Source: a virus. From it: 35,214 nucleotides of DNA. This document shows, piece after piece, positions 1-35,214 of the stretch. Every line of letters begins with the position of its first letter. The first letter of the stretch is position 1. The stretch is taken from the IMG/VR virus record IMGVR_UViG_3300034082_002107, positions 1-35,214 of that record; one strand, given 5' to 3'. The notes under the pieces are model-generated. The model made no database searches. It was not told the DNA's origin and saw only the letters and a list, made by a program, of their open reading frames with translations. The position numbers and the translations under genes are program-made.

Positions 1-114
1 TAATCTTTTTAACAATTTTTGAGTTAAACTTGATGGTAAACTGTCTTCACTAATTATTTGAAGACCCATTATTTCTCTTACTCTGTTAATTTCACTTAAA
101 ATTTCTTTTTTCAT
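1..114 (-). CDS. Partial leader-peptide protein, C-terminus outside window
   Basis: Only the first 38 codons are in the window. The product starts MKKEILSEINRVREIMGL and continues to I-I-S-E at residues 20-23. This is the same leader style as the PPK2-SleB fusion (LLTEVSKIKNNMGL), with an (I/L)-x-E site matching the T4 prohead-protease consensus. A TATTTAT element lies 4 nt upstream of the ATG. The 995-residue gene ends 12 nt upstream on the same strand. Nothing can be said about the body of the protein. Confidence 0.75.
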   Translation of the reverse strand, partial: MKKEILSEINRVREIMGLQIISEDSLPSSLTQKLLKRL

Positions 115-118
115 GTTA

Positions 119-125
119 ATAAATA
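119..125 (-). promoter_or_regulatory. TATTTAT start-proximal element
   Basis: TATTTAT on the minus strand, 4 nt before the ATG of the partial gene. It belongs to the TATTTAT class that precedes most leader-peptide genes in this window. Confidence 0.5.
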
Positions 126-126
126 T

Positions 127-3114
127 TTATTCATCAGCTTTAATCGCTTCATTTTTAGCCGCTTCATCAAGCCTTCTTATTAAATCATCAGTTTTTTTAA
201 TTTCTTCTTTTACCTGTTGTACTGAAATTTGGTTTTTAATTTTTTCGAATTCTTCACCAAATATTTTTTTACCAACCGCATTTATAAAATCCTTACTCTC
301 GTTGGGGTTATTTTTAAGTCTTTCATAAAGTGAATCGGCCTCTTCAGGAGTATCAACACCCCTATTTTTCATTTCCCATTCAAAGGCTTTCCATTTAGTT
401 TCATCTAAAGGTACTTTAAATATATTTTGAGAAATCTGATTCGCATAAATAAACATTTTATACCCCATATTCAACATGACTGGTGAAAAAATAATAGGTA
501 GTTTTACACCAATCTCCCTAAATATTTTAACCGCAATATTTTTCCATTGGGAGCCAAATTGATTTTTTAACCATTTATCTAAAATATCTTTTCCATAAAC
601 CTGAACTTGTCTCATAAATCTTGGGGTATTTATGATATCATATAAATGTCTTCTTTCAGTCTTTGATAACGATGTCACAAAATTTCTCATTTTTGCGCCA
701 GTATTCGGATTAGCATCTTTAAGCTTATTAAATACTGACAATTCAGCCCAATCACCAAATCCTGACAAGAATTTTTTCTCAAATCCCGGTGTGTCAACTA
801 TAAATGATAACATTGCAGATGCTAAATCAATTTTAGCCATCTCTTCATTTCCAGCTAATTTATTTCGATACGCTGAGTAAACATTTAATCCAATATCAAC
901 AGACATTCTCGACAAAATTGCCAATTCCAATGGAATACCTAAAGCTGAAAATGCTGGAGGAAACACCAACGATGCTAAAAGAACACCTCCCATAGTAATT
1001 TTCCATCCGTGTTCATCCCACCATTCATCAGGACAAGGAATGGTATAATTAACATAACCTGATGGTAATGAAGAATAATATTGACCAACAATATAACCTT
1101 TAAACTCTCTTTGTCCTGAGGCAATTGTTTTTAACTCCTTATTCATACCAGGACAATCCTTAAGTAATTTTTTTATTGTTGATTCAACCACTGAATCTGT
1201 TATGTCGTCAATCGGGTAATCTCCAGTGTCAGTTGTTCCAGCATATAATGAACTCATAATACCCAACTGTGAACCAGGATTTTTAGAAATATGCATTTTA
1301 ACAGCATTTTTAACCAAAGGACTATTCAAATAAAAATCTTTCGAACCAGGTGCCCCTGGTAAATAAGTTTGAATTAAATCGTAATCTTCAGGATAAAATT
1401 GAAGGAGTAAATCTATTTGGTCTTCAGGTAATTTTAAAAACTTAATCATCCATTTACCAACATCACCATTAGTTTCTTTGTTAGCAAAATCTACAACACA
1501 ATTAGGATATAGTGATTCGTTTTCCAACGTATGTTTCATAAAATCAGGAAAACTAGAAAACAAATCATTATCAAAATTAAGACCTCTTCCTCCTTCAGTT
1601 ACAATTTTTCTTCCGTATTTAACTCCATTTACCTCAACAGGTTCTGTACACCATTCTGATAACCAATCAACTAAAGTTTTAACTTGTTCATCGGTTAAAA
1701 TACTAAATACAGGACCTAAATTAATTGTTTGTGGAGGAAGTTCAAACCCCTCACTTTCTAAAGAATATGTCGGTAAATCAGAGTCATCACCTCTACTGTA
1801 AATAGGTATTACTTTACCATTAACATCATAAATACTTATTTTCAAAAACTTGGAGTCTTTAACACTTTTTTCAAACTTTTCTTTTTTATCTTTTTGGGTG
1901 TCACCTTTTTCAGATAAAACATCATCAGGTGGAATGTTCGAATACGCATTGGCTCTCAACCAACTTAACATTAAATCGGAAATTTGATTATAACCGGAAA
2001 TATCTTCCGAACCAACACTCCAAGTTCCTGAACTTGACTTATTAACCAATGACTTTATAATATTATTAATATCATTTTCTTTATTTGGATTAGTTTCATC
2101 AAAACCCATCTCATATCCAAATTTGTAATTTCCGTCATTAATATAATCAGACAAAACTTTATGCCATTTATAAGTTTTACCCCAAGTATATGGAGGTTTA
2201 ACAACATCCTTATCTGACATAAGGCCTAATTGTACTAATGCGTATTGAATATCTAAAATCTTATTCCCATATTCTGGATATCCTTTTTCAGTGTATCCTT
2301 TTAATCCTTGTTGTTCTTGTTTTTCTTTAGTTACAAATTGTGATGGAGAGTACTGATATTGTATTAGACTAGATAATTTAAATTTATCAATTAAATCTTT
2401 CCAATTTGGTTGTATTGGTGGTTGGTAATTAAAACTTTTTGGATTTTTATTATATTGTTTTAATTTTTTTTCCCAAACTTCGTAATCAACTAATAAAATT
2501 AATGGACCATACTTATCCACATTATATTTAAAATCTTTTACTTCTGTTGGAGTTGATATTGTGTTATCTTTAAAGCTTAAACTAGATTTAAATACTTTTG
2601 GATTTTTATTAATTAAGTTTTTTAACTCTTCTAAAGATAACTGTGAAACTTTTTCAGCAAAAACAGTTATGATATTGTCTTTACTTGTACCCGCACTAAC
2701 TCGAGCCTCACCTTTACCAGTGTTAGATTCATATAATTTAATTAATTGCTCAATTGAGTATTTTCTAAGGGTTTCTTTGGTTAAAACTTGTGGTTTTGAT
2801 GTTGTTTGTGGATTTGGATTGTTAATTGATGGAGTTTTAGAATAAAATGATGGGTAGTTTGATTGTAAACTATTACAAAATTTATCAACACTTTCCTTAT
2901 TTTTTGGTGCAAATCCTGACCATGTGTAATTTCTTGGTTGCATTTTACAATTTGTAATTGCGTCCTTATAAACGGGATTTTTTGGGACTCTATTTGGGTC
3001 CGGTTGTTCCGATAATATTTTAACCTTAGAAATATTTTCAGACAAGGTTTCTTTATTATCGTATTTCATCAATAACAAAACCCTCTCTAATAATTCTTTT
3101 TGATTCTTTTCCAT
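127..3114 (-). CDS. Large (995 aa) leader-peptide protein of unknown function, probable virion cargo
   Basis: The N-terminus (ELLERVLLLMKYDNKETLSE, then VKILSEQ) has two L-S-E sites, at residues 24-26 and 34-36, like the other leader proteins. Most of the body is low-complexity-poor and unrecognised. A stretch near residues 283-300 (YGNKILDIQYALVQLGL) vaguely recalls peptidoglycan-binding type 1 repeats, which is weak. Residues 705-735 are a long hydrophobic segment with Gly and Pro, and a second hydrophobic patch lies near the C-terminus, so it may insert in a membrane. The gene follows the 83-residue Gly-rich gene by 3 nt and is probably co-transcribed with it. Size and leader fit an injected or internal virion protein (inference). 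The gene is certain; the function is unknown. Confidence 0.8.
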   Translation of the reverse strand: MEKNQKELLERVLLLMKYDNKETLSENISKVKILSEQPDPNRVPKNPVYKDAITNCKMQPRNYTWSGFAPKNKESVDKFCNSLQSNYPSFYSKTPSINNPNPQTTSKPQVLTKETLRKYSIEQLIKLYESNTGKGEARVSAGTSKDNIITVFAEKVSQLSLEELKNLINKNPKVFKSSLSFKDNTISTPTEVKDFKYNVDKYGPLILLVDYEVWEKKLKQYNKNPKSFNYQPPIQPNWKDLIDKFKLSSLIQYQYSPSQFVTKEKQEQQGLKGYTEKGYPEYGNKILDIQYALVQLGLMSDKDVVKPPYTWGKTYKWHKVLSDYINDGNYKFGYEMGFDETNPNKENDINNIIKSLVNKSSSGTWSVGSEDISGYNQISDLMLSWLRANAYSNIPPDDVLSEKGDTQKDKKEKFEKSVKDSKFLKISIYDVNGKVIPIYSRGDDSDLPTYSLESEGFELPPQTINLGPVFSILTDEQVKTLVDWLSEWCTEPVEVNGVKYGRKIVTEGGRGLNFDNDLFSSFPDFMKHTLENESLYPNCVVDFANKETNGDVGKWMIKFLKLPEDQIDLLLQFYPEDYDLIQTYLPGAPGSKDFYLNSPLVKNAVKMHISKNPGSQLGIMSSLYAGTTDTGDYPIDDITDSVVESTIKKLLKDCPGMNKELKTIASGQREFKGYIVGQYYSSLPSGYVNYTIPCPDEWWDEHGWKITMGGVLLASLVFPPAFSALGIPLELAILSRMSVDIGLNVYSAYRNKLAGNEEMAKIDLASAMLSFIVDTPGFEKKFLSGFGDWAELSVFNKLKDANPNTGAKMRNFVTSLSKTERRHLYDIINTPRFMRQVQVYGKDILDKWLKNQFGSQWKNIAVKIFREIGVKLPIIFSPVMLNMGYKMFIYANQISQNIFKVPLDETKWKAFEWEMKNRGVDTPEEADSLYERLKNNPNESKDFINAVGKKIFGEEFEKIKNQISVQQVKEEIKKTDDLIRRLDEAAKNEAIKADE

Positions 3115-3117
3115 TTT

Positions 3118-3369
3118 TTACCAAACTTGATTTGCGGGACCTCTTTTAATACCTGTTTCCCATTTTTCACCTGCTTTACCTAACATATTAGCTTTACCTC
3201 TTACGGTTGCGTAAAGTTCATTCCAATTAGAACCTCTTTTATTTGTGTTTCCACCACCACCTCCACCAGCAGCTGCGTCCTGTTCGCCTAATTCATCTTT
3301 CTTACCTTTTTTACTATCGGTAGTCAGATTTTTAAGCAAATCAATTATATAGTCAACGTCCTGTATCAT
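3118..3369 (-). CDS. Small Gly-rich protein, first gene of pair with the 995-aa protein
   Basis: 83 residues. The N-terminus is a helical MIQDVDYIIDLLKNL segment, followed by a Lys-rich stretch, an Ala/Gly run (AAAGGGGGG) and a conserved-looking basic C-terminus (NWNELYATVRGKANMLGK, ending GPANQVW). The 3-nt gap to the large downstream gene and the TATTTAT element 6 nt before the ATG make this the first gene of a two-gene operon. The Gly run may be a flexible hinge. No named family is recognised with certainty. Confidence 0.7.
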   Translation of the reverse strand: MIQDVDYIIDLLKNLTTDSKKGKKDELGEQDAAAGGGGGGNTNKRGSNWNELYATVRGKANMLGKAGEKWETGIKRGPANQVW

Positions 3370-3375
3370 TTTTTT

Positions 3376-3382
3376 ATAAATA
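3376..3382 (-). promoter_or_regulatory. TATTTAT start-proximal element
   Basis: Lies 6 nt upstream of the start of the Gly-rich gene. It sits back to back with the TATATTTG element of the divergent lipoprotein gene, so this 52-nt gap shows both promoter classes side by side. Confidence 0.5.
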
Positions 3383-3408
3383 TCTTTGGTTAGATAAAAA
3401 AGTGTAGT

Positions 3409-3416
3409 TATATTTG
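3409..3416 (+). promoter_or_regulatory. Bacteroidota-type -7 promoter element (TATATTTG)
   Basis: TATATTTG ends 5 nt before the ATG at 3422 and matches the known Bacteroidota -7 consensus TAnnTTTG. At the usual spacing the transcript would start at or next to the ATG, giving a leaderless or near-leaderless mRNA. Confidence 0.6.
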
Positions 3417-3421
3417 TATAT

Positions 3422-3907
3422 ATGAAACAATTACTTTATTTACTATTATTATCAGTGACATTCTTATCTTGTGAAAGATATGAACAACCTACTTACCCAT
3501 CATTATCAGGTAACTATGTAATTGATGTTATTACAGTTTCAACCAATTCTTACACCGATGTATTATACCCTGGTGATACACTATTCCTAAATGATACTAA
3601 TTTTCCAATGGATACAATCGCTGTTGGTTTTACAAAATTAAGTTTTAATAATACACATATGGGATTTAATATTGTCGAAAACCAATGGGGTGACTATTAC
3701 TTCCAAGATAAATTTCCATACACCTGTACTAATTTTGAATATCAAGGGAATGGATTTTTTTGGGTTATGATTAATGGTATACAATATTCATTTGATATTG
3801 TTGAAGATGGTCTTGAAAATTTAATTATTCGTTCTAAAACAGGTAGATTTAGAGATTCCAACAATAATGAAATGGAATTAACATTTACTATGACTATGGT
3901 ATATTAG
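3422..3907 (+). CDS. Lipoprotein, unknown function
   Basis: 161 residues with a clear lipoprotein signal: a positive start (MK), the hydrophobic core LLYLLLLSVTFL, and the lipobox L-S-C at residues 15-17, so Cys17 would be lipidated. The mature part is rich in Asn, Thr and aromatic residues and looks beta-stranded, like many Bacteroidota surface or periplasmic lipoproteins. Phage lipoproteins are often superinfection-exclusion factors; here that is only a possibility. The gene stands alone on the plus strand with its own host-type promoter. Its stop codon interlocks with the stop of the convergent gene (TTAG). Confidence 0.8.
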   Translation: MKQLLYLLLLSVTFLSCERYEQPTYPSLSGNYVIDVITVSTNSYTDVLYPGDTLFLNDTNFPMDTIAVGFTKLSFNNTHMGFNIVENQWGDYYFQDKFPYTCTNFEYQGNGFFWVMINGIQYSFDIVEDGLENLIIRSKTGRFRDSNNNEMELTFTMTMVY

Positions 3908-4239
3908 AATAAAAACGAAGGTGGGATTTTTTTTGGATTTAATTTATAATACTCATCCATAAAGTCCTTTAATTCACTTTTGTCTACCTCGTACTCTTTT
4001 TCGTCTGACGCTTCTTCATCAATAATTAATTCGTCAGTATCTTCTTCATATATAATTGGGAAATCACTTGATTCGTAATCATAGTTTTCCAAAATGAAAA
4101 AACCGGACTTTTCAACAAAGTCCAGTTCAAATTCATGTTCTCTTATTTCGTCCTCACCATCCTCGTTTAATCTGAAACTAACTTGTATAATTTCAGATTT
4201 TGGATTGTAATAGTAATCAACGATTTCCTTAATTTTCAT
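3904..4239 (-). CDS. Acidic hypothetical protein
   Basis: 111 residues from MKIKEIVDYYYNPK. A longer reading frame exists, but this start is chosen because it lies 4 nt after the stop of the upstream gene and has AAGGA just ahead of it. The first half looks like beta strands (EIIQVSFRLNEDGE); the second half is very acidic (EEDTDELIIDEE). No known fold is recognised. It is probably translated from the same message as the cysteine-knuckle gene. Confidence 0.65.
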   Translation of the reverse strand: MKIKEIVDYYYNPKSEIIQVSFRLNEDGEDEIREHEFELDFVEKSGFFILENYDYESSDFPIIYEEDTDELIIDEEASDEKEYEVDKSELKDFMDEYYKLNPKKIPPSFLF

Positions 4240-4243
4240 TTCC

Positions 4244-4711
4244 TTAAATGATTTTCTTGAACCACTTAAGTGATTCATTGATTTGTTCTTGTACTAACGA
4301 AGCTTTTGATTTTACTTTAATACCTTCTTCAATTTCTTCCATAGTATATTTTTTACTTGAGCATTGTTCGCATTGTTCTCCCTCTTTCATTTCACCACCA
4401 CACTGTTCACATTGTTCTCCTTCACTCATAGATGAACACTGTTCACACATTTCACCTTCATATAAACCACTACATTGTTCACAAACTTTTTTAAGTTTTC
4501 TATTAACTTCTGTATTAGTATATTCCTTAACTTCACCCATATTAGATACTGTAATTCCTTTTTTATCTCGATTTAAATCCTCGACATTTAAAGGAGTTTC
4601 ATTTGGGACATTATTTCCTCTAGTAACATATCCATCATATTGACTTCTATGTTTACTCTGTATTGATTCTTTTTCTTCTTTAGTAATATTCAAAAAAAAT
4701 GCGTTTTTCAT
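4244..4711 (-). CDS. Leader-peptide protein with four C-E-Q-C knuckles (zinc-ribbon-like)
   Basis: 155 residues. The leader LNITKEEKESIQSKHRSQ matches the 'LTEEEK.SI' type also found at 23637-24053. The middle part carries four CEQC motifs separated by Gly/Glu-rich loops (GLYEGEM, SMSEGEQ, GGEMKEGEQ), which would make two four-Cys zinc ribbons. The C-terminus is a predicted helix (INESLKWFKKII). Zinc ribbons often bind nucleic acid or protein; no target can be inferred. A TATTTAT element lies 16 nt upstream of the ATG. It is probably co-transcribed with the acidic gene downstream. Confidence 0.8.
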   Translation of the reverse strand: MKNAFFLNITKEEKESIQSKHRSQYDGYVTRGNNVPNETPLNVEDLNRDKKGITVSNMGEVKEYTNTEVNRKLKKVCEQCSGLYEGEMCEQCSSMSEGEQCEQCGGEMKEGEQCEQCSSKKYTMEEIEEGIKVKSKASLVQEQINESLKWFKKII

Positions 4712-4727
4712 ATATATTGTTTTCTAA

Positions 4728-4734
4728 ATAAATA
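4728..4734 (-). promoter_or_regulatory. TATTTAT element, long-spacing class
   Basis: TATTTAT 16 nt upstream of the cysteine-knuckle gene start. Spacings in this window fall into two groups, 4-8 nt and 14-17 nt; this is the second group. Confidence 0.45.
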
Positions 4735-4774
4735 TATGGTTGATTGAATAATATTAATTTATTATACTTTACAC

Positions 4775-5284
4775 ATGGAAAAACCTTATCAACTATTACA
4801 ACCAGTTTTTAAAGACCATCGTGGGTCTTTTACCCCAATTAAACTTTCTGACAAGTGGGTTCAATCAAATATTAGCATAAACGACGATATATTTGTCTTC
4901 CGTGGATTACATTATCAAGATGACCCGATGGCTCAAACCAAGTTGGTTTCAGTTATTCAGGGAAAACTAATTGATTTTGTTATTAACTTGGATAAAGACA
5001 GTGAAGACTTTGGTAAACTTGAGACATTTGTTTTAACTTCAGGTGAATCAGTATATGTACCAAAAGGTTATGCTCACGGATTTTTAACACTTCAAAGTGG
5101 GACAATTGTTAACTACTTAGTAGATAATGATTATTCTAAAGAACATGAAGGATGTATTCAATGGGATACCGTAGAAGAAGTAAAAGATATTATCACCAAA
5201 TACATGAGAGGATTTAACTTTAAAGTTAGAATTAGTGATAAAGACACTGAAGGAATCACATTAGAAGAATATAAAAACAAATGA
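4775..5284 (+). CDS. rfbC: dTDP-4-dehydrorhamnose 3,5-epimerase-like (RmlC/cupin)
   Basis: 169 residues, close to the usual RmlC length of about 180. Signature blocks appear in order: DHRGSFT, FRGLHYQ (catalytic-base His), KLVSVIQGKLIDFVINL, VYVPKGYAHGF, and YLVDNDYSKEHEG near the substrate-binding end. RmlC epimerises C3 and C5 of a dTDP-6-deoxy-4-ketohexose in rhamnose or related sugar synthesis. In a phage it may feed modification of host surface glycans, which is inference. Its stop overlaps the start of the next gene (ATGA), so the two are translationally coupled. Confidence 0.85.
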   Translation: MEKPYQLLQPVFKDHRGSFTPIKLSDKWVQSNISINDDIFVFRGLHYQDDPMAQTKLVSVIQGKLIDFVINLDKDSEDFGKLETFVLTSGESVYVPKGYAHGFLTLQSGTIVNYLVDNDYSKEHEGCIQWDTVEEVKDIITKYMRGFNFKVRISDKDTEGITLEEYKNK

Positions 5285-5517
5285 CAAAAGAAGAAGTTGA
5301 AGAATTGGCGGAAGGTGCAATTCTATTAGACGGATTTGACGACTGTATTACAGGAGTTGTTGAAGAGTTTGGTAATGGTATAAGAATACTTTATTCACGT
5401 GATAAAATACTTGAGTCATTACAAAAAGATATGTCTTATGAAGATGCTTTAGAATATTATTACTACAATATTGTTGGTGGACACTTCGGTGAAAGAAATC
5501 CTTTGTTTTTACTTTAG
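5281..5517 (+). CDS. Conserved phage protein, function unknown
   Basis: 78 residues with the pattern 'LLDGFDDCITGVVEEFGNG', then 'RILYSRDKILE' and a closing 'GGHFGERNPLFLL'. I recognise this as a common small protein of phage genomes, often with DGFDDAI and VGE/TP variants, and no assigned function. It overlaps the RmlC-like gene by 4 nt (ATGA). Its stop interlocks with the convergent gene's stop (TTAG at 5514-5517). Confidence 0.75.
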   Translation: MTKEEVEELAEGAILLDGFDDCITGVVEEFGNGIRILYSRDKILESLQKDMSYEDALEYYYYNIVGGHFGERNPLFLL

Positions 5518-6116
5518 AAGTAATTTGCGTAAAACGAAATAATTTTTGGTGCGTATCTTCTTAAAGCAGAATTAATGTTTTCCACTGTCACTTCTTTATT
5601 TTCATCTTCAAGTATACTGATTACTCCGTTTACCATTTCACCTTGGGTCTTATCAGCCATATCAACTAATTCATCAAACGCTTCGTTAGTATCATTATAC
5701 TTGTGTTCGTGAGCCAATCTTTCTTTACCCATATAAAGATATGGTGCTGCCGCAAACATATTAACAACACCAGCTTCTCTTAATTTATTTAAATATTTTT
5801 TTATAAACAACATGTTGAAATGTTTTACTAACATCGCATGTTGTGTTAAATCTGTTGATTTATTTTCTTTAATATTTTTTTTCATTTTTCTTTCTCTCAT
5901 TTCATCAAACTCAGATTCATACATCCATTTATCTTCATCCAATAAATAAAGACTTGACCCATTGTCCCATTTAACAACATACTGAACAAATCCAGGTCCT
6001 TTTTGTATTCCTTTAACAGTTCCTCTATCACCAAAAGATAATTGAGGTTCACCTAAAAGTTCAATGATAACAATTCTATCATCAGGTTTAAGTTCAGGAT
6101 TTAATTTCTTACTCAT
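5514..6116 (-). CDS. Protein with DUF4314-like N-terminal domain
   Basis: 200 residues. Residues 10-65 (DDRIVIIELLGEP, GDRGTVKGI, VKWDNGSSLYLLDEDKW) match the small beta-barrel seen in DUF4314-type proteins (family match from memory). The remainder is helical, with a basic MRERKMKKNIKEN stretch in the middle, possibly a domain boundary. It carries no capsid-type leader. It is divergent from the membrane protein gene at 6132, and only 15 nt separate the two start codons. Confidence 0.7.
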   Translation of the reverse strand: MSKKLNPELKPDDRIVIIELLGEPQLSFGDRGTVKGIQKGPGFVQYVVKWDNGSSLYLLDEDKWMYESEFDEMRERKMKKNIKENKSTDLTQHAMLVKHFNMLFIKKYLNKLREAGVVNMFAAAPYLYMGKERLAHEHKYNDTNEAFDELVDMADKTQGEMVNGVISILEDENKEVTVENINSALRRYAPKIISFYANYF

Positions 6117-6131
6117 ATATTTATAAATATA
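6117..6131. promoter_or_regulatory. Divergent 15-bp intergenic with overlapping TATTTAT elements on both strands
   Basis: The whole gap between two divergent ATGs is a near-palindrome containing TATTTAT on the plus strand (6118-6124) and on the minus strand (6123-6129). Each element lies 6-7 nt before its ATG. Confidence 0.6.
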
Positions 6132-6755
6132 ATGAAATATCTAATTAAAGAATCTCAAAAGCAAATTATCCTTGAAGCAATAAATGATAGGATTAAAGAA
6201 GTTCAAGAAGATGGTGTTGAACTAACTAAAAAGATTGTTGAAGACACTAAATCACATGCTTCAATAAACTTAAAGATGATGCTTACATGGGGTGCTGCAA
6301 TTGGAGGGTTTATGGGTCCAATTATGCAATGGTTAAATGGACAAGTACCAGAGTTAACAGAAAAAGATTCATCATTGATTGCTGCCGGTATTGCGTCAGT
6401 AATATTCTTTCAAGAAAGAAGTTTTATCAACAAATCAATTATTAAAAAGATTAAAGAAGATGGACTTGAAGAACCATTTAAATTGGGAGCAATTAAAGCC
6501 AATCAACTTAAAACTGTTTTGGCAGGTTTTTTAAAGAGTTTGAATTTATCAGCATTTACTGTAACAAATATGTTAAGTTACGCATTCTTGGTTCCAGTCA
6601 TACCAATGATATATGATGCCGTTTCTGAAGGTGTGTGGGATATGAGAGATACTGAAATGTTAGTTAAATCATTATCGGCGTTTGGATTGATAACAATTTC
6701 AGGTAATTTCTTAAAACGACTTATGGATTTAATCGTTGATAGGATTACTAAATAA
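6132..6755 (+). CDS. Leader-peptide membrane protein
   Basis: 207 residues. It begins MKYLIKESQKQIILEAIND, a variant of the 'MKYIITESQ' leader. It has about four hydrophobic segments: near residues 51-68 (TWGAAIGGFMGPIMQWL), 80-93, 137-160 (TVTNMLSYAFLVPVIPMIY) and 176-195. It is an integral membrane protein, unless the hydrophobic parts are buried in the virion. A membrane protein with a virion leader would fit an injected channel or exclusion factor (inference). It starts 7 nt after a TATTTAT element and ends in an 8-nt overlap with the convergent cupin gene. Confidence 0.75.
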   Translation: MKYLIKESQKQIILEAINDRIKEVQEDGVELTKKIVEDTKSHASINLKMMLTWGAAIGGFMGPIMQWLNGQVPELTEKDSSLIAAGIASVIFFQERSFINKSIIKKIKEDGLEEPFKLGAIKANQLKTVLAGFLKSLNLSAFTVTNMLSYAFLVPVIPMIYDAVSEGVWDMRDTEMLVKSLSAFGLITISGNFLKRLMDLIVDRITK

Positions 6756-7014
6756 AATCAATTTTTAATTCTAAATCAGACGTTCCTCTGAATATTCTGT
6801 GATAAGTCCCTTCAGGGATTAATAATACTTGTCCTTCAGTTAACTCTATTGGTAATTGATTATCCATTTGGAATTTCCATCCTTTACCCTGTACTACTTC
6901 AATCAATCTATCTTCTCTATCACGATGCCATTGTAGTTCACCACTATCAACATCTGATTTAAAAACTCTAATCTTTGAAGTTTCTGTTAGTTTTCTATCT
7001 TTATACGGTTTCAT
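6748..7014 (-). CDS. Small cupin-like phage protein
   Basis: 88 residues from MKPYKDRK. Upstream in-frame codons overlap the previous gene and are rejected. Residues 27-88 form a cupin-like beta barrel: WHRDREDRLIEVVQGKGW, then Q.D...PIELTEGQVLLIPEGTYHRI. His residues at WHRD and TYHR could hold a metal, as in other small cupins. It is a conserved phage hypothetical with no known substrate. It lies 1 nt downstream of the DUF5872-like gene, in the operon 7806-6748. Confidence 0.75.
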   Translation of the reverse strand: MKPYKDRKLTETSKIRVFKSDVDSGELQWHRDREDRLIEVVQGKGWKFQMDNQLPIELTEGQVLLIPEGTYHRIFRGTSDLELKIDFI

Positions 7015-7015
7015 A

Positions 7016-7615
7016 TTACCAAAATCCTGGATAAGTTTTACCACCCCACAAATAACCAAAACGGTTTAAACGACATGCCCAATAACCAGCACTCAATCTA
7101 TCTTTCTTTTTAGAACACTGATGTCTTGCGGCAAATGATTTACGAGCTTTAGGATTTGACACCTTAGCAGTTAAACCACCTTTAACATCGCCAAATGAAA
7201 TTTTCTTAACTCTACCTGTTGATGGGTTTTTAACATAGACAACATATTTCTTACCACCACCACTATTTCTTCTTGGTTTACCAAGTTCAACTTTCTTTCC
7301 GTTATACTCAGCTTCAGAAATAAATGATTCTTCCATCGGAGTATCCAAGTAAACAACTCTACCACTTGATAATCTAACTTGTGTTCCAAAATCAGATTCA
7401 ACAAGTTCAACATCATCCTCATTTAATTCAACCATTCCTTCATAATATAACTCACGAGCTTCGTTAATAACATTAAAGAATTCCTCAGAACCAAATCTAA
7501 AGATATTATCATTCAATGGAATTTCATTTGTTATATGATAATTAAGGTGTTCCGAAATAAGTGGTTTTTCTACTGATTCTGTAAGAACTTTTTTGATTAG
7601 TTTTTTGATATTCAT
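7016..7615 (-). CDS. Leader-peptide protein with DUF5872-like C-terminal domain
   Basis: 199 residues. The leader NIKKLIKKVLTESVEKPLISE has candidate cleavage sites L-T-E (11-13) and I-S-E (20-22). The C-terminal ~95 residues start at AEYNGKKVELGKPRR, continue through KISFGDVKGGLTAKVSNP and AARHQCSKKKDRLSAGYWACR, and end in a Gly/Trp tail. This block is very conserved in phage contigs and I recall it as DUF5872. Two Cys and a His could bind metal. Its start overlaps the stop of the upstream small membrane gene (ATGA), so translation is coupled. Confidence 0.8.
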   Translation of the reverse strand: MNIKKLIKKVLTESVEKPLISEHLNYHITNEIPLNDNIFRFGSEEFFNVINEARELYYEGMVELNEDDVELVESDFGTQVRLSSGRVVYLDTPMEESFISEAEYNGKKVELGKPRRNSGGGKKYVVYVKNPSTGRVKKISFGDVKGGLTAKVSNPKARKSFAARHQCSKKKDRLSAGYWACRLNRFGYLWGGKTYPGFW

Positions 7616-7806
7616 TTTTTAGTTCGTAATGAGAAATACAACCCAAAGAATAATGCTGAAATACAATAGAAAATTCCTGTGGTAATCCAATAAGAACTTG
7701 TGTAGTCTAAAATTACTTTGAACATTATGTCGAATCCTAGTGGATTGAAAAACATTGCGAGCATAAGGCAATAAGTGGCAACATTTTCCTTTAGAATTCG
7801 TTTCAT
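7612..7806 (-). CDS. Small two-helix membrane protein
   Basis: 64 residues from MKRILKENVATYC; a start three codons earlier (MTK) is equally possible. MKRILKEN resembles the short leader of the gene at 33052 (IKRILREE). Two hydrophobic segments follow: ATYCLMLAMFFNPLGF and WITTGIFYCISALFFGLYF. It ends in a basic RTKK tail. It heads the operon with the DUF5872-like and cupin genes; its upstream region holds a 15-nt palindrome and a TATTTAT element. It could be a holin-type or leader-tagged membrane peptide, unproven. Confidence 0.65.
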   Translation of the reverse strand: MKRILKENVATYCLMLAMFFNPLGFDIMFKVILDYTSSYWITTGIFYCISALFFGLYFSLRTKK

Positions 7807-7841
7807 TTTCGTCATTATCCATTAACGTGGGTTTAAAGTTT

Positions 7842-7856
7842 ATGAACAAAGTTCAT
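7842..7856. promoter_or_regulatory. 15-nt perfect inverted repeat (possible operator)
   Basis: ATGAACAAAGTTCAT, with 6-bp arms around AAA, lies in the 112-nt divergent gap between the small membrane gene (minus) and the 43-aa gene (plus). It sits between the minus gene and its TATTTAT element at 7864-7870, where a repressor could act. Confidence 0.35.
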
Positions 7857-7863
7857 TTTATTT

Positions 7864-7870
7864 ATAAATA
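7864..7870 (-). promoter_or_regulatory. TATTTAT element of the 7806-6748 operon
   Basis: TATTTAT on the minus strand about 57 nt upstream of the small membrane gene, farther than for any other gene, leaving room for a real 5' leader that contains the palindrome. Confidence 0.4.
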
Positions 7871-7918
7871 TTAATTTTTTTAAAAAACTTATATACTTAT
7901 TGCTAAATAAATGAAATA

Positions 7919-8050
7919 ATGGCAGCTAAATCAACAGGTTCAACGAAGTTATCATTCGGAGTTAAAAAATCAGGTAAATCATCAAAGAAATTTACATCCA
8001 ATAAAAGGAGTAAGAATTACAAAAAACCTTACAAAGGACAAGGGAGATAA
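7919..8050 (+). CDS. Very basic 43-aa phage protein
   Basis: Starts MAAKSTGSTKLSFGVKKSGK and ends KKPYKGQGR. It contains about a dozen Lys or Arg residues, almost no acidic residues and no Cys. I recognise the pattern 'LSFG.(R/K)..GK..K......YKGQGR' as a common small protein of T4-like and metagenomic phages with no known function. Its charge suggests nucleic-acid binding or DNA condensation in the head (inference). Its stop is followed after 1 nt by the ATG of the next gene, so they form an operon. Confidence 0.75.
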   Translation: MAAKSTGSTKLSFGVKKSGKSSKKFTSNKRSKNYKKPYKGQGR

Positions 8051-8051
8051 A

Positions 8052-8369
8052 ATGAAAGAATACATTAAAAAACAAATTGGGAACATTAAACAGTTTTCAT
8101 TCGCCGAGATGACTTCCAATAGTTCAGGAAAAACATCAGGAAGTGGAACTGCGGGTCTTTATATTGTTTTTATCGGAGGTTTGACATTCCTTATGGGTTG
8201 TATTGATAAAATGTTTTTAAACAAGGATATTGACGTTATAACACAATCAATAATTCTTGTTGGAATCGGAGCAACTCTTTTAGGATATAGAAAATCAAAA
8301 GATAATTCTGAAGAACCTAAGGTAGAAGAAGTAACAGAAACTACTGAAGAAAGTGAAACTATAAACTAG
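8052..8369 (+). CDS. Conserved small membrane protein
   Basis: 105 residues. An amphipathic N-terminus (MKEYIKKQIGNIKQFSFAEM) leads to a Ser/Gly linker and two hydrophobic helices: TAGLYIVFIGGLTFLMGCID and ITQSIILVGIGATLLGY. The tail is acidic (EEPKVEEVTETTEESE). The hairpin topology with a charged tail recalls holins, but nothing else supports that. Its stop interlocks with the convergent gene (CTAG at 8366-8369). Confidence 0.7.
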   Translation: MKEYIKKQIGNIKQFSFAEMTSNSSGKTSGSGTAGLYIVFIGGLTFLMGCIDKMFLNKDIDVITQSIILVGIGATLLGYRKSKDNSEEPKVEEVTETTEESETIN

Positions 8370-8962
8370 TTCCACCAACTTTCAATATTTTCACTCAAGA
8401 TTTTGAAAAGTAATTTCCTTGCTCTTTCGTGATTGTATCTTCCAATATTCAAGGCAATTCTTGATTTAACTTCGTATGAAGTTAAGTCCTCGTTGTCGAT
8501 TTTAAAAATATGATATTTTTTATCAGTAACAATTTTCTTGTAAACCAATGGATATTTTTTGAAAAAATCATTTAAGTTTTCTTTTTTCAAAAGTGTCTCC
8601 ATATAATAACCACCCAATACATCTTCAATATCATCACCTGTTGGAACAAAGAAAAAATCTTTATCCTCGTAGTCCATATATTCCATTATATAAAACTCTT
8701 CCTGAACTTTTTCCATCAGTTTAACACACAACATCATCCTTTTAGCGTCAAGTTCTGAATTGACGTGAAATCCTTTTTCTTTAATGTACTTAGACTGTTT
8801 TTCTAACTTAAATTTGAATACCTCAAAAATATAATGGTCGTCCCAATCACGGTCTTTCCAAATCACAGGAAACCACTTAATTAAATTACCGACAGATGTA
8901 GAAAAGTTTCTAACGGGATTTTTAAAATATTTCCAAATAAAATCACTTAGTTTTTCTTTCAT
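8366..8962 (-). CDS. Conserved phage protein with W-RDRDWD motif
   Basis: 198 residues. The N-terminal region is rich in aromatic residues (FIWKYFKNPVRNF), followed by WFPVIWKDRDWDDHYIFEVF and a helical block KFKLEKQSKYIKE. I recognise the 'RDWD..(Y/F)' block as typical of a widespread phage hypothetical family. The C-terminal helix HERARKLLFKILSENIESWW closes it. Function unknown. Its start overlaps the stop of the upstream gene (ATGA). Confidence 0.75.
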   Translation of the reverse strand: MKEKLSDFIWKYFKNPVRNFSTSVGNLIKWFPVIWKDRDWDDHYIFEVFKFKLEKQSKYIKEKGFHVNSELDAKRMMLCVKLMEKVQEEFYIMEYMDYEDKDFFFVPTGDDIEDVLGGYYMETLLKKENLNDFFKKYPLVYKKIVTDKKYHIFKIDNEDLTSYEVKSRIALNIGRYNHERARKLLFKILSENIESWWN

Positions 8963-9165
8963 AATTCAAGAATTGTTTTCTTACTGATTAAACTTTTATT
9001 TAAAAAGACAATACTACAATCAAAGTCCAAAGAATATTTTATTAATTCTTCAGAATCTTGATACTTTTTAACATAAAAATCAATCAGATTTTCGGCAGAT
9101 TGAATTTGTCCAAAGTGGGTAATCGAACCAATTACCTTACGTATCCATTGAAAGTCCCTATCCAT
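8959..9165 (-). CDS. Small conserved phage protein
   Basis: 68 residues from MDRDFQWIRKVIGSI. Five upstream in-frame codons read YICP because they are the promoter TATATTTGTCCT, so the start at 9165 is preferred. The body is helical (SAENLIDFYVKKYQD). It is coupled to the next gene by a 4-nt ATGA overlap. I know similar short 'WI.KVI.S....EQ...C.NLI' proteins from phage genomes, without function. Confidence 0.7.
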   Translation of the reverse strand: MDRDFQWIRKVIGSITHFGQIQSAENLIDFYVKKYQDSEELIKYSLDFDCSIVFLNKSLISKKTILEL

Positions 9166-9169
9166 AGGA

Positions 9170-9177
9170 CAAATATA
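9170..9177 (-). promoter_or_regulatory. Bacteroidota-type -7 promoter element (TATATTTG)
   Basis: TATATTTG followed by TCCT and the ATG, identical to the arrangement before the CAP-domain gene at 17412. It decides the start codon of the 68-residue gene. Confidence 0.6.
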
Positions 9178-9188
9178 CATAATCTTTT

Positions 9189-9572
9189 TTAATTATACAA
9201 CAACTCAGTTAATTGCGGATTACTTTTTTCGTACATACGTATCATAATTCCAGCTTCAGAGTTTGAGAAGTTTTCTTGAGATGTGGTATTATACCCTCTC
9301 AACTTGATATTTCTTTGACGAGCAAACTCGTGAACCCATTCGTGAGCAACAGTTCTTAAAATGTCAATTAACATTCTTCCACCAGCAAGAACTTTAATTT
9401 TACCAGGAATTTCACCACCTGTAGTCATTCCTCCAAAACGTTCGCCAAGAAGATGAATGTCAATGTCTGTCTTAAGTGGAGAGTTTTTTTGACAAAATCT
9501 CAAGAAGTCCTGAATAACATTTATTTGTTCAGAACCAAGTCCACTAGATTTATCATATAAATTTACTTTCAT
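9189..9572 (-). CDS. Putative zinc metallopeptidase (HEWVHE)
   Basis: 127 residues. The core LRTVAHEWVHEFARQ has the zincin HExxH signature (His, Glu, His) at about residues 77-81, and the downstream SEAGIMIR offers a Glu as third ligand. The N-terminal half has beta character (KTDIDIHLLGERFGGMTTGGEI) leading to the active-site helix, as in compact SprT-like or phage M-type peptidases. It may process virion or host proteins, or be a DNA-associated protease. It carries no capsid leader. TATTTAT lies 7 nt upstream of the ATG. Confidence 0.75.
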   Translation of the reverse strand: MKVNLYDKSSGLGSEQINVIQDFLRFCQKNSPLKTDIDIHLLGERFGGMTTGGEIPGKIKVLAGGRMLIDILRTVAHEWVHEFARQRNIKLRGYNTTSQENFSNSEAGIMIRMYEKSNPQLTELLYN

Positions 9573-9579
9573 CTTAACA

Positions 9580-9586
9580 ATAAATA
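9580..9586 (-). promoter_or_regulatory. TATTTAT start-proximal element
   Basis: 7 nt before the ATG of the HEWVHE protein. It shows that the TATTTAT class is not restricted to leader-peptide genes. Confidence 0.45.
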
Positions 9587-9613
9587 TCTTATATTTCTTT
9601 TGTATATATAATT

Positions 9614-9883
9614 ATGAAAAAGAGTTTTTTTGAAAAAGTCTTAAATAAAACAAATAAACAAGACATCGACCAATGGTTTGGTGAAAATTCCGAAATCAAA
9701 GTTACGGAATTTTCTCATTCAATTAGTCAGAAAAAAAATATTTTATCAGTTAAATTATACCCATCAAATTATGAATATGCTATCGAACTTTTTCCGGAAG
9801 GCCTGGAAATTCTTGTCTTACATACTATCAAAAGTCTTTCACTTCCTGAGGATTATATATTAACAACATCTATAGAACACTAA
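9614..9883 (+). CDS. Hypothetical protein
   Basis: 89 residues, MKKSFFEKVLNKTNKQDIDQW at the start, then alternating beta-like strands (NILSVKLYPS, YAIELFPEGLEILVLHT). No family is recognised. It ends 3 nt before the DUF6915-like gene, with which it probably shares a message. Confidence 0.6.
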   Translation: MKKSFFEKVLNKTNKQDIDQWFGENSEIKVTEFSHSISQKKNILSVKLYPSNYEYAIELFPEGLEILVLHTIKSLSLPEDYILTTSIEH

Positions 9884-9886
9884 ATT

Positions 9887-10240
9887 ATGGCGCATCCAAT
9901 AATCCATGCAAAATCATCCGTTAAAAAATTCGGAGGGAAATGGGAAGATTATATCCATTTACACGAATGGTTAGATGAAACAAAAGGTTGGTACGGACAT
10001 TCATCACACAGAATGTTTCGACACCACTCTGAGGGTATATTTGAAATGGAACAACGTTTTGGTGCTGAATTTAAAAATAGTGATGGGAAAACTGTATACA
10101 CCCGTTATGTTGGTGAACAACATGTAATGGAAGATTGTAACGGATATATCCCATCGGCAAAAGAATGGGTGTTAGCATTAGAAAATAAACAAAGACCTTT
10201 ATGGATGATTAAAACCATGAAGTTAGAAATTGATGATTGA
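9887..10240 (+). CDS. DUF6915-like conserved phage protein
   Basis: 117 residues. Diagnostic blocks: MAHPIIHAKSSVKKFGG, DYIHLHEWLDETK, HRMFRHHSEGIFEMEQRFG, DGKTVYTRYVGEQHVMEDCN and IPSAKEWV. It is rich in His, which may form a metal site (several His plus GEQH and ED). This is the family I know as DUF6915, found across phages and some bacteria; no function is assigned. It ends 11 nt before the start of the next gene. Confidence 0.8.
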   Translation: MAHPIIHAKSSVKKFGGKWEDYIHLHEWLDETKGWYGHSSHRMFRHHSEGIFEMEQRFGAEFKNSDGKTVYTRYVGEQHVMEDCNGYIPSAKEWVLALENKQRPLWMIKTMKLEIDD

Positions 10241-10247
10241 TATTTAT
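10241..10247 (+). promoter_or_regulatory. TATTTAT start-proximal element
   Basis: TATTTAT followed by TATT and the ATG at 10252. It lies directly after the stop of the DUF6915-like gene, so the downstream gene can be transcribed on its own. Confidence 0.45.
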
Positions 10248-10251
10248 TATT

Positions 10252-10950
10252 ATGAAAGAATTATTAAATAACCCTGAAACTATAAAAAATTTTAAACTTT
10301 TACATTATATCCTATTAAGTAATGGTCTTACTCGTGTCAGTAATGACTTTTATGTTGATTACGACGGGAATGTTGATTATCACTTCTCACCTTGGACTAA
10401 TAAAGGTGGAGCTTATGATATTATACCTAATAAATTATTTGATTTTTTAGATAATTTTTTTGACACTATTAAAGATGAAGTTTTAGATTCATTAGAAGGT
10501 GATGGTGATTCTAGAGCAACGGTGTCATGTGAGTATTCAACAACAGACAAAACTTTAATAATTGAAGAAAATATTCAAACTATGGGTTATGAATCATATT
10601 ACCAAGAGTTTGAAATTGACGAAAAGGAATTACTTGAAGATATGGTTCAGTGGAAAGAAGATGGTAAACTTAAAATTAGTGTTAATTTTAGCGGTGATGG
10701 TGATTCAGGTTATATTGATGACGTTGGTCTAATCAATGATAGTGATGACAAACATTATGAATTTACAGCGGTTTGGGAAAATAAGTTATACAACATTTTG
10801 GAACAAAATCATGGTGGATGGGAAATAAATGAAGGCTCTGAGGGAACATTTATAATTAACAATGAAAACCAAACTATAGAACTAGATTTTCGTATGAATG
10901 TTGAAGAATCCTCAACAGGTTACGAATTTAAACACCAATTTGAGTTTTAA
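10252..10950 (+). CDS. DUF6878-like phage protein
   Basis: 232 residues from MKELLNNPETIK. An earlier in-frame ATG would overlap the previous gene and the TATTTAT element. The C-terminal half has the pattern ISVNFSGDGDSGYIDD, then YNILEQNHGGWEINEGSEG and an E-rich closing strand. I recognise this 'SG.GDSG.IDD ... GGWE.N.G..G' signature from phage proteins labelled DUF6878 (memory, not searched). The N-terminal half is acidic and unrecognised. The stop interlocks with that of the convergent gene (TTAA). Confidence 0.7.
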   Translation: MKELLNNPETIKNFKLLHYILLSNGLTRVSNDFYVDYDGNVDYHFSPWTNKGGAYDIIPNKLFDFLDNFFDTIKDEVLDSLEGDGDSRATVSCEYSTTDKTLIIEENIQTMGYESYYQEFEIDEKELLEDMVQWKEDGKLKISVNFSGDGDSGYIDDVGLINDSDDKHYEFTAVWENKLYNILEQNHGGWEINEGSEGTFIINNENQTIELDFRMNVEESSTGYEFKHQFEF

Positions 10951-11264
10951 TAAACCTGAATAGTTCTTTGTGGTCTGTCGTCACCAAAGTCAGGACAGAA
11001 ATAGGTATTATTACCATCGTGGTAAATTGTTCCACCAACTCCATTAGGAATTTTGTGTTTTTCATGGAATTTTTCATCCAAATCTATTTGGTAATTCCCA
11101 TCATGAATTAAAAAACATAAATTTTCATAACCACACTTATATTGTTGGTCTTTGTTTTTATGTCTCATAAATTCGTCAAAAGACATTACATATCTCGCAT
11201 CTTCGTTAATGTGTCTTTTAACGATGTATTCTAATTGACTTTCTGTAATAATAAACTTTTTCAT
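10947..11264 (-). CDS. Leader-peptide protein, 'IITESQL' type
   Basis: 105 residues. The leader KKFIITESQLEYIVKRHINE joins features of the two main leader types (TESQ and VKR) and ends in I-N-E at residues 19-21. The body is small and polar, with Cys, Tyr and Gly (KCGYENLCFLIHDG, GVGGTIYHDGNNTYFCPDFG). Three Cys and several His could bind metal or form disulfides. TATTTAT lies 5 nt upstream. It is downstream of the PPK2-SleB gene on the same strand (14 nt gap) but has its own element. Confidence 0.75.
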   Translation of the reverse strand: MKKFIITESQLEYIVKRHINEDARYVMSFDEFMRHKNKDQQYKCGYENLCFLIHDGNYQIDLDEKFHEKHKIPNGVGGTIYHDGNNTYFCPDFGDDRPQRTIQVY

Positions 11265-11269
11265 ATCTT

Positions 11270-11276
11270 ATAAATA
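11270..11276 (-). promoter_or_regulatory. TATTTAT start-proximal element
   Basis: Lies in the 14-nt gap between the PPK2-SleB gene's stop and the ATG at 11264, so the downstream leader gene appears to have its own promoter. Confidence 0.5.
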
Positions 11277-11278
11277 TA

Positions 11279-12940
11279 TCAAACAATTGGTTTATAAAAT
11301 TTATGATTTCCGATTGTTGTAGTGTATTTTAATTTGGAATAATCCCAACTTGGTTTAATTGACGTTGTATGGTAAAATTCAGCACCTTTTGTATTATCAG
11401 TACCTTTCTTTTTAATATAATTTTTAACAAGGTTTTGAGCGGTTTCCCAAGCGGAACCATCCTTAGGGTTTTTTAAAATAGATTTATTTATCTTATTTAA
11501 AAAATTATCAGTAGTTGTATCATTCCAAATTGAAAATTGTTTTTTTTGTAAAACAACATCTTTTGGCGATTTTTTTAGACTATCTGCTCTATTTCTAATA
11601 ACATTTGCAACTGCTTTCATTCCTTCAGAACCTTCTCCTCTAGCCTCCCCCCATATGGTTGCGGCAACAATTAAATCATCTTTAGTTAAATTGTCTTTTT
11701 CTATTGGTTTTATTGTTTTTACCATTTTCTTAGCGCCGTCAATAACACCTTCTTTTGATTTATCACTAGCACCCGTCAACTTGTTAACGTCATCCCAAAA
11801 AGTATCTGAGTTTTGATTTTGTTTTATACCCATAATTTTATTCACATCATCAAAAACTGATTGTTCGTTAACATTTGGTTTTAAAACCGTCATTGCTTCA
11901 GGAAAATCTTTATTTAAAACATCTTCGTCTTTATTATCGTAAGGAATATTTTGTAAAACGTATCTAATTGAATTTAAACCTGAAATTTTCTTATCATTAG
12001 AATCTAAAACAACCCAAGGGTGGTTAACTGTTGATGTCTTATCAAAAAGTTTTTGTTTATACTCTGTGAACTTTTCCCATACATCTTGCATCTTTTCATC
12101 ATTCTCAGAATACTTCCAATATTTCAATGGTGACTTTTGTCTGAAATCAAATCTTTTAGCCTGAGTTTCTTTATCTATTGAGAACCAAAGTTTAAATAGA
12201 TAATCACCATCAACAACCAATGATTCTTCAAAGTCCTGAACATTATCCATAAAGTCCTCATACTCTTCTGAAGAACCGTAACCCATTACAGGTTCAACTA
12301 AACCTCTATTATACCAACTTCTATCAAAGAAGTTTATCTTACCTTTCTCAATTTGATTTCTGTATCTATCCCACCAGTTTTTTCTTTCGTCAGGTGTCGG
12401 AATGCCAAGAGCAATAACTTTATAATATCTTGGATTTAAGTTTTCAGTAAACTTTTTAATTGTTGAACCTTTACCTGCTGAATCTCTCCCTTCAAAAACA
12501 ATAATAACAGTTTTACCTGTTTGTTTTAACCATTCTTGTAATTTTAAAAGTTCAACCTGTAAGAAAAATATTTCTTTCTTGTAAATGTCTTTATCTAAAA
12601 TTGACGGTTCCTCTTCGGGACTAACAACTTCTTTTTTAGTTTTTCTTTTTTCTAATGACTTAGTTAGTTGTTTAAAAAATTCAAAAACATTAATATCCTT
12701 ATTACCTTTTAATTTCAAAGTTTTTAAAATACCTCTTGTAAGTAATCCAAAATCAACTAACCCTTCTTTTGAATATTCTTCAATCTTATTAATAAATTTT
12801 TGAATTTGAGCACTATATACTTTGTTGTCTTTTAAAATTGCAACGAGAGATTTAACCTCAGGGCTATACTTTGGTTTGTCAGCTTCTGTCAAACCCATAT
12901 TATTTTTTATCTTACTAACTTCAGTTAATAAATTCCTCAT
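11279..12940 (-). CDS. Polyphosphate kinase 2 fused to SleB-like cell-wall hydrolase, with leader peptide
   Basis: 553 residues in three parts. (1) Leader MRNLLTEVSKIKNNMGLTE with L-T-E at 5-7 and 17-19. (2) PPK2 domain about residues 110-335: Walker A GRDSAGKGS (151-159), Walker B DRSWYNRG (206-213), lid residues KRFDFRQKSPLKYWK; PPK2 transfers phosphate between polyphosphate and nucleotides. (3) Hydrolase_2/SleB domain about 420-550: IWGEARGEGSEGMKAVANVI with the catalytic Glu motif GEARGE (431-436), QFSIW, GAEFYHT and a closing IGNHKFYK; SleB-type enzymes cut the glycan of peptidoglycan. A linker holds two copies of a DDVNK(I/L) motif (365-370 and 383-388). TATTTAT lies 4 nt upstream. I know of no described PPK2-SleB fusion. 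Confidence 0.9.
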   Translation of the reverse strand: MRNLLTEVSKIKNNMGLTEADKPKYSPEVKSLVAILKDNKVYSAQIQKFINKIEEYSKEGLVDFGLLTRGILKTLKLKGNKDINVFEFFKQLTKSLEKRKTKKEVVSPEEEPSILDKDIYKKEIFFLQVELLKLQEWLKQTGKTVIIVFEGRDSAGKGSTIKKFTENLNPRYYKVIALGIPTPDERKNWWDRYRNQIEKGKINFFDRSWYNRGLVEPVMGYGSSEEYEDFMDNVQDFEESLVVDGDYLFKLWFSIDKETQAKRFDFRQKSPLKYWKYSENDEKMQDVWEKFTEYKQKLFDKTSTVNHPWVVLDSNDKKISGLNSIRYVLQNIPYDNKDEDVLNKDFPEAMTVLKPNVNEQSVFDDVNKIMGIKQNQNSDTFWDDVNKLTGASDKSKEGVIDGAKKMVKTIKPIEKDNLTKDDLIVAATIWGEARGEGSEGMKAVANVIRNRADSLKKSPKDVVLQKKQFSIWNDTTTDNFLNKINKSILKNPKDGSAWETAQNLVKNYIKKKGTDNTKGAEFYHTTSIKPSWDYSKLKYTTTIGNHKFYKPIV

Positions 12941-12944
12941 ACTG

Positions 12945-12951
12945 ATAAATA
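12945..12951 (-). promoter_or_regulatory. TATTTAT element of the PPK2-SleB gene
   Basis: TATTTAT, then CAGT and the ATG. The 4-nt spacing is the shortest class. Confidence 0.5.
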
Positions 12952-12990
12952 CTTTTTAATAAGTATTTTGTAAATTAATATAAACCACAA

Positions 12991-13010
12991 ATCCCCTCAT
13001 TAGAGGGGAT
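12991..13010 (-). terminator. Hairpin terminator
   Basis: Perfect 8-bp stem ATCCCCTC/GAGGGGAT with loop ATTA, directly after the stop of the 54-residue membrane gene. The longer T-run is on the plus side, so it may work in both directions. Confidence 0.6.
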
Positions 13011-13014
13011 TTTT

Positions 13015-13179
13015 TTATTCTTTAATCTCTTTCATCAACTTACCCCACAAGACTGTCTGTAATAGGATAAGACCAACACTTAAAACAAATACAGGTAATG
13101 ATGGTGAGTTAATCATTAATACAACTGATAATACAAGAGCGAACATTGCTGAAGTCAATTTTAGTTTTAAGTTTTTCAT
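13015..13179 (-). CDS. Small two-helix membrane protein
   Basis: 54 residues from MKNLKLKLTSAMFALVL. Two hydrophobic segments, LTSAMFALVLSVVLMI and LPVFVLSVGLILLQTVLW, are joined by a short NSPS turn, and the tail is charged (KLMKEIKE). The start is fixed by the TATATTTG promoter 25 nt upstream, which rules out the longer reading frame through the terminator. It could be a holin-like hairpin; no other evidence exists. Confidence 0.65.
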   Translation of the reverse strand: MKNLKLKLTSAMFALVLSVVLMINSPSLPVFVLSVGLILLQTVLWGKLMKEIKE

Positions 13180-13204
13180 AGTGATGTTGGTGTTAATTGT
13201 TCTA

Positions 13205-13212
13205 CAAATATA
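13205..13212 (-). promoter_or_regulatory. Bacteroidota-type -7 promoter element (TATATTTG)
   Basis: TATATTTG about 25 nt upstream of the ATG at 13179, just inside the terminator of the upstream gene. Unlike most copies, it leaves a normal short 5' leader. Confidence 0.5.
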
Positions 13213-13217
13213 AACAA

Positions 13218-13241
13218 AAAAACTCCCGATTGGGAGTTTTT
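13218..13241 (-). terminator. Hairpin terminator of the leader gene 13259-13693
   Basis: Stem AAAAACTCCC/GGGAGTTTTT with loop GATT, 17 nt after the stop codon, with T-rich sequence on the minus strand following it. Confidence 0.7.
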
Positions 13242-13258
13242 CATTATTTTTTTTAAAA

Positions 13259-13693
13259 TTAACGTCTTCTAATGTGTCTTCTGATACTCTCAGCCATTGG
13301 GTCTCTTGGTTCTTCATCTTGCATGTCACCCATAGGAGTTTCCATACCTGTAAAATTTTCATCAGAATCATAAGAATTATATTCTTCTTCATCTGAATTC
13401 ATTTGATTACTTTCGTAATCTTGGATGATAGACTTAAGTTCCATTGCCTCTTGTTCTTTTCCTTCAGTATTTCTTAATTGACTATAAAAATCTTTAATAT
13501 AGTCCCATCCTGCAATACCTAAAAGTGCAATAGTTGTTCCAACCATTGTTGCAATTGCTCCACCAGTACTCATGGCTTCAGGATTAAAGAAGTTTTCAAC
13601 ATCTTCATTAACTCTATTTCTTTTAGTTTCTTTAACTACTGTTTTAATTAATCTAGTTAATTCTGATTCTGATAATCTTACAACTTTTTTCAT
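13259..13693 (-). CDS. Leader-peptide protein with one membrane helix
   Basis: 144 residues. The leader KKVVRLSESELTRLIKTVVKE is a diverged 'RLTESDL' type with Glu22 at the expected position. A hydrophobic segment, about residues 43-63 (TGGAIATMVGTTIALLGIAG), is followed by a helix and a long acidic, Met/Asn-rich tail that ends in the basic cap RRHIRRR. The same plan (leader, membrane segment, charged tail) recurs at 24137 and 25724, so these may be a set of injected membrane proteins (inference). TATTTAT lies 16 nt upstream. Confidence 0.75.
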   Translation of the reverse strand: MKKVVRLSESELTRLIKTVVKETKRNRVNEDVENFFNPEAMSTGGAIATMVGTTIALLGIAGWDYIKDFYSQLRNTEGKEQEAMELKSIIQDYESNQMNSDEEEYNSYDSDENFTGMETPMGDMQDEEPRDPMAESIRRHIRRR

Positions 13694-13709
13694 TTTTTTT
13701 TGTTTTATT

Positions 13710-13716
13710 ATAAATA
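13710..13716 (-). promoter_or_regulatory. TATTTAT element, long-spacing class
   Basis: TATTTAT, then AATAAAAC and an A-rich stretch to the ATG, 16 nt in total. The gene at 22648 has the same AATAAAAC sequence after its element. Confidence 0.45.
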
Positions 13717-13727
13717 TACATTAATTT

Positions 13728-14777
13728 TTATTTTTCCCAATATTTTGTACCACAAAGTCCTAACCATCTTTGCATCACATCATATAATTCTTCAGATTCA
13801 TATACCATCCCTAATTTTATACCCTTAGGTAGTTTTGCGGTTTCCACTGGTTCAGGTTCTTTAGTTAATGTAACAACAACAGGACCTGTAGGCTTTGATA
13901 TTAATGGAACACTACTTTTTAAATATCCATTTAACTTAACTATTAATTTTGTAGAATCAGAAATATATAACGGATTAAAATCTAAAAGGATTTCATAACC
14001 ACCTATTTCAGTTAAATTTTTATTTATATCAACTTTACTATTAATTGCTGTGTCATCATCAACAATAATCCTTATATTATCTAAAACATCGTCAGTAATT
14101 TCTATTAGTTCTTTAGTTTGGGAATCTTTTAATTGTAACTTAACTTGAATATAATTTTCAAATTTAATAGTTTTAAAAATTTTATCTATTTCTATTGTTT
14201 CCCCTTCTTTTTTTTCTAAATTAAAAACTTTTCGTGAAATTTCATTACCAACATTAACTAATGTTTTATACGTATCATAATCAAATTTAAAAATTCCATT
14301 ATCATCAGTATAAACTTCTTTTGAGCTATCATCTTTTTTGTTTGTAAGAATAACTTTTAAATTACCTATTGGTTTTTTTGATTTTGAATCAATAACCTGT
14401 ATTTTTGCCATTTTTGTGGCGGTAATTGCAACAGTGTTCAATTCACTACCTTGTTTTAAAATAACTTCAACAGATGTTTTTGAATTATCAATAGTAACTG
14501 TTTGTGTTTCGAAACCTACAAAGGCAATTGTTATTTTATCTCCACTAAAATTTTTTAATACAACATTACCATTTGTATCAGTTGCTCCGTTTACTTTATT
14601 AGCGTTATCAGGGTCGTAAACCGTTGCACCAACAATTAATTCTCCTTTATTATCCTTTACAGTTACAGTTAAATTTCTAGGAGTCGACTCGTTTAAAAAA
14701 ATCCTTTTATTAATTTTTGAATTTAATTCTAAAATCCTATTAGTTTCTTCAGATAGTAATTCAAATTTTGTCTTCAT
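13728..14777 (-). CDS. Leader-peptide protein with carboxypeptidase-regulatory-like domain (SusC-type plug-proximal fold)
   Basis: 349 residues. The leader KFELLSEETNRILELNSK ends near FLNE (residues 27-30, L-N-E). Residues 34-120 match the carboxypeptidase-regulatory-like domain of Bacteroidota TonB-dependent receptors: VKDNKGELIVGATVYD, DTNGNVVLKNF, GDKITIAFVGFETQTVTI and ending LNTVAITATK, the usual approach to the plug domain. A second similar beta domain (about 124-200: SKKPIGNLKVILTNKK, TDDNGIFKFDYD) and a third follow. No TonB plug or barrel is present. Its start overlaps the stop of the upstream leader gene (ATGA). It may mimic or bind host surface proteins (inference). Confidence 0.8.
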   Translation of the reverse strand: MKTKFELLSEETNRILELNSKINKRIFLNESTPRNLTVTVKDNKGELIVGATVYDPDNANKVNGATDTNGNVVLKNFSGDKITIAFVGFETQTVTIDNSKTSVEVILKQGSELNTVAITATKMAKIQVIDSKSKKPIGNLKVILTNKKDDSSKEVYTDDNGIFKFDYDTYKTLVNVGNEISRKVFNLEKKEGETIEIDKIFKTIKFENYIQVKLQLKDSQTKELIEITDDVLDNIRIIVDDDTAINSKVDINKNLTEIGGYEILLDFNPLYISDSTKLIVKLNGYLKSSVPLISKPTGPVVVTLTKEPEPVETAKLPKGIKLGMVYESEELYDVMQRWLGLCGTKYWEK

Positions 14778-15355
14778 TTTGTCATCCCCCTTTTAAAGTT
14801 TTGAATTCCCTGTCTAACATTTTGAATTCCTTGTTTAGCGTTTTGAACTTTTTCTTTAGTGTTTTGTGTAACGTCTTGAAATTTATTTTTAACGTTTCCA
14901 ATACCTTGTTTAACATTATTTTTAAAACTTCCGTCTGAATCACTTTTTACTTTTGGGGTTTTTTGTTTTTTAACATCATTCTCGTCAAGTCCCTCATATT
15001 CCTTAAGTACAAAATCACCATAACTATTACAAATATATTCTAAAATTGTTTGTTGTGACGGGTCACTTGTCTGACCCTTTACATATCCCTTTATAAGGGC
15101 GCTTGACCCTTTACTTGTCGCAATAAATTCTACATCCTGTACAATAAATTGGAACGATTCTTTAGTTAAACCTCTTTTTTCAACAATTGTAAAAGTTCTG
15201 TTTTTCATACCAGGTATCTTTGGTCTGATTGAATTATCACCATATAAAAACCTCTTAATTAATTCTTCAGGAGTTTTAGTTAATTTAGATTCTTCAGCAA
15301 TAACCTTATTAACAATGTTAAAAATATCATTTTCGGTTAAATTAATTCTTTTCAT
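14774..15355 (-). CDS. Leader-peptide protein with C-terminal 11-residue amphipathic repeats
   Basis: 193 residues. The leader KRINLTENDIFNIVNKVIAE ends in I-A-E at 19-21. The middle part resembles a small alpha/beta domain (NRTFTIVEKRGLTKE, FIVQDVEFIATSKG). The C-terminus holds tandem 11-residue repeats of the form N(V/A)KQGI(G/Q)N(V/F)(K/R), such as NNVKQGIGNVK, NAKQGIQNVR and QGIQNFKRG. These resemble LEA or apolipoprotein-like amphipathic helices that bind membranes or stay unfolded until bound. It is coupled to the next gene by ATGA and has TATTTAT 8 nt upstream. Confidence 0.75.
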   Translation of the reverse strand: MKRINLTENDIFNIVNKVIAEESKLTKTPEELIKRFLYGDNSIRPKIPGMKNRTFTIVEKRGLTKESFQFIVQDVEFIATSKGSSALIKGYVKGQTSDPSQQTILEYICNSYGDFVLKEYEGLDENDVKKQKTPKVKSDSDGSFKNNVKQGIGNVKNKFQDVTQNTKEKVQNAKQGIQNVRQGIQNFKRGMTK

Positions 15356-15363
15356 ACTAATAT

Positions 15364-15370
15364 ATAAATA
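15364..15370 (-). promoter_or_regulatory. TATTTAT start-proximal element
   Basis: TATTTAT 8 nt before the ATG at 15355. It would drive the two-gene unit 15355-13728. Confidence 0.45.
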
Positions 15371-15423
15371 CTAAAAAAAATAAAAAAAGTTGTTTTTATT
15401 AAAAAGGTTAATTATACTTGAAT

Positions 15424-15849
15424 ATGGAAAAAATTAAAAACGGTGATAATGTATCTGTTCATTACACAGGTAAATTAGAAGATGGTTCAGTATTCGACAC
15501 ATCTTTAGCTGAGGGTAGAGAACCTCTTACAGTAACTTTAGGTCAAGGACAATTAATCCCAGGATTTGAAAACGGATTAATTGATATGACCGCCGGCGAA
15601 ATCAAAACAATTGAAATTGAACCAGAAAATGCTTACGGAGATGTTAATCCTCAATTAATGAGTGAAATACCACTATCACAAGTCCCTGAAGGTGTTAAAA
15701 CTGGGGATATGTTACAGGGCCAAAACCAACTTGGACCAGTTAATGTTGTAGTTAGAGAAATTAAAGAAGAAACTGTTGTGTTGGACATGAACCATCCACT
15801 AGCAGGTAAGAAACTTATCTTTGATTTAGAAGTTGTATCGGTAAACTAA
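15424..15849 (+). CDS. FKBP-type peptidyl-prolyl isomerase, SlyD/SlpA-like
   Basis: 141 residues from MEKIKNGDNVSVHYTGK (a TTG two codons earlier is less likely). Blocks follow the SlyD order: YTGKLEDGSVFDTS, LGQGQLIPGFENGLIDM, insert-in-flap chaperone domain about residues 64-120 (NAYGDVNPQLMSEIP, VVVREIKEETVVLDMNHPLAGK), and LIFDLEVVSV. The metal-binding His-rich tail of SlyD is absent. It should act as a prolyl isomerase and holdase in the cytoplasm, perhaps for virion proteins. FKBPs are uncommon in phages. A near-consensus TATACTTG lies just upstream, and a clear terminator follows. Confidence 0.9.
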   Translation: MEKIKNGDNVSVHYTGKLEDGSVFDTSLAEGREPLTVTLGQGQLIPGFENGLIDMTAGEIKTIEIEPENAYGDVNPQLMSEIPLSQVPEGVKTGDMLQGQNQLGPVNVVVREIKEETVVLDMNHPLAGKKLIFDLEVVSVN

Positions 15850-15875
15850 TACAATTTCATTTATTTTTCAAAATG

Positions 15876-15899
15876 TCCCACGTCTTGTGGGATTTTTTG
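15876..15899 (+). terminator. Rho-independent terminator of the FKBP gene
   Basis: Stem TCCCAC/GTGGGA with loop GTCTT, followed by a run of six T on the plus strand. Confidence 0.75.
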
Positions 15900-15913
15900 T
15901 TTACATTAGCATT

Positions 15914-16447
15914 ATGAATATTTTCTTTTTGGATTGGGATACAAAAAAATGTGCAGAATACCATTGTGATAAACACGTGGTTAAGATGATACTTGAGACT
16001 GCACAACTATTATGTGGAGCCCACCATGTAACCCACCAAGCACCCACCAAGTACCGCCCAAGTACCGACCAAGTACCGTACAAGTTATCACACAAAAACC
16101 ACCCTTGTTCAATATGGGTTAGAGAGTCATTATCAAACTATCTTTATCTTTGTGACTTAGGACTTGAATTATGCAAGGAATACACTTATAGATACGGAAA
16201 ACGTCATAAATCACAGGATGTAATTGAGTGGTGTATTACAAATAAATTAAATATTTGTGACAAAGGATTTACTGAACCACCCAAAGCAATGCCCGATGAA
16301 TATAAAGTTACAGACGTTATAGAATCATATAGAAACTATTATAACGGTGCTAAGAAAGATTTTGCTAAATGGAAAAATAGAGATATCCCTAAATGGTTTA
16401 ACCCTGCATCAATTGTTGCATCTGAGCAACCAATTGTCCTTGTTTAG
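15914..16447 (+). CDS. Conserved phage protein resembling the pyrimidine-dimer glycosylase-like family
   Basis: 177 residues from MNIFFLDWDTKKCAEYHCDKHVVKMI. Earlier in-frame codons run into the terminator and are rejected. Conserved blocks: CDKHVVKMILETAQLL, HKNHPCSIWVRES, LCKEYTYRYGK, FTEPPKAMPDEYK and YRNYYNGAKKDFAKWKNRDIPKWF. I know this as a common phage protein, sometimes annotated as a pyrimidine-dimer DNA glycosylase (Pyr_excise-like), although activity is not shown. An 11-bp tandem repeat (16048-16085) fills the variable loop between ETAQ and HPC. Its 3' end overlaps the convergent gene by 50 nt. Confidence 0.8.
   Translation: MNIFFLDWDTKKCAEYHCDKHVVKMILETAQLLCGAHHVTHQAPTKYRPSTDQVPYKLSHKNHPCSIWVRESLSNYLYLCDLGLELCKEYTYRYGKRHKSQDVIEWCITNKLNICDKGFTEPPKAMPDEYKVTDVIESYRNYYNGAKKDFAKWKNRDIPKWFNPASIVASEQPIVLV
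16048..16085 (+). repeat. 11-bp tandem repeat inside a coding region
   Basis: Three copies of CAAGTACCGNN plus a partial fourth (CAAGT). Because 11 is not a multiple of 3, each copy is read in a different frame, giving the loop sequence TKYRPSTDQVPYK. Copy-number changes other than three at a time would break the gene. Confidence 0.8.
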
Positions 16448-16586
16448 ATTGTAAAACACGGATTCTTCCCATTTGCTCATCATTCATTTCAAAATGTTCT
16501 GACTTAATTTCGTTAATTTGATTATCTAAACGGGTATGTTGCATTAGAAGATTACTATACAATTGTGATTTTTGTTCTTGTGTCAT
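16398..16586 (-). CDS. Small coiled-coil protein
   Basis: 62 residues, MTQEQKSQLYSNLLMQHTRL then a heptad-like helix rich in Gln, Glu and Met (DNQINEIKSEHFEMNDEQM, VLQSKQGQLVAQMQQL). I recall similar 'LYS.L..EHTRLD..I..IK.E.FE' small phage proteins. The last 50 nt are antisense to the 3' end of the convergent gene, a longer overlap than elsewhere. Translation of both ends looks genuine. Confidence 0.65.
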   Translation of the reverse strand: MTQEQKSQLYSNLLMQHTRLDNQINEIKSEHFEMNDEQMGRIRVLQSKQGQLVAQMQQLMQG

Positions 16587-16617
16587 AAAATAAAAATAAA
16601 AACAAATTTAAAAAAAT

Positions 16618-16639
16618 AAACCCCTTTTATAAGGGGTTT
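16618..16639 (-). terminator. Hairpin terminator
   Basis: Stem AAACCCCTT/AAGGGGTTT with loop TTAT, following the stop of the 51-residue gene on the minus strand and then a T-rich run. Confidence 0.65.
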
Positions 16640-16643
16640 AAAA

Positions 16644-16799
16644 TTACTTGTTTGACCAATTAAAGTTCAATACAGTAAAAGAAACTTTTTTTGCAGACCA
16701 ATCCAATTCAATTGAAAGAATTATAAATGCTAAGACTTTAACAGTGATATTGATTTCATCAATTTCCTGTAATTTTAACCAAAGGTTGTTAAATTTCAT
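16644..16799 (-). CDS. Small hypothetical protein (51 aa)
   Basis: Starts MKFNNLWLKLQEIDEINITV and continues VLAFIILSIELDW to a basic/aromatic end. One hydrophobic stretch could be a membrane helix. Support comes from its position between a TATTTAT element (16821-16827) and a terminator, with no overlap with other genes. Confidence 0.55.
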   Translation of the reverse strand: MKFNNLWLKLQEIDEINITVKVLAFIILSIELDWSAKKVSFTVLNFNWSNK

Positions 16800-16820
16800 A
16801 ATAATAAGTTTTTATACTAT

Positions 16821-16827
16821 ATAAATA
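16821..16827 (-). promoter_or_regulatory. TATTTAT element
   Basis: Part of TATATTTATATAG, about 21 nt upstream of the ATG of the 51-residue gene and just before the stop of the 32-residue gene. Confidence 0.4.
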
Positions 16828-16830
16828 TAG

Positions 16831-16929
16831 TTAACTTCCACAATAATCATCACATTCATCTAACAATTCACCATCGTCATAAACTTCTTGGTTGTAATAG
16901 TCTTCGTCAGGGAAATTGTTTAGTGTCAT
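16831..16929 (-). CDS. Tiny acidic protein (32 aa)
   Basis: Starts MTLNNFPDEDYYNQEVYDDG and ends in E-C-D-D-Y-C-G-S. Almost every third residue is Asp or Glu, and two Cys lie near the end. A TATATTTG promoter lies about 20 nt upstream. Small acidic phage peptides are often inhibitors of host enzymes or nucleic-acid mimics; that is only a possibility here. Confidence 0.5.
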   Translation of the reverse strand: MTLNNFPDEDYYNQEVYDDGELLDECDDYCGS

Positions 16930-16949
16930 ATTGTTTTTATTTTAGATTA

Positions 16950-16957
16950 CAAATATA
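16950..16957 (-). promoter_or_regulatory. Bacteroidota-type -7 promoter element (TATATTTG)
   Basis: TATATTTG with a ~20-nt leader to the ATG at 16929. Confidence 0.5.
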
Positions 16958-16983
16958 GTGAAAAAATTTAATTATTAGGTTTT

Positions 16984-17331
16984 TTACCAATCAATTCCAG
17001 GACCAAATTTCCTTTCATCAATAATATCGTTTATATATAATTCAATATTGGGTAACAAATCTTCTATTCTATATTGAATTTCCGCCCTGATATTATCAAA
17101 ATCATCTCTTAACTGAGTTCTGTAAATATTAATGAGAACTTTTATCTTACCTGACATTACAACATCAACAACCTCAATCTTATCAACAGATTCTAATTCG
17201 TGCAATTCATCCATTTCACCCATTCCCCATTCTTCAGATTCTTCCCTTAAACTATCTAATTTAGAATTTATTAATCCTTGAATTAAATTTTTTGTTTTTT
17301 CTAATTGTTTTTGGTCTATAATGTACTTCAT
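16984..17331 (-). CDS. Leader-like protein, 'MKYIIDQKQL' type
   Basis: 115 residues. The start MKYIIDQKQLEKTKNLIQGL resembles the 'MKYIITESQ' leader but lacks TES and a clear (I/L)-x-E site. The C-terminal half (KIKVLINIYRTQLRDDFDNIRAEIQYRIEDLLPNIE, quoted in two parts: KIKVLINIYRTQ and AEIQYRIEDLLPNIE) looks like a small alpha/beta domain. TATTTAT lies 5 nt upstream. It may be a non-packaged paralogue that lost the cleavage signal. Confidence 0.65.
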   Translation of the reverse strand: MKYIIDQKQLEKTKNLIQGLINSKLDSLREESEEWGMGEMDELHELESVDKIEVVDVVMSGKIKVLINIYRTQLRDDFDNIRAEIQYRIEDLLPNIELYINDIIDERKFGPGIDW

Positions 17332-17336
17332 ATATT

Positions 17337-17343
17337 ATAAATA
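17337..17343 (-). promoter_or_regulatory. TATTTAT start-proximal element
   Basis: TATTTAT 5 nt before the ATG at 17331. Confidence 0.45.
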
Positions 17344-17376
17344 GTAAAAAACATATAAAAAATATTTTATAATAAT

Positions 17377-17407
17377 TTTGTGTGGTAAATAAAATGTATT
17401 ATATTTG
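17377..17407 (+). promoter_or_regulatory. Complete Bacteroidota promoter: TTTG, 19 bp, TATATTTG
   Basis: The -33 TTTG at 17377-17380 and the -7 TATATTTG at 17400-17407 are exactly 19 bp apart, matching the known Bacteroidota consensus. The ATG follows after TCCT, so the transcript should be almost leaderless. Confidence 0.75.
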
Positions 17408-17411
17408 TCCT

Positions 17412-17999
17412 ATGAAACAACTAATAATCATCATCACTTCTTTACTTACATTCTCTGTAACTGCTCAAGATATTGACTACAACAATTTTGATAACAAACG
17501 TCTTGAGCGTTTAGTATTTGAAGAATTAAACAAATACCGTGATTCTTTGGGTGTTGTTGATTTATTGTGGTCAGATGTAATGTATAAAAGTATTACCTGT
17601 AAGCAGACTTCAATCCTACAAAAAGGTTCAAGTTTATATCATCCCGATTTAAAAGTTTTATTTACCGATGAGTTCAGAACTTCATTATCAAAAGAATCTG
17701 AAAAACTTACAGGTATTAAGAGTCATAACAATTGTGCACCTAACTCGGTTACTATTTTAACTGAAAATATTATGTCGTGGACTTTGGAGGAAGTTACCTA
17801 TGAAGAAATGGCTAAAATTGCCATTATGTGCTGGGATAGGTCATACATGCATAAATGTGCTCAACGATACGATTATATTGAGGAGGGAGGTGGTAAAGGG
17901 TTTGTATCAATTTCCGCAAAAATTAATGACTCTAAAACAACAATTTTTATATCTTGTAATTTTGCAACCGTTAAAAAAAATTTACCTACTATTAATTAG
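17412..17999 (+). CDS. Secreted CAP (SCP/PR-1-like) domain protein
   Basis: 195 residues from MKQLIIIITSLLTFSVTAQ, a typical signal peptide with cleavage near T-A-Q. Upstream in-frame codons (YICP) are translated promoter. The mature part shows CAP-like features: LVFEELNKYRDSLGVVDLLW, a TENIM block near the middle and CWDRSYMHKC near the end. It has five or more Cys, suggesting disulfides in the periplasm. CAP proteins have varied roles, some on cell walls. As a host-promoter-driven secreted protein it may act at the envelope during infection. The fold assignment is moderate. Confidence 0.7.
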   Translation: MKQLIIIITSLLTFSVTAQDIDYNNFDNKRLERLVFEELNKYRDSLGVVDLLWSDVMYKSITCKQTSILQKGSSLYHPDLKVLFTDEFRTSLSKESEKLTGIKSHNNCAPNSVTILTENIMSWTLEEVTYEEMAKIAIMCWDRSYMHKCAQRYDYIEEGGGKGFVSISAKINDSKTTIFISCNFATVKKNLPTIN

Positions 18000-18010
18000 T
18001 AGGTAAATTT
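17978..18010. terminator. Bidirectional terminator overlapping both stop codons
   Basis: A 33-nt near-perfect palindrome (14-bp stem, 5-nt loop) flanked by A and T runs. The stop of the CAP gene (17997-17999) and of the OmpA-like gene (17992-17994) both lie inside it. Confidence 0.75.
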
Positions 18011-19392
18011 GTATTGTATTCAGGAAGAGTAATTATTAAACGTCTATTTATCGCAGTTTGAGCCTTTTTTTGTTCGTCAGTTCCTGTTACTTTTGGCCAT
18101 TTTGCATTTTTATCATACATGTCAGTTTCACCAATCGGGTTAGGAACAAAATTTGTAATTTCAGGTAAGTCAGAGTTTAATTTTTGTAAAATAACTTGAG
18201 CTCTTGCTTCAGATAAACAAAAATTGTAAGAGTTTCTAGTTCTTCCTCCTGGAACTTCACAACCTGGAAATGTTGACCCATCTGCATTAGAATCCGCAGT
18301 TGGTAACTTAGGGTCTCTATCAATAGACGCTGAAGTAGTTACTAAAATACCCTTTCGACCTGTTTTTTCATCTTTATAGTTATTCAAAAAATTAATATAG
18401 TCATTATAAACATCTTCACCATACATTCTTTTTTGTTTTTTTACGTCGTTTATGAAATTTTCTAAGTCTTGGGGGCCAGTTCCTTCTAAATTTGTTGTAT
18501 CAAATGTAAAAGGATTTTTTATATCTAAAGAAATTTTAATACTAACAGGCTTAGGTGGTGGAATAGGAGTAGGGTCTACTGTTTTTCCATGTGACGAATT
18601 GGGCCACCAATCACTTAAAAAAATTGCCATATTTTTTCTTTTAAATTTTCTAAATGACCAGTCACTAAAGTCTATTTGTGTGTAAGTGTTTTTCGAATCA
18701 AGGTTGTTTCTCATAACATACCACTCTTCTTTACTTTTTGGTACATAATATTGTAATAAATTTATTGTTGATGAATTACTAGGTACTCGTTTATTTACCC
18801 CGTCTCGACTTAGGATTTCAATATTCTTAGCGTCCAATACAACAGAACATAAATAAGGGTCAAATTTATCTATCTGAGGAGGTGCGTTATTTTCAGGATA
18901 GTTTATCATGATTGTTTGAAAACCTTTGGGAAATTTTGGAAGTACCTGATATATTCCTGGTTTAACTTGTTTGTCTAAAACTGAACTAAAACCTCCAAAT
19001 GTTTCTACTATCGACATATTAGTAATAAATTGATTATTTGTCACTGTTTTTGTGTTTAAATCAACAGTAAAATCTTCAGGTTTTCCACTAATATCTACAG
19101 CACCTTTAGTTGTATAACCACCTTTATTTCTATCATATTTGATGTAATATAAATTTCCACTTGAGATTACAACACCAATACGCCCGGCGAATGATTCGTC
19201 TGGAACAGTATTACTATTAAATGGACCAAATTCAAAAGGTTTATTTTCATTTTCACCAGTGTTTACCACCTCTGTTTTAAGGGCATCTTTTCTAGGAGGT
19301 TCCTTTTTTTGTTCAAGGATTATCCCTTTTTTTGTATATAATGATAATATACTGTTTCTTTCGTTTTCGGTGATTAAAAATCTTTTGCTCAT
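17992..19392 (-). CDS. Leader-peptide protein with OmpA-like C-terminal domain
   Basis: 466 residues. The leader KRFLITENERNSILSLYTKK continues to I-I-L-E (24-27). The central ~230 residues are unrecognised and beta-rich. From about residue 295 an OmpA/MotB-like domain follows: ISLDIKNPFTFDTTNLEG, FINDVKKQK, LVTTSASIDRDP, NFCLSEARAQVILQKLN and the closing TAINRRLIITLPEY, matching the 'S..RA..V...L' and 'N(R)R(V/I).I' ends of OmpA_C. Such domains bind peptidoglycan. With a virion leader it may anchor an injected protein to the cell wall (inference). TATTTAT lies 15 nt upstream. Confidence 0.8.
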   Translation of the reverse strand: MSKRFLITENERNSILSLYTKKGIILEQKKEPPRKDALKTEVVNTGENENKPFEFGPFNSNTVPDESFAGRIGVVISSGNLYYIKYDRNKGGYTTKGAVDISGKPEDFTVDLNTKTVTNNQFITNMSIVETFGGFSSVLDKQVKPGIYQVLPKFPKGFQTIMINYPENNAPPQIDKFDPYLCSVVLDAKNIEILSRDGVNKRVPSNSSTINLLQYYVPKSKEEWYVMRNNLDSKNTYTQIDFSDWSFRKFKRKNMAIFLSDWWPNSSHGKTVDPTPIPPPKPVSIKISLDIKNPFTFDTTNLEGTGPQDLENFINDVKKQKRMYGEDVYNDYINFLNNYKDEKTGRKGILVTTSASIDRDPKLPTADSNADGSTFPGCEVPGGRTRNSYNFCLSEARAQVILQKLNSDLPEITNFVPNPIGETDMYDKNAKWPKVTGTDEQKKAQTAINRRLIITLPEYNTNLPTN

Positions 19393-19407
19393 AAAAATGT
19401 TTTATTA

Positions 19408-19414
19408 ATAAATA
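19408..19414 (-). promoter_or_regulatory. TATTTAT element, long-spacing class
   Basis: TATTTAT, then TAATAAAACATTTTT to the ATG (15 nt). Confidence 0.45.
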
Positions 19415-19443
19415 TAGTCTTAAAAGAAAAAAAATGAAATAAA

Positions 19444-19466
19444 AAACCCATCTGATAGATGGGTTT
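19444..19466 (-). terminator. Hairpin terminator
   Basis: Perfect 10-bp stem AAACCCATCT/AGATGGGTTT with loop GAT, 23 nt after the stop of the double-leader gene, followed by T-rich sequence on the minus strand. Confidence 0.75.
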
Positions 19467-19488
19467 AAATTATTTTTTATAAAATTTT

Positions 19489-19944
19489 TTATTCATAAAT
19501 AGTTTCATCACTAATTACAACTTCATTTTTTGAATTTAACTCTGCGTAACGAGAATCAACTGGTTTTTCATTACAATATCTCTCAACAGTTATTGGGTCT
19601 GATGGTTTTTTTTCAATAAGATATTGTTTTAATTCTTCCTTTGTCTTAAGGACTTTTGTTCCTGTAACCGTGTATTTTTCGTTAGGACATGGTTTATAAT
19701 CCTCAGACAATAATGGTTTAACATTTCCAATCGATGACTCCATTAATCCGTAAAATCTACGTTTATAATGTTCAACAGTTGTAACACCCGTTGTTACTGT
19801 TTGAGTATTACCAGTAGTCCCTGTAGTACTTGATTGAGTATTACCAGATGTAATTGTAGAATCTTCTTGTTCAGATATTATTCTATTTTCTAAAAGTTGA
19901 TTTAACTTTTGTATGTGTCTTATTTTACTATAACTTTTGTTCAT
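19489..19944 (-). CDS. Double-leader protein: two capsid-type leaders joined by a Thr/Gly linker
   Basis: 151 residues from MNKSYSKIRHIQKLNQLL. The first leader ends R-I-I-S-E at 21-25. A low-complexity Thr/Ser/Gly linker with repeated 'GNTQ' and 'TTG' follows. Then comes a second, internal leader, VEHYKRRFYGLMESSIGNVK ending L-L-S-E, the same type that starts the proteins at 22579 and 25333. The rest (about 75 residues, PCPNEKYTVTGTKVLKTKEE...) is small and polar with two Cys. A leader found internally shows that these segments are movable modules. TATTTAT lies 4 nt upstream. Confidence 0.75.
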   Translation of the reverse strand: MNKSYSKIRHIQKLNQLLENRIISEQEDSTITSGNTQSSTTGTTGNTQTVTTGVTTVEHYKRRFYGLMESSIGNVKPLLSEDYKPCPNEKYTVTGTKVLKTKEELKQYLIEKKPSDPITVERYCNEKPVDSRYAELNSKNEVVISDETIYE

Positions 19945-19948
19945 ACTA

Positions 19949-19955
19949 ATAAATA
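19949..19955 (-). promoter_or_regulatory. TATTTAT start-proximal element
   Basis: TATTTAT, then TAGT and the ATG. It lies between the two genes and ends 2 nt before the upstream gene's stop codon. Confidence 0.45.
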
Positions 19956-19957
19956 TA

Positions 19958-20662
19958 TTAAGATACAATAATGTTCACATCAACATATTGCCAGTCTCTG
20001 TTTATCATTGTTTTATATTGACCCAAATTTTCTATAATACAATCCCATACAGGGTTTTCAAACAATTCATCATTATCATACTTTATGTCATAAACCAAGT
20101 GAACCATATCATCATAATTTTCCATAAAATGATGAACCTTTCTAACAAGGTCATCAACAAATATTTTTTCAATTTCAAAAGTGATGTCTATTCTAAAAGA
20201 TTCACTACTTTCCCAATACATTTCAAAGTTATCATCAACAATATATTTTCCATATATTGTATATATTATGCTGTTATTATCTCTGTATTTTATCTCAACG
20301 GTATCTGTATTTAAACATTTCCTTAATTTTTTTTCATTTTCTTTAGGAATATAAAACTCTCCTTTATTGAAATCATTTAATACTATAAGTGATGGACGTT
20401 GATATGATTTAATTGATACATTGGCAAAATTTCCAACAGTATCTAATTCATCATCAAGTAAAGAGCTGAGTGCATTGTATGAAAACGGAATGTTATTTGG
20501 ATTTTTTATCTTTAAGATTGGAACCTTAATTAGTTCATTATCCAAATAAACACCAGTATATTTGTCATCATGATAAATTATTAATCCGTGAATCTCTTTT
20601 GACTTAAAATAAACGGACATTACTTTAGAAAACGCCTTGTATTTGGGACGTAAATTACTCAT
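19958..20662 (-). CDS. Hypothetical protein, beta-rich
   Basis: 234 residues, MSNLRPKYKAFSKVMSVYFK, then alternating strands (LIIYHDDKYTGVYLDNELIK, SLIVLNDFNKGEFYIP) and an acidic helix-rich C-terminus. It has no leader and no recognised family. It lies 3 nt downstream of the gene 20666-21175 and is probably co-transcribed. Confidence 0.65.
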   Translation of the reverse strand: MSNLRPKYKAFSKVMSVYFKSKEIHGLIIYHDDKYTGVYLDNELIKVPILKIKNPNNIPFSYNALSSLLDDELDTVGNFANVSIKSYQRPSLIVLNDFNKGEFYIPKENEKKLRKCLNTDTVEIKYRDNNSIIYTIYGKYIVDDNFEMYWESSESFRIDITFEIEKIFVDDLVRKVHHFMENYDDMVHLVYDIKYDNDELFENPVWDCIIENLGQYKTMINRDWQYVDVNIIVS

Positions 20663-20665
20663 ATA

Positions 20666-21175
20666 TTATATTTCGTATTCGTCAGGGATTATTTCTTCAA
20701 CGTCTTCTTCTGTTGTATTAATCACTCGTTTCATATCTCTCCAATCAATACCATTGATTGATAGAACATGTACCATTGTCATACCTGAATTAAGTTTTTT
20801 ATCACTCAATAATGCCCATTCATCCGCAGTATCATCCTCATACATTTTCAAATAATTATATAAGATTGCAATATCAACTTCATCAGTAACTTCAGGTATT
20901 ATTACATCAACATAAACGTCATACATTTCTCCAAAGTAGTCGTCTGCCTCTTCAACTGCTTTTATTTGAACAGGAAGTCGGTACCTTTTGGACAAATCGT
21001 CAAGATAGAACTCAATATTACCACCTAACTTTGAATCAACCAATGCTTTTAAATATGGATATTGGGAAACTTTTTGAATGAATTGTTCCAAACCACCAAA
21101 AAACTTGGAGATTTCCATAACAGAAACTCCTTTATCAATTAAACCAATTACTTTTTGTGAAAAATTATCAGACAT
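20666..21175 (-). CDS. Hypothetical protein with a 'GG(L/I)..(L/F)I' helical N-terminal domain
   Basis: 169 residues. The first 55 residues (KVIGLIDKGVSVMEISKFFG, GLEQFIQKVSQYPYLKAL) match the segment after the leader of the protein at 33052 (ASQAGLLKTGEMFGGIEYLI). Both therefore share a small domain of unknown function, common next to short beta domains in phage proteins. The remainder contains an acidic alternating strand block (YVDVIIPEVTDEVDIAIL). No leader is present here. It precedes 19958-20662 by 3 nt. Confidence 0.65.
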   Translation of the reverse strand: MSDNFSQKVIGLIDKGVSVMEISKFFGGLEQFIQKVSQYPYLKALVDSKLGGNIEFYLDDLSKRYRLPVQIKAVEEADDYFGEMYDVYVDVIIPEVTDEVDIAILYNYLKMYEDDTADEWALLSDKKLNSGMTMVHVLSINGIDWRDMKRVINTTEEDVEEIIPDEYEI

Positions 21176-21184
21176 ATAAATTAA

Positions 21185-22579
21185 TTAAGCGGTAGGGAAA
21201 TCAGGTATTATATCTTGACTTTGTTTATCAGGAATATTCATTACATACTCATTTTTCCAACCGTTGTACATTTTATTTAAATCGATTGAATATTTAATTT
21301 TATTTTTTTCAGGATATCGTGTAGGTTTGATAATATCAATAGTCGTGTAGTAACTAAATAACCAATAAAATGATGCATTATTATACGTATTGACATATAT
21401 TGGCAAAAAATCTTTCTTAGACTCTACCGAATTCAAACTTTCACACGTTTCATCAAGAATTAAAATTCCATTCTCAATTTTTGTTCCACATCCATCATAA
21501 CCAATCATAATTGTATAATCGTACAAACATTGTTTAAAACTATCAATAAATTTGTTTAAATTTGAATTAATTTTAAGTCCTTTTTTTGAAAGTGTGTCAA
21601 ACAAAACTTTAAATCTCGTAAATTGTTCCTGTTTATCAACCCTATAATCTATTTGGGTATCAGAATCAGGGTCAGGAAAAATTTTATCAAAGTCTAAAAA
21701 TGATGAGGACGAATTAGATGATGATAAACTATGTGGATATTCTGATTTTTTATTTGAACTTATTATCCCATTATCTGAAGAGTGGAATTTAATTCCATTT
21801 TCATTAAAATATCCGTCAACTAAATGACCAATTTCATGTAAAACAGATTCTTCCCATATTCCGGGATTGTCTAACTTATAACCCTCACCAAAGAGATAGT
21901 CAGAAAAGGTACATATATATACAATTCCATCAACTAATGATGGATAAACATACATCATTGTATTAGGGTTTTTTTCATTGTAGTTAAAATCTAATTTGAA
22001 TGATATAGATGGTAAATATGTACTAATTAGATTATCAATCTCGTGTTTTACTTTATCCTCACTAACAGGAACTCCATTTTTTTTTGATATTGTAATTATT
22101 TTATTAATAATTTCAGGTTTTGATTTATAATCAAAATATTTTTTAAAAAAATTAATGCTTTTATTTAAAAAATTTGATTTAGCGTATTGTGTAGGGTTTA
22201 AATTTTTTATTTTTTGTTGAACCCATTTTTGAAATAAACTATTTTGAGATGTATAATATTCCTTATATGGTATTTCTTGAGCATATTTAATTTTTAGTGA
22301 TTCAAAATCTTTTTTTATTTTTGCATTAGCTAGTTCTATATCACGTTTTAATTTTAAATCAGGGTTGTCTTCAATTGTTTTTTTTGATATTTGTCGAGTG
22401 TTGTTTTGTTGGAATTGCCCACCCGCACCCAAATAATCTGATTTAGGCATATAATCAGATTGATTAATTTTTCTAACATCAAATGGTGGGTCTTGTTCCG
22501 AAATTAAAGGTTTAACATCACCAATGGTAGATTCCATTAAATTGAAAAATCTTTTTCTATAATTTTCAATATTGTTCAT
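21185..22579 (-). CDS. Leader-peptide zinc metallopeptidase (HEIGH)
   Basis: 464 residues from MNNIENYRKRFFNLMESTIG, leader ending L-I-S-E at 25-28. A central helical region (about 60-200) precedes the active-site segment WEESVLHEIGHLVDGYF with HEIGH at 248-252, the zincin signature. The later DKQEQFTRFKVLFD could supply the third ligand. The order resembles anthrax lethal-factor-like or related M-family peptidases, but I cannot place it exactly. A protease with a capsid leader would be delivered with the genome and could cut host targets early, as other injected phage enzymes do (inference). TATTTAT lies 4 nt upstream. Confidence 0.8.
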   Translation of the reverse strand: MNNIENYRKRFFNLMESTIGDVKPLISEQDPPFDVRKINQSDYMPKSDYLGAGGQFQQNNTRQISKKTIEDNPDLKLKRDIELANAKIKKDFESLKIKYAQEIPYKEYYTSQNSLFQKWVQQKIKNLNPTQYAKSNFLNKSINFFKKYFDYKSKPEIINKIITISKKNGVPVSEDKVKHEIDNLISTYLPSISFKLDFNYNEKNPNTMMYVYPSLVDGIVYICTFSDYLFGEGYKLDNPGIWEESVLHEIGHLVDGYFNENGIKFHSSDNGIISSNKKSEYPHSLSSSNSSSSFLDFDKIFPDPDSDTQIDYRVDKQEQFTRFKVLFDTLSKKGLKINSNLNKFIDSFKQCLYDYTIMIGYDGCGTKIENGILILDETCESLNSVESKKDFLPIYVNTYNNASFYWLFSYYTTIDIIKPTRYPEKNKIKYSIDLNKMYNGWKNEYVMNIPDKQSQDIIPDFPTA

Positions 22580-22583
22580 ATTA

Positions 22584-22590
22584 ATAAATA
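22584..22590 (-). promoter_or_regulatory. TATTTAT start-proximal element
   Basis: TATTTAT, then TAAT and the ATG at 22579. It sits directly downstream of the preceding gene's terminator hairpin (22605-22627). Confidence 0.45.
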
Positions 22591-22604
22591 CATTGTAAAA
22601 CAAA

Positions 22605-22627
22605 AAACCCCACTCGTGGTGGGGTTT
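22605..22627 (-). terminator. Hairpin terminator
   Basis: 9-bp perfect stem AAACCCCAC/GTGGGGTTT with loop TCGTG, followed on the minus strand by T-rich sequence, between the leader genes 22648-23025 and 21185-22579. Confidence 0.75.
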
Positions 22628-22647
22628 AAATATTCTTGTAAAAAAAA

Positions 22648-23025
22648 TTATAAATATTTTTTAATTACATTAACCTTAAATGGTCCCAAAGGATTTGGGA
22701 AGTTTTCTTTTACTTGAGAAGGGTAACTGTATTCTAAAAAATATACTTTTTCACCATCAGTTATAAATCTTATTGGTGCTGGACCTTTATTTACGTTTTC
22801 AAAAAATACTATCATATCAGGTTCATAGTTAAAGAATTTTGTAGCTTCTTTAATTTCTCCATACATTTTTTGGTCTGTAAAAGCAAAATCTCTCCAATTT
22901 TGTTTCATTTTATAACCTTTTTTTCTTAACTCATCGTAAAAACCAGGATTTTGTGGTTGCTCAAGAATTACTCTTTTAACCAATCTTACTAAATCTGACT
23001 CAGTTAATCTTACTACTTTTTTCAT
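22648..23025 (-). CDS. Leader-peptide protein, 'RLTESDL' type
   Basis: 125 residues. It carries the archetypal leader KKVVRLTESDLVRLVKRVIL with I-L-E at 20-22. The body (about 100 residues) has helix then beta character: FYDELRKKGYKMKQNW, EATKFFNYEPDMIVFFENV, IRFITDGEKVYFLEY. No family is recognised. TATTTAT lies 14 nt upstream and a terminator follows 20 nt after the stop, so this is a stand-alone unit. Confidence 0.75.
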   Translation of the reverse strand: MKKVVRLTESDLVRLVKRVILEQPQNPGFYDELRKKGYKMKQNWRDFAFTDQKMYGEIKEATKFFNYEPDMIVFFENVNKGPAPIRFITDGEKVYFLEYSYPSQVKENFPNPLGPFKVNVIKKYL

Positions 23026-23039
23026 GATAATGTTTTATT

Positions 23040-23046
23040 ATAAATA
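23040..23046 (-). promoter_or_regulatory. TATTTAT element, long-spacing class
   Basis: TATTTAT, then AATAAAACATTATC and the ATG, 14 nt. The intervening AATAAAAC also occurs at 13259-13693's promoter. Confidence 0.45.
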
Positions 23047-23064
23047 CATTATAAAACAAAAAAA

Positions 23065-23568
23065 TTACTCTTCTTCGTCAAGATATCTACCAAGATTAAC
23101 AGGTTCCACAAATGTTCCCTCAAGTTCGGACATTTCTTTCTTATACTCCTCTAAAGTTTCAACTGAATAGATGGGAGCAAATAATGGACGACGATTAAAT
23201 GGAACATTATCTCGGTTTTCCCATTCCTCCAATTCTTTTTCTATATTAGGAATTTGTCGTTTTACATATGAATATTTGTACCATTTCTCGTAGTCCTCAC
23301 GTGTGGGAACGAATTTAACGTCACCATAGTTATAAATATTCAAATCAGGGTTGTTTGTGTAAACATTAAGAATACCCTCATCACCATCATACTGATTACA
23401 TAACTCTTGAAGAGTATATGGGTTTGTTATACCTTTATCTTCCCAACTTCTTCCATAGGAATGAATTTTACAGATATAAAAATATCCGTCTTCAAAAGAA
23501 TAGATTTCACTATTAATCTTGTCTTTCAATTCAACAAGTTGTTCTATTGTGTAATTAGATAAATCCAT
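23065..23568 (-). CDS. Hypothetical protein, no leader
   Basis: 167 residues from MDLSNYTIEQLVELKDKINS. The preceding in-frame YICP codons are translated promoter sequence (TATATTTGTCCC). The helix-turn start 'YTIEQLVELKDKI' resembles small DNA- or protein-binding helices of phage regulators. The rest is rich in Tyr, Glu and Trp (YEKWYKYSYVKRQIPNIEKE) and unrecognised. It is one of the few non-leader genes in this long minus-strand run. Confidence 0.65.
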   Translation of the reverse strand: MDLSNYTIEQLVELKDKINSEIYSFEDGYFYICKIHSYGRSWEDKGITNPYTLQELCNQYDGDEGILNVYTNNPDLNIYNYGDVKFVPTREDYEKWYKYSYVKRQIPNIEKELEEWENRDNVPFNRRPLFAPIYSVETLEEYKKEMSELEGTFVEPVNLGRYLDEEE

Positions 23569-23572
23569 GGGA

Positions 23573-23604
23573 CAAATATAAAACAAAAAACCCCATCAAA
23601 CAAA
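23573..23604 (-). promoter_or_regulatory. Bacteroidota promoter: TTTG, 20 bp, TATATTTG
   Basis: The -7 TATATTTG (23573-23580) ends 4 nt before the ATG, and a minus-strand TTTG at 23601-23604 lies 20 bp upstream of it. The promoter overlaps the terminator hairpin of the upstream gene. Confidence 0.55.
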
Positions 23605-23617
23605 TGAATGGGGTTTT
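23587..23617 (-). terminator. Hairpin terminator
   Basis: 10-bp stem AAAACCCCAT/ATGGGGTTTT with an 11-nt loop, just after the stop of the gene 23637-24053. Confidence 0.65.
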
Positions 23618-23636
23618 AAAATTATAATATTTATTT

Positions 23637-24053
23637 TTACATTTGATTTCTTAGTTTATCTTCAAGACCTCTTAAATCGTCTCTTTTTGTTGTATAAACT
23701 CCGAATCCTTTATCATCGTCTTGATTCGCTCCGAAACCTTTTTTCAATTTACTCAATATCAAATTTCCAACAACTTCAGGTTTTTCCATGATAAAATTAG
23801 CCAAGTCAATTAATTCATCATTTCCTTTTTCTGAAAATTCAAAACTAGACAAGATATCATCAAGTATTCTATTAATTTGTCTCGATTCTGTTTTAGTTGC
23901 AGTTTCGTCCTCTTTTAAAAATAATTTTACATCTCCCGACTTGGTGTTAATCAATTTTGAAAAGTTTTCTGTAACAACATTCATTCCCCCTGTATGTTGA
24001 CCACGTATGGAGTTCTTTTCTTCCTCCGTTAAGTTATTTAATAAATGTTTCAT
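23637..24053 (-). CDS. Leader-peptide protein, 'LTEEEK' type
   Basis: 138 residues. The leader KHLLNNLTEEEKNSIRGQHT is shared with the cysteine-knuckle protein at 4244. It is followed by candidate cleavage sites V-T-E near residue 29 and L-K-E near residue 48 (KSGDVKLFLKED). The stretch KSGDVKLFL resembles the 'GDVKPL' part of the leader at 22579. The body is helical (RILDDILSSFEFSEKG, LIDLANFIMEKP) with a basic C-terminus. Unknown function. TATTTAT lies 16 nt upstream. Confidence 0.75.
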   Translation of the reverse strand: MKHLLNNLTEEEKNSIRGQHTGGMNVVTENFSKLINTKSGDVKLFLKEDETATKTESRQINRILDDILSSFEFSEKGNDELIDLANFIMEKPEVVGNLILSKLKKGFGANQDDDKGFGVYTTKRDDLRGLEDKLRNQM

Positions 24054-24069
24054 AATTTGTTTGTTTACT

Positions 24070-24076
24070 ATAAATA
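24070..24076 (-). promoter_or_regulatory. TATTTAT element, long-spacing class
   Basis: TATTTAT, then an A-rich 16-nt stretch to the ATG at 24053. Confidence 0.45.
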
Positions 24077-24090
24077 TATCGTTAAATAAA

Positions 24091-24114
24091 AAACCCCACT
24101 TTGTGGGTAGGGTT
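24091..24114 (-). terminator. Imperfect hairpin terminator
   Basis: AACCCCAC pairs with GTGGGtaGGGTT, with a 2-nt bulge and a TTT loop, downstream of the gene 24137-24613. Weaker than the neighbouring hairpins. Confidence 0.5.
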
Positions 24115-24136
24115 AATATAATATTAAAAATTATAA

Positions 24137-24613
24137 TTATGGAATAAGTAAAGTAGAAACTTTAGGTAAATTTAATTTTGATAAGATTGGTAACCCAACA
24201 ATCAATCCTAAAATTGCAACCATCTCCGAAAGTATCAGTCTTCTTTCTTCTTTTGTAAAAACTTTACCAGTTGTTTCTAACTCTTCTAACTTTTTATTCA
24301 ATAATTCGGCTCTTCGTTTTAAGTTATTTATTTGTTTTTCATCAATCTTACCTTTAACTTTATCAATTGTTCGATTAATTAATAACCTCAGTTTGTTTTT
24401 CATAGAAATTAAAGTTGTTTTTATTTGTTCTTTTTTTTCTTCAAAATTTTCTTTTCTAACCATAGAAATTTGGTCACGGAATTGCTCAATGTCCTTTTTT
24501 AACATGTATTTTTCATCTTCTGAAAACAATCCGTCATCTGGTACTTGTTCAGAAATTACTCTTTTAACTAATCTTATCAAATCTGATTCTGTTAATCTTA
24601 TAACTTTTTTCAT
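24137..24613 (-). CDS. Leader-peptide protein with coiled coil and C-terminal membrane helix
   Basis: 158 residues. The leader KKVIRLTESDLIRLVKRVIS has I-S-E at 20-22. A long charged helix with coiled-coil character follows (YMLKKDIEQFRDQ, RKENFEEKKEQIKTTLI, INNLKRRAELLNKKLEE). The C-terminus is hydrophobic (LILSEMVAILGLIVGLPILSK, in part). The plan of leader, coiled coil, then tail anchor could place it at the inner membrane after injection (inference). TATTTAT lies 17 nt upstream. Confidence 0.75.
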   Translation of the reverse strand: MKKVIRLTESDLIRLVKRVISEQVPDDGLFSEDEKYMLKKDIEQFRDQISMVRKENFEEKKEQIKTTLISMKNKLRLLINRTIDKVKGKIDEKQINNLKRRAELLNKKLEELETTGKVFTKEERRLILSEMVAILGLIVGLPILSKLNLPKVSTLLIP

Positions 24614-24630
24614 AATATTTTAATTTATAT

Positions 24631-24637
24631 ATAAATA
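24631..24637 (-). promoter_or_regulatory. TATTTAT element, long-spacing class
   Basis: Inside an AT-rich stretch 17 nt upstream of the ATG at 24613. Confidence 0.4.
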
Positions 24638-24647
24638 TATCAACTTT

Positions 24648-24959
24648 TTAAAATTCCATGTTAATTCTCTTAATTTCTATTCCAAACTTATCGGAATAAT
24701 ATTTTTCAATACCTTCACCCACCGAATTTCCAAATAAAACACGCATCTTTTCAAAAAAAGAATAATCAATCCATAATGTCCCGTGATTATTTCTGTGGGC
24801 AATTCTTACAGAGTGACCATTACTATCAACGTCTCTCCTACTAAAGAAATGAATATACCCATCATCTTTGTCAATGTTCATTTCAACATCACCATAGGTA
24901 GCATCCATGTACTTCTTAATAACCTCATTTAACTTACTTTCGGTAATAATATACTTCAT
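24648..24959 (-). CDS. Leader-peptide protein, 'MKYIITES' type
   Basis: 103 residues. MKYIITESKLNEVIKKYMD is followed by a small alpha/beta domain: EMNIDKDDGYIHFFS, LWIDYSFFEKMRVLFG, then a C-terminal helix and strand VGEGIEKYYSDKFGIEIKRI. The same order is seen at 33540 (FFSLDIYD, GRWVENTLQMRV) and 32257 (LWWRYDFF), so these are paralogues. Function unknown; a clear prohead-type cut site after the leader is not obvious. TATTTAT lies 6 nt upstream. Confidence 0.75.
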   Translation of the reverse strand: MKYIITESKLNEVIKKYMDATYGDVEMNIDKDDGYIHFFSRRDVDSNGHSVRIAHRNNHGTLWIDYSFFEKMRVLFGNSVGEGIEKYYSDKFGIEIKRINMEF

Positions 24960-24965
24960 ATTACA

Positions 24966-24972
24966 ATAAATA
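24966..24972 (-). promoter_or_regulatory. TATTTAT start-proximal element
   Basis: TATTTAT, then TGTAAT and the ATG. The 13 nt before the start codon's G are identical to those at 26431 (TATTTATTGTAAT). Confidence 0.5.
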
Positions 24973-24986
24973 CCTTATAAATAAAA

Positions 24987-25009
24987 AACCCCTCTTTATA
25001 GGAGGGGTT
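24987..25009 (-). terminator. Hairpin terminator
   Basis: 8-bp stem AACCCCTC/GAGGGGTT with a 7-nt loop, followed by T-rich sequence on the minus strand. It ends the gene 25028-25333. Confidence 0.7.
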
Positions 25010-25027
25010 AATCATCTAATAATAAAT

Positions 25028-25333
25028 TTATTTCATTTTTTCCCAAACCGCCTTACAAAAATTGGTTTCTCCGATATCAATCTTAATTGCAGTAACATAA
25101 CCCTTTCCTCTTGCAATGTTACCTGTTTGTGATTGACAAGTCATTTTATCAACACTTGATGGTGTTTTAATAAGACATATTTGGTTTTCAGGGTCAGTTA
25201 AATTTGATTTACACCATGTATCTTCTTCAGCCTTTTTTTCGATAATTGCCTCAGATAATAATGGTCTTACATCACCAATGGTTGATTCCATTAAATTGAA
25301 AAATCTGTTTTTGTATTGTTCTATATTGTTCAT
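25028..25333 (-). CDS. Leader-peptide protein, 'RFFNLMESTIGD' type, Cys-containing
   Basis: 101 residues from MNNIEQYKNRFFNLMESTIG, nearly identical over the first 28 residues to the HEIGH peptidase leader and ending L-L-S-E-A. Upstream in-frame codons run through the G-rich repeat and are rejected. The body has four Cys (W-C-K, QIC, MTC, NFC) and Gly, suggesting a small disulfide-bonded or metal-bound domain. TATTTAT lies 4 nt upstream. The strong leader match on a different body supports modular swapping. Confidence 0.75.
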   Translation of the reverse strand: MNNIEQYKNRFFNLMESTIGDVRPLLSEAIIEKKAEEDTWCKSNLTDPENQICLIKTPSSVDKMTCQSQTGNIARGKGYVTAIKIDIGETNFCKAVWEKMK

Positions 25334-25337
25334 AATA

Positions 25338-25344
25338 ATAAATA
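25338..25344 (-). promoter_or_regulatory. TATTTAT start-proximal element
   Basis: TATTTAT 4 nt before the ATG at 25333. It is immediately downstream, in the direction of transcription, of G-rich repeat copy 1. Confidence 0.45.
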
Positions 25345-25354
25345 TATCATAAAA

Positions 25355-25400
25355 TAAAAAAGGGGTAGGGGGGATTGGGACAACGGGAAAAAAATATTTT
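25355..25400. repeat. G-rich intergenic repeat, copy 1
   Basis: A-run, GGGGTAGGGGGGATTGGG, ACAACGGG, A-run. It shares its order of blocks with the copies at 26917 and 27832 but has extra G residues. It fills the gap between two minus-strand leader genes where other gaps have hairpin terminators. Confidence 0.8.
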
Positions 25401-25710
25401 ATACAAAAATAACATCCCACACCGCAGTGGAATCTCCGTTTTTGTCTTTAGGAAATAATAATGTAAACATGGTTCCAATCTTTTCTTCAATATCTGAACC
25501 CTCATCATAAGCGTGATAACTACGACCACCTGTATTTAGTATAATTTGATATACAGGATATGTATCATTTCTAAATTTCCAATTTTTTGTTTTTATCTCA
25601 ACATCACCATTAAACCATTCGTATTCAGATAATAAGTTCTCAACATAATCCTTTAAGAAATTAACTTTCCTCATTTGTAAATTCTGAGACTCGGTGATAA
25701 TGTATTTCAT
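25399..25710 (-). CDS. Leader-like protein, 'MKYIITESQ' type
   Basis: 103 residues. MKYIITESQNLQMRKVNFLKD, then VENLLSEYEW with an L-S-E site near residue 29, then a beta-rich domain (GDVEIKTKNWKF, YPVYQIILNTGG) and a C-terminal helix (EEKIGTMFTLLF). It follows the gene 25724-26431 by 13 nt with no TATTTAT between, so it is the second gene of that unit. Confidence 0.7.
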   Translation of the reverse strand: MKYIITESQNLQMRKVNFLKDYVENLLSEYEWFNGDVEIKTKNWKFRNDTYPVYQIILNTGGRSYHAYDEGSDIEEKIGTMFTLLFPKDKNGDSTAVWDVIFV

Positions 25711-25723
25711 ATTCTACCTAATA

Positions 25724-26431
25724 TTATTTAGCCCTTTTCACCCTTTTTTCAGGAGGTCTTACAAATTTAATATTATTTATTTCTTCCCAGTTCTCAATAA
25801 ATTGTCTTGCAACTGTTTCAGGAATTCGTTTATCCATTAAATGTTTAATTGCGTCTTGAATTAATGTGTTTCTTGGGTCATCAAAATTTTTCAATTCAGA
25901 GTCAACCAATTTAGCCATTCTTGAATCTTTTAATTTTTTAGGTAGTGGTTTAGTACCAATCTTATGTGGTATTCTTGTTAATAAGTTTGTTCCTACTAAT
26001 GCGGCGGTAATTATACCAGCAACCATTGCGCTATCAATGTCTTGGTGTTGTGGATTCAAGGTATTAATAGTAACCGCTCCTGTCATAAGAGACAATACTG
26101 TAGTTGCAAATCGTGTGATTATTTTTGTAAGCTCAAGTTTATTTTTTTCAGCTTCGGTATCAACAGTAATACCCCTTCTAGAAAAACCTATTGATTCACT
26201 AACCGTATCACCTTCAATAACACTATCAACAACATCTTCAGCAACGTCTTTAAATTCATCTTCCCCAATAGAGTTATATAGTTTACCAAGAGTTAATAAA
26301 TCTTCTTTTGATATGTTATTAAGAATTATATTGGTTACCTCGTCAGTTATTTGTTGTTCCTCGTTTTCACGAATAATACGTTTAACAATTCTTGTCAAAT
26401 CAGATTCAGTTAATCTTACAATCTTTTTCAT
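25724..26431 (-). CDS. Leader-peptide protein with membrane segments, 'RLTESDL' type
   Basis: 235 residues from MKKIVRLTESDLTRIVKRII with I-R-E at 20-22. In-frame codons ahead of it are promoter sequence. An acidic helical stretch follows (VTNIILNNISKEDLLTLGKL), then a hydrophobic pair around residues 100-145 (FATTVLSLMTGAVTINTL, MVAGIITAALVGTNLL), then a basic C-terminus ending PPEKRVKRAK. It resembles in plan the proteins at 13259 and 24137. TATTTAT lies 6 nt upstream. Confidence 0.75.
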   Translation of the reverse strand: MKKIVRLTESDLTRIVKRIIRENEEQQITDEVTNIILNNISKEDLLTLGKLYNSIGEDEFKDVAEDVVDSVIEGDTVSESIGFSRRGITVDTEAEKNKLELTKIITRFATTVLSLMTGAVTINTLNPQHQDIDSAMVAGIITAALVGTNLLTRIPHKIGTKPLPKKLKDSRMAKLVDSELKNFDDPRNTLIQDAIKHLMDKRIPETVARQFIENWEEINNIKFVRPPEKRVKRAK

Positions 26432-26437
26432 ATTACA

Positions 26438-26444
26438 ATAAATA
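26438..26444 (-). promoter_or_regulatory. TATTTAT start-proximal element
   Basis: TATTTATTGTAAT directly before the ATG at 26431, identical to the sequence before the gene at 24959. Confidence 0.5.
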
Positions 26445-26458
26445 TATACCAAATAAAA

Positions 26459-26480
26459 AACCCCTCACATCGGAGGGGTT
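26459..26480 (-). terminator. Hairpin terminator
   Basis: 8-bp stem AACCCCTC/GAGGGGTT with loop ACATCG, then T-rich sequence on the minus strand. It ends the gene 26504-26884. Confidence 0.75.
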
Positions 26481-26503
26481 GTATAATTTAATATTGTTTT
26501 ACA

Positions 26504-26884
26504 TCACCAACGTCTTGGATTAAACCATCCGAGATGTCTACCGGTTTCCTTAAAGCTTTGACGATTATCATCTTCTTCTTCATCTTCTTTACCAAGAAGG
26601 ACATAATTCAACTCGTCAAGAACTGTATATTTATCAACCTCCTCATCATTAACATTCAAAAAGATATCACGTCCAAGATATTTCATCAACGGGGTACCTC
26701 CTTCAACATGCTCATTATATAACTCAATAATACTCTGTGGTGAAGCCGTTTCACCAACTTTATTTCTAACACCCTTAAATCCGGCAGATATGAAAATATC
26801 TTTTTCTTCATACCTATTTTCCTTAACAACTCTTTTAACTATTTTAACCAAATCTGATTCAGTTAATGTTATAACTTTTTTCAT
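26504..26884 (-). CDS. Leader-peptide protein, 'LTESDL' type
   Basis: 126 residues. The leader KKVITLTESDLVKIVKRVVK has Glu22 at the conserved site (V-K-E, Val instead of Ile/Leu). The body (DIFISAGFKGVRNKVGETAS, IIELYNEHVEGGTPLMKYLG) is unrecognised, with an acidic patch and an aromatic-basic end (RHLGWFNPRRW). TATTTAT lies 14 nt upstream; a terminator follows. Confidence 0.75.
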   Translation of the reverse strand: MKKVITLTESDLVKIVKRVVKENRYEEKDIFISAGFKGVRNKVGETASPQSIIELYNEHVEGGTPLMKYLGRDIFLNVNDEEVDKYTVLDELNYVLLGKEDEEEDDNRQSFKETGRHLGWFNPRRW

Positions 26885-26898
26885 ATTAATATTTTATA

Positions 26899-26905
26899 AT
26901 AAATA
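26899..26905 (-). promoter_or_regulatory. TATTTAT element, long-spacing class
   Basis: TATTTAT 14 nt before the ATG at 26884, next to G-rich repeat copy 2. Confidence 0.45.
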
Positions 26906-26916
26906 CATCCCAAAAC

Positions 26917-26960
26917 AAAAAAGGGGGTAGGGGGATTGGAACAACGGAAAAAAAATTTTA
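26917..26960. repeat. G-rich intergenic repeat, copy 2
   Basis: A-run, GGGGGTAGGGGGATTGGAAC, AACGG, A-run; the core is identical to copy 3 over about 35 nt. Here it lies between two divergent genes, so it cannot be a shared terminator. Confidence 0.8.
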
Positions 26961-26963
26961 AAA

Positions 26964-26970
26964 TATTTAT
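26964..26970 (+). promoter_or_regulatory. TATTTAT start-proximal element
   Basis: TATTTAT, then ATAT and the ATG at 26975. A plus-strand example, which shows the element is oriented with the gene. Confidence 0.5.
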
Positions 26971-26974
26971 ATAT

Positions 26975-27346
26975 ATGAACCTACATGAAAGCATCCAAAG
27001 AATTAAAGTATTAATGGAATCTAAGTCAGAATTTAATTATGCTGACAAAAATGATTTAAATATCGTTAGAGAAGATAACTACCTTAACAAGTACTATGAA
27101 AATATAGATATGTTAGAAACTGAAGATGGAGATGTTTATTTAAAACATGAAGATTTCCATAATAATTTCATTAAGTTAGATGATTTAATCAGAGACTACA
27201 GATGGAGCTCATATGGTCCACAATACGAGGACGAAATAAAATTGGCCATCGGTATACACAAAGAAGAAAAAGAATTTATTACTAACTTTCTGTTAGGAAC
27301 AAAATACGAATATCTAATTCCACATATTCTTAAGCAAAAACCTTAA
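26975..27346 (+). CDS. Leader-peptide protein, 'ESIQRIKVLMES' type
   Basis: 123 residues from MNLHESIQRIKVLMES with L-M-E at 13-15. The start is chosen over an upstream ATG because that one lies inside the G-rich repeat. The body is acidic and helical (YADKNDLNIVREDNYLNKYY, EDFHNNFIKLDDLIRDYRW). No family is recognised. It is the only plus-strand gene between 18 and 30.3 kb and ends 6 nt from the convergent gene's stop. Confidence 0.7.
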   Translation: MNLHESIQRIKVLMESKSEFNYADKNDLNIVREDNYLNKYYENIDMLETEDGDVYLKHEDFHNNFIKLDDLIRDYRWSSYGPQYEDEIKLAIGIHKEEKEFITNFLLGTKYEYLIPHILKQKP

Positions 27347-27352
27347 AAATTT

Positions 27353-27817
27353 TTATAAATTCACAACAAGGTCATCCATTCCTTCAATAATAATTCCACA
27401 TTCAGAGTAGAACTCATAATTACATTTGCCAGTGTTTTTGGCTCTAATCGTAATTAGAGAATGTTCATCTTCGGATAAAGAAACAGTAGAGGCATATTTT
27501 TTACATAACAACACAAAATCATTCAAACTAATCTCAGGATTATTACTTAACTCTTCCATAATATATCCCATAGCAATCTTTCGGGGAATGTAGTGGTCCT
27601 TTACAACTTTAACCCCATTAACCTTTGCTCCATTTGAGGATAAACCTGTTTCCCAAAACTTGGTATTGGTTAAATCAAATAATGGGTTTCGGTTTCTAGA
27701 CAAGAACATATCATACAATTCATCATTGTCCTTAACTTCCAAATATCGTGGGATAAGACATACAAAATCTTTTAATGTCTCATTACACTTAACCAATTGT
27801 TTATTTGTTAATTTCAT
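27353..27817 (-). CDS. Hypothetical protein, no leader
   Basis: 154 residues from MKLTNKQLVKCNETLKDFVC. In-frame codons before this are TATATTTG promoter and G-rich repeat. Helical, with four Cys; YIPRKIAMGYIMEELSNNPE resembles a helix-turn region. No family is assigned. It is under a host-type promoter, like the other non-leader genes. Confidence 0.65.
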   Translation of the reverse strand: MKLTNKQLVKCNETLKDFVCLIPRYLEVKDNDELYDMFLSRNRNPLFDLTNTKFWETGLSSNGAKVNGVKVVKDHYIPRKIAMGYIMEELSNNPEISLNDFVLLCKKYASTVSLSEDEHSLITIRAKNTGKCNYEFYSECGIIIEGMDDLVVNL

Positions 27818-27821
27818 ATTG

Positions 27822-27829
27822 CAAATATA
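27822..27829 (-). promoter_or_regulatory. Bacteroidota-type -7 promoter element (TATATTTG)
   Basis: TATATTTG, then CAAT and the ATG at 27817. Confidence 0.55.
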
Positions 27830-27831
27830 AT

Positions 27832-27870
27832 AAAAAAGGGGGTAGGGGGATTGGAACAACGGAAAAAAAA
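27832..27870. repeat. G-rich intergenic repeat, copy 3
   Basis: Same core as copy 2: A-run, GGGGGTAGGGGGATTGGAAC, AACGG, A-run. It fills the gap between two minus-strand genes, just upstream of the TATATTTG promoter. Confidence 0.8.
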
Positions 27871-27871
27871 A

Positions 27872-28354
27872 TTATTTTTTCACATAATCCAATTTATTAC
27901 TTTTATCCCGATTATCCTTTTTCCATAAGGGCTGTATATTCATATAATGAGAATTTTTCTCATACTCATTCTGATTCTCAGATTTACCTAAAGGAAATAT
28001 ATGGTCGGTCTCCCACTCCCTATAGTTATCCCAATTCATCCCATCAACAAATTGTTTCTCCAAATGTTCCTTCAATACAATGGCGTCGCATCCAATAATA
28101 TCCTCATACGTTTTTTCACTTGACTTTGTATAATCATATTTCCTAAAGTCCTCTTTGATTCTACCCTTTAAGGTTAACAGGATTTTATAATGGGGTTCAA
28201 TTTCCTTTCTTTTCTTCCGTATCTCAACTCTAGATTTTTTGGCACATTCTTTACATTTAGAAGATACTTTATTTTTAGCAAAATAATATTCCGACCTAGG
28301 TTTGTTTTCACCACATACATAACAAACTTTTAATTCATCCAATCTATGACCCAT
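27872..28354 (-). CDS. HNH endonuclease with N-terminal zinc finger
   Basis: 160 residues. The N-terminal treble-clef-like finger is CYVCGENKPRSEYYF followed by SKCKEC (two CxxC pairs, residues 11-14 and about 34-37). The C-terminal HNH core is NYREWETDHIFPLGK (DHI, with His as catalytic base), YMNIQPLW and KKDNRDKSNK. The middle part is basic and helical. It should nick or cut DNA, either as a free-standing homing-type nuclease or in recombination or packaging. Its stop lies 2 nt from G-rich repeat copy 3, so that repeat may mark insertion of a mobile HNH gene (inference). Confidence 0.88.
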   Translation of the reverse strand: MGHRLDELKVCYVCGENKPRSEYYFAKNKVSSKCKECAKKSRVEIRKKRKEIEPHYKILLTLKGRIKEDFRKYDYTKSSEKTYEDIIGCDAIVLKEHLEKQFVDGMNWDNYREWETDHIFPLGKSENQNEYEKNSHYMNIQPLWKKDNRDKSNKLDYVKK

Positions 28355-28359
28355 AAAAA

Positions 28360-28860
28360 TTATTTTTTCCCAAAGATATTCATAAACTCTTTCTCGTAAT
28401 CACGTCTCTCAACCTTAACAGTATTTACATGAAACTTAACAAACTTAACGTCAGTATATATCATAGGAAATGACATGTTGATTTTATCACCCAACTTCTC
28501 AGGAGATAATACCTCACTTGAATCCCAATTGTATCTAACATCAACATATACCAAATACGTTGGGGTAGATTCAAAACTATCAACAGTATATGTAAATTTA
28601 GTTTCAAACTTATTAATAACAATTGAATTAATACCAGGTAAACTCTTCTTAAGGACCTTGAATAATAATTCAGGAAAAACAAATTCACCATCCTTATTAT
28701 ACGTTCTGTTGTTCATTGAAGAACCACGATAATCACCATCAAGATACGGATTAACAGTTATTCCTCCATTAGTTACACGATAATTACCATAATCCCTTGT
28801 TAACAAAACATTATCTCCTAAAATATTCATCACACTAATATTTTCTTCTTCAGGTTCCAT
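28360..28860 (-). CDS. Hypothetical protein
   Basis: 166 residues, starting MEPEEENISVMNILGDNVLL. Alternating strands (GITVNPYLDGDYRG, TKFTYTVDSFESTPTYLVYV, DVKFVKFHVNTVKV) suggest a beta fold; the C-terminus is a short helix. No family is recognised and there is no leader. It lies 5 nt upstream of the HNH gene, so the two probably share a message. Confidence 0.65.
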   Translation of the reverse strand: MEPEEENISVMNILGDNVLLTRDYGNYRVTNGGITVNPYLDGDYRGSSMNNRTYNKDGEFVFPELLFKVLKKSLPGINSIVINKFETKFTYTVDSFESTPTYLVYVDVRYNWDSSEVLSPEKLGDKINMSFPMIYTDVKFVKFHVNTVKVERRDYEKEFMNIFGKK

Positions 28861-28874
28861 ATATATTTTTTTTA

Positions 28875-28882
28875 CAAAGATA
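28875..28882 (-). promoter_or_regulatory. Bacteroidota-type -7 promoter element (TATCTTTG)
   Basis: TATCTTTG fits TAnnTTTG and lies 14 nt before the ATG at 28860. Confidence 0.45.
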
Positions 28883-28909
28883 AAACAATAATACTAATTT
28901 ACCAAAAGA

Positions 28910-29152
28910 TTATTTAACATCAGAAAATGAATCCGTATTAATAAACTCAGATTCCAAATGACCAATAATATCCCTAAGAGTCTGACCCTGTAACTCAGGG
29001 GTTTCCCTACTACGAATAGATAAAGCAAGACCTCCACACAATACAGACATAATATCATCCATATTCATACCCTTCATGGCCATTATGTTATAAAAAAACT
29101 TATTGTCCTTTAATGTTACATCCACAGTAACTGATAATCTCTCTTCTTCCAT
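28910..29152 (-). CDS. Small conserved phage protein
   Basis: 80 residues: MEEERLSVTVDVTLKDNKFF, then AMKGMNMDDIMSVLCGGLAL and a helical acidic end. I recall 'MKG....DI..(I/V)L.GGLA' small phage proteins without function. It is followed in the direction of transcription by the promoter of the gene at 28860. Confidence 0.65.
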   Translation of the reverse strand: MEEERLSVTVDVTLKDNKFFYNIMAMKGMNMDDIMSVLCGGLALSIRSRETPELQGQTLRDIIGHLESEFINTDSFSDVK

Positions 29153-29409
29153 ATATTAATAATAAAATAAAAAACCCAATTTTCCAAAAAATTTCCCAAA
29201 ATTTATTTTTTATATATAGGGAACATTTTAAAACAAAGGGTCGCTTTTCTAAAAAATTTTTCCAGGATTTTTTTGAGGGGATTATCCCCCCTTCTGACCC
29301 AAAAAACCCCCTGTGAAAGGGGGGATACGGGAGGGGGTACCCCATAGGTAGGGGTATAGGAGGGGGTAGTAGGGGGTGTTGATAACTTTTAATAAGTATC
29401 CCCTCCCCT
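29153..29409. other. Gene-free G/C-tract-rich segment
   Basis: No credible gene. It holds AT-rich sequence, then a hairpin GGGGATTATCCCC (29277-29289), the minus-strand terminator at 29307-29323, and a run of five G-tracts of 3-5 G within about 60 nt (29330-29380). It is unusual in a genome this AT-rich and could form a G-quadruplex on the plus strand. Confidence 0.6.
29307..29323 (-). terminator. Terminator of the 29698-29410 unit
   Basis: On the minus strand a CCCCC/GGGGG stem with loop TTTCACA is followed by six T, a classical intrinsic terminator. Confidence 0.7.
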
Positions 29410-29508
29410 TTACATTAGGTCACATCCTTTTACCACTGCTACTATGGTAACCATTAGTAGACAGTATAGGATGATAGCTTGATTGGGTGTGATGGTAAAT
29501 CGTTTCAT
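29410..29508 (-). CDS. Tiny single-helix membrane protein (32 aa)
   Basis: MKRFTITPNQAIILYCLLMV continues TIVAVVKGCDLM: a basic start and one hydrophobic helix. It begins 1 nt after the stop of the lipoprotein gene, suggesting translational coupling, and ends about 87 nt before the terminator. Small phage membrane peptides of this size exist (lysis or exclusion), but no function is shown. Confidence 0.5.
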   Translation of the reverse strand: MKRFTITPNQAIILYCLLMVTIVAVVKGCDLM

Positions 29509-29509
29509 A

Positions 29510-29698
29510 TTATCTTCTGTGTTTCTTAGGGGTACACTGATGTTGTAGTTGGCTCTTCCCCTTGTTCACACGTTTAGTTTGTTTATACATCTTCTGTTGT
29601 GTGTTAGAATGTTTCTTGTAGTTGTACCCACGTTGTGGGGTAGAACAAGATGTTAGTATAACGACTAACATGATTAGGGGTAATATATATTTCTTCAT
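29510..29698 (-). CDS. Small basic lipoprotein
   Basis: 62 residues from MKKYILPLIMLVVILTSC, with lipobox I-L-T-S-C and Cys18 as the lipidated residue. The mature part is very basic, with Lys, Gln and His (PQRGYNYKKHSNTQQKMYK), and carries one more Cys near the end. Such small basic lipoproteins recur in Bacteroidota phages, perhaps acting in lysis (spanin-like) or exclusion. The start is set by the lipoprotein signal and the TATATTTG element 13 nt upstream. Confidence 0.75.
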   Translation of the reverse strand: MKKYILPLIMLVVILTSCSTPQRGYNYKKHSNTQQKMYKQTKRVNKGKSQLQHQCTPKKHRR

Positions 29699-29711
29699 AA
29701 TGTATAGACTA

Positions 29712-29719
29712 CAAATATA
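29712..29719 (-). promoter_or_regulatory. Bacteroidota-type -7 promoter element (TATATTTG)
   Basis: TATATTTGTAG, 13 nt upstream of the lipoprotein ATG. Confidence 0.55.
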
Positions 29720-29743
29720 GTTCAAAGGTTTCTTATATACAAA

Positions 29744-30046
29744 TTATTTCTTAGACAAATCAAGTAGTATGATTGGTAGTCTATCTTTATCTACATATGA
29801 CAACACATCATCGTAGTCAGATAGTTTAATCCAATCACCTTGGTCACCCCACCATGCCGCTACCTCGAATGTATCAACTCCATCACCACGTAACATATTC
29901 ATCCCACCGACAATAGATTGAAGACCACCACCTACAATAGATACTGTGATATTGTTGGGGAGTGTAAGTAATCCTTGTACCGCACCCTTTACCACGTTGT
30001 GGGGTTTGAAGTCAAAGTCTTTAATGGTATATATCTTCTGTCTCAT
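29744..30046 (-). CDS. Hypothetical phage protein
   Basis: 100 residues: MRQKIYTIKDFDFKPHNVVK, a Gly-rich stretch (VSIVGGGLQSIVGGMNMLRG), then DTFEVAAWWGDQGDWIKLSD and an acidic end. The 'GDGV.TFEVA.W' block is typical of a small phage family of unknown function. TATATTTG lies 5 nt upstream of the ATG. Confidence 0.65.
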   Translation of the reverse strand: MRQKIYTIKDFDFKPHNVVKGAVQGLLTLPNNITVSIVGGGLQSIVGGMNMLRGDGVDTFEVAAWWGDQGDWIKLSDYDDVLSYVDKDRLPIILLDLSKK

Positions 30047-30051
30047 TACTA

Positions 30052-30059
30052 CAAATATA
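30052..30059 (-). promoter_or_regulatory. Bacteroidota-type -7 promoter element (TATATTTG)
   Basis: TATATTTG, then TAGTA and the ATG at 30046. Confidence 0.55.
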
Positions 30060-30322
30060 AGATAATATCTTGGGGAAATATATTTGTTTATTTAAAAAAT
30101 CCGCCGTAACTTAGCTTGGTGCTTTATATGTTTTTTTTTTATAACAAGAGCGTCAACACAAAGATACGGCGAAGAAAGTTAATATCCTAATTTTTTATTA
30201 ATTATTTTTGTTGTAACTTAGCCCCGTAAGTGTACCTTATAACGATAAGGGGATAAAGGGCTGGCACGGTTAATGCTTGGAGTGTGTACTCCACCCTGCT
30301 TTTAAAAAAAAAGAAGATTTTT

Positions 30323-30353
30323 CTTGTGGGGGAAGAAAATTGTTGTATATTTG
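30323..30353 (+). promoter_or_regulatory. Bacteroidota promoter: CTTG, 19 bp, TATATTTG
   Basis: -7 TATATTTG at 30346-30353 with a near-consensus -33 CTTG 19 bp upstream. The ATG is 20 nt downstream at 30374. Confidence 0.6.
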
Positions 30354-30373
30354 TAGAACAATAAACAACCACT

Positions 30374-30796
30374 ATGAAAATCACCCAAGACAAACTATCA
30401 ACCAAATTGTTAATGAGATTCATCAAGAAGCAAAACCTTGTTGTTATGACTGACACATGGAACCACTTCGGTGAGGTATCGGTTCGTATTGTATCTGTGG
30501 GTGAGACAGACAAGTGGAATTGGAACACCAACTCTTATGGTCGTGTGATTAACATAGAGGTAACCCTAAAGAGAGAAGGTCACCGTTACGCTGAGTCATC
30601 AATCCCAAGTGTTAACTCTTGGCGTAGTCATCACAGAGCAAGTTACTTCAAGAGCAGAAAGTGGTCAGCTAACAATGGGGCACAGAAACTAATCAACAAC
30701 ACAATCATCCCCACGTTCTTCAAAGCAGCTTGTATCTCATTACCAAGACACACTGACGAAATCATCGGAAACATCACCTACAAATTTATTGACTAA
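30374..30796 (+). CDS. Hypothetical protein, basic
   Basis: 140 residues: MKITQDKLSTKLLMRFIKKQ, then DTWNHFGEVSVRIVSVGE, and a basic His/Arg/Trp-rich segment (SVNSWRSHHRASYFKSRKW). It could bind nucleic acid; no family is recognised. It is followed after 1 nt by the HEYTHH peptidase gene. Confidence 0.65.
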   Translation: MKITQDKLSTKLLMRFIKKQNLVVMTDTWNHFGEVSVRIVSVGETDKWNWNTNSYGRVINIEVTLKREGHRYAESSIPSVNSWRSHHRASYFKSRKWSANNGAQKLINNTIIPTFFKAACISLPRHTDEIIGNITYKFID

Positions 30797-30797
30797 T

Positions 30798-31184
30798 ATG
30801 AAACTCAAAGATAGATTAGATACATACACAACCACCGAACTTCGTAAGATGGGGTTACAACTTATAACCATAGTTAGAAAGACACTCGGTCATGGAAACA
30901 AACCATCCCCGAAACTGAAAATTAGAAATGGGTTAACAAACCTCTATGGTCAATACGATTATGAAGCATTAGTTATCAACCCATCCACATGTGAGACTGT
31001 TGATAAGTTTGTAAAAACAATCATACACGAATACACCCACCACATACAAAAAGGTATCAAACGTAACTACGCATCATCACAATCAAAACATGGTTATTGG
31101 AACTGTCCCTTTGAAGTGGAAGCTCGGGGGAATGAAACAAAGTACAAGAGTATTGTATGGAAACAATTTAAACAAATCCCTTAA
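30798..31184 (+). CDS. Putative zinc metallopeptidase (HEYTHH)
   Basis: 128 residues from MKLKDRLDTYTTTELRKMGL. The active site is TIIHEYTHHIQKG (HExxH), and the later CPFEVEARGNETK offers a Glu third ligand, a layout like SprT-like or phage-type small zincins. No leader and no signal peptide, so it probably acts in the cytoplasm. It differs in sequence from the HEWVHE protein at 9189. It is co-transcribed with the gene before it and overlaps the convergent gene by 17 nt. Confidence 0.75.
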   Translation: MKLKDRLDTYTTTELRKMGLQLITIVRKTLGHGNKPSPKLKIRNGLTNLYGQYDYEALVINPSTCETVDKFVKTIIHEYTHHIQKGIKRNYASSQSKHGYWNCPFEVEARGNETKYKSIVWKQFKQIP

Positions 31185-31464
31185 CATGGTTGTCCAAAAT
31201 ACGTATTGGATTTTCCTGACCCTTGAATAACTCCATGAACTCAGGGGTAAGTGAATACAATGTTAATATCTTCATGTCCCCTTGGTATGTAGATGATGCT
31301 TTCCTATACTCCATCTTACCCACCTTTTCCCCATTATAATATAGGGTCACAGCAACAACATCCCGTAAAGGGTCAGTTATAACCCTTACATTTTTCAGTA
31401 TGTCAGTTATTGAAATGGGGTTAGACATATCGTCAGGGGGAATTGTTGATAAATTATTATTCAT
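31168..31464 (-). CDS. Hypothetical protein
   Basis: 98 residues, MNNNLSTIPPDDMSNPISIT, then beta-like strands (VVAVTLYYNGEKVGKMEYRK, DMKILTLYSLTPEFMELF). No family is recognised. Its last 17 nt are antisense to the peptidase gene. An 18-codon reading frame lies just upstream. Confidence 0.6.
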   Translation of the reverse strand: MNNNLSTIPPDDMSNPISITDILKNVRVITDPLRDVVAVTLYYNGEKVGKMEYRKASSTYQGDMKILTLYSLTPEFMELFKGQENPIRILDNHVKGFV

Positions 31465-31479
31465 TTTTTCTTGATTTTG

Positions 31480-31536
31480 TCAAAATGTCAGTTGAGTGTC
31501 AGATGGGGGATAATCCCCTTGACGGGTTTTAGTCAT
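31480..31536 (-). CDS. Candidate 18-aa upstream peptide
   Basis: ATG to TGA encodes MTKTRQGDYPPSDTQLTF, 15 nt before the next gene's start. TATTTAT lies about 10 nt upstream and its coding sequence includes the hairpin GGGGATAATCCCC (31506-31518). It could be a leader peptide or simply chance. Confidence 0.25.
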   Translation of the reverse strand: MTKTRQGDYPPSDTQLTF

Positions 31537-31589
31537 ATTAACAACTATAAATATAGTGTATATTATGTATATTGTCCATAGGTAAATGT

Positions 31590-31867
31590 TCCCACTTTTT
31601 ACCACTGACGTATGTGTAGTGAGGGTTTTTGGTTATATGAAAAGTGAAAAAAGTGGTCCTCCTGATAGTGTGAGAAGGGTTTTTTTAACTATATACATTT
31701 TCCAGATAAAAATAGGATGTAACAATAAAGTGGCGTGGACAGACTTTAGTTGTTTAAATCCTTCAACGAAAAGTGTATTTCATTGTGTCTTCAAGGGGGT
31801 TTTTAAGATTTCCCCTTACCATATAGACACATGATATCGACAATTATAGTGGTGGTAAAAAGTGGGA
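31590..31867. repeat. 278-bp segment bounded by a 16-bp perfect inverted repeat
   Basis: TCCCACTTTTTACCAC at 31590-31605 is the exact reverse complement of 31852-31867. No transposase lies between, and no convincing target-site duplication is seen, so a MITE-like element is only one possibility. Confidence 0.55.
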
Positions 31868-31888
31868 CATATGTTTCATATCACTATA

Positions 31889-31905
31889 GTCAGGTTAAAC
31901 CTGAC
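31889..31905. promoter_or_regulatory. 17-bp perfect palindrome (operator-like)
   Basis: GTCAGGTT-A-AACCTGAC, flanked by ATATGTTTC direct repeats at 31869-31877 and 31913-31921. This symmetry is typical of dimeric repressor or initiator binding sites. Confidence 0.4.
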
Positions 31906-32220
31906 ATAACAGATATGTTTCGTATTGTCCCCTTCACATTCCACCATATATTTTATACCCTAACAGGTATACTCATATCATCTTATATACCCTTTAGGGT
32001 ATTTCATTATCCCGATGGGGTACAATACCATTAACAGTAATATGTTATGTCCCTTCATAGTGTGTGTCTTTCATTATGGGGAATTATTATAGATTAGTGT
32101 TGTACGTTAATTATAGATTCATACAATAGGGGAAATTAGGAAGTAAATAAAGGAATGGACCCATTAGTGTAATGACCCGAAGGGGAATGGAACGACACGA
32201 TAGTGGAATGGGGGAATGAG

Positions 32221-32252
32221 TTTGTTTAATTCATAATTTCTTATTATATTTG
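32221..32252 (+). promoter_or_regulatory. Bacteroidota promoter: TTTG, 20 bp, TATATTTG
   Basis: -33 TTTG (32221-32224) and -7 TATATTTG (32245-32252) with a 20-bp spacer; the ATG at 32257 follows after TACT. It drives the repeat-array gene. Confidence 0.65.
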
Positions 32253-32256
32253 TACT

Positions 32257-33051
32257 ATGGTTATTACAGATAGATTAAAACAAATTATTTTTAAACACCT
32301 ATATAGAGAGTTAGGTGATTGTGAGATTATTCCTTATAATGGGTCTATATGGTTCATTAATAGGGATAATAAACATTGGTACTTTGAACTTGATGAGTCA
32401 GGTACTTTATGGTGGAGATACGATTTTTTTAATTCGTTTTTTCAAATATTCTCCATGAGTTCGGATGATTTTTGTCCTGTTCTATCTTCTTGGGTGGAAG
32501 AGGTCTTAAATCATAAGGTATCCACAACCCAGGATAGCCTGTGTAACGTATGTAAACTGGTGGAAGAGGTCTTAAATCATAAGGTATCCACAACCTTCAT
32601 TCCACTTCCAATTACAACGGACAAGGTGGAAGATGTATTAAATCATAAGGTATCCACAACGTGCGATGTTAAAGTTCGTGTTCCTTGGAAGGTGGAAGAT
32701 GTATTAAGTCATAATGTTAAGGTGTCTACAACTACCATTCTCAAATACCCCGAGCATTCATTGGTGGAAAAGGTCTTAAATCATAAGGTATCCACAACCG
32801 ATTCACTTGATTACGTTGGAAGAATTGAGGTAGAAGAGGTATTAAATCATAGGGTATCTAGAACCTGCCAAACAAGCGTTTATTGTGATAGGACGGTGGA
32901 AGAGGTCTTAAATCATAAGGTATCCACAACGCAGAATTTGAATTATGTCGGCCAAGGACTGGTGGAAGATGTATTAAATCATAAGGTATCTACAACGGAA
33001 TCGTATTTTGGACCCTTCACAAGAGGGGTGGAAGAGGTATTAAATCAATAA
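32257..33051 (+). CDS. Leader-family paralogue with C-terminus expanded into a 22-residue repeat array
   Basis: 264 residues. Residues 1-79 (MVITDRLKQIIFKHLYRELG, FINRDNKHWYFELDESG, LWWRYDFFNSFFQIFSMSSD) match the body of the 'MKYIITES' family seen at 33540 and 24648, but the TES leader is lost. In the paralogue the domain ends G-R-WVENTLQMRVTYT; here W-VEEVLNHKVSTT is followed by eight more copies of that 12-residue unit, separated by 10 variable residues. Only this frame is open through the array. Repeat 4 carries an in-frame 6-nt insertion. Promoter is the host type. The stop abuts the stop of the next gene with no gap. Function unknown. Confidence 0.75.
   Translation: MVITDRLKQIIFKHLYRELGDCEIIPYNGSIWFINRDNKHWYFELDESGTLWWRYDFFNSFFQIFSMSSDDFCPVLSSWVEEVLNHKVSTTQDSLCNVCKLVEEVLNHKVSTTFIPLPITTDKVEDVLNHKVSTTCDVKVRVPWKVEDVLSHNVKVSTTTILKYPEHSLVEKVLNHKVSTTDSLDYVGRIEVEEVLNHRVSRTCQTSVYCDRTVEEVLNHKVSTTQNLNYVGQGLVEDVLNHKVSTTESYFGPFTRGVEEVLNQ
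32493..33047 (+). repeat. Nine 36-bp repeats with eight unique 30-bp spacers (66-bp period), CRISPR look-alike
   Basis: Repeats start at 32493, 32559, 32625, 32691, 32763, 32829, 32895, 32961 and 33027. Each begins GGTGGAAGAG or a one-base variant and most end GGTATCCACAAC. The ends carry GTGGA/TCCAC inverted symmetry. Every spacer is exactly 30 bp and dissimilar in sequence. Repeat 4 is 42 bp (in-frame 6-nt insertion); repeat 9 is truncated after about 21 bp. No cas gene is in the window. Evidence that it is coding: it is in frame with a recognised protein domain, has no stop in eight spacers, and some repeat changes are synonymous. Confidence 0.9.
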
Positions 33052-33507
33052 TTAGTTATTCTCTAAAGTACCTGTATAGAAATCTAATACCATATCAAAA
33101 ATATCATCTAATACATCTTTTGGTAGTTCTTCATAAGACATATAACTTTCATCTAAAATTTGTGAGTATTTATATCCACCATAATGAAACACTGTAACAT
33201 CTTCTTTATTTATCATTTCTATTTGTGAAAGTTCACCGTCTTCATCCTTGAGGACTATTGGGTTTTCATTCATATCCATTAGTACAATATATTCATCATC
33301 GGTTGTTTCTACTACTTCCTTAATAATCTTAATCTTATTGTTTGTTGTAAGGAACTCATCACCTAACACATTTATAAGGTATTCTATACCACCGAACATT
33401 TCTCCTGTCTTTAGTAACCCCGCCTGACTTGCGATAGTTAATAACTTCATCTGTTTTACGGTGTATTCTTCCCTTAATATTCTTTTTATGTTTTGTTGTA
33501 GGTTCAT
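33052..33507 (-). CDS. Leader-peptide protein with 'FGGIEYLI' domain
   Basis: 151 residues. The short leader MNLQQNIKRILREE has L-R-E at 11-13. Residues 20-55 (MKLLTIASQAGLLKTGEMFG, GIEYLINVLGDEFL) match the N-terminal domain of the protein at 20666. Then a beta-rich, acidic block follows (YIVLMDMNENPIVLKDEDGE) and a C-terminal helix (LPKDVLDDIFDMVLDFY). TATTTAT lies 6 nt upstream. It is divergent from the gene at 33540 with a 32-nt gap carrying both elements. Confidence 0.75.
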   Translation of the reverse strand: MNLQQNIKRILREEYTVKQMKLLTIASQAGLLKTGEMFGGIEYLINVLGDEFLTTNNKIKIIKEVVETTDDEYIVLMDMNENPIVLKDEDGELSQIEMINKEDVTVFHYGGYKYSQILDESYMSYEELPKDVLDDIFDMVLDFYTGTLENN

Positions 33508-33513
33508 AATATT

Positions 33514-33533
33514 ATAAATATAATTATATTTAT
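33514..33533. promoter_or_regulatory. Divergent pair of TATTTAT elements
   Basis: Minus-strand TATTTAT at 33514-33520 and plus-strand TATTTAT at 33527-33533, each 6 nt before its ATG (33507 and 33540). Confidence 0.55.
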
Positions 33534-33539
33534 TATCAT

Positions 33540-33869
33540 ATGAAATATCTTATAACAGAATCACAATTAGATAAAGTAATCTTTAGATATTTGGATATTA
33601 AGAACTTTATTCAGATTAAAAGAGGAAACACAATATACTTTGTTAATTCGGAAGATGATAAATATGCCCAAATCAGATATGATAGAAACGATGGTTGGTG
33701 TTATATACGCCATGGATTAATTTACGAAATTTCTTCTTTCTTTTCTTTGGACATATATGATTCTAAGGAAGTTATCGGTAGATGGGTTGAAAATACTCTA
33801 CAAATGAGGGTTACTTATACCCGTTTGGTCTTTCACGATGTGAACAATTTGTTTAAAATACCTAACTAA
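33540..33869 (+). CDS. Leader-peptide protein, 'MKYLITESQ' type
   Basis: 109 residues: MKYLITESQLDKVIFRYLD, beta strands (IQIKRGNTIYFVN, YAQIRYDRND), then FFSLDIYDSKEVIGRW and the helix-strand WVENTLQMRVTYTRL. It is the best single-copy reference for the domain that became the repeat array at 32257. Its stop overlaps the convergent phosphoesterase gene by 8 nt. Confidence 0.75.
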   Translation: MKYLITESQLDKVIFRYLDIKNFIQIKRGNTIYFVNSEDDKYAQIRYDRNDGWCYIRHGLIYEISSFFSLDIYDSKEVIGRWVENTLQMRVTYTRLVFHDVNNLFKIPN

Positions 33870-34578
33870 TAGTAATAATCTTCCACTCCCCATTATAATC
33901 TTCCACAAGACATGTAGAGTTCTCACAGAAGTCCCCTGAGTTCATATAGTAATTCTCTATCTTCGGATGATGAATATGTCCACATACTGCCACATCATAC
34001 CCCTTCTGTTTTGTTAGACCTTTTGCGTTATCCTCAAAATCAGATACAAAGTTAATTGCCCCTTTAACAGATTGCTTTATTGTGTTTGCTAATGAATGAT
34101 ATGGTAAGTTAAACCACTTTCTTATTTTGTTATATAAAGTATTAAACTTAATCACAATATCATATGACCATCCACCGATTACCGCTAACCACCTCGCTTC
34201 CATTATAACGAAATCCAATACATCCCCGTGAAAACAAAAATACTTTCTATTATCTATTCCTGTATGTATATACTTTCTTACAATCCTGATGTTGTTTAAT
34301 TTAAATGGAATAAAATCTTTTAGGAAGTCATCGTGGTTTCCTCTTATATAAACCACCTTTGTATTCTTCTCTGACATCTTCATGAACCTTCTGAATATCT
34401 TGGTACAATCCTTTGTCCATTTACCATTACCTTTAAGAGCCCAACCATCTATTATATCACCGTTCAGTATTAGTTTTTCCGTTGTGTTATTATCCAAGAA
34501 ACTTATTATCTTATCTGTCTGTGATTGTCTTGCTCCTAAGTGTAAATCACTCATGATTATCGTTTTCCAATTATTCAT
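33862..34578 (-). CDS. LpxH-like metallophosphoesterase
   Basis: 238 residues with the full calcineurin-like motif set: MSDLHLG (residues 9-15), NGDIIDGW, RGNHDD, FHGDVLDF and CGHIHHP, then NSGDFCENSTCLVED near the end. This is the layout of UDP-2,3-diacylglucosamine hydrolase-type enzymes (LpxH family), common in Bacteroidota, which act on lipid A precursors. A central amphipathic-aromatic region (WSYDIVIKFNTLYNKIRKWF) fits the membrane-contact helices of that family. Exact substrate unproven. It overlaps the glycosyltransferase gene by ATGA, so both probably act on host surface glycolipid. Confidence 0.85.
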   Translation of the reverse strand: MNNWKTIIMSDLHLGARQSQTDKIISFLDNNTTEKLILNGDIIDGWALKGNGKWTKDCTKIFRRFMKMSEKNTKVVYIRGNHDDFLKDFIPFKLNNIRIVRKYIHTGIDNRKYFCFHGDVLDFVIMEARWLAVIGGWSYDIVIKFNTLYNKIRKWFNLPYHSLANTIKQSVKGAINFVSDFEDNAKGLTKQKGYDVAVCGHIHHPKIENYYMNSGDFCENSTCLVEDYNGEWKIITIS

Positions 34579-35214
34579 TCCCAGTATCCTTTATCATCCT
34601 CAAAATGATTTTTATTGTTCCTGTTGAAGAATGAACTAACCATAAGTTTTAACATATACCACACTCCTTTCTGTTTGAACCTTCTTGGACTTGTGAATAC
34701 CGTTGTATTCATGATATAAAACTTGCTTGGTTTAACTTGTTTGGAGAATAGATAATCCTCGGCAACTCTTGCGTTTTCATCAAACCCACCGATTGTATCA
34801 TATACTTCTTTCTTAACCATCATGAACCCACCAAGACAAAATGGTGTGATTGGTTTGAATACCTTTTGTATTGTGTCAAACAATCTGAATATACTATTAT
34901 ACTCACCTGTCGTTGACCTTACCTTACATGTAATCAAATCTGTATTATGTAATAAGAACTCCCATATACAATTGTTTAATATGTTGAAATCCAATAAGAA
35001 TATGTCAGCGTCCAAAAATAGAACATAAGGTGTTTCCACATTCTCTGCTCCCTTATTTCTTGCAACAGACGGAAGTCCTCCTGAAATAATCTGTAGATTA
35101 AAATAATCTGTTCTCCTATTTTCCAAAGAATAGGATGTATAATCATCATCCGATGAATCACAAACAATAACTCTAACATCTTGTATTCCCTTTTGAAAGT
35201 TTAATAAGGACAAC
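34575..35214 (-). CDS. Glycosyltransferase family 2, N-terminus outside window
   Basis: At least 212 residues; the gene runs off the window's end, so the true start is unseen. GT-A features: VRVIVCDSSDDD, a SVARNKGAENVETPYVLFLD block ending in the D-A-D metal motif, then FCLGGFMMVKKEVYDTIGGF and the acceptor-side VAEDYLFSKQV (ED). Downstream, a basic-aromatic tail suggests membrane association. It should transfer a sugar from a nucleotide donor to a glycan or lipid. Coupled by ATGA to the LpxH-like gene, it suggests phage-directed envelope remodelling, with the RmlC-like gene as a possible donor-sugar source. Confidence 0.85.
   Translation of the reverse strand, partial: LSLLNFQKGIQDVRVIVCDSSDDDYTSYSLENRRTDYFNLQIISGGLPSVARNKGAENVETPYVLFLDADIFLLDFNILNNCIWEFLLHNTDLITCKVRSTTGEYNSIFRLFDTIQKVFKPITPFCLGGFMMVKKEVYDTIGGFDENARVAEDYLFSKQVKPSKFYIMNTTVFTSPRRFKQKGVWYMLKLMVSSFFNRNNKNHFEDDKGYWE

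Follow-up and report, generated by a model that had tools for sequence, protein, structure and literature searches.

The short N-terminal leaders on many otherwise unrelated proteins encoded in the window (the whole 35,214-nucleotide stretch analysed here, from a large uncultured virus of bacteria) are very probably T4-like capsid-targeting propeptides, expanded to tens of genes per genome. We base this reading on the leader, its (I/L)-x-E motif and the boundary at which its conservation stops, on shared upstream DNA, on the swapping of leaders and the turnover of their genes, and on a protease and matching propeptides in close relatives, all of them properties of sequences. The first-pass annotation had also proposed T4-like packaged cargo, and that interpretation is supported, packaging, cutting and injection being the steps we would predict from it.

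On translation, all 20 leader-type N-termini listed by the first-pass annotation are present (the gene at 114 leaves the window edge after 38 codons), and further ones absent from its list start at 6132 (+), 24959 (-), 25710 (-) and 33540 (+) (Table 1). Its statement that the leaders end in (I/L)-x-E held for most of them: 19 of the 20 carry the motif within residues 1-35, but the protein at 4711 does not, and the leaders at 13693 and 26884 end in V-x-E at residue 22. Most leaders carry two sites, at residues 7-11 and about 18-30, and instead of one leader family there are, judged by eye, at least four types. The protein at 4711 is a weak member, and the MKYLITESQ paralogues are mostly without a clear second site. 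A look-alike of the 4711 protein in G002, recognized by eye, reads LNISEEEK. That the bodies are unrelated was borne out among 13 window proteins picked by leader regex, no pair of which matched at E<=1e-3 over 30 residues, so that the description is valid at that sensitivity. The window proteins thus have in common a short N-terminal segment, as in a T4-type capsid-targeting sequence, and at the level of sequence the segment also ends as such a sequence does, in (I/L)-x-E. Over residues 1-35 there are 1.80 sites per protein against 0.54 +- 0.13 in random 35-residue interior segments (drawn from 19 of the 20 proteins, the gene at 114 being too short), a density attained in 0 of 5000 draws, and 20 of the 60 called genes have an (I/L)-x-E with its E at residues 7-11 where 4.3 are expected (p=4e-9).

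Table 1. Leader-type genes of the window and one contrast gene, all from translated starts; site numbers are residue positions of (I/L)-x-E sites.
Coordinates	Strand	Feature	Sites and remarks
1..114	-	cut-off gene, leader MKKEILSEINRVREIMGLQIISE	8, 23; TATTTAT upstream
127..3114	-	995-aa protein, leader MEKNQKELLERVLLLMKYDNKETLSENISKVKILSE	10, 26, 36; unmatched in Pfam at E<=0.1
4244..4711	-	155-aa protein, weak member MKNAFFLNITKEEKESIQ	no (I/L)-x-E within first 40 residues; TATTTAT upstream
6132..6755	+	207-aa protein MKYLIKESQ..	7, 15, 23, 37; TATTTATA upstream; absent from earlier list
7016..7615	-	199-aa protein, leader MNIKKLIKKVLTESVEKPLISE	13, 22
10947..11264	-	105-aa protein, leader MKKFIITESQLEYIVKRHINE	8, 21; TATTTATA upstream
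11279..12940	-	Polyphosphate kinase 2 (PPK2) and cell-wall hydrolase fusion, leader MRNLLTEVSKIKNNMGLTE	7, 19
13259..13693	-	144-aa protein, leader MKKVVRLSESELTRLIKTVVKE	9; V-x-E at 22
13728..14777	-	349-aa protein, carboxypeptidase-regulatory-like domains, leader MKTKFELLSE..	10, 17, 30
14774..15355	-	193-aa protein, leader MKRINLTENDIFNIVNKVIAE	8, 21
17992..19392	-	466-aa protein, leader MSKRFLITENERNSILSLYTKKGIILE	9, 27; no Pfam match over cut-off
19489..19944	-	151-aa protein, leader MNKSYSKIRHIQKLNQLLENRIISE	19, 25
21185..22579	-	464-aa protein with HEIGH motif, leader MNNIENYRKRFFNLMESTIGDVKPLISE	16, 28
22648..23025	-	125-aa protein, leader MKKVVRLTESDLVRLVKRVILE	9, 22
23637..24053	-	138-aa protein, leader MKHLLNNLTEEEKNSIRGQH	10; V-x-E at 29
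24137..24613	-	158-aa protein, leader MKKVIRLTESDLIRLVKRVISE	9, 22
24648..24959	-	103-aa protein MKYIITESK..	7, 12; absent from earlier list
25028..25333	-	101-aa protein, leader MNNIEQYKNRFFNLMESTIGDVRPLLSE, near-identical to leader of 22579	16, 28, 32
25399..25710	-	103-aa protein MKYIITESQ..	7, 29; absent from earlier list
25724..26431	-	235-aa protein, leader MKKIVRLTESDLTRIVKRIIRE	9, 22
26504..26884	-	126-aa protein, leader MKKVITLTESDLVKIVKRVVKE	9; V-x-E at 22
26975..27346	+	123-aa protein, leader MNLHESIQRIKVLME	5, 15
33052..33507	-	151-aa protein, leader MNLQQNIKRILRE	13; TATTTATA upstream
33540..33869	+	109-aa protein MKYLITESQ..	7; TATTTATT upstream; absent from earlier list
32257..33051	+	contrast gene, non-member, start MVITDRLKQII..	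TAnnTTTG element upstream, no TATTTAT

The window is colinear with a 241-kb contig, G009 (22,340 of 35,214 bases matched, mean identity 86.8%), in which 57 of 262 genes have the motif at E7-11 against 15.5 expected (p=1e-17). The corresponding counts are 50 of 251 (14.4 expected) in G010, 64 of 340 (18.3) in G001 and 54 of 362 (23.2) in G002. The control crAss001 gave 8 of 93 against 5.2 (p=0.15); T4 is itself slightly enriched (23 of 235 against 14.2, p=0.02), which counts against the capsid-targeting reading. Flavobacterium phage immuto, with the motif in 20 of 212 genes against 10.1 expected, has a weaker excess than the leader genomes. A chance origin of the motif is ruled out by the interior draws, by these counts with their T4 and crAss001 controls, and by near absence from bacterial genomes, the leader pattern occurring in at least 120 viral stretches but in a single one among bacterial and archaeal genomes (257 Gb).

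The commonest leader, MKK(V/I)(V/I)RLTESDL.., begins 122 non-redundant IMG/VR proteins. Residues 1-12 were set by the search pattern, so only what follows them is independent evidence: E occupies column 22 in 114 of the 122, column 20 is I, L or V in 121, and the information content, 3.88 bits at residue 22, drops to 1.25 at residue 23 and lies at 0.24-0.47 from residue 26 onward. Longer variants (L041, L045, L047, L084) also end in I/L-x-E. Residues 10-22 are amphipathic (helical moment 0.76 versus 0.34 shuffled), and net charge is +3 in the leader and -1 in the following 20 residues. This leader is conserved as protein; its fixed residues vary in synonymous codons (Thr ACT/ACC/ACA, Ser TCA/TCT/TCG/TCC; 28 leaders), which rules out conservation of the DNA only. 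With tblastn, two MKK-type leaders had no match at E<=10 in 50,697 phage records; the same kind of search recovers the immuto leader at 5e-8, so that short leader queries are findable. A joined leader query against phage records returned only two chance-level Vibrio phage matches, both outside the leader.

What do the leaders carry? By lenient regex, 323 leader proteins fall into 195 body clusters (146 singletons), which, like the leader counts in the comparison with TATTTAT, are upper-side numbers because such regexes catch non-members. One false catch is a sigma factor of G002, whose relatives in G009, G010 and G001 are without a leader; others are internal starts and a number of sugar or nuclease-like genes. 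Pfam searches of 110 proteins (the window PPK2 protein and 109 longer representatives of the 195 clusters) gave 23 families, many sharing the same proteins; VanY, LysM and Phage_lysozyme are among them, matched at the level of the set rather than protein by protein. Several recognizable cargo domains are cell-wall enzymes or binders. Scanned singly, 20 proteins gave Pfam matches in three. With PHROGs there were 28 families, for the most part endolysins, sigma factors and unknowns; PADLOC gave three, of which one, MzaA, is strong (E=1e-34). That few bodies have a known domain weighs against the capsid-targeting reading. In the PPK2-hydrolase fusion, V-N-E-Q lies at the domain junction; an AlphaFold model of this protein (helix at 2-14, pLDDT <50 at 16-23) was set aside as evidence because of its low confidence (mean pLDDT 53).

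The leader is accompanied by an upstream TATTTATA element. TATTTATH lies within 40 bases upstream in 126 of 194 leader clusters against a mean of 13.5 in shuffles, and TATTTAT is missing from 21-40% of leader genes, depending on the set, which counts against the capsid-targeting reading. At least 80% of the 30 upstream bases are common to 84 of 22,454 pairs with unrelated bodies, versus 0, 0 and 2 in three shuffles; for the 24137..24613 gene, these bases recur at 97% identity upstream of genes in L144 and L017 whose bodies are unrelated. In G009, TATTTAT also lies before the portal, scaffold-like and protease genes. The proposal of an interchangeable cargo set agrees with what we observed, in that leader genes turn over faster than others (DNA retained in G009 for 12 of 24 leader genes versus 31 of 35 other genes, p=0.002) and one body carries differing leaders among phages. 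Leaders are replaced between orthologues, the different leaders on one body keeping the motif; a body related to the 7016..7615 protein, for instance, bears an RLTESDL leader in G001.

The T4 gp21-type protease and the Gp23 capsid protein are encoded in G009 and not in the window, a 35-kb fragment; that the window does not contain the protease counts against the capsid-targeting reading. A gp21-type Peptidase_S77 is present in G009 and in the PPK2-matched relatives G010, G012 and G014, and the relatives carry a T4-type head module, including a T4-type portal. In each of the 21 Gp23 relatives that could be read, L-I-N-E (19) or L-I-Y-E (2) stands before A/S, at a site aligned by eye to FLTE|A of T4, and all 22 proteases have L-(I/V)-E near the N-terminus (residues 16-21; 38 in one), so that the Gp23 propeptide, the protease N-terminus and the leaders have the same kind of site; immuto Gp23 reads I-V-S-E there, i.e. 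V-x-E, a point against the capsid-targeting reading. Co-occurrence of leaders and protease was a check suggested by the first-pass annotation. The leader contigs among 80 loci listed include 34 of at least 62 kb, and Peptidase_S77 exceeded the cut-off in 22 of these and in 16 of the 18 of at least 107 kb; the 12 contigs with none, a point against the capsid-targeting reading, include two of 107 and 127 kb, which may be fragments. It also exceeded the cut-off in 8 of 16 unselected control contigs (9 of 16 at E<=0.001), which were of at least 62 kb, came from 80 loci listed for an unrelated pattern of 17 bases, and had the MKK leader pattern in 0 of 16. Leader and control contigs differ weakly at 107 kb and above (16/18 versus 5/11, p=0.03) and not at 62 kb and above (22/34 versus 8/16, p=0.37). 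As proof of a link to the protease, co-occurrence is therefore weakened by the control, S77 being common anyway.

Could the leader instead direct proteins elsewhere, to the membrane, a phage compartment or the tail, and stay uncut, with E22 merely capping a docking helix? A positive amphipathic helix could bind many partners, and cell-wall enzymes and binders are also found in tails, but conservation halts sharply at an I-x-E that resembles the end of the Gp23 propeptide, the longer variants keep that ending, and the relatives have a T4-type head module; we consider such a destination unlikely. It is still less likely that regulation or recombination is the main role of the repeats, as a module in which a promoter and first codons are copied and the amino acids hitch-hike. 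Upstream DNA common to genes with unrelated bodies and the tie of leader genes to TATTTAT would suit such a module; synonymous variation at fixed residues, and the motif kept by differing leaders on one body, would not.

Paralogous families that share an N-terminal fold might also account for the repeats, (I/L)-x-E then arising often by chance in Glu- and Ile-rich proteins. The MKYLITESQ genes are indeed tandem paralogues in G009, and their N-terminus could belong to the fold, a point against capsid targeting; moreover, the contrast gene at 32257..33051, whose body matches a G001 leader protein (29% identity over 62 residues, E=1e-6), is a distant leaderless relative that begins MVITDRL. Set against the 195 body clusters and an E7-11 excess that reaches p=2e-18, is slight in T4 and falls short of significance in crAss001, this explanation is the most improbable of those considered.

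How does capsid targeting of this kind compare with known systems? In T4, targeting needs no more of IPIII than its first 10 residues, and L/I-x-E is the motif after which gp21 cuts, according to the part of PMC9026906 available to us, and a conserved targeting sequence on highly diverse defense proteins of T-even phages has already been described (PMC3012670, in part). The likeness to T4 comprises the short N-terminal segment on differing proteins, (I/L)-x-E near residue 10, and the gp21-type protease, Gp23 and T4-type portal of the window's relatives. IPIII (MKTYQEFIAE) and gp24 (MAKINELLRE) agree with our leaders, compared by eye, in motif and position, which is as far as the established similarity goes. 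T4 differs in having four internal proteins (PMC9026906, same part) against about 30-45 genes per genome above expectation here, where leaders are of several types, mostly with a second site near residue 22, and share promoter-leader DNA. In phage P1, the first 30 residues of DarB send a foreign protein into the head; the accessible text of PMC9024508 shows this signal for DarB and does not describe a common leader on many genes. In phiKZ and SPN3US, too, cutting takes place after the Glu of a short motif, by a gp21-related protease that acts on many head proteins, some of them ejected, but their propeptides are mostly longer (some >100 residues; one of 20), the homologues named there are processed at SQE and STE, and no shared swappable leader is described in the sections available of PMC9026906 and PMC5694885. 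In the bS21-encoding Bacteroidetes phages of Chen et al. (2022, PMC9723584), a reverse-strand bS21 gene lies close to those for portal, prohead protease and capsid, and G009 fits, with Ribosomal_S21 (E=2e-10) at 65756-65941 (-), portal at 63192, protease at 66499 and Gp23 at 68978; the portions of that paper at hand raise bS21 packaging as a possibility and do not mention leaders or targeting sequences. Cultured immuto (NC_055915) encodes a relative of Gp23, 42% identical across 55% of the query, and, by its annotation, a prohead protease. Two of its genes whose bodies differ, KNV73_gp230 (25061-25456) and KNV73_gp083 (111675-112139), bear a leader of its own, MKKQILSEQF.RMQ.LAGIITES; immuto differs in leader sequence and in its weaker motif excess. 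The string LTESDL had no match in the literature searched, and such leaders are not described in titles or abstracts among the listed matches on capsid targeting, prohead proteases, internal head proteins, cyanophages and jumbo or Bacteroidetes phages; nor was virion proteomics of immuto, or a virion or cutting study of the present phage group, found among the literature matches listed.

If the leaders are capsid-targeting propeptides, leader-bearing proteins would be made late during infection, and the N-terminal stretch (about 9-30 residues) would dock them in the core of proteins inside the growing head, the commonest type doing so as a positively charged amphipathic helix. During capsid-protein maturation, a gp21-type serine protease (Peptidase_S77) would cleave the leaders behind one or both of their (I/L)-x-E sites, that at residues 7-11 and that near residue 22, and the cargo, now loose in the head, would accompany the DNA into the next cell. 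Cargo would be readily swapped by way of a DNA cassette of promoter and leader that moves between genes. We give equal weight to belief and doubt in a stronger version, in which a mobile cassette of late promoter and cleavable leader turns a captured gene into virion cargo, giving each phage of this group a different kit of tens of proteins that include superoxide dismutase, polyphosphate kinase and cell-wall enzymes, some of them polyproteins cut at internal (I/V/L)-x-E sites before delivery.

Phages of this kind may consequently bring a large, interchangeable protein kit into each new cell. If so, an N-terminal tag would mark, from sequence alone, which nameless genes enter the particle and the next cell, the virion cargo of uncultured phages would become predictable, and a candidate list of host-takeover and counter-defense proteins would follow. 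It would also supply T4-like protein-delivery particles with new, short loading tags and reveal how cargo passes between phages by means of a moving promoter-leader cassette.

About 20 proteins of the window had been proposed in the first-pass annotation to begin with short related leaders ending in (I/L)-x-E, and reading all 20 starts bore this out: the motif lies within the first 35 residues in 19, the protein starting at 4711 being the sole one without it. Four further leader-type N-termini, absent from that annotation, were found at 6132, 24959, 25710 and 33540. Sites number 1.80 per protein in the leaders versus 0.54 ± 0.13 in interior windows (19 of the 20 proteins; none of 5000 draws reached 1.80), and 20 of the 60 called window genes have the Glu at residues 7-11 (4.3 expected, p = 4e-9). 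The bodies, that is, the remainder of each protein, had also been described as unrelated, and no pair matched among 13 window proteins picked by a leader regular expression.

The commonest type, MKK(V/I)(V/I)RLTESDL (the MKK leader), is a phage feature, because its degenerate DNA pattern matched at least 120 IMG/VR stretches versus a single contig (3.2 kb) across bacterial and archaeal genomes totalling 257 billion bases; there was no match among 50,697 phage records. That sole bacterial match, L275 (DFKH01000024.1, 3195 bases), is a short contig assigned to an alphaproteobacterial bin and is probably a misbinned phage piece. The loci listed gave 132 distinct MKK N-termini, 122 of them non-redundant (ungapped test, residues 26-45), and the counts below are of columns after residue 12, where the search pattern no longer fixes the residue. 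Of the 122, 119 have I or L at column 15, 121 have I, L or V at column 20 and 114 have E at column 22; the information falls from 3.88 bits at column 22 to 1.25 at 23 and 0.80 at 24, and is 0.24-0.47 beyond column 25. The Glu is followed by Q in 39, S in 20, N in 14 and E in 13. Longer variants (L041, L045, L047, L084) keep the I/L-x-E end, and in 28 leaders the fixed residues are encoded by differing synonymous codons. Over the 132 leaders, residues 10-22 have the moment of a strong amphipathic helix (0.761 versus 0.344 ± 0.014 when shuffled; 0.281 for residues 26-38), and the net charge is +3 in the leader and -1 in the next 20 residues.

An excerpt of PMC9026906 states that 10 residues suffice for targeting of the T4 internal protein IPIII, that targeting involves mainly residues 4 and 7 and processing residues 8 and 10, and that the prohead protease gp21 cuts after L/I-x-E. 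The first such motif ends at residue 9 in MKKVIRLTE and at residue 7 in MKYLITE, the start of another leader-like type (MKYLITESQ). In IPIII it ends at residue 10 (MKTYQEFIAE/A, the slash marking the cut); T4 gp24 begins MAKINELLRE. Genes with the Glu at residues 7-11 exceed expectation in the large IMG/VR contigs G009 (57 versus 15.5), G010 (50 versus 14.4), G001 (64 versus 18.3) and G002 (54 versus 23.2) and in the cultured Flavobacterium phage immuto (20 versus 10.1, p = 0.003); the control genomes gave 23 versus 14.2 for T4 (without 8 kb; p = 0.02) and 8 versus 5.2 for crAss001 (without the last 5.7 kb; p = 0.15). A second site, with Glu at 18-30, is commoner in genes having the first in all four contigs (p from 0.02 to 7e-9) and in the window (p = 0.05), with no such link in T4 or crAss001. 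Both are candidate cleavage sites, neither of which the sequence can single out.

The window, a 35,214-base IMG/VR record of a class that is often fragmentary, lines up colinearly with the stretch at about 7-41 kb in G009 (240,759 bases), 22,340 window bases matching at a mean identity of 86.8%. About 26 kb past this stretch G009 encodes a gp21-type Peptidase_S77 (E = 1.9e-26), near a T4-type portal (1.6e-75) and a Gp23 capsid protein (2.8e-72). Ribosomal protein S21 (2e-10) lies between portal and protease on the reverse strand, an arrangement consistent with the bS21-encoding phages whose predicted hosts, in an excerpt of Chen et al. (2022; PMC9723584), are freshwater Bacteroidetes.

Peptidase_S77 exceeded the cut-off in 22 of the 34 leader contigs of at least 62 kb among the 80 MKK-pattern loci listed; 18 of these contigs reach 107 kb, and 16 of the 18 have it. 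This co-occurrence weighs less because the protease is also present in 8 of 16 large contigs that had not been selected for leaders and that all lack the MKK pattern (p = 0.03 for contigs of at least 107 kb, 0.37 for all). We consider agreement between the motifs of Gp23, protease and leaders more telling. In every Gp23 relative whose N-terminus could be read (21), the site matched by eye to FLTE/A of T4 is L-I-N-E (19) or L-I-Y-E (2), then A or S, and all 22 proteases have L-(I/V)-E at residues 16-21, save L126, where it is at 38; for T4 gp21, LIE-9 near the N-terminus is suggested as a possible autocleavage site (PMC9026906, in excerpt).

Over the window, the matched loci and the four large contigs, a lenient regular expression picked out 323 leader proteins, whose bodies fall into 195 clusters, 146 with a single member. 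The leader on a given body differs from phage to phage: the RYMFFSNLEQ body follows MKKIKLTESELTNIVKRVLEE in G001, MKNLNNIIKKVLKE in G009 and MRNIDNIIRKVIKE in G002, and PPK2, in the group to which the window belongs, follows MRNLLTEVSK.KN.MGLTE or a near variant of it, in others MRNLNKHLINE or similar, and in locus L209 MQLLNEIDRIKSVMG. At least half of the DNA is kept between window and G009 in 12 of 24 leader genes versus 31 of 35 others (p = 0.002), and between window and G010 in 9 of 24 versus 26 of 35 (p = 0.007); so it is the genes with a leader that are exchangeable. Small MKYLITESQ-type genes stand in arrays (G009, 3-9 kb; G001, 32-34 kb), many with their own TATTTAT motif, and some in G009 face genes starting MNLQ or MDLKESIKRILRE.

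Few bodies were recognisable by Pfam among 110 proteins (PPK2 plus 109 of the 195 cluster representatives): PPK2 with a cell-wall hydrolase in the window, iron/manganese superoxide dismutase (SOD) in G002 and, fused to a further stretch, in G009, the alpha/beta-hydrolase-like UPF0227, and VanY, LysM, peptidoglycan-binding and lysozyme families, the VanY and LysM matches being at family level. In L028:3754-4329 the leader Glu is residue 21 and UPF0227 starts six residues later, at 27; SOD starts at residue 36, past FFLTE at 25-29. Both starts would fit a removable leader. The C-terminal part of PPK2 is Hydrolase_2 in the window and other stretches, by eye partly lysozyme-like, in L177-L188; L189 and those members of L194-L209 that were aligned lack it. 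In all seven aligned PPK2 fusions (K/R)-P-N-(I/V)-N-E-Q precedes the exchanged domain, and L-N-E-S lies shortly past SOD in the G009 fusion; these two families are possibly polyproteins separated in the head. Among the three window HExxH proteins, candidate metallopeptidases, only the HEIGH one has a leader. The window protein at 32257-33051 (+) contains VEEVLNHKVSTT-like units spaced about 22 residues from one another, eight complete and one truncated; TRF called no DNA tandem array there.

Locations of selected genes and proteins
Feature	Location	Strand	Remark
Iron/manganese superoxide dismutase, leader-like N-terminus	L149:7623-9128 (G009)		then ~270 further residues
Iron/manganese superoxide dismutase, leader-like N-terminus	L234:16081-16788 (G002)		
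PPK2 orthologues	window 11279-12940; loci L177-L209		C-terminal part varies
HEWVH protein	window 9189-9572	-	
HEIGH protein	window 21185-22579	-	
HEYTH protein	window 30789-31184	+	
Genes with TAnnTTTG upstream	window 3422, 28360, 29744, 30374, 32257		

Upstream DNA is also shared, with at least 80% identity over 30 bases in 84 of 22,454 pairs of leader genes with unrelated bodies versus 0, 0 and 2 in three shuffles. Within 40 bases upstream, 126 of 194 leader clusters have TATTTATH (shuffles, mean 13.5). TATTTAT or ATTTATA precedes 11/14 leader genes versus 13/46 others in the window, 18/30 versus 62/232 in G009, 14/20 versus 56/231 in G010, 23/35 versus 83/305 in G001 and 20/33 versus 86/329 in G002 (p from 1.3e-3 to 1e-5), and 2/5 versus 29/207 in immuto (p = 0.16). 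Since the G009 protease, scaffold-like and portal genes share the motif, it suggests a late promoter, for whose recognition the Sigma-70-type factor (regions 1.2, 2 and 4) at G009 201399-202199 (L154:1399-2199) is a candidate. TAnnTTTG, which we take to be the Bacteroidetes -7 element and hence a likely mark of host-type promoters, occurs in the 40 bases before 10 of the window's 46 non-leader genes and before none of its 14 leader genes.

Immuto has a small-scale version of the arrangement: two genes, present in four records (one a RefSeq copy), begin MKKQILSEQF(K/R)RMQ(F/K)LAGIITES and then differ, their differing parts matching over 19 residues (37%, E = 0.008, two-sequence comparison). One has the TATTTATA motif upstream, and immuto Gp23 has I-V-S-E at the corresponding place. 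With immuto in culture, the capsid-targeting idea is testable now. Of the T4-like system first proposed, what stands, at the level of sequence, is that the leaders exist, recur on many proteins, are specific to phages and break off sharply at a gp21-type site, one also present in the capsid protein of this phage group; packaging, cutting and injection stay predictions. The leaders very probably represent such a system, and on the best reading the known T4-type capsid targeting has here been enlarged so that each genome has tens of genes served by it, their cargo being open to exchange.
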